The translations under genes and the position numbers were made by a program. Below, in pieces: positions 1 through 64,000 of a DNA stretch of 64,000 bases. Position 1 is the stretch's first letter. Every line of letters starts with the position of its first letter. The stretch covers positions 63,546,516 through 63,610,515 of the forward strand of contig OX243811.1 in assembly GCA_945859605.1 (NCBI GenBank). Reading direction: 5' to 3'. The notes under the pieces were generated by a model that saw nothing but the letters and a program-made list of their open reading frames with translations, was not told the DNA's origin and searched no databases. The stretch is from Lumbricus rubellus. Its lineage: Eukaryota > Annelida > Clitellata > Crassiclitellata > Lumbricidae.

Positions 1-408
1 GCTCTTGCAAAATTACGACTTACAATGTGATTATGAATGAAGGTCGAAAAAAGTGGGCAATAGTTTTTGCTAATCAATTACGTAGATAATAGATCTATTA
101 TCGAGATAAGACTTGCTCATTTGGCTGTCCTTGACACAAATCATCATGTTTTCATGACTTTGGGAACCAGAAGGTATATAGTCTATACTCCTCAGCCTCA
201 AGAATCGAAGATAAGCTTGCAGTGAGCAACAAAAAACTGTTTTGGCATTTGATGTCCCCAAAATGTTATTTCTGCATGAATCTATTTATCTATATAATTA
301 TCCATCCATCGATTCATTAATTCCTCCGTCCCTCCATCTTTCCACATCTAAAATCCCACACACCTTGTATCAATCCATCTATCCATCTATCAATCTACCC
401 ATCGATCT
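1..408. other. Non-coding flank with degenerate ATCC/ATCT simple repeat
   Basis: No gene seen. From about 280 to 408 the sequence is a degenerate tetranucleotide repeat (atcc, atct, attc). The same repeat resumes at 7288, so the retrotransposon at 409-7287 was inserted into it. Confidence 0.7.
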
Positions 409-918
409 TGTGATAAACTCCTTGTAATCACCTCCTCCTATCAGTCTCTTCGGAAGCTTCTTCGTATAAGTTCGTGGTAGCATAGGCCTATCCCTAGATA
501 ACTGTTTCATTAGCTAAATGGCTAGGTAAAGAATCTACAGACTTTCACTGTTTTGTAACCAACAACGACGACGTGTTTAAGCCTTCTTATTATACTCCAA
601 AATCCGATGTAAAGTAAAACGATCAGCAACAACACAACAATGACTACACTTGCGTTATCATAACAACTACACGACTACTACCTTCATCAGTCTACTCTAT
701 CGCAACTCAACAACAACTATTACAGCCTATCTCAACGGCTCTCAACACACAACACTCCTTCTTCACTTCCACTCCCTCCTTGTACACTCAACGTACGCTC
801 GTCTAGACATCACGCGCTGTCCAGACAATCACCTGTCCAGACGCCGCGCGCCAATTTGCAGTTGGCCTACCTGCGTCGCTGTACGACAATCGTCGTGCAC
901 TGATTAAATTAGCTTACA
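409..918 (-). repeat. 3' LTR of the Gmr1-like element
   Basis: Downstream LTR in element orientation, 510 bp, TG...CA on the plus strand (TGTGATAAAC to AGCTTACA). Preceded at 404-408 by the target duplication GATCT. Confidence 0.92.
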
Positions 919-945
919 TTACCTCCTTCCTTTCTTTTGAAGAGA
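919..945 (-). promoter_or_regulatory. Polypurine tract before the 3' LTR
   Basis: On the minus strand the bases just upstream of the 3' LTR are almost all purine (core AAAAGAAAGGAAGGAGG), as expected of the plus-strand primer of an LTR element. The stretch 946-1035 before pol holds nothing else recognisable. Confidence 0.7.
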
Positions 946-1035
946 GCTAATTAATCTTAAAAATTAGCGAACGTATAATGCTTAAACTAAATACAAACAA
1001 TTCCTATACTAAATGCAATCACAAAATATCTTATA

Positions 1036-4000
1036 CTACAATCTCGATAAGCAGTCCGCTACTACATTCAGCTTTCCCTTCTTATAGTTCAACAGAATGT
1101 CAAAATTTTGCAATGATAAAGACCATCGGACTAACTTAGCAGACTTCGACATTGACTCAGTCAAATAAACTAAAGGATTATGGTCAGTGAACACATTAAT
1201 CTTGGAACCAATAATAATTTCTTTCAATTTGTTTAAAGCCCATATGATTGCATAGGCTTCCTTCTCAATCGTCGCCCATCTCCTCTGGGTATCTGTCAGC
1301 TTCTGACTGATAAATGAAACGGGACGTTCTATCCCCTCATCGTCCACTTGTGACAGCACAGCCCCCACAGCAAAATCTCTGCTATCACAGTACAAATTAA
1401 ATGGTTTGCCAACCTCGAACATGTATAAAATCACATTTGATAAAACAATTTCTTTAAGAGAATCAAAAGACTTCTGGTGGTCCTCAGTCCAAACAATGTT
1501 CTCAGGTGTCTGCTTGCTAGTTAAATCTGTTAATGGTTTAGCAATTTCAGCAAAATTACAAATAAATTGTCTGTAGAAACCAAAAAATCCTAACACTTGT
1601 TTCACTTGCTTCTTCGTTTCAGGGTTTTTTAAATTAATCAAACTGTCAATCCTATCTGGATTCATCATCTTCTTCCCTGATCCTATGAGGTGACCGATGA
1701 ATTTCACCTCACTCTTACCAAACACACATTTCTTCAAGTTCAAGGTTACATTATGCAGTCTTATTTGTTTCAAAAACAATTCTAAATGTTTCAAATGAAT
1801 GTTCCAATCATCAGAATGTACTGCAATGTCATCAACATAGGGTTCAGTAAACGCATTAATCGGTTGCAAAATCATGTTTATTGCTTTTACAAAAGTCCGT
1901 CCAGAGTTAATCATGCCAAAAGGGACACGTGTAAATTCGTACAGTCTATTATGGGTAACGAATGCGGTTTTCCATTGGTCGGATTTCTTCACAGGACAAG
2001 TCCAGTAAGCACTGCGACAGTCCAAGACGGAAATAAACTTGGATTTCCCGACTTTGCTCAGCACATCGTTGACGATCGGCATGGGATATCGACAATTTTC
2101 AGTATATGAATTCACATACCTGTAGTCGCACGCGAGTCTCAAGGATCCGTCCTTCTTCTTGACGATGACCAGCGGACTTGCCATTCTGCTCGACGACGGT
2201 TGAATGATGTTTGCTTTCAGCATCTCTTGTATTTGTTTGTCCACTTCTGCGCGGTATATCAGCGGTATTCGATAAGCCATGAACTCTTTCTCTCGAAAGT
2301 CCGGTCTCAGCACCACTTCGTGTTCTACCAATGTACATAATCCAGGTTTGTCCGAAAATCTGTCTGCATAACGGTTCAGTACGTCCAGTAGCTGTTTCTG
2401 TTGCTCGCTCGTAAGATGTCCGATCTGTTCATAGTCCAATTGCAGCGATTTCTGTGTCGTCTCTGCATGGTCTTCTTTCAATGGTAGCTCTACCACTGAT
2501 CCGAATTCGTCGTCCTCTTCCACGATGAGACCACACGATAATGTTCTTGCGATGAACTTCCTCATTTTGTTGGCATGGACGATTCGTCGGCCGTTTTCAT
2601 TCATGTCCACCAGATACGAATACTTGGATCTTCTTTGTAGCACTGTACATGGACCATGCCATCGTGAGATCAATTTATTGGTTGACGTTGGATACAGGAC
2701 GATGACGTTTTCTCCTGGTTCGAATTCTTTATCCTTGGCCCTCTTGTTGTATTGACTGGCGTATTGTTTTTGCTTTTCCTCTGCACAATTCTCAGCAAAT
2801 ATCAAAGCTTTCTCCATGTCTGCTCTTAAGTTCTTCAGGTACTTTGCTGGTTGTACTCCAATGTTTGGCGGTAGATTTATTTCTTTGGTCCAGCTTTCCT
2901 TTAAGATAGTTAATGGTCCTCTTGGCATTTTTCCATACACCAGCAGATATGGTGCCACTCCTGTCGTTGCGTTAGGAACTTCTCTCAATGCCCATACGGT
3001 AAACGGAATGATTTTATGCCACTGTCTTGGATTTTCCACAATGACATGATGTACCATCTTCTTGAACGTCTGGTTCCATCTCTCGACTAATCCGGCTGCC
3101 TCTGGATGCCCCGGTGAATCGAATCGTGGACAGCATCCCATCAATTTCAAAAATTCTCTTGTAAGACTGGCTGTAAAATTCGTGCCTCTGTCGCTGGTGA
3201 TCACAGACGGCACCCCCACGTCAATGAATAGCTTCATCAAAGCTTCGCACACAGCCTTAGCAGTCAATGACTTCAGCAAAAAGATTGTCGGCCATCTTGT
3301 ACATGAATCCACTATGCACAAGCAATACTTATGCCCTGCTGCTGACTTCGGTTCTATTGGGCCTACCACGTCCATAGTCATCCGTCGGAATGGAACATCT
3401 TCCCTTGGAATTGGTGTAATCGGCACTCGATCCATCACCAAACTTCGTGCCTTCAGCTGACACTTCTCACAGGACTTACAAAATTTCACCACGTCTCGAC
3501 GCATCTTTGGCCAGACAAAGGACAACTTGATTCTCTCTCGTGTCTTCTCTTCTCCCAAGTGTCCGCCAAATACTGACTCGTGAGCTAATTCCATTACTTG
3601 AATTCTTCTCTCTTTCGGTAACACCAACTGGTACACTAGCTGATCCAGCATTTGATGTTTCTTATACATCAATCCATTCACCACGCTAAACTCTGATCCT
3701 TTGTCTTCAGCGATCCTCCACCACGATTTCAGTGACTCGTCATTTCTCTGCTGCTCCTCGAATTTCTTCGCATCTTCCAGCTGTCTTTCATCGTTCGAAT
3801 TCTCTGTGAACAAGTCCCTCATACTTGTCTCCAGTTCAGCGTCGCTTTCGGAATCTTCACTATCATTTCGTTCACATGCAGCCATCTCTTCTTCAGTTTC
3901 ATTGTTCTCAGATGTTGTTCTTTCGTCATCTTGAATGCTGAGTTCATCTTCGCTGTCCATGTCATCTTCTTGCGAACTTTCGTTTATCGTTTCATCTTCT

Positions 4001-4908
4001 CCGCCTTCGACTTCTGCTCTCCGACTTTGTGCTCTTGTAGTCACATTCGCTTGTAGTTCCCCTTGCAATACACTCACTGGTGGAATCTCTTTCAATTCTG
4101 CAATTATCTCCGGATGTAGCAAGAACTTTTCTCTGTTTTCTTTGCACAGATCCGCTGGAATGCTGGCACACACTAAAGTTAAATATGGCGCGATATTTAT
4201 TGTCCTGTCCTCTGTAGCTGCTCCTTCGTTACGACCGCTCATCCGCACTTCGATTTTCACCAACTTAGCTGGAATCGGCTCTCCAGCTACACATTGCAAA
4301 TGAACTCTGCCGATTTCTTCTACTGTCGTTCCTTTCAGTAGTTCCTCGTTGATTACTGGTATCTCGGTCCCCGAGTCAATCAACGCCTCGACTTGCACAG
4401 GCTGCCCATCAGTCCCACGTATCTCCACATTTACATGCTGCAACGATATCTTCTTTATGCGTTGACACTCCTCTTTACTTTTTGTTTCTCGACAAATTTC
4501 TGCAATGGAAGTAGTCTTTATCGCTTCTTTCTGTATGGTGAACTGCGGCGTACACTTCATTACCGACTTCACTTCTGTTTCACGATCGTCCGATTCTTCA
4601 AACTGGTCTGGTGCATTCATCACTTGTATCTGGTTTACTCGAAGATTTTCCGCACTTCTGCTAAAGTTCTTCCTCAGGTTTGCCGCTCCTGGTGCTTGGC
4701 AATGTTTTATTAGGTGTTTGTCAGAATGACAGTTGTGGCAACGTTTCTTTATAAAACTTCTTTGCTCATTGTTCTCCCACTTGTTGTACGGCGTGTATGA
4801 TGCATTACTTTCTGTTGGGCGTCCCAGCGGCGGAGTTCGATTGTAGGCTTGTCTGTCCCACGTTGACTCTTTCTTATCTTGCCAATACTGCTTTCCAGAA
4901 TAATTAGG
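1036..4908 (-). CDS. pol: Pol polyprotein, Gmr1-type: zinc knuckle, protease, integrase, RT, RNase H
   Basis: The frame is open from 4908 (after a TAG at 4911-4909) to the stop at 1038-1036. A CX2CX4HX4C zinc knuckle is at 4740-4699. Numbering from codon 4623: an aspartic protease motif (IDSGTE) near residue 83; an acidic linker about 200-300; an integrase HHCC finger starting at His 348; integrase core with Asp 418, Asp 478 and Glu 514 (35 residues between the last two, so DD35E); reverse transcriptase from about 790 with YVDD at 929-932; RNase H from about 1075 (YCDS Asp near 1080, later TDHNPL) to the end. All catalytic signatures seen are present. It makes and integrates the element's DNA copy. 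No Met start is needed if pol is made as a Gag-Pol fusion. The frame itself is uninterrupted, in contrast with gag. Confidence 0.93.
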   Translation of the reverse strand, partial: PNYSGKQYWQDKKESTWDRQAYNRTPPLGRPTESNASYTPYNKWENNEQRSFIKKRCHNCHSDKHLIKHCQAPGAANLRKNFSRSAENLRVNQIQVMNAPDQFEESDDRETEVKSVMKCTPQFTIQKEAIKTTSIAEICRETKSKEECQRIKKISLQHVNVEIRGTDGQPVQVEALIDSGTEIPVINEELLKGTTVEEIGRVHLQCVAGEPIPAKLVKIEVRMSGRNEGAATEDRTINIAPYLTLVCASIPADLCKENREKFLLHPEIIAELKEIPPVSVLQGELQANVTTRAQSRRAEVEGGEDETINESSQEDDMDSEDELSIQDDERTTSENNETEEEMAACERNDSEDSESDAELETSMRDLFTENSNDERQLEDAKKFEEQQRNDESLKSWWRIAEDKGSEFSVVNGLMYKKHQMLDQLVYQLVLPKERRIQVMELAHESVFGGHLGEEKTRERIKLSFVWPKMRRDVVKFCKSCEKCQLKARSLVMDRVPITPIPREDVPFRRMTMDVVGPIEPKSAAGHKYCLCIVDSCTRWPTIFLLKSLTAKAVCEALMKLFIDVGVPSVITSDRGTNFTASLTREFLKLMGCCPRFDSPGHPEAAGLVERWNQTFKKMVHHVIVENPRQWHKIIPFTVWALREVPNATTGVAPYLLVYGKMPRGPLTILKESWTKEINLPPNIGVQPAKYLKNLRADMEKALIFAENCAEEKQKQYASQYNKRAKDKEFEPGENVIVLYPTSTNKLISRWHGPCTVLQRRSKYSYLVDMNENGRRIVHANKMRKFIARTLSCGLIVEEDDEFGSVVELPLKEDHAETTQKSLQLDYEQIGHLTSEQQKQLLDVLNRYADRFSDKPGLCTLVEHEVVLRPDFREKEFMAYRIPLIYRAEVDKQIQEMLKANIIQPSSSRMASPLVIVKKKDGSLRLACDYRYVNSYTENCRYPMPIVNDVLSKVGKSKFISVLDCRSAYWTCPVKKSDQWKTAFVTHNRLYEFTRVPFGMINSGRTFVKAINMILQPINAFTEPYVDDIAVHSDDWNIHLKHLELFLKQIRLHNVTLNLKKCVFGKSEVKFIGHLIGSGKKMMNPDRIDSLINLKNPETKKQVKQVLGFFGFYRQFICNFAEIAKPLTDLTSKQTPENIVWTEDHQKSFDSLKEIVLSNVILYMFEVGKPFNLYCDSRDFAVGAVLSQVDDEGIERPVSFISQKLTDTQRRWATIEKEAYAIIWALNKLKEIIIGSKINVFTDHNPLVYLTESMSKSAKLVRWSLSLQNFDILLNYKKGKLNVVADCLSRL

Positions 4909-6436
4909 CTATCTTTCTTTGCATCATTACTCTTGGCTTGGCTTCCGGTGTCTTTGCTATCATTGTTCCACTTGAATGGCTTTGAGCTATTTCCCCAGGG
5001 AATACGAAGCATGGGGTCTTCATATTTCGGTTTGTCTTGGAACATCACACCAATCCGATTGTTTACATGTATGTCTGCGAGGTCTGCAACATTACTAGCT
5101 TCCAAGCATTCTGTGCCCTCTTTTGCTAAGACAAACTGCAGTGGACCTGGTGGTAAACATTCTTTCAGCTTATCCGCCACTAACAAATCAAACAGCTTCT
5201 CGTAGTCTTTGTCCACTCGTCTACTTCGGACATAATAATTCAACAGGTTCTTCAGCCTAGCCGTGAACATCGTATAGGTTTCTTCGGCTGTCTTCTTGGC
5301 ATCTGCAAACCTTGACCTGTACTCACGAGCTGTTAACTTGAATTCCTTCAACAAATGCTCTTTCACTGCATCGTATTTATCTAAATTCTCAAATGACAAT
5401 CGATTCAATACCGTTCGCGCTCTCGGGGTCATCAATGGCAACAACAATTTCACCCAGTACTGCTTTTCCACAGCGAAGCTATTGAATGCATTTTCAACTG
5501 TTTCAAAATATAATGGCACTTCCATCATATCACATGGCATCTTCGGTAACACATGTTTCATTGCATCACCTATCTTCTTAATCTTTGACACCATTGTCTC
5601 ACTTTCTCTAAGCCTATTTCGTTCTGACTCTTCACGACATTTTCTATCGTCTTCGTCTTTCTTCCTCAGTCTATTTTGATCTTCTATCCTACGCAGTTCT
5701 TCTTGTTCAATCTTCTGCTGCAACAGTTCTAACTGCTTTCTGCGTTCTTCTTTTTCAATAGCCATCTCATGGAGTTGAGCTTCCTTAATAGCAAGTTTCT
5801 TTTGTTCCAATTGCATCTGTTCTTCTCTTTCTCTTTCTGCTTTTTCCAAATTGTCTTTTTCGGCTTGGAATTCTTCCTGTCGAATCTCTTCGGCTCTTTG
5901 CAGTTCTTGTAAACGCAACTTTCCTTTTCTTCCTCACGAGCCTTTTTGTCTTCGATCTGCTGTCTCCGTATTTCTTCATCGCTTCTCCTTGCTTTTTCAT
6001 ATTCTATCATTAACTCCATCCTTCTTCGTTCTGATTCGTCACGATCTATTTTCATTTGTTCTAACTGAAGCTGGAACTGTTGCTTCTGCATGTCTATCTC
6101 TTGTTGTCTTATCCTTTCTAATTTTTCTGCTCTTTCCGCTCGTTGCTCCTCTTTCTCTTTCTCCTCTTGTCTACTCATCATCATGAATTGTAGCAACGCC
6201 TCTATAGACATCGGTGCCTGAGGTTTCTCAACCGGCTTTTCTTTAGCGCCTCCAACAGCACCTTCTTCTTCTTCTTCTTTCTTAGCCCAAACCTCGGCTA
6301 AATTTCTCATCAATTCTTCCCTCGACATCTGTTCGACTTCTTCTGCGTCTACGCCTGCTTCAATTAATAATTTTACTAGTCTCTCCGAAGACATCTTTTT
6401 AATAGCTGCTTGCTTTTGCTCCGTAAGTTTCTCCAT
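4749..6436 (-). pseudogene. gag: Gag region of the Gmr1-like element, frame broken
   Basis: Gag lies in two overlapping minus-strand frames. The first (6436-5729) starts with a Met, has an acidic/Leu-rich N-terminus and then a long Glu/Lys/Arg/Gln-rich stretch that should form coiled coil. The second (5918-4749) continues the coiled coil and then has a helical capsid-like region at about 5500-5010, with the motifs LSFENLDKYDAVKEHLLKEF and TAREYRSRFADAKK. This resembles the SCAN-type capsid fold; published work derives the vertebrate SCAN domain from Gmr1-like gag. The frame change lies near 5920-5930 in a purine run and looks like a single-base loss. The second frame then overlaps the pol frame by about 160 bases; the zinc knuckle is in the pol frame. 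Whether the second change is programmed or an indel cannot be told; I saw no classical slippery heptamer. Confidence 0.82.
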
Positions 6437-6754
6437 CTTACTTCTTTACTTTACAGATGCTCGATAAAATAGTAGGCTACTCTTCAAATGTTTGCAATTG
6501 ACTGACTTCAATTCTTTATGCACACTTCAATAGACAAGCAAGTTTTTCTACCTTGTAGTCGTTGTGTTGTCGTTTCTCACTGACGTACGGATGCTCGATG
6601 TATCGTTGCTTCTCCCGAGTGCTCGGCTCCTCGATAAATGCACAGCGTCCGTTCCTCCGCAACGTCTGTTGATTGGATAGAATCCCTCCGTTCGTAACTT
6701 GGCACGTAGACCCGCCGTTCGTAACTAGGATCGTTCTCCTGCAACTTGGATCGT
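6437..6754 (-). other. Leader region of the Gmr1-like element
   Basis: About 320 bases between the primer-binding site and the gag Met. No coding sequence recognised. It contains a repeated theme (cgttcgtaac, gatcgtt) and probably carries packaging signals, but none can be identified. Confidence 0.5.
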
Positions 6755-6777
6755 TATCTCACCGCAACGACACCAAA
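6755..6777 (-). promoter_or_regulatory. Probable primer-binding site
   Basis: Read on the minus strand, the bases directly after the 5' LTR are TTTGGTGTCGTTGCGGTGAG. A TGG two bases after the LTR is the expected start of a site complementary to a tRNA 3' CCA end. The tRNA was not identified. Confidence 0.6.
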
Positions 6778-7287
6778 TGTGATAAACTCCTTGTAATCAC
6801 CTCCTCCTATCAGTCTCTTCGGAAGCTTCTTCGTATAAGTTCGTGGTAGCATAGGCCTATCCCTAGATAACTGTTTCATTAGCTAAATGGCTAGGTAAAG
6901 AATCTACAGACTTTCACTGTTTTGTAACCAACAACGACGACGTGTTTAAGTCTTCGTATTATACTCCAAAATCCGATGTAAAGTAAAACGATCAGCAACA
7001 ACACAACAATGACTACACTTGCGTTATCATAACAACTACACGACTACTACCTTCATCAGTCTACTCTATCGCAACTCAACAACAACTATTACAGCCTATC
7101 TCAACGGTTCTCAACACACAACACTCCTTCTTCACTTCCACTCCCTCCTTGTACACTCAACGTACGCTCGTCTAGACATCACGCGCTGTCCAGACAATCA
7201 CCTGTCCAGACGCCGCGCGCCAATTTGCAGTTGGCCTACCTGCGTCGCTGTACGACAATCGTCGTGCACTGATTAAATTAGCTTACA
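6778..7287 (-). repeat. 5' LTR of the Gmr1-like element
   Basis: The upstream LTR in the element's own orientation, 510 bp. It differs from the other LTR by eye at three bases. It contains one TAGGCCTA octamer shared with the other LTR, so that octamer was present in the parent element. Confidence 0.92.
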
Positions 7288-7860
7288 GATCTATTCATAC
7301 ATTTATCTATCCACCCACCCATCCATCCATCCATGCATCCATCCATCCATCCACCCATCCATCCATCCATCTGTCTATGCGTCTGTCTTTCTGTATGTAT
7401 GTCTATAATTCTTGGCCTATTCCTTTGCCATCCCTGTCTGGTCTCCTCGCCTCTACATGTACCTCCATTTCCTGGCTCTCTTATTAAGTCCAGATGGATC
7501 TCGTCCTCTGTCGTTTGCCCTCCTCAACGTCTTCTTCACCTTAATCATTCCAATCGACCAATTCATCTCTGTTCATCTTTTCTCATCAGAAAGTCTAAGC
7601 TGTCTTCAATAACCTCTTCCCACCATCTATATGTAACCTTACTGTTTGTCTGCATGCATGTCTCTCTGTCTGTCTGTCTGTCTTTCGTTTGGTTGCTGCT
7701 GTGGATGTATTCCTTCTGACCAGTCTCCCTCTTCCTCTTCCTCTCGCTCTCCGTCTCCGTCTCCCCCTCCATGTCTCTCTGTCTCAGTCTGTCTGTCGGT
7801 CGGTCTGTCTATGCCATTTAATCAACTAATTTCTTCTTGCACTATGTCTGTAACAATCTT
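7288..7860. repeat. Simple repeats: ATCC then CTGT/CTCC-rich
   Basis: Continuation of the ATCC microsatellite (7288-7370) that the retroelement split, then a pyrimidine-rich CTGT/CTCC repeat (about 7640-7810). Open frames here (Cys/Leu/Ser-rich) are repeat artefacts. Confidence 0.8.
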
Positions 7861-9057
7861 TCTGGCCATCCCTGTCTACTAGAACTAAGTGTTGGACCAT
7901 TGAAGTAATTTGCTCCAAGTATCACAAGAAATACTGATTTCATTTTAAATAGAGGAGTCTTGTCTACTGATTGACTTGCTGATCGAATGTCTCTTCATAT
8001 CTTACTCTACTCATCTTCCTCTATCATCACTCTTCAATTTTCGCTATCAAACTCTTAAAATGTCGACTGTATAATTATGCGCTCCTTGAAAGTGGAGGTG
8101 TCGTGTCAAGAGTGGATTTACGCTAATAAAATAATGTATGCGTGCAATTGGCCTGCGGCCTGCCTGTCTGTTTGCTGCTGCCTACCTACCTGCTATGTGT
8201 CTGTCCGGATATCAGAACATCTGCTTGCTTCTGCTTGTCAATCCTGGACCATCGTTTCCGTGAGAAAGACAGCACAAGACGCTTTCAATTTTGCACAGAT
8301 CGCAACTGAAATTCTACAGAATAACTAAAGCAAACTCATCCATCAAAAATTAATACGCCATGTAAATCGGTCAGCGTATTGATATCTTGCATGACGAATG
8401 CCACCAATTTATTGGTCGCATCTAGAAGCAAATACTTTGTAAAACGACGCGGATGTCTAATAAAAGTCCATGATATTCCTCCCATGTGGGCTTTTCGTTC
8501 GTGAACGTTTACGTAATGGCTTTCGTCGATACGATATCTCAGCGGTTTTTACGCCATGAACGTCAAACTTAATGGTCCATTCAAACGAGCCGCACCATGA
8601 TGAAGGCTCTCACGCGATGATGCAGCGTAAAATAAGTAGGGACGGTATCGTGCAGTCGTTTTAGTCGTTTTGCGTAAACGTGTGCACTTTATATTCTAAG
8701 CAGCTGTTTAAAGTGATCTAACAATCTAAAGCATGAATTATAGTGGCCTGAGTAGTAACTTTGAATGAGTGCTATGTGAAATCGTGAATCCTTGGATTGA
8801 ATTAATGTGTTTTGGCATGCATGGATGCGTGTAATAATATGCCCATAATTATAGACCTACATGCGCGGTTGTATATGTGTATGTAGGTCTATGATATACC
8901 GGTACATATATTGATATATTATACATATTACATTATGTATTATATCAATGTAATGCGCATACATAGACCTACGCATTCGCTTTGAGCGCTTCTGAAAGGG
9001 TATTGCTGAGAGAAACGCTTTATAAAATAATTGCCAAACTGCAACGACCTACAATAC
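7861..9057. other. No gene recognised
   Basis: AT-rich unique-looking DNA. Around 8880-8970 there is an alternating TATA/TACATA stretch with inverted segments (aggtctat ... atagacct). No protein similarity, RNA gene or complete element recognised. Confidence 0.5.
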
Positions 9058-9069
9058 ACAATAAGGGCC

Positions 9070-9160
9070 TACGTATAGTTAGTTGGGAGCGCCTCTGAGA
9101 AGTTCTCTTGAAGTAGCGCTATATAAATGTTCGATTGCAATTACAATTACAATACATGCG
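9070..9160 (+). repeat. SINE-like 3' tail
   Basis: Contains GGGAGCGCCTCTGAGAAG followed about 20 bases later by GCGCTATATAAATG and a short ATTACA repeat. The same pair of motifs recurs in this window at about 13880, 23960, 59340, 61585 and 62005 on the plus strand and 26520, 31080 and 63680 on the minus strand, so it marks a dispersed short retroposon family. Confidence 0.65.
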
Positions 9161-9659
9161 TGTATGAGTGTAACTGTGTCAACATGTAGCCTATAGGCCT
9201 ATATTAGGCTGATAATAAGAAAACGTGATTATTTCTCTACATCTTTAAATTGTCTCTTCCACAAAATTAATGTTCTTTCAATAAATTCCTCTATGGCAGT
9301 ATCTAAGTAAATTGGATATTTTATTTTATCACTCTGAAGGTGTTTTCATTCATTATAAAAAGAACTGCTCTCATAAAACACTCCAACATTCTGGTATGGA
9401 TGTATTATTCTATGTGTCAGCGCTCAGCTACATATTTAGAAACCAATTTTGAGCCAGTCATTCTATCACTCGCCATTTCCAACATCACTTTTCAATAGAA
9501 AGGTAATCGTTTAGTAATGGATTATTATTATTATAGCGCCGTTGGTTTTAGTGCTTCACGCCATGCAGATATTGCTTTTCATCTTCCTCTCACCCAACAG
9601 CCTTTCCACCCGAAATTAAAGCTCCAGCTCTTTAGGAATTCCAACCTTAATCCGCCCCA

Positions 9660-9845
9660 TCCATCCGCCTTCCAAGCTTTGGCCGCTTCACCAGCTGCAT
9701 CCCTCGTCCTCCTCCTTCTACTCCTTCTACTCGTTCTCCTCGTCCTTGTTGTCATCGTCCTCGTCCTCCTCGGCCTCGTCCTCGTCCTCGTCCTCCTCCT
9801 TCTACTCGTCCTCCTCCTCCTCCTCTTCCTCCTCCTCCTCCTCTG
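9660..9845. repeat. CTC/CTT-rich low-complexity tract
   Basis: Long pyrimidine-rich run of CTCGTC, CTCCTC and CTTCTA triplets. The open frames on both strands (poly-Leu/Val, poly-Arg/Thr) are products of the repeat. Confidence 0.85.
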
Positions 9846-9914
9846 TCTGGTTTCTTCGGTGACCGGGTCTCGGAATTCCGGTTGCATCGATTTCCCGGCA
9901 ACCACTTTGATACG

Positions 9915-9960
9915 ATTCAACGCTCGTGAATAAGCTGGTGCTCGTGCGCTGAAGTTCTTT
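9915..9960 (+). repeat. SINE core fragment
   Basis: CGCTCGTGAATAAGCTGGTGC here recurs almost unchanged at about 58394 and 59774, where it is joined to other SINE-like sequence. The rest of 9961-10430 shows nothing recognisable. Confidence 0.5.
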
Positions 9961-10499
9961 CTGCATCTGCTATTGTTTGGAGGATTCCGGTTTAAACATA
10001 TTTCTTCCGGACGAAAACTTGAAATTTATGCGTCATTATTGTAGGTCCAAACTCATTGCTTTATTTGCTCTCTTCTCGACACTTATTGCTTACAATACAT
10101 GATTTTGTATTTAATGAGATGCGCTGTATCTGCAGGTTGCAGCATATAAACAATTCGTCCATTGTTCCTCAGCACAATCGTCTTTGCCAGTCAACGTTGC
10201 ATTCTTTCTCGAAACAATTGCTTAGAAAGTGTCATGCCATTGTCATATTAGATGACATTCATGAATGCTGTATGACAGTGTATGTCATGCTGACGTGTTT
10301 CCTATCATATCTTTCATCAACACTGACAATGTTGCAGAGTTGATGCATTAACGCTGTCCTGAATGATCTACTTTTCCCTCAAATTTATATCAATGAATCG
10401 TGGCAATACCATGATCAACGACCTATCATCAGAACTTGACGGCCGTGCAACTGAGTAGAGAAGCCGACACGAGTGTATGATGCTTGAACTTAAGCGCTA

Positions 10500-10540
10500 T
10501 GGGGGGAGAGAGAGAGAGAGACAGACACAGAGACACACAC

Positions 10541-10617
<77 letters not shown>

Positions 10618-10661
10618 CACAGAGACAGAGACAGAGAGAGAGAGACAGAGACACACCACAT

Positions 10662-10698
<37 letters not shown>

Positions 10699-10762
10699 CA
10701 GAGACAGACAGACAGACAGACAGACACAGAGAGAGAGACAGACACAGAGACAGAGAGAGGTG
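10500..10762. repeat. GA/GACA microsatellite
   Basis: Nearly pure (GA)n at 10545-10615 grading into GAGACA/CAGACA repeats. Open frames on both strands (Arg/Glu/Thr or Ser/Leu/Cys) are artefacts. The following 10763-11160 has no recognised gene. Confidence 0.92.
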
Positions 10763-11159
10763 GACTCAATAAGAGTCCAATACATGTCTCCACTCTCCAT
10801 CAACAAAAGCCTTCTATCAAGATGTTGGTCAAGATGACCGGTTTGTTGCCGGAAACGTTGATGGGTTTGAATGCTCCACCAAATGTCCCACCAACGAACC
10901 AAACGGCTGACGTTTATGTCAAAGCACATAATATCACATAAACGCGATTGAAATCTAAGCAGTAGTTAAGATGAACACAGCTAGGACTGTATAATTATAA
11001 TTATAGGCTAAATTGATATTCTAGTCGTCTAGTGTGACCATTGGTGCGTGCTGTAAATAATGCTAAGACGGCAAACATTAAAGTAAAGTAAAAACTTAAC
11101 GTATTGCTTCTCTTCTTACTCCTCTTGCTTTTGATCTTGCTGTTCATCCTCCACATCCA

Positions 11160-11242
11160 CCTCAGCCTCCTACTCCTCCTCCTCCTCCTCCTCCTCCTCT
11201 TCCTCCTCCTGCTTCTCCTCTTCCTCCTGCTCCTGCTCCTCT
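11160..11242. repeat. CTC-rich low-complexity tract
   Basis: Short pyrimidine-rich run immediately upstream of a TIR element. Confidence 0.8.
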
Positions 11243-11742
11243 GGGGCCGTCCATAAAGTACGTCACGCTCCAGGGGGAGCGGGTGTAAGAAAGTGTGACA
11301 GTTTGTGACAGGGGAGGGGTCAGGCCATGTGTGACGTCACACATTTATTATTTTAATGATGTGTGTTATATAATTGTCTAGTCTAATTTTTGCAATTTTT
11401 GTTTTCAAATTCAATCTACATTGAGTTACTGCTTCAATGAATAACTGTGACAACTGTTGACAATTAACTATTCTACTATTAAAGTCATTTTAATAATGTG
11501 ATAGTTCTTTTAAGTGGAAACTTTACAGTTTAATAGTGAAGTGTGTTTTGGATTAAATTTGAATAAGGTGTTAATTACAACAAAAATCGAAAGTGTGATG
11601 TACTTAAGGAGGGGGGGGTCCGAGAAAGTGTGACGTACTTTTTTTAGGGGGGGGGGGGTCCGAGAAAGTGTGACAGTTTGTGACAGCGGGGAGGGGGTCA
11701 AAAATGGTCAAAAATAGCGTGACGTACTTTATGGACGGCCCC
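11243..11742. mobile_element. TIR element, GGGGCCGTCCATAAAG family, copy 1
   Basis: 500 bp bounded by inverted ends starting GGGGCCGTCCATAAAGTACG, identical for about 26 bases, with further inverted similarity inside (GTGTGACAGTTTGTGACA). Flanked by TCT on both sides (11240-11242 and 11743-11745), suggesting a 3-bp target duplication. No transposase frame, so non-autonomous. A second copy lies in the opposite orientation at 44246-44719. Superfamily not assigned. Confidence 0.82.
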
Positions 11743-12301
11743 TCTTCTACTAAACCTGCTCTCCTGCGCTCAGAAGTCGTCAATTTAGTTCCAAATAAAA
11801 AAGCCTTTCCTCTGTAAGGCTCCTTATCAGCGGTCAGTTCAGATGCTTTGTCTAAATATCCACTACTAATCCTTCTTTCACCTACAATATTTTAACTTTT
11901 CTTCCGTAGTTCAGATTCTTCAAGCTACAAATATTACAGAGGCCAAGAAGAAATCAGAGCGTTTGACTTTTCCACAAAATCAAATTCGCTAAAGTGCTTA
12001 TAAAAAGCTAGTAACACGGTCAATTAGTCATCCAACAAACAGGTCAACCTCAAATCTAGCACAATTGACGTTTTTTGTAGCATTACTAGCGTCAAATCTT
12101 AACACGACACAAGCATAACGAAAAGGTCAAAACAAAGCTCAGTATGATTTGAGGCTTTACCGTGAGTGCCAAAATGCTTACAAATTCTTAGAAACCTAGT
12201 CAAATTGGAGAATAGAGATACATCTTTAAACGGGACAGATAATAAAGATCAAAATGAATTTCGCTGTCAATCCGGTGGCAGAAGTATTTAAACTATGTGA
12301 T
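11743..12301. other. No gene recognised
   Basis: AT-rich intergenic DNA with no coding, RNA or complete repeat structure that I can support. Confidence 0.5.
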
Positions 12302-12605
12302 CATAGGCGTAGAGCCGTAGAGGACATTTCAGCAGTGTGGATGTGGAACAATTTGACTTTTGCCGGAAAAAGTCGACTTTTGTGTCATCCGGCCAAAAAA
12401 AAACAGAAAATTTTCGTTACTTTTTGCCTGAAAATGCTGACGAGCTTTTGTTTAGTCAACCGGCCGAAATCTTAAGAAAATTCTCGTTACTTTTGCCCTA
12501 AAATTTATATATTTTTCATCTTTCCGGGTCTACTTGCCCAAAAATCAGACTTGCCCGAAGTTGTGAGAAGGCATTTGGCCTGGAAACCCGTCTCCTACGC
12601 CTATG
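12302..12605. mobile_element. hAT-like MITE, CATAGGCGTAGGAGAC family
   Basis: About 304 bp between CATAGGCGTAG and its inverse CTACGCCTATG. Interior carries the family's hallmark tracts (gacttttgccggaaaaag, ggccaaaaaaaaac). Related elements are at 25567-25774, 43084-43381, 46430-46735 and 59933-60235; two of these have clear 8-bp target duplications. No clear duplication remains here. It ends 26 bases beyond the stop codon of the fibrinogen-domain gene, so it may provide part of that gene's 3' region. Confidence 0.65.
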
Positions 12606-12630
12606 TGTTTGTGTGTGATAGTGCTGAAAT

Positions 12631-13145
12631 TTAAGTTTCTTTTATCCTCATATAACTGTATTTAAACTGTATGGGAGGAGTAGCAGGAGTACTCCAGGAG
12701 AATCCACAATCTCCAGCTCCATTCAGATATACTGAACCAGACGTCATGCTCGCTGTGCAGCCATACCACCATCCACCTTTGCACTTCATGGCATGCTCTG
12801 CACAACAACATGGCTGATTGTTCACGTCCTTTGTCGAGAATTTGTATTTTCGGCTTGTTCCTCCAAACAAGTCAAAGCTTCCAGTGACGCCAGACGTAAA
12901 GCGTGTGTAGCCATCGCTCTCACTGTCTTTTATATATTGGTTATAAGCAATGGTGAACAATGTACCATGTTTATCTTGCGCATCAACGCAGAGCTTCCAG
13001 GTTTTTCCGTTGTTTGTCATTTGATGAACTCTTTCATTACCGAGCCAGTATCCGCCAGTAGAATCGCTGAATCCATACTTGAAGGCAGACCAAGTCTCGT
13101 CCAGACCGTGTCCGAGGTTGGCCTGAATCAGTATGCTGGGCTTTC
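12631..13145 (-). CDS. Exon 4: fibrinogen-related domain, C-terminal
   Basis: 515 bases to the TAA stop at 12633-12631, acceptor TTTCGTTCACAG|GA. Motifs in order: ETWSAFKYGFSD, GGYWLGNERVHQM, FSTKD, CAEHAMKCKGGWWYGC, FKYSYMRIKE. These match the conserved fibrinogen-like core (WLGNE, KGGWWY, terminal MKIR-like strand). Three adjacent Cys (CCC) sit where most family members have one; unusual but uninterpreted. Confidence 0.85.
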
Positions 13146-16100
13146 CTGTGAACGAAATTTTTTCAAATCAGTCAGATTCATAGACATAGACATAATTATT
13201 TTTATTGATCCAAACAATTCAATTGTAGCCTACATGTATGCTTAACAAATTATAGACATAATCAGCAATAAGCAAATACTCAAAGTGAATAAGTAGAGTA
13301 AGAGTGAGGGAACAAATAGGCACACCAAAAGGGACAAGTCCCGCTAAGTAGGGACCTAATTGACAAAGTGAAGTGTAAAAGTAAAAGCTGAACGGAGAGT
13401 ATTGCCGATCAGTTGGAAACGCCTGTAGCGCCTGAGCAAAAAAAGCAAATGCTACCCAAAGATGGCGTACCATGACCAGGTCGTAAAATAATTTCTTGCT
13501 TAACATCCAAATTAGTCTGCCAGAAGCGAAAAAAGCGAAACAGAGGTCGTTTGCGACTAAATTGGTGTCATATTTAATATTTAACCTTTAACGGGACAAA
13601 AATAGAGCCCAAGTTGAAAAGCACTATCAAGTTCATTTGAAAACAATTATTTGAGATGTGACTTTAAAAATCGATTTTTGTTAGGCCTACCTTTCGTTGC
13701 GTTATGTTTTTCAATCGTCAAAAAACAGAGGGTGTTCTACTTCTCATTAAAAGTGTTGTAGCTTTTCTTCTGTTTTAAATATCTTGCTTGAATTTGGCCA
13801 TTGTACGTGAAAATGAATTGCTTTAAGCCCCTAACTTTTCATTTTAACATTCTTACTTAGGGCCAATATATGGCCTACCTTGAAGAGGCGCTATATAAAT
13901 TTCTGAAATAGATAAAATAAATACCTTGGGGTGTTTTTATGGTTCACCCTGTAGATGGAAACTGAAGAGTCCCCAAGATTCGCTCCACTTACCAAGAGCG
14001 AGATCACACCCGAGCAAGGCAGGCAAACTAGGTTGTGGAAAAATGGTCGACATCTTAGTAGTGCTGAGTTGTGTGGTGACTTTGTGCGGCGAAGTGGCAC
14101 TTGAAGATGGTGTACGGGATGAGGTTGCGATTGAAGATGTTTTTGGCGATGAGGTTGCGATTGAAGATGTTTTTGGAGATGAGGTTGTGATTGAAGATGT
14201 TCTTGGGGATGAGGTTGCGATTGAAGATGTTCTTGGAGATGAGGTTGCAACTGAAGATGTTCTTGGAGATGAGGTTGCGATTGAAGATGTTTTTGGAGAT
14301 GAGGTTGCGATTGAAGATGTTTTTGGAGATGAGGTTGCGATTGAAGATGTTTTTGGAGATGAGGTTGCGATTGAAGAAGCGGGTGTGGTTGGCCGAAAGG
14401 TTATTGTTGAGGATGAGGTTGTGGTCGAGCGCACAGGTTCAACAGTCGACTCTCCAGAGTTAATAGCGATTCCACTTGTATACAAGCCGTATGGTGCGTC
14501 CGTTGCTGAAGCAATTGATAGCAAAATAATTATGTTCAAAAAATGTTTAGTGTTCCACATGCTATAGCTTTGTGCAAATATCCGTCAGTCTGTTGCATTT
14601 GTCGCTAACTTACTGCTGCTTACATTATAACAGCAGCAAATGTGGCATGCTATTTTAATTCAAAAATTTTGTCCCGCGCTTCTATGCAGCAGTGCTGGTT
14701 GAACTTCACTAACTTGCTCACATGGCACCAATGTTACAGCCTAATGCAGTGGTTCCCAACCTTTTTTGACTTGAGGGCCACTTTTTCTAAGTTGGAGGAC
14801 ATGAGGGTCCATAAAAATTGTTATAATTGAATCAAAATAGAATGTTTTCTGTTCTTTTATAGACGTCAAAAATCAAAATAAAATAGGCCTAACTTGTAAT
14901 AGAAATTTGTGTTTTATCCTGTTCAAAATTGTCAATTTTTTCATATATTTTTGTTAATTCTCTAAGAGATGAAGGACCATATTTTTAGGTCTCGCGGGCC
15001 ACTTTTGGCCCGCGGGCCTCGGGTTGGGAACCACTGGCCTAATACGATCCAGTATTGAACCTATAAATAGCTCACATTTTGTTTCCTATCAATACCGATG
15101 GCAGGGAACATACCACCTCGTTTGCTGGACTACAATTTCTTCAACTAAAACTTGTGTAACACAAGTTGTGTTATGCCGTCACATAAGCTTACAGCTCAGG
15201 AAGCACTCCCAGGTTTCTGAAGCATGAACATCTATTTACTTTATCAGATCACCGGAAATGCATAACATAATATTTGAAACGGTTGTGAGGTGCGAACAGC
15301 AGGGTTGTACACGAGGGTGTATCGTCAATATCGGGGTGAAATTGTAGCCTAAGCAAATGACTAAAAAAAACGATAGCGAATTGAGGAAATTTTTCCGAGA
15401 TTTTGGCCGATCACTTAAAACAAGGTAATCAGCTTTTTCGAACGTCGAATTGAGAAAATTTTCCCGTGAATTTGGCCGGATTACTAAAGAAAGGGCGTCA
15501 GAAAATATTTCAAGTCAATGGCGTCGGGTCGTCACGGTCCGCCAAAGTCAGACCTGGTAACTTTTCAAAACCACGTTCAGCCCTGTTTACAAATAATATT
15601 ATAAAATACAATAAGCTTACAGTGTCGACTGTATTACTCTCACTAAAAATGCACGAATACCTGCACGACTGCTTAAAAGAATGCGTGAAATTTTTGGCGT
15701 AGACTTACCTGCAGCTCGACAGCTTTGAAGATCATCGGCCTTTGAAAATAAGAAGACACAGTAGCATTAAATACATTCACTCAATACGATGTTAATTGTT
15801 AAAATGCCTTGATAACATTTTAAGAGTCTTAAGAGCCTGATTTAGAACAAAACCGATTTAGAACTTTTTTACATAGAAATATAGCCTACATTTGTTAGAT
15901 TCAAACTCCCTATCTCAATACAGTTTAAATATCTCACCAACCTCAGCCAGTGGCGGCGCTACGCCAGGGCAAAGCAGGGCAAATGCCCTACCAAAACAGC
16001 CTTTGCCCTACCTGTTGCCCTAGTCGTTGCCCTGCCAGAAATGTTGCCCTGCCAGAATTTGTTCAGACATATTGTTTGTTACTGTTCACGTCCGCCCGCT

Positions 16101-17541
16101 CTCTGGAATGAAAAAATTTATTCTGGAAGGCAATAGTTCTGAGAGATAAAAATTCTGGCAGGAAAATAGTTCTATCATATCAAAGAAACATTCTGTCAGA
16201 GCAAAAATTCTGGCAGGGCAAACGTTCTGACAGGGAAAACTTCTTGCAGAGAAAATGTTCTGACAGGAAATAATTCAGACAGAGCAAACATTCTAATAGG
16301 GCAAAATGCTGGCAGACAAAAGTTCCGGAAGGCAAAAATTCTGGCAGGGAAAAATTCTGGCATGGCAAAAGTTCTGGCAGCGTAAAAGTTCTGGCAGGGA
16401 AAAATTCTGGCATGGAAAAAATTCTGGCAGGGATTTGCCTTTTTTGAAATGTCGAAACGGCTTATTTCTGCGAAGAGCTATTTCTCTGCGTCACCATGCA
16501 GGCCTAAATTAGGCCTACTCGTGAATTGACAACGTAAGATCTTGGTTGTGAAGTTTCAAATTAAAATTAGTGGAACAAAAGGCATGTAGCAGAGCTATTT
16601 CACATTGAATTTCACTATAAATACTAGGCCTATGTATATTGCAATGCTCAGTGCACATGCAGAATATTCATGCGTTGTAAATAGGCTACAATGGTTCAGT
16701 AACTAAAATAAACCCGAAATTTGCCCTCCCCCCAAAACAGAAACCCAGACGAAATCCAAACAATCCAGATCTAGTAGAAAAACACAGCTGTGGCATCACT
16801 TTATAGCGATCACGGTAGCCAGGGCCGGATTAAAAAATGTGGCGGCCCTGTTTGGAAAATTTGTTGGGGGATCTTCGGCCAAAAGTTTTTATGACATTTT
16901 TTCAGTCGTTTGGTCGAAATTTCGGCAGAATATACCAAGTGCGCAAGTCACTGCTCCGTTGTCATCTTTGTTTCCTTTAAAATAAATTGTATATGTCGGG
17001 CTCCTAAAGTGTGGGCCCTAAATGTGTGGGACCCCTGTTCGGCCGAACATGTTGAACATGCCTTAATCCGACCCTGACGGTAGCGCCAAAATTATAAGCT
17101 TATGTAAGCCCGCACTACCAAGCACGCGACTCGACCTCTGCCCTGGTTACTTGTGTGACTGCCCTGGCTATGCCCTGGCTATAAAAAGCGTCTGGCGCCG
17201 CCACTGACCTCAGCATGGTAACATCCCGCCACAACAGCACAGTTAGACGGAGCATAGTGAAAGAGTTCACAGGTTCTGATGTATCTTCGGTAGTTGTAGT
17301 TAGTACAGACGGAGTCTTGAAGACACTGCAATGCACATAGAGCCCCGGGAGGAACACAGGAATCCGGGTCTGATAACAACGGAGACAACTGGTCGACAGG
17401 AATAACAAGCGATGGTTCATCGATTGCGCATGTCACTGCTCCGTTGTCATCTTTGGTTTTCTCAAACGCAACCACGACGTTTCTCCACAAACTTCCAAAG
17501 CTGGAAGATATGAAGAAGAAAAGTAAGCATTGCACTTTCAT
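12631..17541 (-). CDS. Secreted PAN-like / mucin-repeat / fibrinogen-domain protein (4 exons)
   Basis: Inferred gene, join(17541..17209, 15739..15709, 14505..13993, 13145..12631) on the minus strand: 1392 bases, 463 residues plus stop. Exon phases agree at every junction (0; 0 to 1; 1 to 1; 1 to stop), and junctions have GT donors and AG acceptors. Exon 1 encodes a signal peptide (MKVQCLLFFFISSSFG) and a Cys-rich PAN/apple-like module (CALQCLQDSVCTNYNY, CELF). Exon 2 is a 31-base exon. Exon 3 is a Ser/Thr/Pro repeat of about nine 10-residue units, likely O-glycosylated. Exon 4 carries the fibrinogen-related C-terminus (YWLGNERVHQ, CKGGWWYGC). Proteins of this type are secreted lectin-like recognition molecules; the ligand is unknown. 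The first part of the usual fibrinogen domain (GGGWT region) is diverged or absent. An alternative start at 14560 also has a signal-like N-terminus. No polyA signal was identified. Confidence 0.72.
13993..14505 (-). CDS. Exon 3: Ser/Thr-rich tandem repeat
   Basis: 513 bases, phase 1 in and out. Contains about nine copies of a 30-bp unit (about 14117-14385) encoding SSPKTSSIAT-like decapeptides, the arrangement of a mucin-type stalk. Ends in GCDLALG with a consensus donor CTTG|GTAAGT. The open frame continues upstream to a Met at 14560 with a hydrophobic leader (HFLNIIILLSIASA), so use as an alternative first exon cannot be excluded. Confidence 0.68.
14117..14385 (-). repeat. 30-bp coding minisatellite
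   Basis: About nine tandem 30-bp units (gatgaggttgcgattgaaga plus ten more bases) inside exon 3, length in multiples of three so the frame is kept. Such arrays are usually length-polymorphic. Confidence 0.85.
14747..15036. mobile_element. hAT-type MITE in intron 2
   Basis: 290 bp with inverted ends CAGTGGTTCCCAACC / GGTTGGGAACCACTG. Flanks GCCTAATG (14739-14746) and GCCTAATA (15037-15044) are an 8-bp target duplication with one mismatch. No transposase. It lies in the intron between exons 3 and 2 of the fibrinogen-domain gene. Confidence 0.87.
15709..15739 (-). CDS. Exon 2: 31-base exon
   Basis: Pyrimidine-rich TCTTCTTATTTTCAAAG acceptor, 31 coding bases (ADDLQSCRAA plus one base), then CAG|GTAAGT. 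Phase 0 in and phase 1 out, matching both neighbours. The small size makes this exon less certain than the others. Confidence 0.55.
16090..16435. repeat. Degenerate ~18-bp tandem repeat inside the hAT element
   Basis: About 18 imperfect units of the form aaattctggcagggcaaa, many with point changes. Subterminal tandem repeats are common in hAT elements; here they fill much of the interior. Confidence 0.75.
16820..17076. mobile_element. Nested hAT-type MITE
   Basis: 257 bp inside the larger hAT element. Ends CAGGGCCGGATTAA and, inverted, CAGGGTCGGATTAAGG. Exact 8-bp duplication ACGGTAGC at 16812-16819 and 17077-17084. It therefore inserted after the host element. Confidence 0.87.
17209..17541 (-). 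CDS. Exon 1: signal peptide and PAN/apple-like module
   Basis: 111 codons from ATG at 17541. Hydrophobic N-terminus followed by cysteines spaced as in PAN/apple modules (GALCALQC, SVCTNYNY, RTCELF, SNCAVVAGC). The donor is GAG|GTCAGT at 17209/17208. The last six exon bases and the GT belong to the 8-bp target duplication of the hAT element in the intron, and the CAGT after them is the transposon terminus. Confidence 0.72.
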
Positions 17542-17632
17542 GGCAGCGATTGTTTGTCTGGAATGACATCTACTGTATGTTTCAATGTTCGGTAGTTAGA
17601 TCTTATTATGCGACGACATTAGGCTATCTCTA

Positions 17633-18468
17633 CACGGTGTCCCAATTGAAGTGAGCCCCTTTTTGTTTTGGCGATATATCTGTTAATTCTAAATGAAACT
17701 CTATAACATTTTACAGCGTGAAAGAGGGATAAATTATAAATGTTTCCTGAAAACTTTATCGAATTCTATCAACATAGTCCGAAGTTATGCACATTCAAAT
17801 TTGGGCAACGAAAATTTTAAGTTTCCAACATGTAAAAGATAGGAAATTAGTGTTAGCGCTGTTCTTCAAAGTTGATGTTCAAAATGTCCTCGATTAGCTC
17901 GAATGCATGCTCTAAGACGCTTTCGCCATTCATTGATTGCATTGTCCAAAATCCCTTGATCAAAACGATTCCATTCTTTCCCATTTCGCTGTTTGAAGTG
18001 GTCACTGGTCACAGTGGTCAACGTCACGTATGCGAGTTTCGTAAGGCTGCGATGAGCCAGTTTCTGTTAGGAAATTCCTTTAAAAGCCTTTTGCACTGTA
18101 ATGTTTTTCTTCTATTAAATTTTATATTAAACTCAAATCATCTTTGCGGAAAACCATTTTTACTATTGCCCCCTAACATGGAAAATGGAAATGACGGAAA
18201 TATGACGTCATATTTATTAATTTAGAAAGTAAGGCGTGCAGTTGCAAACAATAATTTCCTATCTTTTACATGTTGGAAACTTAAAATTTCCGTTGCCCAA
18301 ATTTGAATGTACATAATTTCGGACTCTGTTGGCAGAATTGGATAACATTTTCAGGAAACATTGATAATTTATCCCTCTTACACTCTCTGAAATTTCATTG
18401 AGTTTCATTTAGAATTAACAGATATATCGCCAAAACAAAAAGGGGCTCACTTCAATTGGGACACCGTG
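17633..18468. mobile_element. Tc1/mariner-type element with ~218-bp inverted repeats
   Basis: 836 bp, TA on both sides (17631-17632, 18469-18470), ends CACGGTGTCCCAATTGAAGT. The inverted repeats extend about 218 bp with a modest number of mismatches. Between them is only a piece of transposase (see 17866-17995). Internally deleted, non-autonomous. Confidence 0.88.
17866..17995 (-). pseudogene. Mariner-type transposase C-terminal fragment
   Basis: Minus-strand translation gives ...NEWRKRLRACIRANRGHFE... and a stop at 17868-17866. This resembles the C-terminus of the DDxD mariner-type transposases, where a WxxRLxxCI motif is followed by GGHFE/GGHIE-like residues. The catalytic residues are not present. 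Confidence 0.7.
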
Positions 18469-18930
18469 TATAAGCAAATAGCGTTTGTATCGATTGTCAT
18501 CATAAAGTTTATTGCACCGATCTACCTTAAGCGAGTCAATGCTTGCGCATTTGAAGGAACTTCAACAGCCGCGTATTATTATAGTGCTGGAGAAAATGAC
18601 CAAAACGAGCTTACTCTACATACCTACCGTCTCACCGTTGGCTTGAGTCCGCCATTTCTGGGAGGCTGCTACCATTGTATTGTCAATGATGACAATGAGT
18701 CGATTATACGGTTTCAGGTTTTCAATAATAATCAGCGATGAATTATTGTTCGTTAATTTGGAATAACAACTCATATTGATGCCTCTCATTTCGTTCATTA
18801 TGTTTAAATCGAAGCAAAACATGCAACAGTCGAGGCAGACTTAAGACGGAGTTCCGTTTAACAATGGCATCTGCAACTGCATGACTAAGTCAATATCTGT
18901 TTTCTTCGCATGATTGCCCACTTTCTTCTT
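18469..18930. other. No gene recognised
   Basis: AT-rich DNA between a mariner-type element and LINE debris; nothing supportable. Confidence 0.4.
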
Positions 18931-18935
18931 GCACA

Positions 18936-19150
18936 ATGCTTGTGCCTCCGCGCACTGCGCTCCATTGTACATGGCAATTTGAATGTCTCGTCCGTCTTCT
19001 CAGCAGTAATTCTCTGTGGTTGGTCCGACGATCCGGAATGGTCTTCCCTACCTATTTGCCACGCCCCTTAAACATAGACTACTCTAAGTTTCGCAATGTA
19101 GCTTTGAAGACTTCTGTATTCTCTTGGTCTGTGTCATCTGTCCATAAACT
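18936..19150 (+). pseudogene. LINE reverse transcriptase C-terminal relic
   Basis: Frames here read LVPPRTAL ... RNGLPYL ... and, in another frame, FRNVALKTSVFS, matching in order the common end of LINE reverse transcriptases (P-R-T, W-N-x-L-P, F-K-x-x-L-K-T-x-L-F). Frameshifts are required, so it is decayed. Confidence 0.45.
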
Positions 19151-19344
19151 CGTTTCAATGACAGTCTGACTGATGGATATTTTTCGCTGTTGATTTCGCG
19201 AGCAGCTGCATTGCTGGGCAGAAGAATGACCAGTTGCAATTTTAGAATCATATTGCAGCCAACGACAACGTTTTTCTATCACACTAGGGCAATACGTCAC
19301 ATCAGGTCGGCCCTGACTATGCATAATTATGTCTCAAACCATGG

Positions 19345-19465
19345 ACTCGAGTGCATTCCATGCATCTGCAGTTCTGCACTCATGGAATGGAATCGGGTTC
19401 CGCTCTCTTCGTAGCTCAATTTCACTTCCTTTCTTCAAAAAGCGGCTCAAAACTCACTATTTCTC
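19345..19465 (+). pseudogene. Second LINE reverse transcriptase C-terminal relic
   Basis: One frame reads SAVLHSWNGIGFRSLRSSIS then FFKKRLKTHYF, again the conserved LINE 3' coding end. Too short to assign a clade. Confidence 0.55.
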
Positions 19466-20140
19466 TTTTACTTTCAAGTAGGCCTACATGGATCTCTGAC
19501 TGCAACTTCCTCTGGCGGCTGCATGACTATCCGCGCCTCAGAATTGGAACCTGATTGGAATCTGGACATGCAACAAACGAACAAAGAACAGCTCACTGTT
19601 CGCATACAATTAGACCTATAATTATTTGACAATGCAATGAAAATGTAAAAACACCGGCAGAATGAATATATCATTTAGGCTAGTTACGTTGATGCCTACA
19701 GAATACGTACATATAATTATGTAGCCTAAATATATTCGGAATTCATTAAAATGGAATCTTTACGATCAATATTTTGTTATTGATCCACCAGAAATATCAA
19801 GGAATTTAAAATGGATTTTTCTAGACTATGCATTATGTCCAAAAGCACTAAATTAAGAAAATGGCGTCCACATACTTTATTATTATTTTCCAAACAGGCA
19901 AAATTGGCCTAGGCCACTGATATTATTTTATTACCATTTTTGCTCATCGCTGGTCATGTGAAACCAATTTGTTATCAGAGAAGGACTATAAAAAACAAGT
20001 CTCTGGTTCCTCCAATGTATGTCCTTGGTATTCCCGAAACTTATTTGTTCAATGCACGATGCAATGACGGTTTCTGTAAAATTGAATTAAATTGAACACT
20101 TCATGCATTATTTATAGCCTACATTACCTGCGAGCAGGAA
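19466..20140. other. No gene recognised
   Basis: AT-rich, with a TAGGCCTA octamer near 19480 and several TAGGCTA/TAGCCTA variants. No coding or RNA gene seen. Confidence 0.4.
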
Positions 20141-20290
20141 AGAGAAAATGGAAGAAAGAGGATGGGGTAGAAGGGAACGGGAGGAGCTCCTAAGAGAGAG
20201 ATAGACAACGGAAAGATTTAGAGGAAGAGAAAGCGGGACATGTAGAGAAAGAAAGACAGATACAGAGACAGAGAAAGGGGATGTAACAGA
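20140..20290. repeat. Purine-rich (GA) low-complexity tract
   Basis: GAGA/GAAA-rich tract. The following 20291-21040 has a short CAACAACATCAT run near 20515 but no gene. Confidence 0.7.
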
Positions 20291-21044
20291 GAAAACTAAA
20301 TGGAAGAAGTGATGATGATGATACTGAGCGAGATCCAAAGCATGAGAACACATAATGCAGGTACACAGATGTTAGAGTTTCCATTGTGTTATTGGGCTAT
20401 TTATCGATCCACAAAGAACGCTAATTTGCAATTAGGCGCTGTCTTGTCTTTGAGTAAGCTTAGTCTAGCGTTCAGGCCAATTCATTTCCGATTTCACGGC
20501 CGTTGTCGCCTAACAACAACATCATCAACAACATCATCAATAACAACAACATCAACTGTCTAGATGTCACATCGCCTGTGCTGTCGCATCATAAGATTTC
20601 GACAGTTAATAGTTTGGTCCAGATTCCATCTGTCTATTTATAATCACTATGACTAATGTTTACTTGTGATCGTTTTAGCAATCTTTGAGCTTATGCCTCA
20701 AGATGAAAATGGCATGACGTAAACGTAAAGAATAGGCATAGGCATACATGTAGGCCTAGATCTACTAAAATGATGTACAGGTTTTATATCTTCAAATTGC
20801 TTGCCCATAATAAGTTATAACCTCTCTACCGTAGGCGACTAGATATATAAGCATAGGTGTAATCTCAAATTTTTTAAACGATACCCTAAACTATGAAAGC
20901 ATGAGGTATGAGTTATGGCGGTATTGGCGGAGGAACTGAGAACACGCGGCATTAATAGGACAGTTTCGATCCGGAGTCGATATGCACAGTGGCATGAGTA
21001 AGCTTATAATTGTTTGAAGACTGGAAGAGGCGAGATGACAATGT

Positions 21045-21185
21045 GGAACTGGAGAGAGAGAGGAAGACAGAGAGAGAAAGACAGACAGAGACAGACAGAC
21101 AGAGACAGACAGAGACAAGGACGGACAGACAGAAACAGACAGAGACAGACAGAGTGACAGACAGAGAGAGACAGAGGGAGTGACA
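21045..21185. repeat. GACAGA microsatellite
   Basis: Tandem GACAGACAGAGA units. Same repeat type as at 29087-29170 and 30595-30735. Confidence 0.88.
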
Positions 21186-21438
21186 AGAGGATGATCGGGT
21201 TGGTCGAAGTGGTTGGGTGGTGATGATCTACTTCGCGAAGTTACTTCGACTGACTCGTTGGATTCTTGTGAATCGCAGGTTAGCGATCGGACTACGGTGG
21301 AATTTGAGGTGCATGCTACTACCCGGGGTTTCTCTGACTATGGGGTGATTGATAAACGCAAGTGATATTGAGGCAATTGACTGTGCGAGCGACATCTGCT
21401 GCGAGATGATTTTATTTTATTTCGGATGCGTTGTGGAA

Positions 21439-22520
21439 TATAGTGTGCGTGGACGCAAAGTTTGGATGGGATCAAGGACAAGAGAAATTAAATCAGGATA
21501 TTGATCTGGATTTCAGTCTCGTTTTGGATTTCAGTCTCGTTTTGGATTTCAGTCTCGTTTTGGATTTCAGTCTCGTTTTGAATTTCAGTCTCGTTTTGGA
21601 TTTCAGTCTCGTTTTGGATTTCAGTCTCGTTTTGGATTTCAGTCTCGTTTTGGATTTCAGTCTCATTTTGGATTTCAGTCTCGTTTTGGATTTCAGTCTC
21701 GTTTTGGATTTCAGTCTCGTTTTGGATTTCAGTCTCGTTTTGGATTTCAGTCTCGTTTTGAATTTCAGTCTCGTTTTGGATTTCAGTCTCGTTTTGGATT
21801 TCAGTCTCGTTTTGGATTTCAGTCTCGTTTTGGATTTCAGTCTCGTTTTGAATTTCAGTCTCGTTTTGGATTTCAGTCTCGTTTTGGATTTCAGTCTCGT
21901 TTTGGATTTCAGTCTCGTTTTGAATTTCAGTCTCGTTTTGGATTTCAGTCTCGTTTTGGATTTCAGTCTCGTTTTGGATTTCAGTCTCGTTTTGAATTTC
22001 AGTCTCGTTTTGGATTTCAGTCTCGTTTTGGATTTCAGTCTCGTTTTGGATTTCAGTCTCGTTTTGGATTTCAGTCTCGTTTTGGATTTCAGTCTCGTTT
22101 TGAATTTCAGTCTCGTTTTGGATTTCAGTCTCGTTTTGGATTTCAGTCTCGTTTTGAATTTCAGTCTCGTTTTGGATTTCAGTCTCGTTTTGGATTTCAG
22201 TCTCGTTTTGGATTTCAGTCTCGTTTTGGATTTCAGTCTCGTTTTGTGGAAGTTTGGATGGGATCAAGCACAAGAGAAATTAAATCAGGATATTGATCTG
22301 GATTTCAGTCTCGTTTTGGATTTCAGTCTCGTTTTGGATTTCTTGTCCTTGATCCCATCCAAACTTAGCGTCTGAAAACTGAAATCCAGATCAATATCCT
22401 GATTTAATTTCTCTTGTCCTTGATCCCATCCAAACTTAGCGTCCACGTACACTATATTCCCATCCAAACTTAGCGTCCACGTACACTATAGTCTCGTTTT
22501 GGATTTCAGACTCGTTTTTG
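21439..22520. repeat. 18-bp minisatellite enclosed by inverted arms
   Basis: About 41 tandem copies of an 18-bp unit (gatttcagtctcgttttg), roughly 21509-22246, most differing only at one position (gga/gaa). The left flank (21439-21516) is repeated inverted at 22379-22466 and again directly in part at 22248-22320. The unit encodes DFSLVL on one strand and NETEIQ on the other with no stops because 18 is a multiple of three; neither frame is credible as protein. Beyond the right arm, a 31-bp segment ending in ACGTACACTATA is duplicated (22430-22490). Confidence 0.9.
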
Positions 22521-22649
22521 GAAACGAGGTCGATTGCTTTCTTGTGCATTTGACATCGACGCAATGGAAATGACAGTAATTAAAATTACGGTATTGGCCA
22601 CTAGCCTACATGTAATTAGACTGCAATAATATTTCTTCTCATTAAAGTC

Positions 22650-22882
<233 letters not shown>

Positions 22883-23088
22883 GATAATAATAGGCCCTAA
22901 TTATAACAATGACAATTTCTAGGGCGCCGTATCACGCTACTATAGGGCTTTTTACATTCAAGTTTCAACTAATGACCTGAATTTCATTTGAACTACATGT
23001 ATATAGGCTAATTCGAAACTCGATAACTACTATCTTGACAATATCCACGACGATATTATGACAATAATTATGTAGGTCTACTCCTAAG

Positions 23089-23288
23089 NNNNNNNNNNNN
23101 NNNNNNNNNNNNNNNNNNNNNNNNNNNNNNNNNNNNNNNNNNNNNNNNNNNNNNNNNNNNNNNNNNNNNNNNNNNNNNNNNNNNNNNNNNNNNNNNNNNN
23201 NNNNNNNNNNNNNNNNNNNNNNNNNNNNNNNNNNNNNNNNNNNNNNNNNNNNNNNNNNNNNNNNNNNNNNNNNNNNNNNNNNNNNNNN
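23089..23288. other. Assembly gap
   Basis: 200 consecutive N. The round number suggests a placeholder, so the true distance is unknown. It directly follows repeat-rich DNA. Confidence 0.99.
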
Positions 23289-24780
23289 GATGTAGGACGC
23301 TTTGAAGGTAAATAGCATTATTCCTACTCTCTAAGAAGTGTTGCGAAAGAGAGGTTAAGTCTAGACGCCTGAAATGCAATGTTGGCTTGCAGTGGACTGC
23401 TGCTTTGAGAATTTTCGCACCACACTGAAGTGGTTATTTCCAGTTTGATTGATTCTGAGGAATTGGCAAAATGAAATCAAACTGTTTCTTCTGTAATAAC
23501 AATTTCAAATGTTTGTTGAGAAGAATCTTTACATGATTAGCCCGGGAACATCTTCTGACGGTCATACTATTATTTTGGTTAAGCACTTCATGATTAACTA
23601 AGCTTAGCTGACGCAATTATTCGAGTCTAAAATTGAAATATATACATGTACATGTAGGATCAAGCTTCGAAGTGCAAGAAAAATCCATGGAAAGTGAAAA
23701 TAAACAAAGATAAGGAAGATATTATGCTATGAAGTCAATGACAATCATTGGATTTAGGCACAAATTAAGATATTTTGCAGAACAAAAGTTGGCCCTTAAT
23801 AGGTTAGGCGAAAAACAATCAACGATAATAAGAAACATTCTTATTTTTCACGTAACCTGTAGGCCTAACTGGATGCGGATTGACAATTAGAATAATCAAT
23901 AAACGTGCATAGGCCTACTACAGTAATACTAGGCCTAGGCCTACTACATATTTATTTAGCCGCGCTGTGGTTGGGTGCGCCTCTGAGTATAGTCCCATTG
24001 AAAACGCTATGAACACATTCTAGTAATGAATGAATGAATTATAATTTATTATTTACTACTTTCAAAATGAAGCAACGTCACATTAGTCAATTACTTGCGT
24101 AATCCGCTCAGCAATATTCTCCTAATTAACCTCAGACGTCCAACCTAGCATGTCCGAAATCGGAGATATCGCGTGATCAGTTGCGCTTTTTCAGTTCAGA
24201 TTTCGGACACATCTATCACCGAAACGCCACCGTCCCATAGCTAATTGGTTGGCCTCGAGGGTCTTCCATATAGGCCTAATTATTGACTGCTTTCCATTTT
24301 GGACATCACGTGTTCCAGCGCAATATTTATGTCGTCTACCACCGAGGAATTTTTGATGGAACTGCAGTCAGTCATGTTTCTCTCATTCTCGTTCGCTGGC
24401 CTTCCACTCCGGAAGTTTTGCGATCAACCGGTCGGAAAGTTGCTGTGCTAATCAACTTGATAAAACGACTCGGCTTTCCTATCTGCTGTTTGCTGGTCGA
24501 GTAAATGACTGATTGACCGACTTAATTATTTATTGCCCCACTATAGCGCTTGAGCGTCTGTAGGCTACTGTGCCATCCTAGTGAAATCTGAGCATTGGTC
24601 ATTTATTTATCACTTAGACTATGCTAGAGATCACAACTGGTTGTTATCTGTTTTTAAAAAGAAAAGGCAGGCGAAGGATGGCAACCTTTAAGTTGGAATA
24701 ACATTGACGCCACCTACTTCTCATGTATCACTTTCCTACACTGGATACTATCCATCTGCAGTCTAAAAATAATGAAACCT
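23289..24780. other. No gene recognised; SINE tail at 23955-24010
   Basis: AT-rich DNA. At about 23955-24010 there is a GCGCCTCTGAGTATAG ... AACGCTATG segment resembling the dispersed SINE tail. The TAGGCCTA motif is dense here (about 23876, 23912, 23931, 24273). Weak open frames have no recognisable domain. Confidence 0.45.
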
Positions 24781-24947
24781 TAGCAGCACTGAAAGAAGAG
24801 AAACCTCATAAAATCACAGAGCTTCCTCCATCAAACTCATAACGAGAATTTTGACCTCTGAATGAAGCATTTCATCTGCCTGCCTCCAACTGCGTGTAAC
24901 ATTGAGGAATTAATACCAATGGCAATGGAATATGACGGAGGGCCACA

Positions 24948-25025
24948 GATGGGATGAAGATGACGGATGGTTTTAGATGGGATGAAGATGACGGATGGTT
25001 ATAGACGGGAGGAAGATGACGGATA
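24948..25025. repeat. Short tandem repeat, ~34 bp x 3
   Basis: Three units of gatgggatgaagatgacgga plus a short spacer. Confidence 0.7.
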
Positions 25026-25039
25026 ACTAGTACAGATGG

Positions 25040-26015
25040 AAGGTAAAGTGGTCAAAGCATTAAGATTTTCTGATGACCAGACAAAGCTGGACGGTATAGC
25101 CAGAAGGTGCTACAGAAAATGACGAATCAGCAAAAGCATATCTCGACGATTTCCGATATAAAAATCAGCATCAGTGTCAAAGATCAGAAGCCTACAGAAT
25201 GACAGGAATTAGAGTAACGGAAACAGTTACAAAATGCGACCATAGATGGAAAGGAACATCCCAGTCAGAAATTCTGTTACGTAGGAAGTATGATCACAAG
25301 TGATGAAAATTGACACGTGTAAATGTTTAAGAGAAAAACAATAAATATGGGAAAGCTGTTTGCTATGAAAGAAAGGAATTAATGCGCGGAAAGTCAAATA
25401 ATAATCTGAATAATTATGCGGATGGTCAAGACTATGATATGGAGTATGGTCAAGACTATGGTATGGAGTAGCCTATGGTCAAGACAATGATAATATGGAG
25501 TATGGTCAGTGGTCATTGTGGTGGAAGTATGGGCCATGAAGAAAGAAGAATTTAAATAGTTGAAGGCAAAAGCGTACGGGAGATTTCAGCAGTGGGGGGT
25601 CAAGATTTTACTTTTGCCCGAAAAAGTTGACCTTTTTTAGTCGTCGGGTTTCAAATCTCGAGAAAAACACTATTTTAAAACTATTTCCCGGGTCTGCTTG
25701 CCCAAAACGCAGGTTTGCCCAAATTTGGAAGGGGGGCATTTCTCCCCTCTGGACCCCTGCCTCGTACGCCTATGGTTGAAGGCCATGAAGATTAGATAAT
25801 GCGAAGGATTGAGAAAGACGGCTTGGTGGAACGCGAGACAAAATGAAAAGCCAGTTAAAATGATGGAAGAAAAAGAGCATATTAATCGGATTAATCAGAA
25901 GCAGGCAGAGAGAAGTCTTGACTTGCAGAACGAGGGGGGGGGCTTCGTGCTAAGAACTATAATTGATGGGAAGAGGAGAGGAAGACGACAGGTGAAAGAC
26001 GGTGAATGATGTTAT
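25040..26015 (+). pseudogene. LINE reverse transcriptase C-terminal region, decayed
   Basis: Translated pieces appear in the right order for the 3' part of a LINE ORF2: YVGSMITSDE near 25280, KELMRGKSNN near 25380, and EKTAWWNARQNEKPVKMMEE ... INRINQKQAE ... LRTIIDGKRRGRRQ at 25810-26005. These match the familiar LINE tail (YLGS-IT-DG, then R-x-x-T-W ... NEEVL ... I-RQ ... GKR-RGR-R). Several frameshifts and stops are present, and a MITE is inserted at 25567-25774. Clade not assigned. Confidence 0.68.
25567..25774. mobile_element. hAT-like MITE in the LINE relic
   Basis: 208 bp, right end GTACGCCTATG, left end degenerate CAAAAGCGTACGGG. The 8-bp duplication GTTGAAGG is at 25559-25566 and 25775-25782. 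Same family as the elements at 12302, 43084, 46430 and 59933. Confidence 0.82.
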
Positions 26016-27500
26016 TGGACTCGATGATAAAGCAGGGTTACAGAATGTTCAAGGAGACAGCCAGACGACGTGATGAATGGCAACTTTAGAAATGCAAACA
26101 TGCGAATGAAGGCATAAGACTGAAGGCCCTTTGAATAGTGAATGGGATAGATCTACTACAGTTTGGGCATGTATTATATGGGAATGATGCAGTGGTAGAA
26201 AGAAAACAATATTAGCTTAATTTCTATTCAACGCGTACCAGAATAATTTTCGGTAGGCCTAATTGGGCATTTCAATAGCACTGATTGATGAGTAAAAAAT
26301 TCAAAGACATTTTCTACGCAACATAATTATTAGATAAGAGGAGTTAGACCATGCACTTAGCGAGAACAAGCACTGACAACTAGTCTAAGAGGTGTCCCCA
26401 GTGCATGGCCCACGCACGCACGTAGAACCTACCCCGCGAATTCCAGCTCACAGATGGCAACTGGCAACATGTTCAGGAAGAACCAAGTTTTAAACAATAT
26501 TTTAATTTATTTGTTCTATGGACTTATATAGCGCTCCTTCAAGAACCCTTTGCAGGAGTCCAGCCACGCAAAAGAAAAACGACTCGAGAGATAAATAAAG
26601 CAAAACAGTTTTGTTTGGTCAGATGTAATAAACGCAGCTGTGAAGGAAAGTCATTCCAAATGGACGGCCCTACAACCGAGAAAGCTCGGCGTTGTCTAGC
26701 AGCTGAGCGAGTCCGTGGAAAACCAGGAGTTGCTATTTCACAGTAGAGCGAAGAACCCGACGCACTTCAACACCAGAGACTTAGATCGCGTAGGTGAGAT
26801 GGAGCGCAACAAATGACGCATAATTTATATGCTCATAGATTCCACCCTTGTTACCTAAAGGCGGAATCTATGAACAGGAAGGAGACGTGTTAGGTTAATG
26901 TATCTCCATTGCACAACAGTGATGACGTTGATGTAATTCAATTTGTATCATGATGCTTGATATGACGTGTTTTTTTATGACTTGTGGCATTTACTGCATG
27001 AGGACCGCTAAAAAATTCCACCCTTTCCCTGACGTTCTTTCTCTCCCGCTTATGCAGCATGAACCCTCGGGGCACGATGTGGCTTCAACACGACTTGACA
27101 CTTACCGAACGCTCAATGCCTGCGACAGAGGTCATGCTTTGGCTTCCTTACCAGTGACCTTTGTCATCCGCTAACAAAGGTCATCGAAGGTCACTAAAAG
27201 CTTCCTATAGCGGTCGATAAATTTTCGAACCAGTGATCGATAGGCCTATATTCAATTCGATTTACATGCTTTTAATTAAAACGACTTTTGTCACTGATGC
27301 AACTAGTTACAAATTTCGCAGATGAATTGTTAGGAGCCGTGCTACATATGTCTGCTTTAAGACAGGGCATACTATAGTCTACTGGAATTTCGGGTTTAAT
27401 AAGACACGAAGCTCGTAGCGATATAATTATAGGCCTAATTATAGGCCGAAGTGTGAATGTTTTTGCAAGCATGTATTTCCAGATATTATTTTATTAGGCT
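26016..27500. other. No gene recognised; minus-strand SINE tail near 26515
   Basis: At 26515-26570 the minus strand carries GGAGCGCTATATAAGTCC, the dispersed SINE tail. A 21-bp imperfect inverted pair around 26835-26870 (agattccacc / ggcggaatct) could form a hairpin. Otherwise nothing supportable. Confidence 0.4.
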
Positions 27501-27539
27501 ATATCTCTTTTAATTAGCATAAATCCCCGAGTTCAGATA

Positions 27540-27970
27540 CAACTTGGGGCAGAGTTATAGTAACAACAATGATGTTGACGACGACGATGATGATGATGCT
27601 TGTTGAAGAGGATGATGATGATCATCATAATAATAATAATGTTGAGACTTGTGCATTGTGAGCATAGCCTACGCCTGCTAGCCCAGCATACGCTCAGCAT
27701 ACGTTCACCTGGCCTAGCATATACGCCCAGCATACGCCTGCTAGCCCCGTATACGCTCACTTGTATGTATGCACATTGTACATATGCATAGGCCTATATA
27801 TGTATATAATTAGGCCTATTATACATGACTGAGAACGGAGATGAGGCGGGATCAAGAAGGTCACGCCGTTGGTTGCGAGGCGAAAATAATAATTATATTC
27901 CGGAAATATATAATATATAACATTATATATATATATATATATTATATAGGCTATAGAAAAATAATCATTA
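27540..27970. repeat. Mixed simple and short tandem repeats
   Basis: GAT/CAT triplets (27570-27645), then irregular repeats of AGCATACGCC / AGCATATACGCC (27675-27765), then TA-rich runs. An inverted pair (attatattccggaaa, near 27892 and 27965) repeats directly. No gene. Confidence 0.6.
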
Positions 27971-29086
27971 TATTCCGGAAAATTGGACGAAATACAATTA
28001 GGCCTATATTGCGCCGTCGAAAGTTTCGTCTGTGCTCGCAATGTAAATCAAGTCTCATAGCGCAACCGAGAATAGAAATGTATGACCAGGATTATTCAAA
28101 ATTATTGACTGAGATTTAAGATGGAGCGCAGCACGTAAGGCATTATTGCGTTTTAAACGAATACACAGAACTGCAGGCTACTAAACACAGCACCCTTTGC
28201 TGTAACCACGGTGTGCTGTGCGTGCGTGTGTATGCGTGTGTGTGTATAGAGATGTATGTATACATGTGATCGCCATACTATGCATGCGTGCATTTATGCA
28301 TACACGCATGCATGGATACGGTAGGCTATAAATCTAAACTCAACAAAATCTTCGAATTTTATTTAAATCTGAAAATTATCTGATGCAAGTATCAGCCACA
28401 CCTTTTAATAATGTGCTTCACTTATTCTAACGTCTTTGGAACAAAATAATAGGAGTTCGCAACTAGCCTACTTCTCAGTTTACAATGACTTCTGATTTGT
28501 TGTTGTTGAAAATATCCGAAATACTTTTGCAGGACTAATCGCGGAATTCTGCCCATCGAGCAACTTTTCTTCATTGCCCTGTTTTTCAACCATGGCGAAA
28601 TCTCTCCTTTCGAAATAAAATTAGTTACCCTGGAGCGAAGCAATTTTGCGAAAGAGCGCGGCATGAAGAGAATAGATATTCATGAAAAATGACATGGAAG
28701 AATAGACCGAATTATTTTATATGTGGAAATAATAATAATAATATGATATCTGTGTCATTGCCAAGGCCATTGGTAATTATATGTAGGCTACCCTCGCTGA
28801 TTTATCTTCTGTGGCTCATGCTGTCATCTGTTTCCGCATAAACGTCTGTAACTACACTGTGCCCCAATAAATCGAGACCCCTTTTTATAATGTGAATAAA
28901 ACAGGCAAATCTTAATCGATTTTCAAAATTTTTAAACTGGTTTTATCCTGAGATAATTATCTTACACTGATTCAAATATGAAGTTTCTGGCATGAATATT
29001 GACGTCACAATTACGTCATTTGCATCAGAGAATTCCAATCTTAAGTGCCGAAAAAGTTGTGTTCGGTACTTAACATTGGTATTCTC
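27971..29086. other. No gene recognised
   Basis: AT-rich, with short GTGTGT and ATGCATGC alternating tracts at 28210-28320. No coding signal. Confidence 0.4.
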
Positions 29087-30735
29087 AGACAGACAGAGAC
29101 AGAGAGAGACAGAGACAGAGTGACAGACAGAGAGAGACAGAGAGAGACAGAGACAGACAGAGACAGACGGAAAGAAAGAAGCGTGAGATGAGTGGGATCA
29201 TATCAAAAGGAGCGTGTGTTCATAACAGCATAATAGATAGGCTGGGTGGCGCATAAAAAACGTCCCCAAACTTTGTTAATCTGGCAAAGATCTAATTTCA
29301 GAGATATCAACTATTAATTTACACCAAAATGTTAAGCAATCATTTCTGTGCACACATGTCAAATTTCAAGATAGTACGTTTATTATATCACACTCTGCGG
29401 CAAGGTTATTTATAACGTCGTACCTGTTAAAATATTTTGCACAAACCTACGCCACTAAAAACGTTCCCAAACGTTGTTAACCTGGCAGGCTGGCATTGCC
29501 TGGCAATTAAACAATTTTAAAGATAAACTAAATCATAGTAGGCCTACATCAAACTAATCATAGATCTAATTCATATTTGTACAACACAGCCAAATTTTAG
29601 CTGAAAATACTCAACCGTTTGAGAGAAATTGTTGTTAGAACTGTAGGCCTATGACCCATGGCCAAAATTTTGCACAGCTGTTTAATGATGATGTTTTACG
29701 CGAGAAAATGTTTGATTGATCCTCCGCTTTCTCTTGTAACGACCCTTAAACGCTATTTCCACTGTCCTGTTGACTTCTGTAGGCCTATATGTGTGTCGTC
29801 TAATAGAGACCATTAATTTTTTGCTTCAATGACCTGCTTAAGTTCGTCTGCATTAATTTTAGAAACATTTTTCTGCGATCAGCATACACATTACACAAGC
29901 TCCTTTGGGGCGCTCCGTGCATAGTAGACCATAGGATTTAGATCGGGAGAGTTTGGAGGCCAGGCATCACTGTGGATAAAATCAGGGATGTTTGGTTGAA
30001 GAAATTGCTGATCCAATCTGCAACGATGTGAAGGAGCACTGTCTTGTTGAAAGATGTAGGCCTAATTGTCATCAGGATTGAGTCTACGTACTAGGCCTAT
30101 ACGACGTTCGGGAATGAGCTTATCGCGTAACAAGCCAACGTAATAGGCCTACTCTCCATTGACTTTGGTTTTCCGAGGATCAATGACGATGATGTGTGTT
30201 TTACCGTGCATCGAAACTCAAGCAGATGCCATTAGATATTTTAGAGAAACGACTAGTCTCATGATAAAGTCTTACTGGCGCAATTGAAGACTTTCGTTCG
30301 CGGCAAAATAAATGACGTAGTTTCGTGCAAACATTTTTAACAGATACGACGTTATAACCTTGCCGCAGAGTGTGATATAATAAACGTACTATCTTGAAAT
30401 TTGACATGTGTGCACAGAAATGATTGCTTAACATTTTGATGTAAATTAATATTTGATATCTCTGAAAATAGATCTTTGCCAGATTAACAAAGTTTGGGGA
30501 CGTTTTTTATGCGCCACCCAGCCTATCTATTATGCTGTTATGAACACACGCTCCTTTTGATATGATCCCACTCATCTCACGCTTCTTTCTTTCCGTCTGT
30601 CTCTGTCTGTCTCTGTCTGTCTCTGTCTCTCTCTGTCTGTCACTCTGTCTCTGTCTCTCTCTGTCTCTGTCTGTCTGTTTCTCTGTCTGTCTCTGTCTCT
30701 GTCTGTCTCTGTCTGTCTCTCTGTCTCTCTCTCTC
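29087..30735. mobile_element. Large palindrome with decayed mariner-type element
   Basis: Arms of about 360 bp (29087-29446 and about 30326-30690) are inverted copies with few differences. They include a transposon-like terminus GGCTGGGTGGCGCATAAAAA next to TA (29238-29239 and 30524-30525). The repeat continues outward through about 70 bp of unique sequence into a GACAGA microsatellite on both sides, which a simple insertion would not explain. Between the arms is a minus-strand transposase relic (about 30180-29890) and a second, divergent copy of the terminus (29450-29500). Confidence 0.8.
29890..30180 (-). pseudogene. Mariner-type transposase relic with TAGGCC insertions
   Basis: One minus-strand frame contains GLLRDKLIPERR, then FQQDSAPSHRC, then WPPNSPDLNP, the second and third catalytic-region signatures of DDxD/DDxE Tc1/mariner transposases; the last motif is followed by MVYYA rather than the usual (V/L)DYA, so the third catalytic acid is lost. 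Two stop codons in the frame are both the TAG of an inserted TAGGCC at TA; the frame resumes after each because the gain is six bases. It runs on to a stop after APKELV. Confidence 0.75.
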
Positions 30736-31876
30736 CGCTCATTTTCTGTGACCTTCTATGCGTCCGACGGACTGCTCTGCTCGATATAATTAATTATTGA
30801 CCTGATTACCAGGTAACTTGGCAGCCTTGGCAGGTATCCGGTCATAGCAGTACAATCTCATTCTCTTCTTCTTGTATCCCTTCTTAGTAGCCTACTTATG
30901 CTTATAATGGCAGATAATTATAGACAACAACAGGTGAAGACACAGAAACGGAGAACGGCAGTTATGAGAGAAAGCAGAGATTGATAGCATTTAGTGCAGG
31001 TCTGCGAAATTCCATTGAGATGAAAATACAATCATCGACGACATTAACATGCAAGTCTCGACTTAAATTTATCTATATAAGGAATTTATATAGCGCCCCT
31101 TGTCGATAACTATTGAGAGACACTCCCGTCCCAGGCGCGGTTAACGAGGAAAATCTTATGGTATATAGGGCCTACCCGTAACTGGCGCACAATATTATAT
31201 AGTGCTAGGGTCGAGTCCGTGACGTGATATGCTTGACAAATTACGACAGTTCGTGGTCCAGAATGATCCCCAGATCCCGGACAGAGGTGGGGAAGGCGGA
31301 GGTAATGAATTGAGAAGATGGGGATAGCCTACAAAGTCCAGTTTGTTCAGCATGTTGGTGGGTGTACTCAGTCAAATAATATAGCCTACTGAGTGTGGGT
31401 GCATGGGTTTAATCGTAGGCCTATACGCGATTTGATGACATCGATGCAAACAGTAAGGATGTCAGCGGCGTACGACATAAAGCGGACTGCAGCAGAAGAA
31501 GCTTTCTAAGCTCAGCAATGCGTGTAAGACTGAAGATCATCAACGTAAGAATGATTCGTGAGAGAACAAGATGGAAGTAGACAACGGAAATTATCTGCGG
31601 TAAAGAGAATGCAGAGAAGAGGATCAGAGGAGACCAAAAGCAGAAAAATAAATGACAGTTAACGTTGCGCCAAATGAACATTCTATCTCCACTGTCTAGT
31701 CTTCGCTAAAGTGCTTGCCTTCATGTTGGTTAATGTAATTTTTATACGATGCCAACAGCCGGCAATACGGAATCATTGAGAAGGGCCAGAATAAATATTC
31801 TATACTTCAACCGATGCCAACTGAAGACCATTCAGTATCATATAATTAATGCACAGTCTCACGTTGCTATACGTAA
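30736..31876. other. No gene recognised; minus-strand SINE tail near 31080
   Basis: ATTTATATAGCGCCCCTTG at 31085-31105 is the minus-strand SINE tail. No coding or RNA gene seen. The last bases before 31877 (GTAA, 31873-31876) are the target duplication of the adjacent LTR element. Confidence 0.45.
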
Positions 31877-33238
31877 TGTTGAAGTTTTGGCACGCTGCTG
31901 CGTTGCAGCTGCTGTTGCTGCTGCAGCTGCAGCAGCAGCTTATTACTACGCTGCCGCTGCTGCTTGCTATGCTGCTGCCGCTACTGTTATTGCTTGCGTT
32001 GCAGCTGTCGCTGCTGCGCCGCAGCTGCGGCTGTTGCAGCTGGCGCTGCTGTCCGCTAGCTTGGGCTGTTGATCTTAGCCTACAGATCTTGGCCTACGGA
32101 TCTTGGCCTACAGATCTTGGCCTACGGATCTTGGCCTACGGATCTTGGCCTACGGATCTTGGCCTACAGATCTTGGCCTGCGGATCTTAGCCTACGCTGT
32201 TGATTATATAAGAGAGGTTTTGCCCGTGCTTCGGGGCAGACGAATGGCCTGGTGAAGAACGCCGTAAAACGCGTAGTAGCTGGCTGATGATCTGACTTGA
32301 CGAGCGGTAAAACGTTTGTTGAGTGACACTGTTGTGGAGAGAGGTAAAACCCTGAATCTGTGCCTCGAGCTCGAACTTCGGCCTCTTCAGGTGCTCCTCC
32401 ACGTGACTGAGGTTCGGTTTCTGACTACCGCAACCTAGCTGACGGACGAAGCTGCTACGACGACGATCCACGGCTGGTGCTGCAGGGACCGGGACGACGG
32501 TCTTTCCTGCCTTCGACGACGATCCACGGCTGGTGCTGCAGGGGCCGGGACGACGTTCTTCCCTGCCTTCGACGACGGTCTGCAGTTGGTGCTGCAGGGA
32601 CGGATACGAGGTCCGTCCTGCCTTCGACGACGGTCAACGGCTGGTGCTGCAGGGACCGGGACGACGGTCTTCCCTGCCTTCGACGACGGTCTGCAGTTGG
32701 TGCTGCAGGGACGGATACGAGGTCCGTCCTGCCTTCGACGACGGTCAACGTCGCTGGAGCCTGACGACGCCGGTTCGATTCCTGAACGCTTCGTGTCTAC
32801 TCCGTCCATTCACGCAGGCGTTATTGCCTGCTGTGCTCGACGACGCCGATTCGATTCCTGAACGCTTCGTCCATTCCCGCTGGCGCTACATAAACTGCTG
32901 CATCGACGTACAAACGCTGGCGCTATATAAACTGCTGCATCGACGTACCAACGCTGGCGCTATATAAACTGCTGCATCGACGCGTGAACTCTGATTCCAG
33001 CGCTGTAGAAATTGACACAAACAGTTCGTTCTTGAAGTGCTATAGCGATTGTGGTGCTACATAAATCTCCTGAACTCTATATGATCATCGTGGTTTCTTC
33101 AATAAAAGTGTTTAAGCCTAGTAGGCTAGTCCTTGGTCTACCGCCAAGGCCTTACTGCGCGGACTGACTGAAGGTACCTTGACGACTGGGGTTGGTACTC
33201 GGGTCCTGGTGTTTTTGCCCAACCCCTGGTCCGCTACA
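31877..33238 (+). repeat. 5' LTR, repeat-rich, with triplicated TATA box
   Basis: 1362 bp, TGTTGAAG...CTACA. It is built of tandem repeats: a CTG/CAG-rich self-complementary start (31895-31945), about nine 14-bp units ggatcttggcctac (32070-32195), about five 56-bp units with GGTGCTGCAGGGACGG (32465-32750), and three ~34-bp units at 32880-32985 carrying GGCGCTAYATAAACTGC. The last are candidate core promoters; two have a perfect TATATAAA. AATAAA at 33101-33106 is a likely polyA signal. Confidence 0.93.
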
Positions 33239-33240
33239 AA

Positions 33241-33262
33241 CTGGTACCAGAAGTGGGGTGAC
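33241..33262 (+). promoter_or_regulatory. Probable primer-binding site
   Basis: AACTGGTACCAGAAGTGGGG directly follows the 5' LTR; the TGG four bases in is the expected complement of a tRNA CCA end. tRNA not identified. 33263-33352 is the untranslated leader. Confidence 0.65.
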
Positions 33263-33352
33263 TGGAAAAACTCTGCACCGCTTCAAGCTGATTCCGCGGA
33301 AGTGATTCGCTGCACTTCTACGAACTGGTGAGAATATCGACAGACGGCGACA

Positions 33353-36300
33353 ATGTGGAGTCCTCTGATCGGAGACATGGACGGATACGCCGCTGGCTTC
33401 CCAACGACTTCTACAACCGCTGCAGGACGAGGAAGGGACCTCTTGGTCGACTACGAGGTCGAGTCCAGCCGATTCCTCGAGAAAATTGACTTCGACGACA
33501 CGCCGAAGAAGGATCGCAAAACCGTGCTGATTGCGGAAAGGGACGAGAGCAGACTGGAATCGAAGGTCATGGAGAACGTCAGTCGCTTGGTCGCTGAAAA
33601 GAAGAGCCCTATGAAGCCCGGAAAATTCGACGGAACGGGATCCCTCGAGTCATTCCTGGCACAATTCGACGTCTGCGCAAGACACAACCGATGGACTGCA
33701 GCCGATAAAGTCGACTTCCTCCGCTGCTCCTTGGAAAAGGCGGCAACGCAGCTGCTGTGGGACTTCGGAGCCAGCACCGAGGTCACGTACGAACAGCTCG
33801 TCGTCAGACTACGCCAACGCTACGGGTCGGAGGGTCAAGCTGAGACTTTCCGAGCTCAACTCTATTATCGCCGACAGCGAGCAGATGAAACCCTTGGCGA
33901 CTTGCTGCACGACATCCGGAGACTCGTCGTCCTTGCCTACCCGGTCCCGTCCAACGAAACGACGGAAATTCTCGCGAAGGACGCTTTCCTGGAAGCAATC
34001 CGCGACCGGGAGCTGTCTCTCAAGGTGAGAGAACGGGAACCGAAGACCATCGACGAGGCGTATCGAACCGCTCTACGCCTGTCCGCGTATCAACAGACGT
34101 CGGACATGGAGGATCGTCGGAGACCTGCCAACCGAGTGCGAGGGTCTCAGGAAGTCGACGCCGGTGGGCAGCTCCAGTCTCAATTGGACAGTTTCTTCGC
34201 TTCGCAACGCAAGTGGCAACAAGACATGGAAGGAAGGATCTGCCGACAGCTGGACGAACTCCGAAGCTCGCAACGGACGAGTTTCGGCGCTGAACCGACT
34301 GCTCCACGGACGGTTCCATCTACCGTTCCTACTCCTCCGTCTCCGCCCCGAGGAAACGCTTCAGGTGGTCCCGGACGCGGGATAACCTGCTTCAGCTGTG
34401 GACAGGTGGGCCACGTGGCTCGCCGGTGTCGCCAGCGCCAACAATTCTCCGACCGAAGTGACGACGCACGCACCTCGGACCCACCGACGTCGGAACAGAA
34501 CGGAACAACCGTCACGAACCATACAACGAGAGACCGAGCATCGGGTGTGACAAACAACGCGATCTACATCCGTGGAACGATCAACGGACAGCAAAGAACT
34601 TGCCTAGTGGACACTGGGTCGGAGGTAAGCCTGGTTCCCTCTGCTGATGTTGATGGTTTGCCGCTCCAGCCTAGTAATCGCATTCTTTTGGCTGCTAATG
34701 GCACGCAGATCAGAGTCTTGGGTCAGATTGATGCTCCGATTAAGATTTCTAGAGGGTTTTCTATCGACACTAGTTTTCTTGTCTCTGATCAAATTGGTGA
34801 ACCAATGCTTGGCATGGATTGGTTGAGGCAGCATCGTTGTCGCTTAGGTTTTGGACAGGGTGCACTTTTTATTGGTCGACGCCGCATTCCTTTGGTTAAG
34901 GGCAACGGCTCGCTTTGGTGTCGCAGGGTTATGGTGGCCGATGAGACAACTGTTCTTTCTCGTTCTCAATGTGATATACCGTGTAAAACGCAGTATCGTG
35001 ATTTGACGACCTCCGCACAAGCCTGGATGACCGAGTCTAAAGAGATCCAGCCTGGGTTGCATGTTGCCAGAGTTGTGTTGGGTGACGATGCTGATAATGC
35101 TTTTATTCGTGTGGTGAACTTGAATGAACAGCCTGCCCTGTTGACAACTAACCAACTGTTAGGAGACTTACACCCCGTAAAGGTGGAGGAAGATAACGAG
35201 AGACAGATGGGTACTGCTGACGACGACTCTTTGGTCGGAAAGCTAATGGACGAAATCTCTGAGGATGTTCCGGCCGATGTGAAGGAACGACTGAAGGACT
35301 TATTGGTCGAATATGAATGTATTTTCTCGACAACTGACCATGACTTGGGGAGGACTATGATTTCTCAGCATCGAATTGATACTGGAGACTCTCGTCCGGT
35401 GAGACAACCTTTGCGTAGACAACCGCTTCCGTATCAGGCTGCTATTGACGCACAACTGGACCAAATGTTGGCTACTGGTGTGGTTGAGCCTGCTGTTAGC
35501 GAGTGGGCAGCTAATGTGGTCCTCGCTAAAAAGAAAGATGGTTCCTTGAGATTTTGCATTGATTACCGGAAACTGAACAATATGACTCGGAAGGATTCTT
35601 ACCCTCTTCCTAGAATTGATGCCTGTCTTGATGCTTTGTCGGGCGCTGGGTGGTTCAGCACTTTGGACTTGCGCAGCGGGTACCATCAGGTCATGATGAA
35701 TCCAGGTGACTCCGATAAGACTGCTTTTATCACTCGGCGAGGGACTTTTCGGTGGCGGGTCATGCCTTTCGGCTTATGTAACGCCCCGGCTACCTTCCAG
35801 CGGCTTATGGATATCGTTTTCTCTGGGTTGAACTTTGAATTATGTCTTGTGTACTTGGACGATGTCATCATCTTTAGCAGTACTGCGGAACAGCACTTGG
35901 ACAGATTGGGTCAAGTTTTTGCGAGGCTTAAAGATGCTAATTTGAAATTGAAGCCTAGCAAATGCCATCTGTTCAGACGCACGGTATCCTTTCTTGGACA
36001 TATAGTGACTGCTGACGGGATATCTGTCGATCCATCCAAAGTACAGGCAGTAACCGAGTGGCTTACGCCCAGATGCTTAAAGGAGGTACGGGCTTTCGTA
36101 GGATTGTGCTCCTACTACCGTAAATTCATTCGGGGTTTCTCTTTGGTCGCCGCCCCTTTGTTTGCTTTGACAAGGAAGGACCAGCCTTTTCTGTGGGGAA
36201 ACGACTGCCAGGATGCTTTCGACCGATTAAAGGAAGCGCTGACCATGGCTCCGGTACTTAGCCTACCGGTTGATGACGCTGCTTACACTCTGGACTGCGA

Positions 36301-38185
36301 TGCCTCTGACGTCGGAATTGGTGGGGTACTTTCCCAGAATATCGACGGCGAAGAACGGGTGATTGCATATGGTAGTCGGTTGTTTTCCGCGGCCGAGCGC
36401 AACTACTGCGTTACCCGAAAGGAATTGCTGGCCGTGGTAAACTTCACCCAAGTCTTTCGTCAGTACCTGTTGGGTAGGCAGTTTACCCTCAGAACAGACC
36501 ACGCCGCGCTGAGATGGCTGCAGCACACTCCGGACCCGATTGGTCAACAGGGACGATGGCTAGAGAAGTTAGCCGAGTTTGACTTCGTCATACTGCATCG
36601 ACCTGGACGCAAGCATGGAAACGCCGACGCCTTGTCCAGAAAGCCGTGCCGACAGTGTCATTGGGAGGAAGCTGATGTAACGGACCACTTCGTGCGAGAG
36701 GTAATTGAGATCTCAACTGAGAATGACGGCACGACTGACATCGGGAAATCACAGAAAGAAGACTCCGTCTTAAGCCTGGTGAGATCATGGCTGAGCGAAG
36801 GGATGCCGAGCCTGCAAGAAATTCTGCAGGAGGAAGAGGCCGTTAAGGTCTATTGGCACCAGCGGGACGCGTTGTACGTGAAAGATGATGTGATCTACCG
36901 ACGGACGCCGGACGAGCTGGAGCAAGTACTTGTGCCAAAGGATCTTCGAGAAGACTACTTGAGGCTGGCGCATACTGGCGTGACAGGTGGACATCTGGGC
37001 ATTCGTCGTACTCGATGGCAGGTTCGAAGACGTGCCTATTGGGTCGGATGGTCCGGAGACGTAAAGAGGTTCTGTCGACACTGCGACGGATGCTGCCGGT
37101 ACCGACGGGGCGCGCTGCAAAGACAAGGCCCTCTGCAGCCCGTGACCTGTGGAGAGCCGTGGGAGCGAGTGAGCGTGGACGTTACGGGCCCGCATCCGAG
37201 AAGCAAGAAGGGGAACGTCTACATCCTGACTATGATGGACAACTTCTCGAAGTTCGCCGAAGCTGTTCCGATGGCCAATCAGGAGGCGACCACGGTGGCA
37301 AAAGCGCTAGTGGAAACAATTGTCGTCCGTTATGGGGCGCCGCTCCAGATTCTGACGGACCAAGGGAGGAACTTCGAGGGACATGTGTTCCAGGAAATGT
37401 GTCGACTCTTGGAGGTGGACAAAGTCCGGACGTCGAGCTATCGACCGCAAAGCAACGGTATGATTGAGAGGTACCACCGAACGCTCAACTCGATGTTGGG
37501 AAAAGTGGTGAGCGAAAATCAGCGAGACTGGGACGAACATCTCCCGTACGTGACGGCAGCCTACCGCGCCTCGATCCACGACGTGACGGGTTTCTCGCCA
37601 AACTACCTGGTCTTCGGAAAAGAGAACCGGGCACCGCTGGACCTCGTTTATGGACCGCCCGAAGGAACCGACGAGGGTGGACCCACCTATTCAACCTACG
37701 TGGCCGACCTGGCGGAGAAATTCGAGAAGGCGTACGGCACTGCGCGGAAAAGCCTCAAGAAGAGCGCCGAGAGACGCAAGCACAACTACGACTTGCGAGT
37801 GCGCCCTGCAAAGTTCGAGGAAGGTGACTGGGTCTACTACTTCAGCCCACGGAAGTTCGTCGGACGCAGCCCGAAGTTTCAACGTAACTTCACGGGTCCA
37901 TTCCGGATTGTGCGGGCGTGTGGTCCGGTCAACTACCTCCTCCAAAAGTCGCCGAAGGCCAAGTCCTTCGTATCACACGTTGATAAACTTTGCCACTGCT
38001 ACGGGAGAACGAAAGGAGAGTGGAGCGAGCCGACTGCAGAGCGAGCAACTTCCAGAGATCGACATGGTGGAGTCATCGACGGCTCAGCCCTTCCGGCGGT
38101 TGATCAATCAAGGAACAGAGCGTCTGGAACCGAAGGAAGTTTGCACGACGAAAAATCCGACGAAGCAGGGGTTGGTTCCGGTTGA
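33353..38185 (+). CDS. gag-pol: Gag-Pol polyprotein of the young gypsy element
   Basis: 1610 codons in one frame from ATG in a fair context (GACAATGT). Gag: capsid-like region about residues 80-250 (KPGKFDGTGSLESFLAQFD), Pro-rich linker, CX2CX4HX4C knuckle CFSCGQVGHVARRC at 346-359. Protease VDTGS at 419-423. Reverse transcriptase about 660-900 with FCIDYRKLNN at 734 and YLDD at 834-837. RNase H from about 978 (LDCDASD; later TDHAAL). Integrase HHCC finger from His 1207; core Asp 1276, Asp 1336, Glu 1372 (DD35E); C-terminal SH3-like/GPF module (TGPFRIVRACG) near 1520. It copies the element's RNA to DNA and integrates it. Codon use changes visibly along the gene: C/G-ending codons in gag and integrase, T-ending codons in protease and RT. 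Clade not assigned. Confidence 0.97.
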   Translation: MWSPLIGDMDGYAAGFPTTSTTAAGRGRDLLVDYEVESSRFLEKIDFDDTPKKDRKTVLIAERDESRLESKVMENVSRLVAEKKSPMKPGKFDGTGSLESFLAQFDVCARHNRWTAADKVDFLRCSLEKAATQLLWDFGASTEVTYEQLVVRLRQRYGSEGQAETFRAQLYYRRQRADETLGDLLHDIRRLVVLAYPVPSNETTEILAKDAFLEAIRDRELSLKVREREPKTIDEAYRTALRLSAYQQTSDMEDRRRPANRVRGSQEVDAGGQLQSQLDSFFASQRKWQQDMEGRICRQLDELRSSQRTSFGAEPTAPRTVPSTVPTPPSPPRGNASGGPGRGITCFSCGQVGHVARRCRQRQQFSDRSDDARTSDPPTSEQNGTTVTNHTTRDRASGVTNNAIYIRGTINGQQRTCLVDTGSEVSLVPSADVDGLPLQPSNRILLAANGTQIRVLGQIDAPIKISRGFSIDTSFLVSDQIGEPMLGMDWLRQHRCRLGFGQGALFIGRRRIPLVKGNGSLWCRRVMVADETTVLSRSQCDIPCKTQYRDLTTSAQAWMTESKEIQPGLHVARVVLGDDADNAFIRVVNLNEQPALLTTNQLLGDLHPVKVEEDNERQMGTADDDSLVGKLMDEISEDVPADVKERLKDLLVEYECIFSTTDHDLGRTMISQHRIDTGDSRPVRQPLRRQPLPYQAAIDAQLDQMLATGVVEPAVSEWAANVVLAKKKDGSLRFCIDYRKLNNMTRKDSYPLPRIDACLDALSGAGWFSTLDLRSGYHQVMMNPGDSDKTAFITRRGTFRWRVMPFGLCNAPATFQRLMDIVFSGLNFELCLVYLDDVIIFSSTAEQHLDRLGQVFARLKDANLKLKPSKCHLFRRTVSFLGHIVTADGISVDPSKVQAVTEWLTPRCLKEVRAFVGLCSYYRKFIRGFSLVAAPLFALTRKDQPFLWGNDCQDAFDRLKEALTMAPVLSLPVDDAAYTLDCDASDVGIGGVLSQNIDGEERVIAYGSRLFSAAERNYCVTRKELLAVVNFTQVFRQYLLGRQFTLRTDHAALRWLQHTPDPIGQQGRWLEKLAEFDFVILHRPGRKHGNADALSRKPCRQCHWEEADVTDHFVREVIEISTENDGTTDIGKSQKEDSVLSLVRSWLSEGMPSLQEILQEEEAVKVYWHQRDALYVKDDVIYRRTPDELEQVLVPKDLREDYLRLAHTGVTGGHLGIRRTRWQVRRRAYWVGWSGDVKRFCRHCDGCCRYRRGALQRQGPLQPVTCGEPWERVSVDVTGPHPRSKKGNVYILTMMDNFSKFAEAVPMANQEATTVAKALVETIVVRYGAPLQILTDQGRNFEGHVFQEMCRLLEVDKVRTSSYRPQSNGMIERYHRTLNSMLGKVVSENQRDWDEHLPYVTAAYRASIHDVTGFSPNYLVFGKENRAPLDLVYGPPEGTDEGGPTYSTYVADLAEKFEKAYGTARKSLKKSAERRKHNYDLRVRPAKFEEGDWVYYFSPRKFVGRSPKFQRNFTGPFRIVRACGPVNYLLQKSPKAKSFVSHVDKLCHCYGRTKGEWSEPTAERATSRDRHGGVIDGSALPAVDQSRNRASGTEGSLHDEKSDEAGVGSG

Positions 38186-40036
38186 CCTCACCGTACCACT
38201 CGTCGACCAGTCCGGTTCCAGTAGACGGCGTGTAGGTTCCGCGCACGACGACACAGGATGTTGTGAGTGAATGACGTTAAAAGATTCCCATTTTTAGCTA
38301 AAGGCCTTTTCTTTTATCGCCAAAACGAGGGGGGGAATACCTTTTTATTCTTTAACGAGGCAAAAATTTTATTGCAAAAGTATCATTATTTTAAATTGTG
38401 AAAAGAACCCTTTTCTTTTTATGAATTTTCTTTTTGGTAAACAGGAATCATTTCGTTTTTATTGGAAAAGGAAACATTTTCCTTGCGAAAAGCACCATTT
38501 TTATGAGCAGTTCTATTGTAGAAATGCAGTATTGTTTTTATTTTTATCTGTCCCCAGATGGACTGTTATAGGCCTAATGCTTCGTGTAAATCGGTTGATT
38601 AATCGTGTGGTTATTCGTGGTTAGCTGCATGAGATTCTGTTGTTAATCGTTTAATTAATCGCACAATTAATTGCGATTATTTGCATGCAGGCTTCGCTAA
38701 GTTCACATTTTGATCGTTTTTGATATTGGTGCCAGAGCAGGAATTAATGTGTTTAGAGGACAGTCTCTCGTAGGTGGCTCTGTGCAAATTGATGGTTTAG
38801 GGTTGTAGGTTAGATTCGTACGTTGAAACTGTGCTTTGATTCGTATGCGACTCGTATGTTTATTGCTTGCATACGGAATGTTTCGCATCGAGCATTGCCT
38901 GTCTTTACAAGCCGTGCCTGGCCTCTGTTTTCTGTATTATTTTCAGCCGTGTTTGGCTGCTATTATTTCATTTCTTTGATTCTGTATAACTCGCAATCAT
39001 GGACATCGCTGCTAAAAAAAAAAAAGAAAAAAAAAAGAAGGGGGTTATGCGCACCTCGCATTTCGTACCCGAAACAGAAAAAAAAGAGAGCAATAAAAAG
39101 AAGAAGAAAAAAAGGGGGTTGTGCGCAAACGGCACATCGCACCCAAAACAAACAAAAAAGAGTACGGGGGTTGTGCACGACGCACTTCGTACCCGAAGAG
39201 GAAAAAGAAATATTGTGGATTGTGGACCACTATGTGGCACAATTTCATCGTTAATCGGGGACTTAATTGTCCGGGTTTGCGAAACCCAATCGGGTATTTT
39301 CTGTTTTGTTTTGATAAATCGTCTGTGATCTTGTTTAGTCGGAATTTTTTTTTGTCACTGAATGTATAGTACACGTCGTGGCGTTTGCTTGTAACTGTTG
39401 CCGTATGGACCTAAGTAAGGCCTGTTACATATTATACTGTTATGGGACTTAATTGTCCGGATTTGTGAAACCGATAGGATATTTTTTGTTTTGTTTTGAT
39501 GACGCAGTCTGAGTTTTATGTCGCTTGTCTGCATTATTTTTGTAACTGGACCATATTATACGTGCTGTGATGCTGTAACACCAACGTTATTTAAATTTGT
39601 TCACAGTAGCCTGTTAATTGTGACTGGCAAATATTACACGCTACCGTTTAATATTAATTATTCTTTAATGTGCACGTTGGATCACGTGGTTCTGTAACGT
39701 TGTTTGACGGCCGACCTGATGTGTGCACGCGTTGTTTAATGAACATTGTCTGTTATACCGTCGTAATATTTTCACTAATGTAATAGACGGCTATAGCGAC
39801 TGTCACTACGTCCATTTATGTGCGCTATATTAATGTTTCGCTTGCTAAGGCTTATCGGCTCATTATGTGATTGCTTACGTGGTCCTATGTTGTGCAATCA
39901 AGTCTAAAAAAAATTTTCCCCTCTCTAACGGGCCAATATTGTCCGTTTATTTATTTTTATTTTGCGTGGCTTTCCTCCCTCAGTGCGGGGCACCTACTTG
40001 CCCCGAGGGGTCCTCGGGAATTTGGTCAGGGGGGGG
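38186..40036 (+). other. Long 3' non-coding region of the gypsy element
   Basis: 1.85 kb without a credible gene. Contains three imperfect copies of a ~60-75 bp unit (GGGGTTGTGCGCA...CGTACCCGAA then an A-rich run) at 39038-39210, and a duplicated ~60-bp block (GGGACTTAATTGTCCGG...TTTGTTTTGAT) at about 39259 and 39443. A frame at 38823-39254 starts with hydrophobic stretches but runs into the A-rich repeats as poly-Lys and lacks Cys/glycosylation patterns of an envelope. A G-run at 40029-40036 abuts the LTR in the polypurine-tract position. Confidence 0.7.
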
Positions 40037-41404
40037 TGTTGAAGTTTTGGCACGCTGCTGCGTTGCAGCTGCTGTTGCTGCTGCAGCTGCAGCAGCAGCA
40101 GCAGCTTATTACTACGCTGCCGCTGCTGCTTGCTATGCTGCTGCCGCTACTGTTATTGCTTGCGTTGCAGCTGTCGCTGCTGCGCCGCAGCTGCGGCTGT
40201 TGCAGCTGGCGCTGCTGTCCGCTAGCTTGGGCTGTTGATCTTAGCCTACAGATCTTGGCCTACGGATCTTGGCCTACAGATCTTGGCCTACGGATCTTGG
40301 CCTACGGATCTTGGCCTACGGATCTTGGCCTACAGATCTTGGCCTGCGGATCTTAGCCTACGCTGTTGATTATATAAGAGAGGTTTTGCCCGTGCTTCGG
40401 GGCAGACGAATGGCCTGGTGAAGAACGCCGTAAAACGCGTAGTAGCTGGCTGATGATCTGACTTGACGAGCGGTAAAACGTTTGTTGAGTGACACTGTTG
40501 TGGAGAGAGGTAAAACCCTAAATCTGTGCCTCGAGCTCGAACTTCGGCCTCTTCAGGTGCTCCTCCACGTGACTGAGGTTCGGTTTCTGACTACCGCAAC
40601 CTAGCTGACGGACGAAGCTGCTACGACGACGATCCACGGCTGGTGCTGCAGGGACCGGGACGACGGTCTTTCCTGCCTTCGACGACGATCCACGGCTGGT
40701 GCTGCAGGGGCCGGGACGACGGTCTTCCCTGCCTTCGACGACGGTCTGCAGTTGGTGCTGCAGGGACGGATACGAGGTCCGTCCTGCCTTCGACGACGGT
40801 CAACGGCTGGTGCTGCAGGGACCGGGACGACGGTCTTCCCTGCCTTCGACGACGGTCTGCAGTTGGTGCTGCAGGGACGGATACGAGGTCCGTCCTGCCT
40901 TCGACGACGGTCAACGTCGCTGGAGCCTGACGACGCCGGTTCGATTCCTGAACGCTTCGTGTCTACTCCGTCCATTCACGCAGGCGTTATTGCCTGCTGT
41001 GCTCGACGACGCCGATTCGATTCCTGAACGCTTCGTCCATTCCCGCTGGCGCTACATAAACTGCTGCATCGACGTACAAACGCTGGCGCTATATAAACTG
41101 CTGCATCGACGTACCAACGCTGGCGCTATATAAACTGCTGCATCGACGCGTGAACTCTGATTCCAGCGCTGTAGAAATTGACACAAACAGTTCGTTCTTG
41201 AAGTGCTATAGCGATTGTGGTGCTACATAAATCTCCTGAACTCTATATGATCATCGTGGTTTCTTCAATAAAAGTGTTTAAGCCTAGTAGGCTAGTCCTT
41301 GGTCTACCGCCAAGGCCTTACTGCGCGGACTGACTGAAGGTACCTTGACGACTGGGGTTGGTACTCGGGTCCTGGTGTTTTTGCCCAACCCCTGGTCCGC
41401 TACA
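40037..41404 (+). repeat. 3' LTR
   Basis: 1368 bp, same structure as the 5' LTR with two extra CAG triplets near 40095. AATAAA at 41267-41272. Followed by the GTAA duplication. Confidence 0.94.
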
Positions 41405-42255
41405 GTAATATAACGTATACAATACATTATACAATATACGTAGCCACAGTTAGCTCAACACTAATGGCTATGGATTAGGACAGCATAAATGATAGACAAG
41501 ACCTGTCTATCGCTATAACTGGGAAGCTATTAAAATACTCATTATAGGCCTACCATATGCCTAGGCTATAGGTACAGATGCAAATATATAGGTCTACGTG
41601 GAAATGTAGTTGTTGTAATAATAATCTTCTCTCATCTTCTTTGTACGGTTCGTGCCAACCATTTGCAAGATACCAACGAGACAGAGCGCCAATTATAGAC
41701 CGTCACTGAAACGTGTTTGTTAACAGATGCTGACAATCATGTGCGCCATTATTGTATTTCAGTCCCTTAGCAGACGCCTTTCTAATCCACCTTTTAAGTG
41801 AACCAAACACGATGAAGCGCTGCTTACGTCAATCTCAAAGATGTTAATGAAGTCGTAAAGAACCGGAAGTTAAGCAATAAAAAGCGAACGGTACTAATAA
41901 AAAAATGTACGATCACCGCAGACACTTTGGTCCAACCTAAGAATCTGACAGTCGAACGGTGTTAGGCCTACAGTCGTAAGTATAGTTCGCAATTTTGCCC
42001 GTACGATGACGTTTTAACTTCCGCTGAACATGGTCCGTCTTTAGGAGGTGTGACCCGAAATGTTTTGGATGTGGTTTAGATTTTGGTTTTAATCTTAAAT
42101 TATTTATTTCGGGGATTTTTGTACCGGTGGAGCCCCCAAATGCGTCCACATGTCCGTCCTGATCGTCCCACATTGGTTTAGTGCAGACTTATCAGGTATA
42201 CTAAGGGTATTGAGTCTCAGTGATGTATAGCAGTTCAGTGTTTGCTCAGTCCAAC
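41405..42255. other. No gene recognised
   Basis: AT-rich intergenic DNA with TAGGCCTA near 41545 and 41965. Nothing else supportable. Confidence 0.4.
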
Positions 42256-42470
42256 TGACAGGGGAAGCAGAGGAAAGCAACCAAAAAACCTGGATGGACA
42301 ACGTCAGGGAAGACCTGAAAGAGATGAATATTGACATGACATTGTCAAGAGCAAAGGATCTCATCAGAAACAGAAATTTGGAGAAGTCATGTGGAAGCCT
42401 CATCGTCGTCACTAGACAGACGGAAGAGAATAAAGAAGGTGAAGAAGTCGAACTGACTATTAGACATACG
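42256..42470 (+). pseudogene. LINE C-terminal relic
   Basis: One frame reads WMDNVREDLKEMNIDMTL then SRAKDLIRNRNLE, the common 3' coding end of several LINE families (W-x-D-x-I-x-x-D-L ... A-x-D-R-x-x-W). The region 42471-42900 shows a CTGTCTGCCCGTC run and nothing else. Confidence 0.55.
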
Positions 42471-42899
42471 TGATAAATGATAATTGATTGTTAAATGAGA
42501 CATGCTGTGATTGAATTAATTGGTGCAATTGCGAGGCGAAATAATTGAAAAGTGTCAATAATATTAAAGCGGATGTCGTTTCAATGATCGCAGACACGAG
42601 TTTAGTGCATGGGCTATGCCTGTCTGCCCGTCTGCCCGTCTGTCCGTCTGTCCTTCTGCCCGTCCGTATGTCAGTCTACACTCAAAAATTACTGACAGTC
42701 CAACTCAAGATCTGGTGGAGCAAAGCTGCTGCCTTGGAAGGCAATGGCGTTGAAACGTTGTATTATAGGCCTAATGACCATGCAAAGATAACTGGCTTCT
42801 CTCGTGTCACCGGTAATGCGAGATAAACAGCGCCCAAACTCCTCTGTGAAGAAAAAAAATAGGTCACTGATGTTATTTGGGCCGAAAGTCTCAAATGCA

Positions 42900-42945
42900 A
42901 ATAATATTAATGACCATAATAAAAATGATGATGATGATGATCATA

Positions 42946-42983
<38 letters not shown>

Positions 42984-42990
42984 AAAAATA
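42900..42990. repeat. GAT trinucleotide microsatellite
   Basis: (GAT)n with interruptions. Asp-rich frame is an artefact. Confidence 0.92.
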
Positions 42991-43083
42991 ATAGAAATAA
43001 TATAATTATTATCTTTTTTAGCATCATCATCGTCGTCATTGTTAGGCCTACCGCTGCAATAGCAGTAGCAGCAACAACTAGGC

Positions 43084-43381
43084 CATAGGCGTAGGAGACG
43101 GAGGTCCAGTGGGGGGGGCAAATGGCCCCAAATTTCGGGCTGGTCTGGGTTTTCGGGCAAGCAGACCAGAAAAAAGAAAAAAAGTAGGTAAAATATGTAA
43201 AATTTTCAGGCATCTTGGACCCGGACGACTCAAAAAAAGGTCGTCAGATTTTTCGGGTGGAAGATGTAACGGGAATTTTCGGGCAATTTCGACCGGACAA
43301 CTAAAAAAAGGTCGTCAGATTTTTTCCGGCAATAGTTAAACTTTTGCCCCCTCCACTCCTGAAATGTCCCCTACGCCTAGT
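43084..43381. mobile_element. hAT-like MITE, CATAGGCGTAGGAGAC family
   Basis: About 298 bp from CATAGGCGTAGGAGACGG to CCCCTACGCCTAGT. Flanks AACTAGGC (43076-43083) and TACTAGGC (43382-43389) form an 8-bp duplication with one mismatch. Interior has repeated ctaaaaaaaggtcgtcagat blocks. Confidence 0.82.
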
Positions 43382-43763
43382 TACTAGGCTATTACTACTA
43401 CAACTTCAATTACTATTACTACCACTTCAAATTGCTAGTAGGCTATTTTGCTGCTCACAAGGTCACACAGAAATGCGGGTCTGTGATGCATTTAGTTCAA
43501 CCAGAGCTCGTGCTTTTTCTTGACCAACATTCGATGCTAACAAAAGTCTTTGAACTGACAACCTGAGATATATTCGCGATTGGTTTATGGAGCTCGCATA
43601 TCGTTTGGGTCGTCATTATCCGAGTCAGTATAATGCATCTTTCATCAACTGTGTTCATAGTCAATGGTTTATTTCCCAAGAGATTCGTTTGAAATTATGT
43701 CTGGGATTTCAACATGTACGGGTGTCATAACAAGTCGACCGATTTGACAAGATATTTATGACC

Positions 43764-44225
43764 TAGAATAATTTATGAACTAAAATACATTTATGAACTA
43801 GAATACATTTATGAACTAGAATACATCTATGACCTTGAATACATTTATGATTTAGAATACATTTATGACCTAGAATACATTTATGCACTATAATACGTTT
43901 ATGCACTATAACACGTTTATGTACTAGAACACGTTTATGTACTAGAATACATTTATGCACTAGAATACATTAATGTGCTGGAAAACATTTATGTAGGCCT
44001 ACTGGAGATGTCAAACATTTGAACCTGCCTAAGGGCAGAGAACAGAAAGAAGAAAAAAAACTGGAATACATTAGGTATTGTAATACATTTATGTACTAGA
44101 ATACACTTATGTACTAGAATATATTTATGTACTAGAATACATTTTATGTTCAAGAATATAGAATAGGGGCCTACGTTTATGCATTTAGGGCCTATGCACT
44201 AGAATACATTTATGTACTAGAAATC
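43764..44225. repeat. 18-bp minisatellite (acatttatgtactagaat), two blocks
   Basis: About 12 units at 43764-43990 and about 6 at 44070-44225, split by about 80 bases of other sequence. The last unit of the first block reads ATGTAGGCCTACTGGA where neighbours read ATGTACTAGAA, i.e. TA replaced by TAGGCCTA. Confidence 0.88.
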
Positions 44226-44245
44226 GGGTATACATAGGCTACATA

Positions 44246-44719
44246 GGGGCCGTCCATAAAGTACGTCACGCTATTTTTTACCATTTTTGACCCCACCACC
44301 CCCTGTCACAAACTGTCACAAATCTCGGATCCCCCCCCCCTAAAGTACGTAGGCCTAACACTTTCGAAATTTAAAAAAATTAACATCGCAAGGCTATACA
44401 TAGGGCCTAAAACAAGGCTTCGCAGCAGCATTACTAGCGCTCCTAACGAGAGGAATCGTGAACAACACATTCAGGGATACGCATTTCATGCTATTTTGAC
44501 ATAAAACTAATTCAAATGGTTCACGAAATGTTTGAAAATTATTTTAAAGCTATTAAATTCTACAAAAAAATATAAAAAAGAATAAGAAACAAAATTTAAA
44601 AAAAAATAAATGTGTGACGTCACACATGGCCTGACCTCCCCTCCCCCTGTCACAAACTGTCACACTTTCTTACACCCCCTCCCGCCCCCTGGAGCGTGAC
44701 GTACTTTATGGACGACCCC
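44246..44719. mobile_element. TIR element, GGGGCCGTCCATAAAG family, copy 2
   Basis: 474 bp, ends as in copy 1 at 11243 but reversed in orientation. ATA on both sides (44243-44245, 44720-44722), again a 3-bp duplication. Contains TAGGCCTA at about 44350 where copy 1 lacks it. Non-autonomous. Confidence 0.85.
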
Positions 44720-45420
44720 ATACCCCTAATACATAGCCTAGGCCAACTGTAAATTTCCCAGAGCTCTTAAAACTGCACACAGATCTGATGGCGTCCAAGT
44801 GACAACTTTCAACACAACACAACAAAGTTCAGAAAAGGCAAGAGTGGCTGTTTTTTAGTCGTTTTCGATGTAAGGTCAACAACATCCGGGTAGCCTATAA
44901 ACATTCTCTAACCGATTTCACAGCATAAACGCCGTATCATTGGTCGGTTCCATGTCAATTAATATTCATGATGAGCGACGTATGCGCTTTTCACTATCAG
45001 GGTAAAGAGAGACGACCAGATGCTACGTTATAAAATTCGTTGGAGTTGAGCTGCAGTCTGAGCCGATGATATAAGATGTAAATTCATGTAATGCTGATGA
45101 AACGATGAAGCAAATGAAGACATACGTTGGCTCTACTGACGTTCTGTATCGCTGCTGCAGTCGTTAGAGGTCGCCACAGTCAGCAATGATTGGAGTGATT
45201 GCTAATCCGCTTTAGAGCTTAAAGTCCAACATCGGTTTCAACATCAATCATTTGTGTGGTCCAATTATTTCGCTTCATTTGACCTCAGCAGCCGTTGACC
45301 GGTTGATTTGAAAAGCTGCGCTGCTCCAATTCTGCTGCCATCTGTAGATAAAAAATGGCAGTCGACGAACTCCTTCCGCTATGGCTTTAAAAAGCGGTCG
45401 GCTAATCAATAATTGTTATT
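44720..45420. other. No gene recognised
   Basis: Unique-looking DNA of moderate GC; no exon with both splice signals and recognisable protein was found. Confidence 0.4.
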
Positions 45421-45670
45421 GTGAACAGTTTCAGCGCCAAAAGGATCATGTCTAAGAATAAATTATAGGTTCCTCTGTGTCTATATAGACTCGTATTTTT
45501 ATATTATATGCACGTTATTTATGGCCTATGCATGCATTATATTCAGCTTCATATAATGTGTAGCCTATTCGTATTAGGCCTATAGGGCCTACTTGAAATG
45601 CGTGTGTTATTATTGTGCACATTTTCAGCGCAAATGGATCATTTCTAAGGATGAATTATAGGCTCCTATA
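45420..45670. repeat. Duplicated ~60-bp block flanking a mariner
   Basis: TTTTCAGCGCAAATGGATCAT (45627) with its surrounding bases recurs at about 45428 in direct orientation and, shorter and inverted, at about 46370-46400 beyond the mariner element. Confidence 0.6.
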
Positions 45671-45678
45671 TATGTCTA

Positions 45679-46292
45679 CAGGGTGGTCCAAAATAAACCG
45701 CACAGTGACAGTTTTCTTGATATAATGTCGTCATTGAGCCAGGTGCGAAGGTGAACAGTCAATATTATTGTCAGCACGTTCTTGGTGATGGTCTTTTACC
45801 TGACATCCGTGCAATATGCCAACACCCCACTTGGACCCTACAACAGGACGGCGCTCCATCACACACCGCCAAGAACACTATGGAGTATCTGTGACGTGAG
45901 AACATTTCTTTCATTGAGCCTGACATGTGGCCCCCAAACAGCCCAGACTTGAATCCAGTCGACTACGCTGTTTGGGGCGCCCTTCAACAGATGGTATACC
46001 GTCGTAGAAGTTTCACCACAGTGGATCGACTTAAAGAAACAATCGTCACAGAGTGGACCAAGCTGTCACAGCGTTTCATTGACCGCGCAATTGATCAATG
46101 GCGTCGTCGGCTTCAATGCGTGGTCGAGCAGCAAGGAGGACACATTGAACATATTATGTAACGAAATCCATCCATGTAATGTTACAGTAAAAACAATTGC
46201 TGTGTTTTTGTGAATTTTCACGGTTATATTTGAATTGGTCTGAATAAAGTACTATCAATTTATCATTGTGCGGTTTATTTTGGACCACCCTG
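45679..46292 (+). mobile_element. Internally deleted mariner-type element (DD37D-like)
   Basis: 614 bp with ~30-bp inverted ends CAGGGTGGTCCAAAATAAAC, one mismatch, and TA on both sides (45677-45678, 46293-46294). Only the C-terminal part of a transposase remains, so it is about half the usual length and non-autonomous. Confidence 0.93.
45760..46161 (+). pseudogene. Mariner-type transposase, C-terminal half
   Basis: The frame contains QQDGAPSHTAKN, a TGA stop at 45892-45894, then WPPNSPDLNPVDYAVWG and a C-terminal WRRRLQCVVEQQGGHIE to the stop before 46162. The second catalytic Asp (QQD) and third (VDY) are separated by 37 positions counting the stop, i.e. DD37D spacing. The first catalytic Asp and DNA-binding domain are missing. 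Confidence 0.88.
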
Positions 46293-46429
46293 TATTTATA
46301 CCTCTGTGTATAATGCATATTATATATTATATATAATTATATATTCTCTTGAATATAGGGACAGACTTTGCGCTGAAAATGAGCACAATAATAAACAACG
46401 CTTATATAGCTGCGAACTTATTTTTGAAT

Positions 46430-46735
46430 CATGGGCGGAGACTTAGGGGGGACAGAGGAGACGGACCACTCAATGTTTGGGTTGGGGGAGACCGTCCATG
46501 CATTTGCCCCCTCCCCAATAGTTAATCGCCAGGACTAAAAAAGGTCATCAGATTTTTTACACGGAAAATGGTAATTTATTCCGAAAATGTTGACCAAATG
46601 ACTAAAACAAGGTCATCAGAAAATTTGGGGCTGGTTAAAAAAGGAAAATTTCGTCGCCCAAAATGTCGCGTCCTTCCTTCGATCACGCGTTTGTTCCCCC
46701 CCCCCCAAACAGGCAGATCAAGTCCCCCGCCCCTG
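46430..46735. mobile_element. hAT-like MITE with exact 8-bp duplication
   Basis: 306 bp, starts CATGGGCGGAGACTTAGG, ends CCCCCGCCCCTG. The duplication TTTTGAAT at 46422-46429 and 46736-46743 is exact. Interior has the family's gactaaaaaaggtcatcaga blocks. Confidence 0.87.
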
Positions 46736-46743
46736 TTTTGAAT

Positions 46744-47540
46744 TAAGCTTATGATGGACATGTTTGCCAATATAATCCACAACTTGGAAAGATAATAGGA
46801 AACGGTGAATTATAATTGACATTGTTCTTCTATAGCAACCGTATTAATATGATTATCTCGAGCCTGTTCATTAACTTCAATGAATTGACCAGGTGAGATC
46901 CTTCACCACCGCTGTAGTATTATAGATGAAGTCATTTCGAATGAATTACATACTATTATTAGACGCGTACACATTGAGAGGTTGTGATGGTGACCCTAGG
47001 AGACGAACGTAGTTCTACAATGTCCTACATTAAGTGGGCGGATGTGATCAAATATTTAAATGGACGAGAATTAGAGTCTATGTGAGAAATTCAGCACCTG
47101 AGGCAACGAAAGTCTACGATCCTTTCAGTCCATTTCGATTCGTAATCATTGTGACCAGGTGTAAGAACATAATATTATTTTCTGCCATGTGAAAAAGAGA
47201 TGCGTGATAATGCAGTTAATAGCGTTATAAGTTTAATTATAGGCCTAATAGCTGTGCTACCCGGCGTTGCCCGGGAAAATTTAGGTTTTTCGCTCCACTC
47301 AAAGTTCTCCGGTAAAGTTCGCGTTGCTGCTTCACCACAATGTGATAAAAATCATTTGCTGTTATTGCGGCTATGTTATTTTTCTTACCTTTCAATCTTC
47401 ATTTTACACTTGATATAATTATTTAATAGTATTATTTATGTGGTTTCATCGATATTGGCCATGCCCACGACCTGAAAAAATGACCTACGAAGAGATGCCT
47501 GTCAACCTAATTGATATTTTAACTTAGCATTATAACTGCT
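46744..47540. other. No gene recognised
   Basis: Contains a GC-rich near-palindrome CTACCCGGCGTTGCCCGGG at 47255-47275 in otherwise AT-rich DNA. No gene. Confidence 0.4.
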
Positions 47541-47544
47541 GCTC

Positions 47545-47800
47545 CATGGTGTAGTGGTTAGTTACCTGGATTGTCGATCGACAAGTCGTGGGATCAAATC
47601 TCCATGGGGACAGAAAATTTGGTTCTAGATTTATGCTTCACATTTAGCACCCAAAAATACTACTCAGCCATGATGAGTACACCGACCGCACACTGTTGAT
47701 GGAAAGATGAGACGGAGAGGGAGAGGACTGGCCAACTGCCCTCATATGCCGATGCAGATAAAATGAAGTCGATAACACTTCATATAATTATTATGACTAT
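47545..47800 (+). repeat. tRNA-derived SINE
   Basis: The head has an A-box-like TGGTGTAGTGGTTAG, a B-box-like GTGGGATCAAATCTC about 45 bases later, and complementary ends (TCCATGG / CCATGGG), as in a tRNA; the T-stem pairs poorly, so a SINE head rather than a working tRNA. Downstream CGCACACTGTTGATGG recurs at 59705. Confidence 0.68.
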
Positions 47801-50620
47801 GGCTGCCGCGTGCCGCTATTCTCCTCATTATTACTGCAGCATTTCAGATGTGGTCACTTGACCCGTGCAATAACAAATTGCGGTCGGTGGTGATTTCGTC
47901 GCCTGCTCTGTAACAATTGCACCGATTCCTATGTTGCAAAACAAAAGAGGCAAAATAATTATTCTTTGGTCGGGCCAGATTAGTGTTGGACAAATGCTCA
48001 GTGATTTAAAAGATTTGCTGCTGCAATGTTTTTGCGATCGTCTAATAATAATTATTCTTCATGACTGATGAGCAGGATGTTTTCTTCGTTTTGACGATGC
48101 TTTCCTCATCTCGCTTCTTCGCCATACGCGACTGAAGCTGCTCCATATTTAAGGAAGTATCGACTTCCTGATGCAACACAAGACTTACGGTCGGTTCTGG
48201 GACAACGGGATGTCGGTGCCGTCTGCGGCCGGGAATAGACTGCGTCTCGGCGGGGAAAGAGACGATGGTTTCGAGTGACCTCGAACGTTAATCACCGGCG
48301 ATACTTCGACCGATCCACCGACCGACCGGCGCTTGACAAATGCCTGCTACTCGAATGTACATCCGGCGGCTTAAGGAGTTACTGGATGCATAAGCTTAAT
48401 TTGACTTCTACCAGTGAACGACTGCATGGCGGTGGCCTTATCGTGGGCTGTGGATGTGTTGTTTTGAGGGACTTGCTTCCCTTATGGGCCTACCTATACG
48501 AAAAATCTGTTTTTTAATCTGTATGGTTTTCAGCGTAAGATCCACCATCCGGTAGGCGGACCATGTTGAGCTTCTGTTGAGCTTCTGGTTCGCTGCTCGC
48601 CGACAGTTATTGGGTAGCGCCGTGTTTTTCGCTGCTGTTTTTACAACTTGAATTGGCCTCCTTTTTACACTGCGCTTATTGCCAAGCGGTTGGTCTAGAC
48701 TCTAGATATATGATGTTTTCAAACCGTTCGCCATTACTGCACTGTGCACAGAACAGTTAAGTTATCTGTCTTGACAAGTGTTGTTGTACTGGAGTGAGTA
48801 GCCGTTAGATTGAAGTGAGAGGCTATTCGTTGTGGAACAGAGCGAGGAGTCGATTTGTATGCTGTTTGTTCTGCGTTGTGACAAAACACCATAAGTCAAA
48901 CGGTAAAAGAAAAGAGAGCAACAGATGTCTACGGTCTACACTATTATGCTATCAGACCACTTGAACAAAGAACAGTGAACAATGAATAAAAGAATCAAGA
49001 TAACAGAACCACAGAGCAACAATTGCAACGGTTGCTGGTTAAAAATGACATCAAAATAAACATCTCTTGCTATTAGTTTGACAAATATTTGTTGGCGGAC
49101 GATACAGTTAGGCTATAACCTACTTCAATGGTGACGGACTGACGGTTGTAATCAGAAGTCTGAACTGACAGCTGAGACTAAGCACTTCGCATTCTCAAGA
49201 CCTCATCGAGAATGGCTGGACGATATTACCTGATGGAGTGGACTACTACTTCAAGAGCTGAGTCATGCCGCAATGGACAGACAATAGTGGCATCGGACAC
49301 ATACGGGCGTTGAGCCCATGGTTGTTGATGATTATTCTGATAATAATAAATTGTTTGAAAAAATTGGCGATCTGTTGGAGTGTTGGTTTATTACAAAACG
49401 TTAAAGGGTATAAAGAGATCCGACATTCTGTGAGGTGGCAACTTCAGCCCAATTTCGATATTTTGCGGCAAAATGATCAACTTGTGGAAATTAAGCTCTA
49501 AAAGCTAATTTTTATTCCACTTATATGTGCATGCGTTTATTTATACACCCATAATAAATGCATGCACATATTTATCCAGTGTTATTTTCGTGAACGAGAA
49601 CGAAACGAGAACTAAAAAGAATAGGCAATCGTTCACGAGAACGAAAACGAAAACTAGAAAGAATTTGTGAACTAAAACTGAATAAATATTATAATTTATC
49701 TAAAACATCATGTGCATGTATGGAGGTCTATGCATGAAATGTGTATGTATATGTCTTTAGAGAACCAATTTCTAAATTTAGGTCCATTAAGTTGTGGCAT
49801 GGCAACTTGTTGTCCTCAGTAAATATTGTATTGTATTATGTATGTGTGCATTTGGCTATAAAGATTAATTTTTAGCACCTCACAAATGCGCCATGAACAG
49901 TATCTGAAGAATTCTTGATAGCCTACCATTGGATGATGACGATGATGATGATGATAATTATTATACTGTACTTGATATAATTAAGTCTATACGATTGCAA
50001 CATGTGCAAGAGCTTTAAAAAGGCTCGAATAGAACCAAATTGGCCTACGCAATACGATGTGAACGAGCGGCCTGAAAAAATAGATCTATACAACGTGCGT
50101 GCAACTGCAAAAAGAATTCTTTGACAGCCAAACGACGTACAGTCTGCAAAAAACATTTTTATCTGCATCTATAGAAAAGTCTTTTGATTTTCCATTTCTA
50201 ACTTGTTGGCAGATAATCGAAAAACGCGTCCGCCACTTATCATCCCTGGAGCAAGACGCATTTCCTTGCAACGCTCGCAAATCAAATCAAATGATATTCA
50301 TCACTGTTTGTGATTTGCATTTACCGACAGCAGCTGCTGCGGACCGCGAGTCATATATTATTATTGTAGACGAACTATTTTTGGTCATTTCCCCGCAGAC
50401 ATTTCGTAAAGGTAATCGTAAGTATGGGTCTACTGTGTAAGCTCTCAGTCTCAGTAGCTGTCTTTCGATTCACTTGCGTTATTTCAAGTTAGAGGAGAGT
50501 AACTCAGAGTTAGCGTCAGAACGATGAGACGGACAAACTTCGACTGACGAGATGATTATCAGAAAAATGGAAGACATGAAAAGAGGCAGCGCTGTGCTAA
50601 TACGCTGAGAGATTTTGAGA
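47801..50620. other. No gene recognised
   Basis: 2.8 kb with only short, domain-free open frames. Around 49575-49690 there is an imperfect repeat of gaacgagaacgaaaacgaaa. TAGGCCTA is scarce here. An upstream exon or promoter of the receptor gene could lie here but none is demonstrable. Confidence 0.4.
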
Positions 50621-50627
50621 AGACGCG

Positions 50628-50629
50628 AA

Positions 50630-50668
<39 letters not shown>

Positions 50669-50990
50669 GATGAAGATGATGAAGATGATGATGATGATTT
50701 AGAAAACGTTCGACGATGACGATGCTATTAGTGACGGTTCAGCTGCTGCAACTGATGCAGAAAAATGACAAGAACGACGGTGATGCTGGCAAGGACGATG
50801 ACGAGGAGAAGGGGAGAAAGAGGAGGGGAGAAAGAGGAGGAGGAAAAGAAGGAGAAGGAGGAGGAGGAGGAAGACGACGAGGAGAAAGGGAGAAAGAGGA
50901 GGAGGAGGACAACAAGAAGAAGAAAGCGAAGAGGAGAAACAGAAGAAGAAAGGTCAGGAGGAAAAAGGATGAGAGAGCACTGTTATGTGT
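50628..50990. repeat. GAT microsatellite and GA/GAG-rich tract
   Basis: (GAT)n at 50628-50700 and purine-rich AGGAGG/GAAG at 50790-50980. Acidic/Arg-rich open frames are artefacts. 51001-51230 has further GAT-type repeat; 51231-51537 nothing. Confidence 0.88.
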
Positions 50991-51537
50991 GCAATAAAAA
51001 TATGTAGGCTATGCATACAATGTCTTTATATTTATTGCCTTTATTGTCCTTACATGTAGCTAAGTTGGTCAGACTGTGAAGCAATTCTGCTGTGGTACTA
51101 CTAACAATGCTTATCATGATATTGATGATGATTATGAAAATCATGTTGATAACGATGATGATGTGGATGACGATGAAGCGATAACGATGATGCCGAAATA
51201 TTGCGGGGTTAGGATATGAACACCGCCTTGACATTATTCTGCTTCCGTAGTAACTGACATCTGTGAGAGAGACTTCATCCCCTAAGGCGCCTGAATGTTT
51301 CTTAAAAGATAACGGCTACAATTACTATATGCCATCAACATCTATCATCTCTATGAAACAACGACCAAATGATATCGCGATATTGACCAGCCATCTCCTG
51401 CTGAGTTGCTGACTATTACAAATGTCTTGCTTTTTATGTGTGCCTTTCTTCTCCGTCTTTTTTATTCGTCTGAAACGAATCGCCTCATTGATAGATTGTT
51501 CTTGTCGCTGCAATAATTCTAGTTCGGACGACATTGC

Positions 51538-51600
51538 TCTTATCCATGAACCATGGTCTTATCCATGAACCATGGTCTTATCCCTGAACCATGGTCTTAT
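51538..51600. repeat. 19-bp tandem repeat x 3
   Basis: Three units of tcttatccatgaaccatgg. The region 51601-52105 that follows has no recognised gene. Confidence 0.85.
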
Positions 51601-52109
51601 TTGATGGTCATGCAATAAAGCTGTTGCTCTTAGAATCGACCATTCGTCTCTGGCAATTAACCCGTCATGAAAATGTTGTCCGAAGGATAGAGCGTTCATT
51701 TATAGCTGCCGCAACTAGTTCAGGGAACTTCCTTTTAAGAATCCTTAGCCATTAAAATGACCGACAAAAAAGCTTCGTCACAAGCCTTTCATATAGAAAC
51801 TATAGCCTACAATGTATACATGACATTGTAGAAGCAGGGATATTATTCTTGTTTTTTTTATCAGAGGCGTTTGATGAAAGCTTCGTTGACTTTTCTCTCT
51901 GTCTTTTACTATAGAAAACTTGTGCATAGAATTATAGCTATTTAACTATTCTAAAGACGTCTATGTTTTCACCCACTGAAGGAAGGGATGTCAGTTAATA
52001 GATTGACCTACATGTATAATTATATTATTCGAATTCGCTGTGTTTCTATGACGGCCATAATTCCCTTGAACCACATTAAATTTTGACTAAGACAATCGTC
52101 AGATTCATT

Positions 52110-52540
52110 CCTTCGTTTGTTCGTTCGTTCGTTCACTAACTTCACTTATTCATTCGTTCATTCATTCATTCATTCGTTCTTTTGTTCATCCATTCATCCA
52201 TTCATCCATTCATCCATTCATTCATTTATACATTCATTCATTCATTCATTCAGGGCTGTTTTTAAGGAAGTTTTAGAACTGCACAACCCCTTCTTTTCTT
52301 TCTCATCCTCCATGATAAATTACTTCCAATCGGAGGAAAATGACCTTTTACCATAGCTTTCACTGCACAGAAGTGCTTTTACAACTGCACAAATCCATTT
52401 AGAACTGCACACTTTGTGTACAACTGCACGTTAAAAAAGCCCTGCATTCATTCATTCATTCATACATACATACATACATACATAGGCCTACATACATTCG
52501 TTCATTCATTCATTCGTTCATTCATTCATTTCTTACGAAG
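52110..52540. repeat. ATTC/CATA tetranucleotide microsatellite split by a MITE
   Basis: (TTCA)n from 52110 to 52250 and from 52445 to 52535, with a CATA block interrupted once by GGCCTA (about 52482). Confidence 0.92.
52251..52444. mobile_element. Small hAT-like MITE in a microsatellite
   Basis: 194 bp from CAGGGCTGTTTTTAA to GTTAAAAAAGCCCTG, flanked by CATTCATT on both sides (52243-52250, 52445-52452); the duplication is ambiguous because the target is itself a CATT repeat. Interior repeats ttagaactgcaca / acaactgcac four times. Confidence 0.78.
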
Positions 52541-53250
52541 ACTTCTATTGCACCCCGTCCATGTTACTAAAAAGGAAAGAGGACAGTATTAAGATTGCAA
52601 TAGAAGGTGTCAGAGGGAACCCTTAGAGAATGATAGGCGTGTAATGATCGAGCGAGGATCTATCGACTGGCTTTGCTGTTCTCACTGCAGCGAAGAGACA
52701 CGCAGCACGCAGAATGAGGATCTCGCTGGCTTTAGCTGGAAATTGATACAAACGACGTTGAATTGTTTCGTGGCTTTACCGAACGCGATTTCTTTTTCTA
52801 ATACTATAGACTGCATGGGATCAAATAGATCACAGTTATAAGCATTATTTTAGCAAAACCCGCACTTCTTTTATTTCACTACCGAGTAGCTGTTTTCGTT
52901 GCAATAGGCCTAGATGGACTTTGGAGTGATTAGGCTATCATTGTTGGATTAATAGTATCATTATTAGTTTTTTAGACACTTGTTACAATAGTCTACGTTA
53001 CTGAATACAATTAGTTACCAATTACCTACAATTAGTTTCTAATTACAATTAGTTAGGCTACTAATAATTATTACAATTAACAGCCGATTAAAATTGTTTA
53101 TGTTACTCGTTACGATTAGTTGCTAATTAGCCAAATTACAATTTGTAGCTAATTAAAATCAGTTAGTAATTTATTGCAATTAGCTACTAATTAGCTACAG
53201 TCACAGTTTGACAGTTGTCCTATAATAAATACTGTTGATCATGTTCGTAG
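52541..53250. other. No gene; AATTAGTTACT-rich stretch
   Basis: 52985-53215 is a degenerate repeat of taattagttact / acaattagct. Otherwise nothing recognised before the receptor exon. Confidence 0.5.
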
Positions 53251-53455
53251 AGCGTGATTTTCCATCTGGAGCAGCATCCGAACTACACGTGGTATCACCA
53301 GTGCGTTACGTTCAACTTCTTTCCGACGCATGACCATGAGCTTGCCTACAATCTCTTCAACTTCATCGCCGTTTATCTCGTGCCTTTGGTCGTCATCATC
53401 GTCTCCTACGCTCTCATCCTACGCGTCATGTCGAAGAAGGCCAGAGAAAACAGAG
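53251..53455 (+). CDS. Receptor exon: loop 2, TM5, start of loop 3
   Basis: Acceptor GTTCGTAG|AGC; encodes SVIFHLEQHPNYTWYHQCVT through TM5 to KKARENR plus one base; donor AGAG|GTCAGC. NYT is a potential N-glycosylation site in the extracellular loop and the Cys in QCVT is the conserved loop-2 disulfide cysteine. Confidence 0.9.
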
Positions 53456-53654
53456 GTCAGCCAAATAATTATTAAGAATGGATGAATTAATTATTTATGC
53501 ATAGATAATAATTATTAAGATCTCTAATTATCACACACAGGTTGTTTCCTATCTCTCCGTCTGTGCAACGGCCGTCTGGGTATAGCCACGATTAAGACTT
53601 GATGTATTGGGATATTATAGACGTTACTTATTACAATTTATTATTATTATAATC

Positions 53655-53687
<33 letters not shown>

Positions 53688-54088
53688 GTGATGATGTTGA
53701 TGATGACGATGCTGAAGATGGCTACCATGATGTAGTGATAGTGACTATGGTGGTGATGATGATGACGATAATGACGTTAATGATAATAGTTATGATGATA
53801 AGAAGAGGAAAGCAGCGATGATGATGATGATGGTGGTGGTGGGGGGGGGGGTAATGTAGTGATAATTATGATGTTGGTAACGGTAGCAATGATGAAGGTA
53901 GTGATTATGACGATAACAATGACGAAGGTAGTGATGATGATGACAACGACGATGATGACGATGATGACGATGACGAAGACGATGACGATGACAATGATGA
54001 CGAAGACAACGACGATGTACTGATCATGATGATGATAATGGTGACAACGACGATGATAATGCAACTGCTGCTGGCGATGATGATGATT

Positions 54089-54126
<38 letters not shown>

Positions 54127-57100
54127 ATGATGATGATGATGATATGATGAAAACGGTTTCTTCTGTTGCTGTCGGCGTAGAGACGCAGCATTCGTTGATC
54201 CTTTCAACGAAGAGAAATCCTCGCAAGGGTGGAAGCAGCTTCAGTCTTCGCGCATCTAACATTGGAATCATCCAACAAGCGAAGACGCGAACGCTGAAAA
54301 TGACGATCGTTATTGGTAAGAAATGATTTTATTGCAATGGTCATGCAACAGTTGAAGTGAGGATTAAATTAAAGAGAAAAAATAATTATAAGTGAAATGA
54401 ACAAACAAACAATTTATATGCTTAGAATCGGCGTTTAGAAAATTGTAATAACAACAATCTTCGTTTTAGTTTCAAACTGACGCAACGCAGGATGATTCAA
54501 ATTCATAGTAATGAACGGATGATCACAAGTTATTTCTGCAATCGAAATTAGCTGTCGGCAGCCTTGCAAGGCGTTAGCACGGTCAACTGTTTAGTTTGCC
54601 AACGCCATCTGCAGAATGGAAGGTTGCGTGGACGTTTGGCGATGATAGAGGGATCGGTGAACTCTTTGTGCCTGAGTGTTTACTATTCTAAGGTCAAGCC
54701 CTCTTTCCACTGCAATTCTACGTGAGAATTAAAGAAAAGGAAAGCGTTGGAGGTGAATTGAAACGAAAGGGAAGAATGGGAAAGGGTTAAAAAGGAAAGG
54801 TGAGATAGAAGAATCGAAAAGAGAAATGCCTTGTGGAAGAAGCGAATGGAAGAGAAAAGAAAGAGTTGATATGTTGTAAAGAAAGGAAAAGTGGACGAAA
54901 GGAAGTAGGTAAATTTTGGGGCCTATCAGTAGTAGGCTTTGTATAGCATTGCATTGTCTTGTATCAGTAATATAGATTGTATTGTATTGTACATAATTTT
55001 ATTTATAGTTCATCAGTAATAGATTTCTGTATTGTATTGTTGTAAGCAATATATTTTGTATTGTATTGCATTTTCACGAGAATTTACGAAGCGTTTCTTT
55101 TATGATTATTCATTGGCTTTCTGAGTCTGAGCATTTCGTGGAAACTGAAATGTGACTTCTCCAGACACGTGCAATACATGCATGAATAGATAATAGGGCA
55201 ACAGTAAGCTGACGATGGTGTCCATTCGTGGAAAACTGCGGTAAAAATGAAAAGAAATGACCACATATCTTGTCCACTGCTGCGGTTGACACATGTCACG
55301 TGTCACACACAGAAAATATATCAACGTCTGGACAGATAATAATTATAATTCTGGCTTCAAAAAAAACATTGCCTCTCCAGACAAATGGGCAGCCATGACA
55401 GTCTCTCTTAGACTCTTACGGTCGTCACCTCTTGCTCTAAAGGTCGATGCCTCCTACGGTCGATTAGAATTATTAGGCATGACAAAATGGACCTAAAAAA
55501 CTCGGGAGTAGCTAGGGCCTAATCTCGTCTCATTTTGAACTGGGTTTCTCACTAGCCATCCGTAAATAGAATCACTGAAGGGAGATTCAGGTGAATGGAT
55601 AATTATTACTGGATGGAAAATGTCTAAAAACTGTTGTTAGACTGAGTCTCGAGTCTAAGCAATTAGACTTCACTTAGTCTATATGACATTGGAGAAGAGC
55701 TGCTGATGGCAACTCTTTTTGAGTCCAATCAATCATGGAAAATGACAGCGAACATAAGAATTGCGAGGAAATTCTGGACTTCTGGTCTTGAGATCTGTGT
55801 CGAGTGAAATCACTGGTACTACTACTATGGCAACTGCATGTTTCATTTGCACTTTTTTGAGACTCGTAAACGGATTTGCCTGCAGTTTTTGAGTGGCATT
55901 ATTCTTATGAATTTTGAACATGGTCCAGCGCTGACTGATGAACTGATTGATTGAGCGATTGATTGATCGATTGATTGAGCGATCGATTGATCGATTGATT
56001 GATCGATTGATCGATTGATTGATCGATTGATTGATTGATCGATCGATTGATTGATCGATTGATTGATCGATTGATTGATCGATTGATTGATCGATTGATC
56101 GATTGATTGATTGATCGATTGATTGATTGATCGATTGATTGATCGATTGATCGATCGATTGATCGATTGATTGATTGATTGATTGATTGATCGATTGATT
56201 CATTGATCGATTCATTGATCGATTGATCGATTGATTGATCGATTGATTCAAAATGGAGTGGAGATGGTAATTTGAAAGATTTACTCAAAGTGCAATAGGG
56301 CGTTTGCCACTAGGCCTAATACCCTTTTCACCGCGTAGGGTAAGATCTTTTCGACTGAAATTCTCGTCTTCTCTGTAATATCTCTTCTGAATTCTTTGCT
56401 GACCATCGCTCCATCTTCCGTTGGTCAATCTGGTGCCTCTCCATTCCCTCGTCCACTCCCTGGTCATCTCTTGTGGTCACCGGTCGCTATAATCATTGAC
56501 CAGTTGATGCAGCTGCTCCTTTCGCATATCATTTGCATAAATTTGGTTAGTAATGAGGATACGCATCGAGACCTGGCGACAAAAAGAAGAAGTAGCGGTT
56601 GACTGTTATTCGACACACAGGCACAGTGGAGGGAGGCAGTGGAATTTACAGGCAGACGCAGATAGCACTGAGGGAGGATCGCGATGGCATGCAGTCATAC
56701 AGACTGAAACAGAAAGAATTGCGTAATAGCAAATTTTTTTATATCGAATGAACTAAAATATGCCTACAATAGGCTATAGGCCTACAATGCAGGCCATCGA
56801 TTACAGTATAATTATTTACTTTATTTAATGATTTCTGTTTATTTAACTTTTTATGTTAAATTTATTTATTTAAATATATTAGTTCATTTAGCCTAGATGA
56901 TCAATTTAATTTACTGACTTAAAAACTTTTTTATTAGCCTCAGTAAGTAGCCTATTATTACTATGATTATTTTACCTAGGCCTGCACTATTTCATTTATT
57001 TATTTAAAGCGTTTAGGCCTTAACTTTAGGGCCTATTACGCAACCGAGATAGCGTAGCTAAATCCGAATCTGTGACCAGGATGTACTTTGGCTAGAGGCC

Positions 57101-58547
57101 AAGACGGACCCGTACGACTACCGTAACGGTAGTCAGCTAGGCAACATAACGAGTCTCGACAAGTGACTTTCATTATGGTAACGAGTTTACCTTTTGGCGA
57201 TTTGCGGTGGACGAGGATTATAGCATTACAACGGCACAAGATCCTTAAAATTGTTTTCAATCTAGTTGTAACAAAAGAAATGCATGGCATCAGTAGAACG
57301 CATCAGTTTTTGCAAGACGATTATGCTTACAGGCATGGACGGAACTAGAATAGAATTAGAATAGTTATAGAAGTCAATGACGTCGACCCAGTTGCAGATA
57401 GTCAGCATAATAATAGAAGCCGACGACTCCTATGATTTTTATGTAGATGACTAAACAAACACAGAGCAAGCAAGAGGCAACAAGACAGAAGCAAACACAG
57501 TGGTAGCTAAAGCGACTAAGAGTAGGCTATAATAGGTATGAAACTGGGTGTGTGACGTCAGTAGCACGGTCAGTTATTGGCTTCTATGATTGTCTGATTA
57601 CAATGCGAATGCTGCTGCTGCTCGTCAGCCTGATAGAATCTGACAATAGAAAACAGTCGAATAATATTATTGTCTCAAGAGATGAGCGATTAGTAGTTTA
57701 ACGAGTAAGCTTACTTTAGGGCCAATTAGACGCACTCACTTACTTACGACTCAGTCAATCAATCAGTCAATCAATAAGTAGATCAATAAATCAATCAACC
57801 AATCAACCAACCAATCAACCGACCGATCGATCAATCAATCGCATACTTGCAGAATCATTCTTGTTTATTGGGTGGTTAGCTGATTGGGCATTACGTTTTC
57901 CTTATAAAATGCTGCTGCTCTTGCTTTATAGCCAACAGTATTATACAGCAGCTGTAGGCCTACACCTCTATGATCTATCAGGACTATAATTGAGTAAGCT
58001 TAGACTACGCCAGAGGTTTAGAGACCAAAATTAATGCGCACTCTTCTTCCGTTCAAAATATCGGACCTAGAATATTAAGCCGGTTATAATAATTTTTAAT
58101 GTTCACGCGGGAACGAAACTGTAACTAAGCCATTCATTTAGCGCTATCATAATATAATATTATGTGATGACCAAGAGTCAAATGATGGCGCTAAGGAGTG
58201 AGTGAACGATAATATGTGTCCATGTTCCTCATGCACTCCGTAACAGTGTGTGCCTACATGTAAGTGTATATTATAATGGTCGAATCCGCATTAGAAATGA
58301 TGTGCAGTGACGAATCGACGACAGTCCGTGTCTTACTGCTGGAAGAGCCAAACTACTTTTCTTATTGGACAACCCTTCTGAATTGAAACAGCGCTCGTGA
58401 ATAAGCTGGTGCCCAGTGCTTGGTTGTAGAGTGGCGCTCTAGAAATTTGGAGATTACGATTACGATTTGTTTTTCTCTTGTAGTGTCCGTTTTCATCGTT
58501 TGCTGGACGCCATACTTCGTCATTTCCATCTGGTACTGGTTCGATAA
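53251..58547 (+). CDS. GnRH/corazonin-type G-protein-coupled receptor, three internal exons (partial)
   Basis: Inferred join(53251..53455, 54181..54315, 58484..58547), 404 coding bases. Junction phases agree (1, then 1, then 2 at the end) with AG acceptors and GT donors (GTCAGC, GTAAGA, GTAAGT). The peptide covers extracellular loop 2 to TM6 of a rhodopsin-class receptor: QCVTFNFFPTHDHELAYNLF before TM5, a TM5 with FIAVYLVPLVVIIVSYALIL, an intracellular loop 3 ending AKTRTLKMTIVI, and TM6 FIVCWTPYFVISIWYWFD. The WTPYxVxxIWYWFD and CVTFxFFPT motifs are typical of the GnRH, adipokinetic-hormone and corazonin receptor superfamily, which senses short amidated neuropeptides, usually through Gq. 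Exons for TM1-TM4 and TM7 were not found; they may be upstream or downstream of the window. The sequence alone cannot tell a GnRH from a corazonin receptor. Confidence 0.88.
53645..54143. repeat. GAT/GAC microsatellite in receptor intron
   Basis: Nearly 500 bases of GAT and GAC triplets with a G-run near 53845. His/Ile/Ser open frames are artefacts. Confidence 0.93.
54181..54315 (+). CDS. Receptor exon: loop 3 to start of TM6
   Basis: Acceptor GGCGTAG|AGACGC; encodes a basic, Ser-rich loop (KRNPRKGGSSFSLRASN) and AKTRTLKMTIVI; donor TTG|GTAAGA. Exon lies directly beyond a long GAT microsatellite. Confidence 0.85.
54316..55950. other. Receptor intron, no other gene
   Basis: Includes GAAAGG-rich (54740-54905) and TTGTATTGTA-rich (54945-55075) stretches. 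The latter resembles the simple tail seen after SINE copies. No coding feature on either strand. Confidence 0.5.
55950..56250. repeat. GATT/GATC tetranucleotide array
   Basis: About 300 bases alternating GATC and GATT units, with many self-complementary GATCGAT segments. Gives Asn-Gln-Ser-Ile frames on the minus strand, an artefact. Confidence 0.95.
56251..58380. other. Receptor intron, no other gene
   Basis: AT-rich. 56805-57010 is strongly TTTATT-rich; 57745-57840 is CAATCAATC repeat; 57113-57135 has a short perfect hairpin (GACTACCG/CGGTAGTC). No gene. Confidence 0.45.
58390..58470 (+). repeat. SINE fragment adjacent to receptor TM6 exon
   Basis: GCGCTCGTGAATAAGCTGGTGC followed by GGCGCTCTAGAAATTTGGAG and an ATTACG repeat. 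It ends about 15 bases before the acceptor of the TM6 exon, so it contributes intron sequence right up to the pyrimidine tract. Confidence 0.65.
58484..58547 (+). CDS. Receptor exon: TM6
   Basis: Acceptor TTTTTCTCTTGTAG|TG; encodes SVFIVCWTPYFVISIWYWFD plus two bases; donor GATAA|GTAAGT. Carries the CWTP motif central to receptor activation. Confidence 0.92.
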
Positions 58548-58799
58548 GTAAGTATGGGTTGATCCATGGCGATGTTCAGCAGAAATTTCTTAATTATTAG
58601 GCCTATTTGATAATTTAATGTAGGCTAAACGAAATCCAGTAGGCCTAATATGCGATGTTGGTTCGTTTATTCACTTTATTGCATGCGATGTGCTGCAGAA
58701 TAGTTTGGACTAATGTGAAGTTTAGTCATATATAATAAAAAACCTATTCTCGAGTTACTTATTTCACAAGATAGCTTAGAGAAGATATCAGTGGACCCA

Positions 58800-58826
58800 C
58801 ACACACATGAACGCACGAACATGTGT

Positions 58827-58888
<62 letters not shown>

Positions 58889-58912
58889 ATGTGTGTGTGT
58901 GTGTGTGTGAGG
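58800..58912. repeat. TG dinucleotide microsatellite
   Basis: Long (TG)n with a few interruptions. Confidence 0.97.
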
Positions 58913-59224
58913 ATTTTATTACAATGGATTTGGCAACACCTATAGTATATAAGCCCTGCGACGCCCATGGACCAATTACAATCCTTAATTAAGATTAAAG
59001 ATAGCAACCGTAGGCTACGTTGATGTTGCGCTGGTTTTGACTGCAGTCATTGACATTGATTCTCATCTCCTTTCTTTAATTCTGCTGTTCACAATTTCGT
59101 ATTATAAGGCGCTCGTTACACATGCATGCTTTTCGTTATTGCAGCAAATTACCATTCATCACGTCATTTCTGTGACATTATTATGTTTGACCTTTGACCC
59201 GGCCTTCATCTCATTCTCCTCTCC

Positions 59225-59385
59225 CCAGGGGTGTGGGGGGTGGGGGTGGGGAGTGGGGGTGGGGGGGGGGGGGTGGGGGTTGAAGACATTTTTTCCCATC
59301 GTGATCTTGTTTTCTCCTGTTGAATCAACGTCCTGTGAGAAGACTATAGTTCTCTCGAAGGGGCGCTATATAAAGTACACTTAAA
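59225..59385. repeat. G-rich tract and SINE tail
   Basis: 59227-59280 is nearly all G/T (runs of up to about 12 G), capable of forming quadruplex-like structure. 59335-59385 holds GAAGGGGCGCTATATAAAG, the SINE tail. Confidence 0.75.
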
Positions 59386-59559
59386 ACGACATCCACAGAT
59401 TAGATCACGTGGTTATCTACGGTTGAGATATAATGCAGAGTTGTGCGATGGTCTGAATGCTTCGCGGAACTCAAGTCCTGGATGTATCAATGGTGTTTGG
59501 TCTTTGTAATATATCGGTTGTTATGAGCGCATAAGAGCAGCAGCTGCTGTTGCAAGAGA

Positions 59560-59825
59560 CCATAATGTATCCTGATGGTGAGAGTGCAGACGTGTTCGCC
59601 AAGACGACGGGGGTTGAAACCCCGTCGTGATGAAACGATGTTTCATGATTTCCATTCATTAGCTCCCCCTAGCGAACACAACCATCAAACGACTACGCAG
59701 ACCACACACTGTCGATGGGAAGGTCAACGTACGGTGTTGAGGACTGAGGCCGGGAAAGCGAAACAGCCAGCAGCGCTTGCGAATAAGCTGGTGCCCTACA
59801 CTTGCCATGGCTTTCGAAGTTGTAG
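59560..59825 (+). repeat. SINE-like repeat
   Basis: Contains GGGGGTTGAAACCCC, ACACTGTCGATGGGAAGG (shared with the SINE at 47545) and GCGCTTGCGAATAAGCTGGTGC (shared with 9919 and 58394). Confidence 0.6.
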
Positions 59826-59932
59826 CTAGGTCTATTAGTCTGGAATAGTGTCCCGTGAAAAACGCTCGTTACCTACAATTGATTCTTCAGGGTTTTACAG
59901 GCTCCTGTAGACTCACTAATTGCATGGGCGGA

Positions 59933-60235
59933 GTTTGGTTTCCGTTCTTTGGGGATGGGGGGTGGGCTTAAAGCTTGGGCTTTGGTTGGGGCTAAGACTA
60001 AGTCCAGATCGAGCCGCGCTGAACATTTTTTTCTCGGCCCAAAAGAGTTGATGACTTTTTTTTAGTCATTCGATTGAAGTTTCGTTCGTGAAAAGAACCA
60101 TTTTGCCCGAATAATAATCATGTTTTCGAGTCTGGGTTTTCTTGGGGGAAAGATACCATTTTCATGGTAGAAAAACTGACTCTGGGCCTTCTTGGGGCTT
60201 AGTCCCCCCCTAACTTCTGATAAACTCCGCCCATG
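59933..60235. mobile_element. hAT-like MITE, CATGGGCGGAG variant
   Basis: 303 bp from CATGGGCGGAGTTTGG to AAACTCCGCCCATG. The right flank CTCACTTG resembles the left flank CTCACTAATTG, as if a duplication later gained three bases. Interior has ttttttagtcattcgat as in the other family members. Confidence 0.78.
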
Positions 60236-60312
60236 CTCACTTGTATCACCCCAGACAACCAGCCTCATCGCCCCAATGCCGGCCCACTGTTGTAATTCAT
60301 CTTACATATGCA

Positions 60313-61135
60313 GGTATCGGCGGAGTGCGGCATTCCATCACTTTGCCGATCTCAGCGATCGTCGAAAGTTTTCGTGGTCCATAATCTTTCCCACAGAGGG
60401 CCCACCAATTGCTGATGGGGAGATGTGGGGCCAACGACAATTGTCCTTCGTGAAGAAAAGATGTAGCGAAACTGGGCCTGTCTGCCAAGGTCTGGGTGGG
60501 AGGCTTGGAGGGGTAGGCGCTGCAGTGAATTCAATAGGAAAACATGAGGGGAGGCGTGGGGAGAGGAGGTAGCAGCGCAGCCCAGGTTTCAAATTCATCA
60601 ACTGACTTCAAACAATGGGTCTGGGTGGGAGGTTTGGAGGGGTAGGCGCTGCCGTGAATTCAATAGGAAAACAAGAGGGGAGGCGTGGGGAGAGGAGGTA
60701 TTGGCGGAGTGCGGCATTCCATCACTTTGCCACGATCTCCGCGATCGTCAAAAATTTCCGTGGTCCGTAATCTTTCCCACAGAGGGCCCACCAATTGCTG
60801 ATGGGGAGATGTGGGGCCAACGACAGTTTTCCTTCGTGACGAAAAGCTGTAGCGAAACTGGGCCTGTCTGCCAAGGTCTGGGTGGGAGGTTTGTAGGGGT
60901 AGGCGCTGCCGTGAATTCAATAGGAAAACATGAGGGGAGGCGTGGGGAGAGGAGGTAGCAGCGCAGCCCAGGTTTCAAATTCATCAACTGACTTCAAACA
61001 ATGGGTCTGGGTGGGAGGTTTGGAGGGGTAGGCGCTGCCGTGAATTCAATAGGAAAACAAGAGAGGAGGCGTGGGGAGAGGAGGTAGCAGCGCAGCCCAG
61101 GTTTCAAATTCATCAATTGGCTTCAAACAATGGGG
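60313..61135. repeat. Compound tandem duplication, ~384-bp period
   Basis: A block starting GGTATCGGCGGAGTGCGGC (60313) is repeated from 60697. Within it an ~80-130 bp sub-block (GGTCTGGGTGGGAGG ... GGGGAGAGGAGGTA) occurs four or more times. Open frames on both strands repeat likewise and have no recognisable domain. Confidence 0.85.
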
Positions 61136-61389
61136 TCTCGGCAGGTTATTTAGCAACGGTTTTCCTTACCCATGCGCTGCAAGGGTTATCTTGGCGCCAA
61201 CGACGTCTTATGATAATTATTATGATTGTTGCTTTGTATGCTATTTAGTGAACAAGTATATGAATATGAAGCATACATACGCACTTGGCGGATGCAAATT
61301 AAGCCCACTTCTTTGTAGGTATAAAATGCTCCTGCTATTATAGGCTAGTGTAAAAGTAGATCAAAGTTATACAAAGACTTGGGCCTATA

Positions 61390-61640
61390 TTGTTGGGCTC
61401 GGTGGTGTAGGGGTACAAGGTTCTTGGATAGATCTTGGTAGGGATATGTTCAGTGCCTTGGAGCCGGAAGGTTGGGGCTCGAATCCACCTCAAGCCGCCG
61501 CGTACGGACTATGGGCTAGTTCTTCACTCCCAATTACTCATGCACCTTGACGTGAAACTCCGATTCAGTGTCCGCGCTGCATAGTCGGGAGCGCCTTTGA
61601 GTAGCAATCTTGATGGGTGCTAAAACAAATGCTCATACAT
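61390..61640 (+). repeat. tRNA-derived SINE, copy 1
   Basis: Head with GGTGGTGTAGGGGTACAAGG (A-box-like) and GGGGCTCGAATCCACC (B-box-like), a middle with TTCACTC and CGTGAAACTCC, and the tail GGGAGCGCCTTTGAGTAG. It runs straight into an ATAC microsatellite. Confidence 0.75.
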
Positions 61641-61855
61641 AAATACATACATACATACATACATACATACATACATACATACATACATACATACATACAT
61701 ACATACATACATGCATGCATGCATGCATGCATGCATGCATGCATGCATGCATGCATACATACATACATACATACATACATACATACATACATACATACAT
61801 ACATACATACATACATACATACACACACACATACATACATACATACATACATACA

Positions 61856-61885
<30 letters not shown>
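61640..61885. repeat. ATAC/ATGC tetranucleotide microsatellite
   Basis: (CATA)n with a central (CATG)n block. Open frames (IHTY / MYVC) on all frames are artefacts. Confidence 0.97.
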
Positions 61886-61886
<1 letters not shown>

Positions 61887-62062
61887 GAACCGGAAGGTTT
61901 GAGGTTCGAATCCACCTTGCCGCGTAAGGACCTTGGGCAATTGTCCTTCACTCACAAGTGCTCAGCGCTTCGGCGTGAAACTTCCATGCAGTGTCCGCTC
62001 TGTAGTCGGGAGCGCCTCTGAGTAGTAAGAGTTTCAAGGGGCGCTATAACAAGTGCACATAC
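61886..62062 (+). repeat. tRNA-derived SINE, copy 2 (5'-truncated)
   Basis: Begins in the B-box region (GAGGTTCGAATCCACC), then matches copy 1 through CGTGAAACTTCC and GGGAGCGCCTCTGAGTAG to GGGCGCTATAACAAG. Again followed by CATA repeats. Confidence 0.78.
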
Positions 62063-62217
62063 ATACAAACATACATACATACATGCATGCATGCATACAT
62101 ACATATACAAACAATACATACCTCGTACATACATACAGACATACATACGTACATACATACACGCATACATACATACATACATACATACATACATACATAC
62201 ATACATACATACATACA

Positions 62218-62251
<34 letters not shown>

Positions 62252-62262
62252 CATAATTATGC
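62063..62262. repeat. CATA tetranucleotide microsatellite
   Basis: Second (CATA)n array, following SINE copy 2. Confidence 0.97.
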
Positions 62263-63265
62263 ATGCATGACTAAATAATATCATCATAATCGCAATGGGA
62301 TAACTCATCTCCTGCATTACCACTGGATTAGAAAAGTTCACAATGTAGGTGTCATGAATCCTATCATTTGATGTGAATCTACGGCGTATTCTGTAGGAAC
62401 AGGTTGGAAAGACAATTAAGAATTAAGGAATTGCGATTTCAGGATTCAACACGTAGGCCCTATCCGATATTATTAGCCTACCTCGATCCCTGCGAGTAAG
62501 AAACCACATGTGGCATGTTGTTGTCCTTCCACATTATTATTTTTACCATCTTCTATCATTCTCAGAGCTGCCTAAAATGTGTGCAATATTATCTGACACT
62601 GTTCTGAAAGTTCGAGAGTCAAAATATTCAGGTATTTAAATATTTTTACGCTTGGGTGTTCTGTGCACAAAAACCTCTAGTAAATAAAATTCATCTATAT
62701 TTTTTGCAAGAGCTGAATCATAGTGGGAAGCATCACTTAGGGAAAGAGCAGTTTGTAATGTTCTGACAATCGTCAATCGTCCTTTACTGGAATTATAGGT
62801 TTAACAAAATCGGCGAGTAAAGTGCTGAGTGCTTCAATAATGCACATACTTACTTACTTACTTCAACGCTTGCGTTTAATAATACACCCTTACTTACTTA
62901 AATTATTGAACAAAATGCGATGGCGAATTATTTCGCGGGTCACGAGAACATAAGAATCATCATTGTGATATTTGGTCTATATTTATAATTTTATGGTTTT
63001 GTGTGCTTTAGCAATTTATCGCAGAAATACAAGACGGTGAGTTTATAATGTTATTTTGATTGCTTTTCTTTTTTCGTGAATAAATCATTTCTGAGCTGGA
63101 TATGATGACGACGCAATAGATCCGACCCTCACCACGCCGGTTTTGGCCGGAATATCAGAAACCAGAATCCCCGTATATAGTAGCGAATTTCGGCAGAATC
63201 CACGAAATCGATTTTCACAGGGCCTAATGATTTTGGGTAAACGTGTATTTTAGCGTCGTAAATTA
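62263..63265. other. No gene recognised
   Basis: AT-rich, includes short CTTA repeats at 62845-62900. A 25-base segment at 63012-63036 has an AG before it and GTGAGT after it in a phase that could continue the receptor, but has no family signature; not called. Confidence 0.45.
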
Positions 63266-63269
63266 TTTG

Positions 63270-63660
63270 CTCGTTGCAGTATTATTATTTTTATTCAGTC
63301 CAACTTCTAGTTTGGTATGAATTATTATCATTGATCCAGCTTCTGTTTAGGCAAGAATTCGTGTCAGCATTCCCGCTTCTATTTCCGCAGCAATTACTTT
63401 TTATCAGTACAACTATTTTATTAAAAATTATTGTTTATCAATGCAGCTTCAATTTCAGCAAGATGTTTTCACAAATTCCACTTCTATTTAGGCCTAATTA
63501 AAATTTATTTTCATCATTGCAATTTCTATTTAGCAATAATTATTTTCACTAACTCGACTCGTATTCGACCAATGCTGAAACCCATGCAATGTTAAATAAT
63601 TTACGCTGCTAAAATATACGTTTACCAATCCCACTCCTATTTAAGCAAAACTTATTTTTA
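63270..63660. repeat. Degenerate ~45-bp tandem repeat
   Basis: About eight diverged units of the form attattttcatcattccact + tctatttagcaa, each with an (a/g)cttctatttagg-like core. Old minisatellite or satellite relic. Confidence 0.65.
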
Positions 63661-63664
63661 TAGA

Positions 63665-63735
63665 TTGTATTGTATTGTATCTATAGGTTTATATAGCACC
63701 TCATTCAGAATGACTATTCAGAGGCATTCTCAGCT
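63665..63735 (-). repeat. SINE tail, minus strand
   Basis: The minus strand reads GCCTCTGAATAGTCATTC ... GGTGCTATATAAACC then ATACAAT repeats, the same tail as elsewhere. 63736-64000 shows nothing further. Confidence 0.65.
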
Positions 63736-64000
63736 AAAACAACCTGTGGAGTTGCATCAATTGTTACCTCAATTGTAGACTTATAATTCTGATTATGGCG
63801 ACTGTTATTACGATGACTTGTGTTTGTTTTCTGTTTGCATTTGGATCATTGTTGGGCCAAGTTAAGACAGTTATAAAATAGGCCTACAGTGAATAACTGT
63901 TAATTATTTAGGTATGCTTTGCCATATAAAAGGTATACAAATCAAATGCGTTTCTAATTGACAGGTCGCCTGAATGCACGTTCCAATCTTGTCAGAAGAC

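Follow-up and report, generated by a model that had tools for sequence, protein, structure and literature searches.

A hyperabundant octamer gained by exact 6-base insertion at TA, probably an excision scar of a Tc1/mariner-type transposon

Excision scars are usually regarded as rare by-products, and the hyperabundant 8-base palindrome HIP1 of cyanobacteria is a maintained word. According to the available part of PMC9976928, Passer leaves scars of 0–4 bp at the excision site, which are said to resemble those of ZB and Sleeping Beauty. The available part of PMC1925063, where Stowaway and Osmar5 are discussed, describes scars of 1–4 bp TIR fragments beside TA duplications. Judging by titles and the starts of abstracts, none of the papers listed for TAGGCCTA, alone or together with genome palindromes, dealt with genome abundance; titles on genome-wide mariner excision footprints named no hyperabundant scar, and the words footprint and excision are absent from PMC7731502.

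The window, that is, the whole stretch of 64,000 nucleotides analysed here, contains 45 exact copies of TAGGCCTA, when 0.46 (order-1 Markov) or 0.59 (order-2) are expected; the Poisson tail against 0.59 is about 10^-66. The first-pass annotation had put the count at about 44 and the random expectation at about one per 64 kb, and all ten coordinates it quoted fall no more than 5 bases from an actual site. Among 8-base palindromes in the window, TAGGCCTA is the most enriched (76.9-fold), the runner-up reaching 14.8-fold. The 7-mers TAGGCTA and TAGCCTA, said to be several-fold enriched, occur 53 times against 5.0 expected. Rfam gave no matches in the window at the gathering score.

A 264-kb sample was composed of the window and twenty 10-kb pieces at round positions on six contigs. 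It contains 154 TAGGCCTA (2.5 expected), 183 TAGGCTA/TAGCCTA (19.8 expected) and 20 TAGGGCCTA/TAGGCCCTA (1.0 expected), and TAGGCCTA is its most enriched octamer, simple-repeat-like words aside. The order-3 expectation is stricter because TAGGCCTA inflates its own tetramers, and still gives 152 versus 6.2 (24.5-fold); with simple repeats masked, the figures are 152 and 2.6. In the whole genome of 787,420,884 bases, TAGGCCTA occurs 326,253 times and its reversed control word 5,862 times, 56 times more rarely. TAGGCTA was counted 209,415 times forward and 208,255 times reverse (controls, 31,991 and 32,341), making 417,670 against 64,332. The excess thus held in the genome-wide comparison with controls that had been proposed.

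Two LTR elements with near-identical LTRs (409–7287 and 31877–41404, 16.4 kb together) hold 3 of the 45 octamers and 9 of the 53 7-mers, the other 42 octamers being in the remaining 47.4 kb and the other 44 7-mers outside the two elements. The suggested accumulation with host age is therefore supported by the octamer and more weakly by the 7-mers.

Table 1 Features of the window; "exact match" denotes a site located by its letters.
Position	Strand	Feature	Remark
483..490	.	TAGGCCTA (putative scar), LTR of 409–7287 element	exact match; present in both LTRs
6852..6859	.	TAGGCCTA (putative scar), other LTR of 409–7287 element	exact match; LTR comparison
9194..9201	.	TAGGCCTA (putative scar), adjoining TAGCCTA at 9187	exact match
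13682..13689	.	TAGGCCTA	exact match
14884..14891	.	TAGGCCTA	exact match
16510..16517	.	TAGGCCTA	exact match
16625..16632	.	TAGGCCTA	exact match
19479..19486	.	TAGGCCTA	exact match
20751..20758	.	TAGGCCTA	exact match
22891..22899	.	TAGGCCCTA, 7-base class	
23860..23867	.	TAGGCCTA	exact match
23910..23917	.	TAGGCCTA	exact match
23930..23937	.	TAGGCCTA, first of overlapping pair TAGGCCTAGGCCTA	putative scar within scar
23936..23943	.	TAGGCCTA, second of overlapping pair TAGGCCTAGGCCTA	
24271..24278	.	TAGGCCTA	exact match
25469..25475	.	TAGCCTA, 5-base gain	local repeat copy ~25431 has empty TA, 2 mismatches/30
26254..26261	.	TAGGCCTA	exact match
27241..27248	.	TAGGCCTA	exact match
27430..27437	.	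TAGGCCTA	exact match
27789..27796	.	TAGGCCTA	exact match
27811..27818	.	TAGGCCTA	exact match
27999..28006	.	TAGGCCTA	exact match
29240..30523	-	Defective Tc1/mariner-type (DD37D-like) element	six TAGGCCTA
29539..29546	.	TAGGCCTA	exact 6-base gain private to window copy, absent from 22 other full copies
29561..29568	.	TAGATCTA, other putative scar type	TA has gained exactly 6 bases in window copy alone
29644..29651	.	TAGGCCTA	exact 6-base gain private to window copy versus 22 other full copies
29780..29787	.	TAGGCCTA, family consensus	adds GL to transposase frame; relatives lack both residues
30057..30064	.	TAGGCCTA, family consensus	stop+A splits DDN|YIFQQD; absent in relatives
30092..30099	.	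TAGGCCTA in more complex gain	varies among copies; not a clean 6-base gain
30144..30151	.	TAGGCCTA, family consensus	stop+A splits NGE|YYVG; absent in relatives
31166..31174	.	TAGGGCCTA or TAGGCCCTA, 7-base class	
31416..31423	.	TAGGCCTA	exact match
38569..38576	.	TAGGCCTA, internal to 31877–41404 LTR element	outside LTRs
41545..41552	.	TAGGCCTA	exact match
41963..41970	.	TAGGCCTA	exact match
42766..42773	.	TAGGCCTA	exact match
43043..43050	.	TAGGCCTA	exact match
43994..44001	.	TAGGCCTA within 18-base minisatellite	adjacent units have TA (by eye)
44186..44194	.	TAGGGCCTA, 7-base gain	minisatellite of the 43994 site
44350..44357	.	TAGGCCTA, repeat end	copy near 11624 without insert, one substitution beside
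44401..44409	.	TAGGGCCTA or TAGGCCCTA, 7-base class	
45575..45582	.	TAGGCCTA	exact match
45583..45591	.	7-base-class word directly after TAGGCCTA at 45575	overlapped at TA, reads TAGGCCTATAGGGCCTA
47240..47247	.	TAGGCCTA	exact match
52483..52490	.	TAGGCCTA within (CATA)n repeat	exact 6-base gain at TA
52905..52912	.	TAGGCCTA	exact match
55513..55521	.	TAGGGCCTA or TAGGCCCTA, 7-base class	
56311..56318	.	TAGGCCTA	exact match
56777..56784	.	TAGGCCTA	immediately preceded by TAGGCTA at 56770
57027..57035	.	TAGGGCCTA or TAGGCCCTA, 7-base class	
57955..57962	.	TAGGCCTA	exact match
58598..58605	.	TAGGCCTA	exact match
58640..58647	.	TAGGCCTA	exact match
62454..62462	.	TAGGGCCTA or TAGGCCCTA, 7-base class	
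63489..63496	.	TAGGCCTA	exact match
63879..63886	.	TAGGCCTA	exact match

The gains can be read in the element at 29240–30523, whose family ends are TA|CCGGGTGGCGC in other genomic copies. Compared with 22 of these, the window element has gained TAGGCC twice. Three older gains in the transposase frame add two residues that relatives' proteins lack; for these coding sites 20 of the 90 protein matches were put into the alignment, and one of the 20, P0016, carries a single additional residue at one site and is unalignable at another. The read-through transposase piece had no Pfam match at E 0.001, and PF13358 is present in some of its relatives. In coding sequence, such insertions add two codons or a stop.

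Recent gains are found in young copies of the host family, TA becoming exactly TAGCCTA in L044 and TAGGCTA in L042 and L049; an exact TACATGTA gain was seen once, in copy L055. Among the 23 copies there are eight 5–6-base insertions, a count that omits one more at a re-arranged site; 6/8 are exact TA to TA-x-TA and 4/8 are of the GGC type. One small copy set with 4 gains puts new gains, very roughly, at one for every 45 to 80 base substitutions. TAGGCCTA comes from the insertion of exactly 6 bases at TA, not from point mutation. Genomic copies, relatives' proteins and tandem repeats agree on this, as the first-pass annotation had claimed, and the pre-insertion TA it had deduced is seen as a single TA at empty sites in copies, in repeats and at the three coding sites. 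A point-change origin, which would have spoken against the claim, was checked, and the copies differ by exact insertions.

The products fall into sharply defined length classes, namely GGCC, GGC/GCC and, rarely, GGGCC. In 279 kb, TAGG-Nk-CCTA occurs 167 times at N0, 20 times at N1, where the base is G or C in 20/20, and 2–11 times at each of N2–N15. In the 264-kb sample, TAGGTA/TACCTA (90 versus 87.5) and TAGCTA (35 versus 39.3) are not enriched. We take the 7-mers as primary products because their excess of about 163 in the 264 kb tops that of about 74 (142 versus 68, hand-summed) for the 12 single-substitution neighbours of TAGGCCTA; their derivation by decay of 8-mers was rejected, since this single-base-deletion class outnumbers the 12 substitution classes combined. 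The choice of TA is non-random, A or G preceding 73% of the filled sites (A39 G34 T20 C8 %) and 51% of all TA. TA palindromes of the same style with CATG and AGCT are also present. As at a transposon footprint, the empty site is a single TA and the filled site TA-x-TA, x being a few bases from a small product set. This spectrum agrees with scars left on excision by a TA-targeting cut-and-paste element whose ends are TA|GG...CC|TA.

We conceive, with a probability of roughly two in three, that TAGGCCTA, TAGGCTA/TAGCCTA and TAGGGCCTA are excision scars of a TA-duplicating Tc1/mariner-type transposon with such ends. The element would insert at TA, duplicate the target and later leave, and the break would retain both TA copies and two terminal bases per end (GG, CC), a net gain of six. 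Loss of one base or pairing of overhangs would yield a gain of five (GGC or GCC), and one extra base kept would yield seven (GGGCC). Long repeated jumping by a rare element could produce hundreds of thousands of scars, which would outnumber their donors through accumulation. The excision mechanism, as well as the transposase and the donor ends, is what we infer, because no TA|GG...CC|TA element with a TA target qualified. Thus the Tc1/mariner-type footprint suggested at first stands as to its product spectrum and is plausible as a mechanism, the GG-ended donor not having been found. As a tentative extension, which we hold slightly more doubtful than credible, the donor may be a 'ghost' transposon that nearly always leaves and is now at very low copy or gone, its scar being the most over-represented non-simple octamer of the genome.

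In 279 kb the search for a donor that targets TA and ends in TA|GG...CC|TA turned up nothing credible, and no GGC family recurred among the TA|G...C|TA inverted repeats for which 288 kb and 279 kb were scanned by structure. The candidates that follow came from a self-comparison for repeat boundaries. The window element at 29240–30523 has apparent TA|GGC ends and was rejected, its genomic copies giving TA|CCGGGTGG as the family end. The GGGTG(A/C)CAAT family (288 termini versus 42 reversed controls) was rejected on its flanks, since the bases before TA are A3 C4 G2 T11 in 20 ends as opposed to the scar percentages above. The CATAGGCGTAGGAG/GGCGTAGGAG repeat (GGCGTAGGAG, 2,210 exact termini versus 111 control) has 8-base target duplications in paired copies (by eye) and starts at CATAGG, CA preceding TA in 22/22 ends. 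Also rejected was the TAGGGTTGCCAGGC/GGGTTGCCAGGC repeat (L026, L019), whose one paired copy (L026 8513–9477) has, by eye, the 8 bases GACCCATG duplicated outside TAGGG...CCCTA. Two further GG-starting repeat ends, GGGCTGTTGATTT (L011/L028) and GGGTCAGG (L019/L028), were located only as single ends. The search that had been advised thus left none qualified, three candidates failing on flanks or duplication length. The scars exceed in number every TA-element family seen.

DD37D-type families, which we take to be maT-like, served as a control. All six elements fetched have TA|CA ends, for which retention of two bases predicts the scar TACATGTA; this word occurs 52 times against 5.0 (10.4-fold), and together with the one exact gain it is a positive control for the 2-base rule. 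TACAGTA/TACTGTA, the classical scar of CAG ends, is hardly enriched (38 versus 29.6). TA-transposition is recent here, because several CA-ended families keep intact transposase frames and DD37D-type families have near-identical copies. The scar predicted for the CC-ended TA|CCGGGTGGCGC family, TACCGGTA, has n=9. That family has TA before the target in 41/47 ends (TATA context), which the nine lack; they were rejected as its products, and the CCGG scar was dropped as a supporting internal control because the flanks fail to match.

A donor ending in GGC with 3-base overhangs is an unlikely alternative, if the best placed of them. GC/GC pairing would give GGCC and mismatched three-base pairing GGC/GCC, explaining the near-equal 8-mer and 7-mer excess, with GGGCC as a partly trimmed product. 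However, the same rule fails to give TACATGTA from CAG/CAC ends, where the 2-base rule succeeds, and no GGC-ended TA element was found. This reading is a variant of the excision-scar explanation and is compatible with it.

Donor-free repair is improbable. Here a TA-specific nick or break, e.g., an abortive transposase cut, would be end-joined with GG added per 3′ end; no donor was found, and symmetrical addition at both 3′ ends would yield the observed GGCC. On the other hand, untemplated addition should spread lengths and letters, but TAGGTA/TACCTA and TAGCTA are at expectation and the one-base-longer class has only G/C, while the CATG and AGCT palindromes suggest donor-specific letters. It is very hard to credit that TAGGCCTA, however abundant and perfectly palindromic, is kept, as has been suggested for HIP1, through selection, methylation or some protein that binds it, since it is gained whole by insertion, like its five-base variants, and disrupts transposase frames, and the largest excesses among its one-substitution neighbours include transitions, the pattern of ordinary decay. 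An artefact of composition or simple repeats, or a tandem or satellite repeat carrying the word, can practically be dismissed, because only the palindromic nature of TAGGCCTA speaks for it, whereas flanks differ by eye among the 45 sites except for the LTR pair 483/6852, and the excess persists after simple-repeat masking and against the reversed word.

If the words are excision scars, many insertions of 5 and 6 bases here come from excision, a major source that is recent and sequence-specific. Scars would then count past jumps independently of surviving copies; they would show how active a transposon has been over its lifetime, and the host repeats would supply the dates. The short insertions that recur in this lineage, whether in genes, in repeats or between alleles, would be explained as well, and programs that model its indels should expect them.

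Compared with HIP1, TAGGCCTA is likewise a hyperabundant 8-base palindrome but enters the genome through exact insertion at TA; the parallel once drawn therefore holds for abundance only. The DD37D-type families here (TA|CAGGGTGG, TA|CACTGTGTCC, TA|CCGGGTGGCGC) share the TA target and recent TA-transposition, but their ends are CA or CC, against the GG/CC middle of TAGGCCTA, and their predicted scars TACATGTA and TACCGGTA are rarer in the sample (52 and 9 versus 152). From the footprints of Passer, a pogo-superfamily element, ZB, Sleeping Beauty, Stowaway and Osmar5, as far as the available parts of the sources describe them, the present words differ in their 326,253 genomic copies with no visible donor, in a GGCC/GGC middle without a CA-type end, and in the GGGCC class, whose 5 bases are one above the range in those parts (PMC9976928, PMC1925063). 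They resemble the same Tc1/mariner-type footprints in that two TA copies flank few terminal bases, with a small number of products grouped about a single donor end and a clean empty TA.

The word TAGGCCTA occurs 45 times in the window, where 0.46 to 0.59 occurrences are expected, and is its most enriched 8-base palindrome (76.9-fold; the runner-up reaches 14.8-fold). The first-pass annotation had put the count at about 44 by eye, and all ten coordinates it quoted fall within 5 bases of a site. When twenty 10-kb pieces from round positions on six contigs are added to the window, the resulting 264-kb sample holds 154 copies against 2.5 expected, the enrichment still being 24.5-fold under an order-3 expectation. 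TAGGCTA/TAGCCTA, rightly thought by the annotation to be enriched as well, occur 183 times in this sample against 19.8 expected, and TAGGGCCTA/TAGGCCCTA, with one G/C more than TAGGCCTA, 20 times against 1.0. Genome-wide counts with controls, which had been proposed as a check, agree: over 787,420,884 bases in 368 contigs, TAGGCCTA is found 326,253 times and its reversed-word control 5,862 times, and TAGGCTA/TAGCCTA 417,670 times against 64,332 for the control. Among the twenty pieces, the density of TAGGCCTA ranges from 0 to 14 per 10 kb, and 8-mer and 7-mer counts correlate (r = 0.70).

The annotation had read the word as a 6-bp gain at a pre-existing TA, and genomic copies of the broken Tc1/mariner-type element that hosts six TAGGCCTA sites bear this out. 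One end of this element, used as a query, matched at least 44 places; of the 697 first-look candidates, 40 were scored. Of 25 full-length stretches fetched, L046, L051 and L059 were excluded as truncated, chimeric or masked, and the other 22 were aligned with the window copy. Across 28,759 sites this alignment shows 319 substitutions, of which 179 are private. Against these 22 copies, exact gains from TA to TAGGCCTA at 29539 and 29644 and from TA to TAGATCTA at 29561 are private to the window copy. Among the aligned copies, TAGCCTA has replaced TA in L044 only, TAGGCTA is common to L042 and L049, and one exact gain of TACATGTA is seen in L055. Eight insertions of 5 or 6 bases were tallied, one more at a re-arranged site at 30092 being left aside; six of the eight are exact gains from TA to TA-x-TA, and four of these six are of the GGC type. 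Because copies were chosen by a good match over the first 213 bases, insertions there are under-sampled.

The TAGGCCTA sites at 29780, 30057, 30092 and 30144 belong to the copies' consensus, so the founder of the defective family carried them; the one at 29780 has a base change in one of five copies of a smaller alignment. Elsewhere in the window, the empty TA state is visible beside the filled site in (CATA)n at 52483, at two places of an 18-base minisatellite (43994 and 44186) and in a local repeat at 25469; the site at 44350, which one substitution adjoins, is consistent with a gain at TA. By sequence comparison, the genomic copies settle the direction as gain, not loss. The word and its abundance are established, as is, for the sites tested, its origin in an exact insertion at TA.

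The insertions can also be read in the transposase frame, which runs ...VNGE[*A]YYVGLLRDKLIPE...NPDDN[*A]YIFQQDSAPSH... and ...DTHI[GL]QKS..., the extra pairs in brackets being the two codons added by TAGGCC or GGCCTA. Twenty of the 90 protein relatives found were aligned, the best two with 69% identity over about 80% of the query, and the bracketed pairs are gaps in them, except in P0016 and P0014. The former has one extra residue at the NPDDN/YIFQQD site and unrelated sequence at DTHI/QKS, and the alignment of the latter stops short of both *A sites (VNGE, NPDDN). A fourth site, at 30092, is unclean, with about five extra residues that differ between copies. At the protein level, P0009 and P0015 have GL-type insertions of their own at other positions.

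Other features of the window and of two sample pieces were also located.

Features located in the window and in sample pieces L022 and L025
Feature	Position	Strand	Remarks
Broken Tc1/mariner-type element	29240-30523	minus	transposase frame read-through
Second DD37D-like element remnant in the window	45679-46292		TA/CAGGGTGGTCCAAAATAAACCGCACA inverted repeats, 26/26 bases
TA/CACGGTGTCCCAATTGAAG inverted-repeat element	17633-18468		structural scan
CATAGGCGTAGGAG...CGCCTATG repeat, three copies	43084-43379; 12313-12605; ~25570-25772
Open frame, fibrinogen C-terminal domain (PF00147)	12634-13167	minus	E 1.1e-14
Tandem array, 18-base unit	21363-22342		long open frames kept on both strands
TA-flanked elements, GGGTGCCAAT/GGGTGACAAT ends	L022 2588-4991; L025 6389-8275
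Assembly gap, 200 N	23089-23288

Between 29086 and 30677, a pair of 324-base inverted arms (99% complementary) reaches past the ends of the broken element into flank and an AGAC-type microsatellite; in this otherwise decayed copy, one end together with its flank has probably undergone a recent inverted duplication. The CACGGTGTCCCAATTGAAG ends also flank an intact transposase frame in another locus (L108), and paired copies of the CATAGGCGTAGGAG...CGCCTATG repeat outside the window have 8-base target duplications. Decayed frames in the L022 element had no Pfam placement.

The products are few. In a 279-kb sample, which includes some loci fetched for holding TAGGCCTA, TAGG and CCTA are spaced by 0 bases 167 times and by 1 base 20 times, the base being G or C in every case, and each spacing from 2 to 15 is found 2 to 11 times. 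With five of the six control words each spacing is found 0 to 12 times; the sixth, GTAG, is repeat-bound and reaches 29. TAGGTA/TACCTA and TAGCTA show no enrichment in the 264-kb sample. The 7-mers are not chiefly decay products of the 8-mer, since their excess in 264 kb (about 163) surpasses that of the 12 single-substitution neighbours combined (about 74, summed by hand). A or G precedes TA in 73% of scar flanks and in 51% of all TA.

The best explanation, to which we give a probability of about two in three, is that TAGGCCTA is the excision scar of a Tc1/mariner-type element. If two terminal bases are kept per side, the donor would have ends TA-GG...CC-TA. The annotation had proposed such a footprint, and the exact TA gains and narrow product set favour it, but no donor with these ends was found among the candidate repeat families searched for. 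The GGGTG(A/C)CAAT family, in which TA adjoins the ends, exceeds its control by up to about 250 termini (288 against 42) and is rejected as its base before TA differs from that of the scars. The GGCGTAGGAG repeat is abundant, yet starts with CATAGG and has 8-base duplications. In the single paired copy of the GGGTTGCCAGGC repeat, the duplication is again of 8 bases. Two further repeat ends starting with GG were seen.

The same rule was applied to other TA elements. Tc1/mariner-type transposases with intact frames are many in the genome (113 of 7,758 first-look candidates scored), and a 366-residue open frame of identical score has at least 14 copies among the matches listed; this DD37D-type family is recently amplified and possibly active. 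All six representatives fetched have TA-CA ends and, counted by eye, DD37D spacing; such elements are known as maT. Their CA ends would yield TACATGTA, which occurs 52 times against 5.0 expected (10.4-fold, simple repeats masked). TACAGTA/TACTGTA, the scar of CAG ends under a three-base rule, is barely enriched (38 against 29.6). Among 16 symmetric flanks, TA is best for CATG, GGCC, CCGG and AGCT, and not clearly so for GATC. TACCGGTA, the scar that the rule assigns to the TA/CCGGGTGGCGC family of the broken element, occurs 9 times against 1.2; the pairing fails because the nine sites lack the TATA context found at 41 of 47 ends of this family. TAAGCTTA (23 against 4.0) and TAGATCTA (12 against 3.7) are enriched too in the 264-kb sample, and were probably left behind by other TA elements.

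Since every jump creates a scar but no new copy, scars can come to far outnumber copies when an element is rare and frequently mobile. In the one family aligned, a small sample, four GGC-type gains accompany 179 private and 319 total substitutions. The genome-wide 8-mer and 7-mer counts put the average excess at about 0.86 scars per kb; this figure and the neighbour decay of about 6% per site in the 264-kb sample would fit such a rate if it was sustained over a period.

When a TA-target transposon is excised, it leaves a doubled TA and a narrow product set around one end pair. Passer scars are reported as 0-4 bases and likened to those of ZB and Sleeping Beauty (PMC9976928), and Stowaway and Osmar5 scars are described as 1-4 inverted-repeat bases adjoining TA duplications (PMC1925063).
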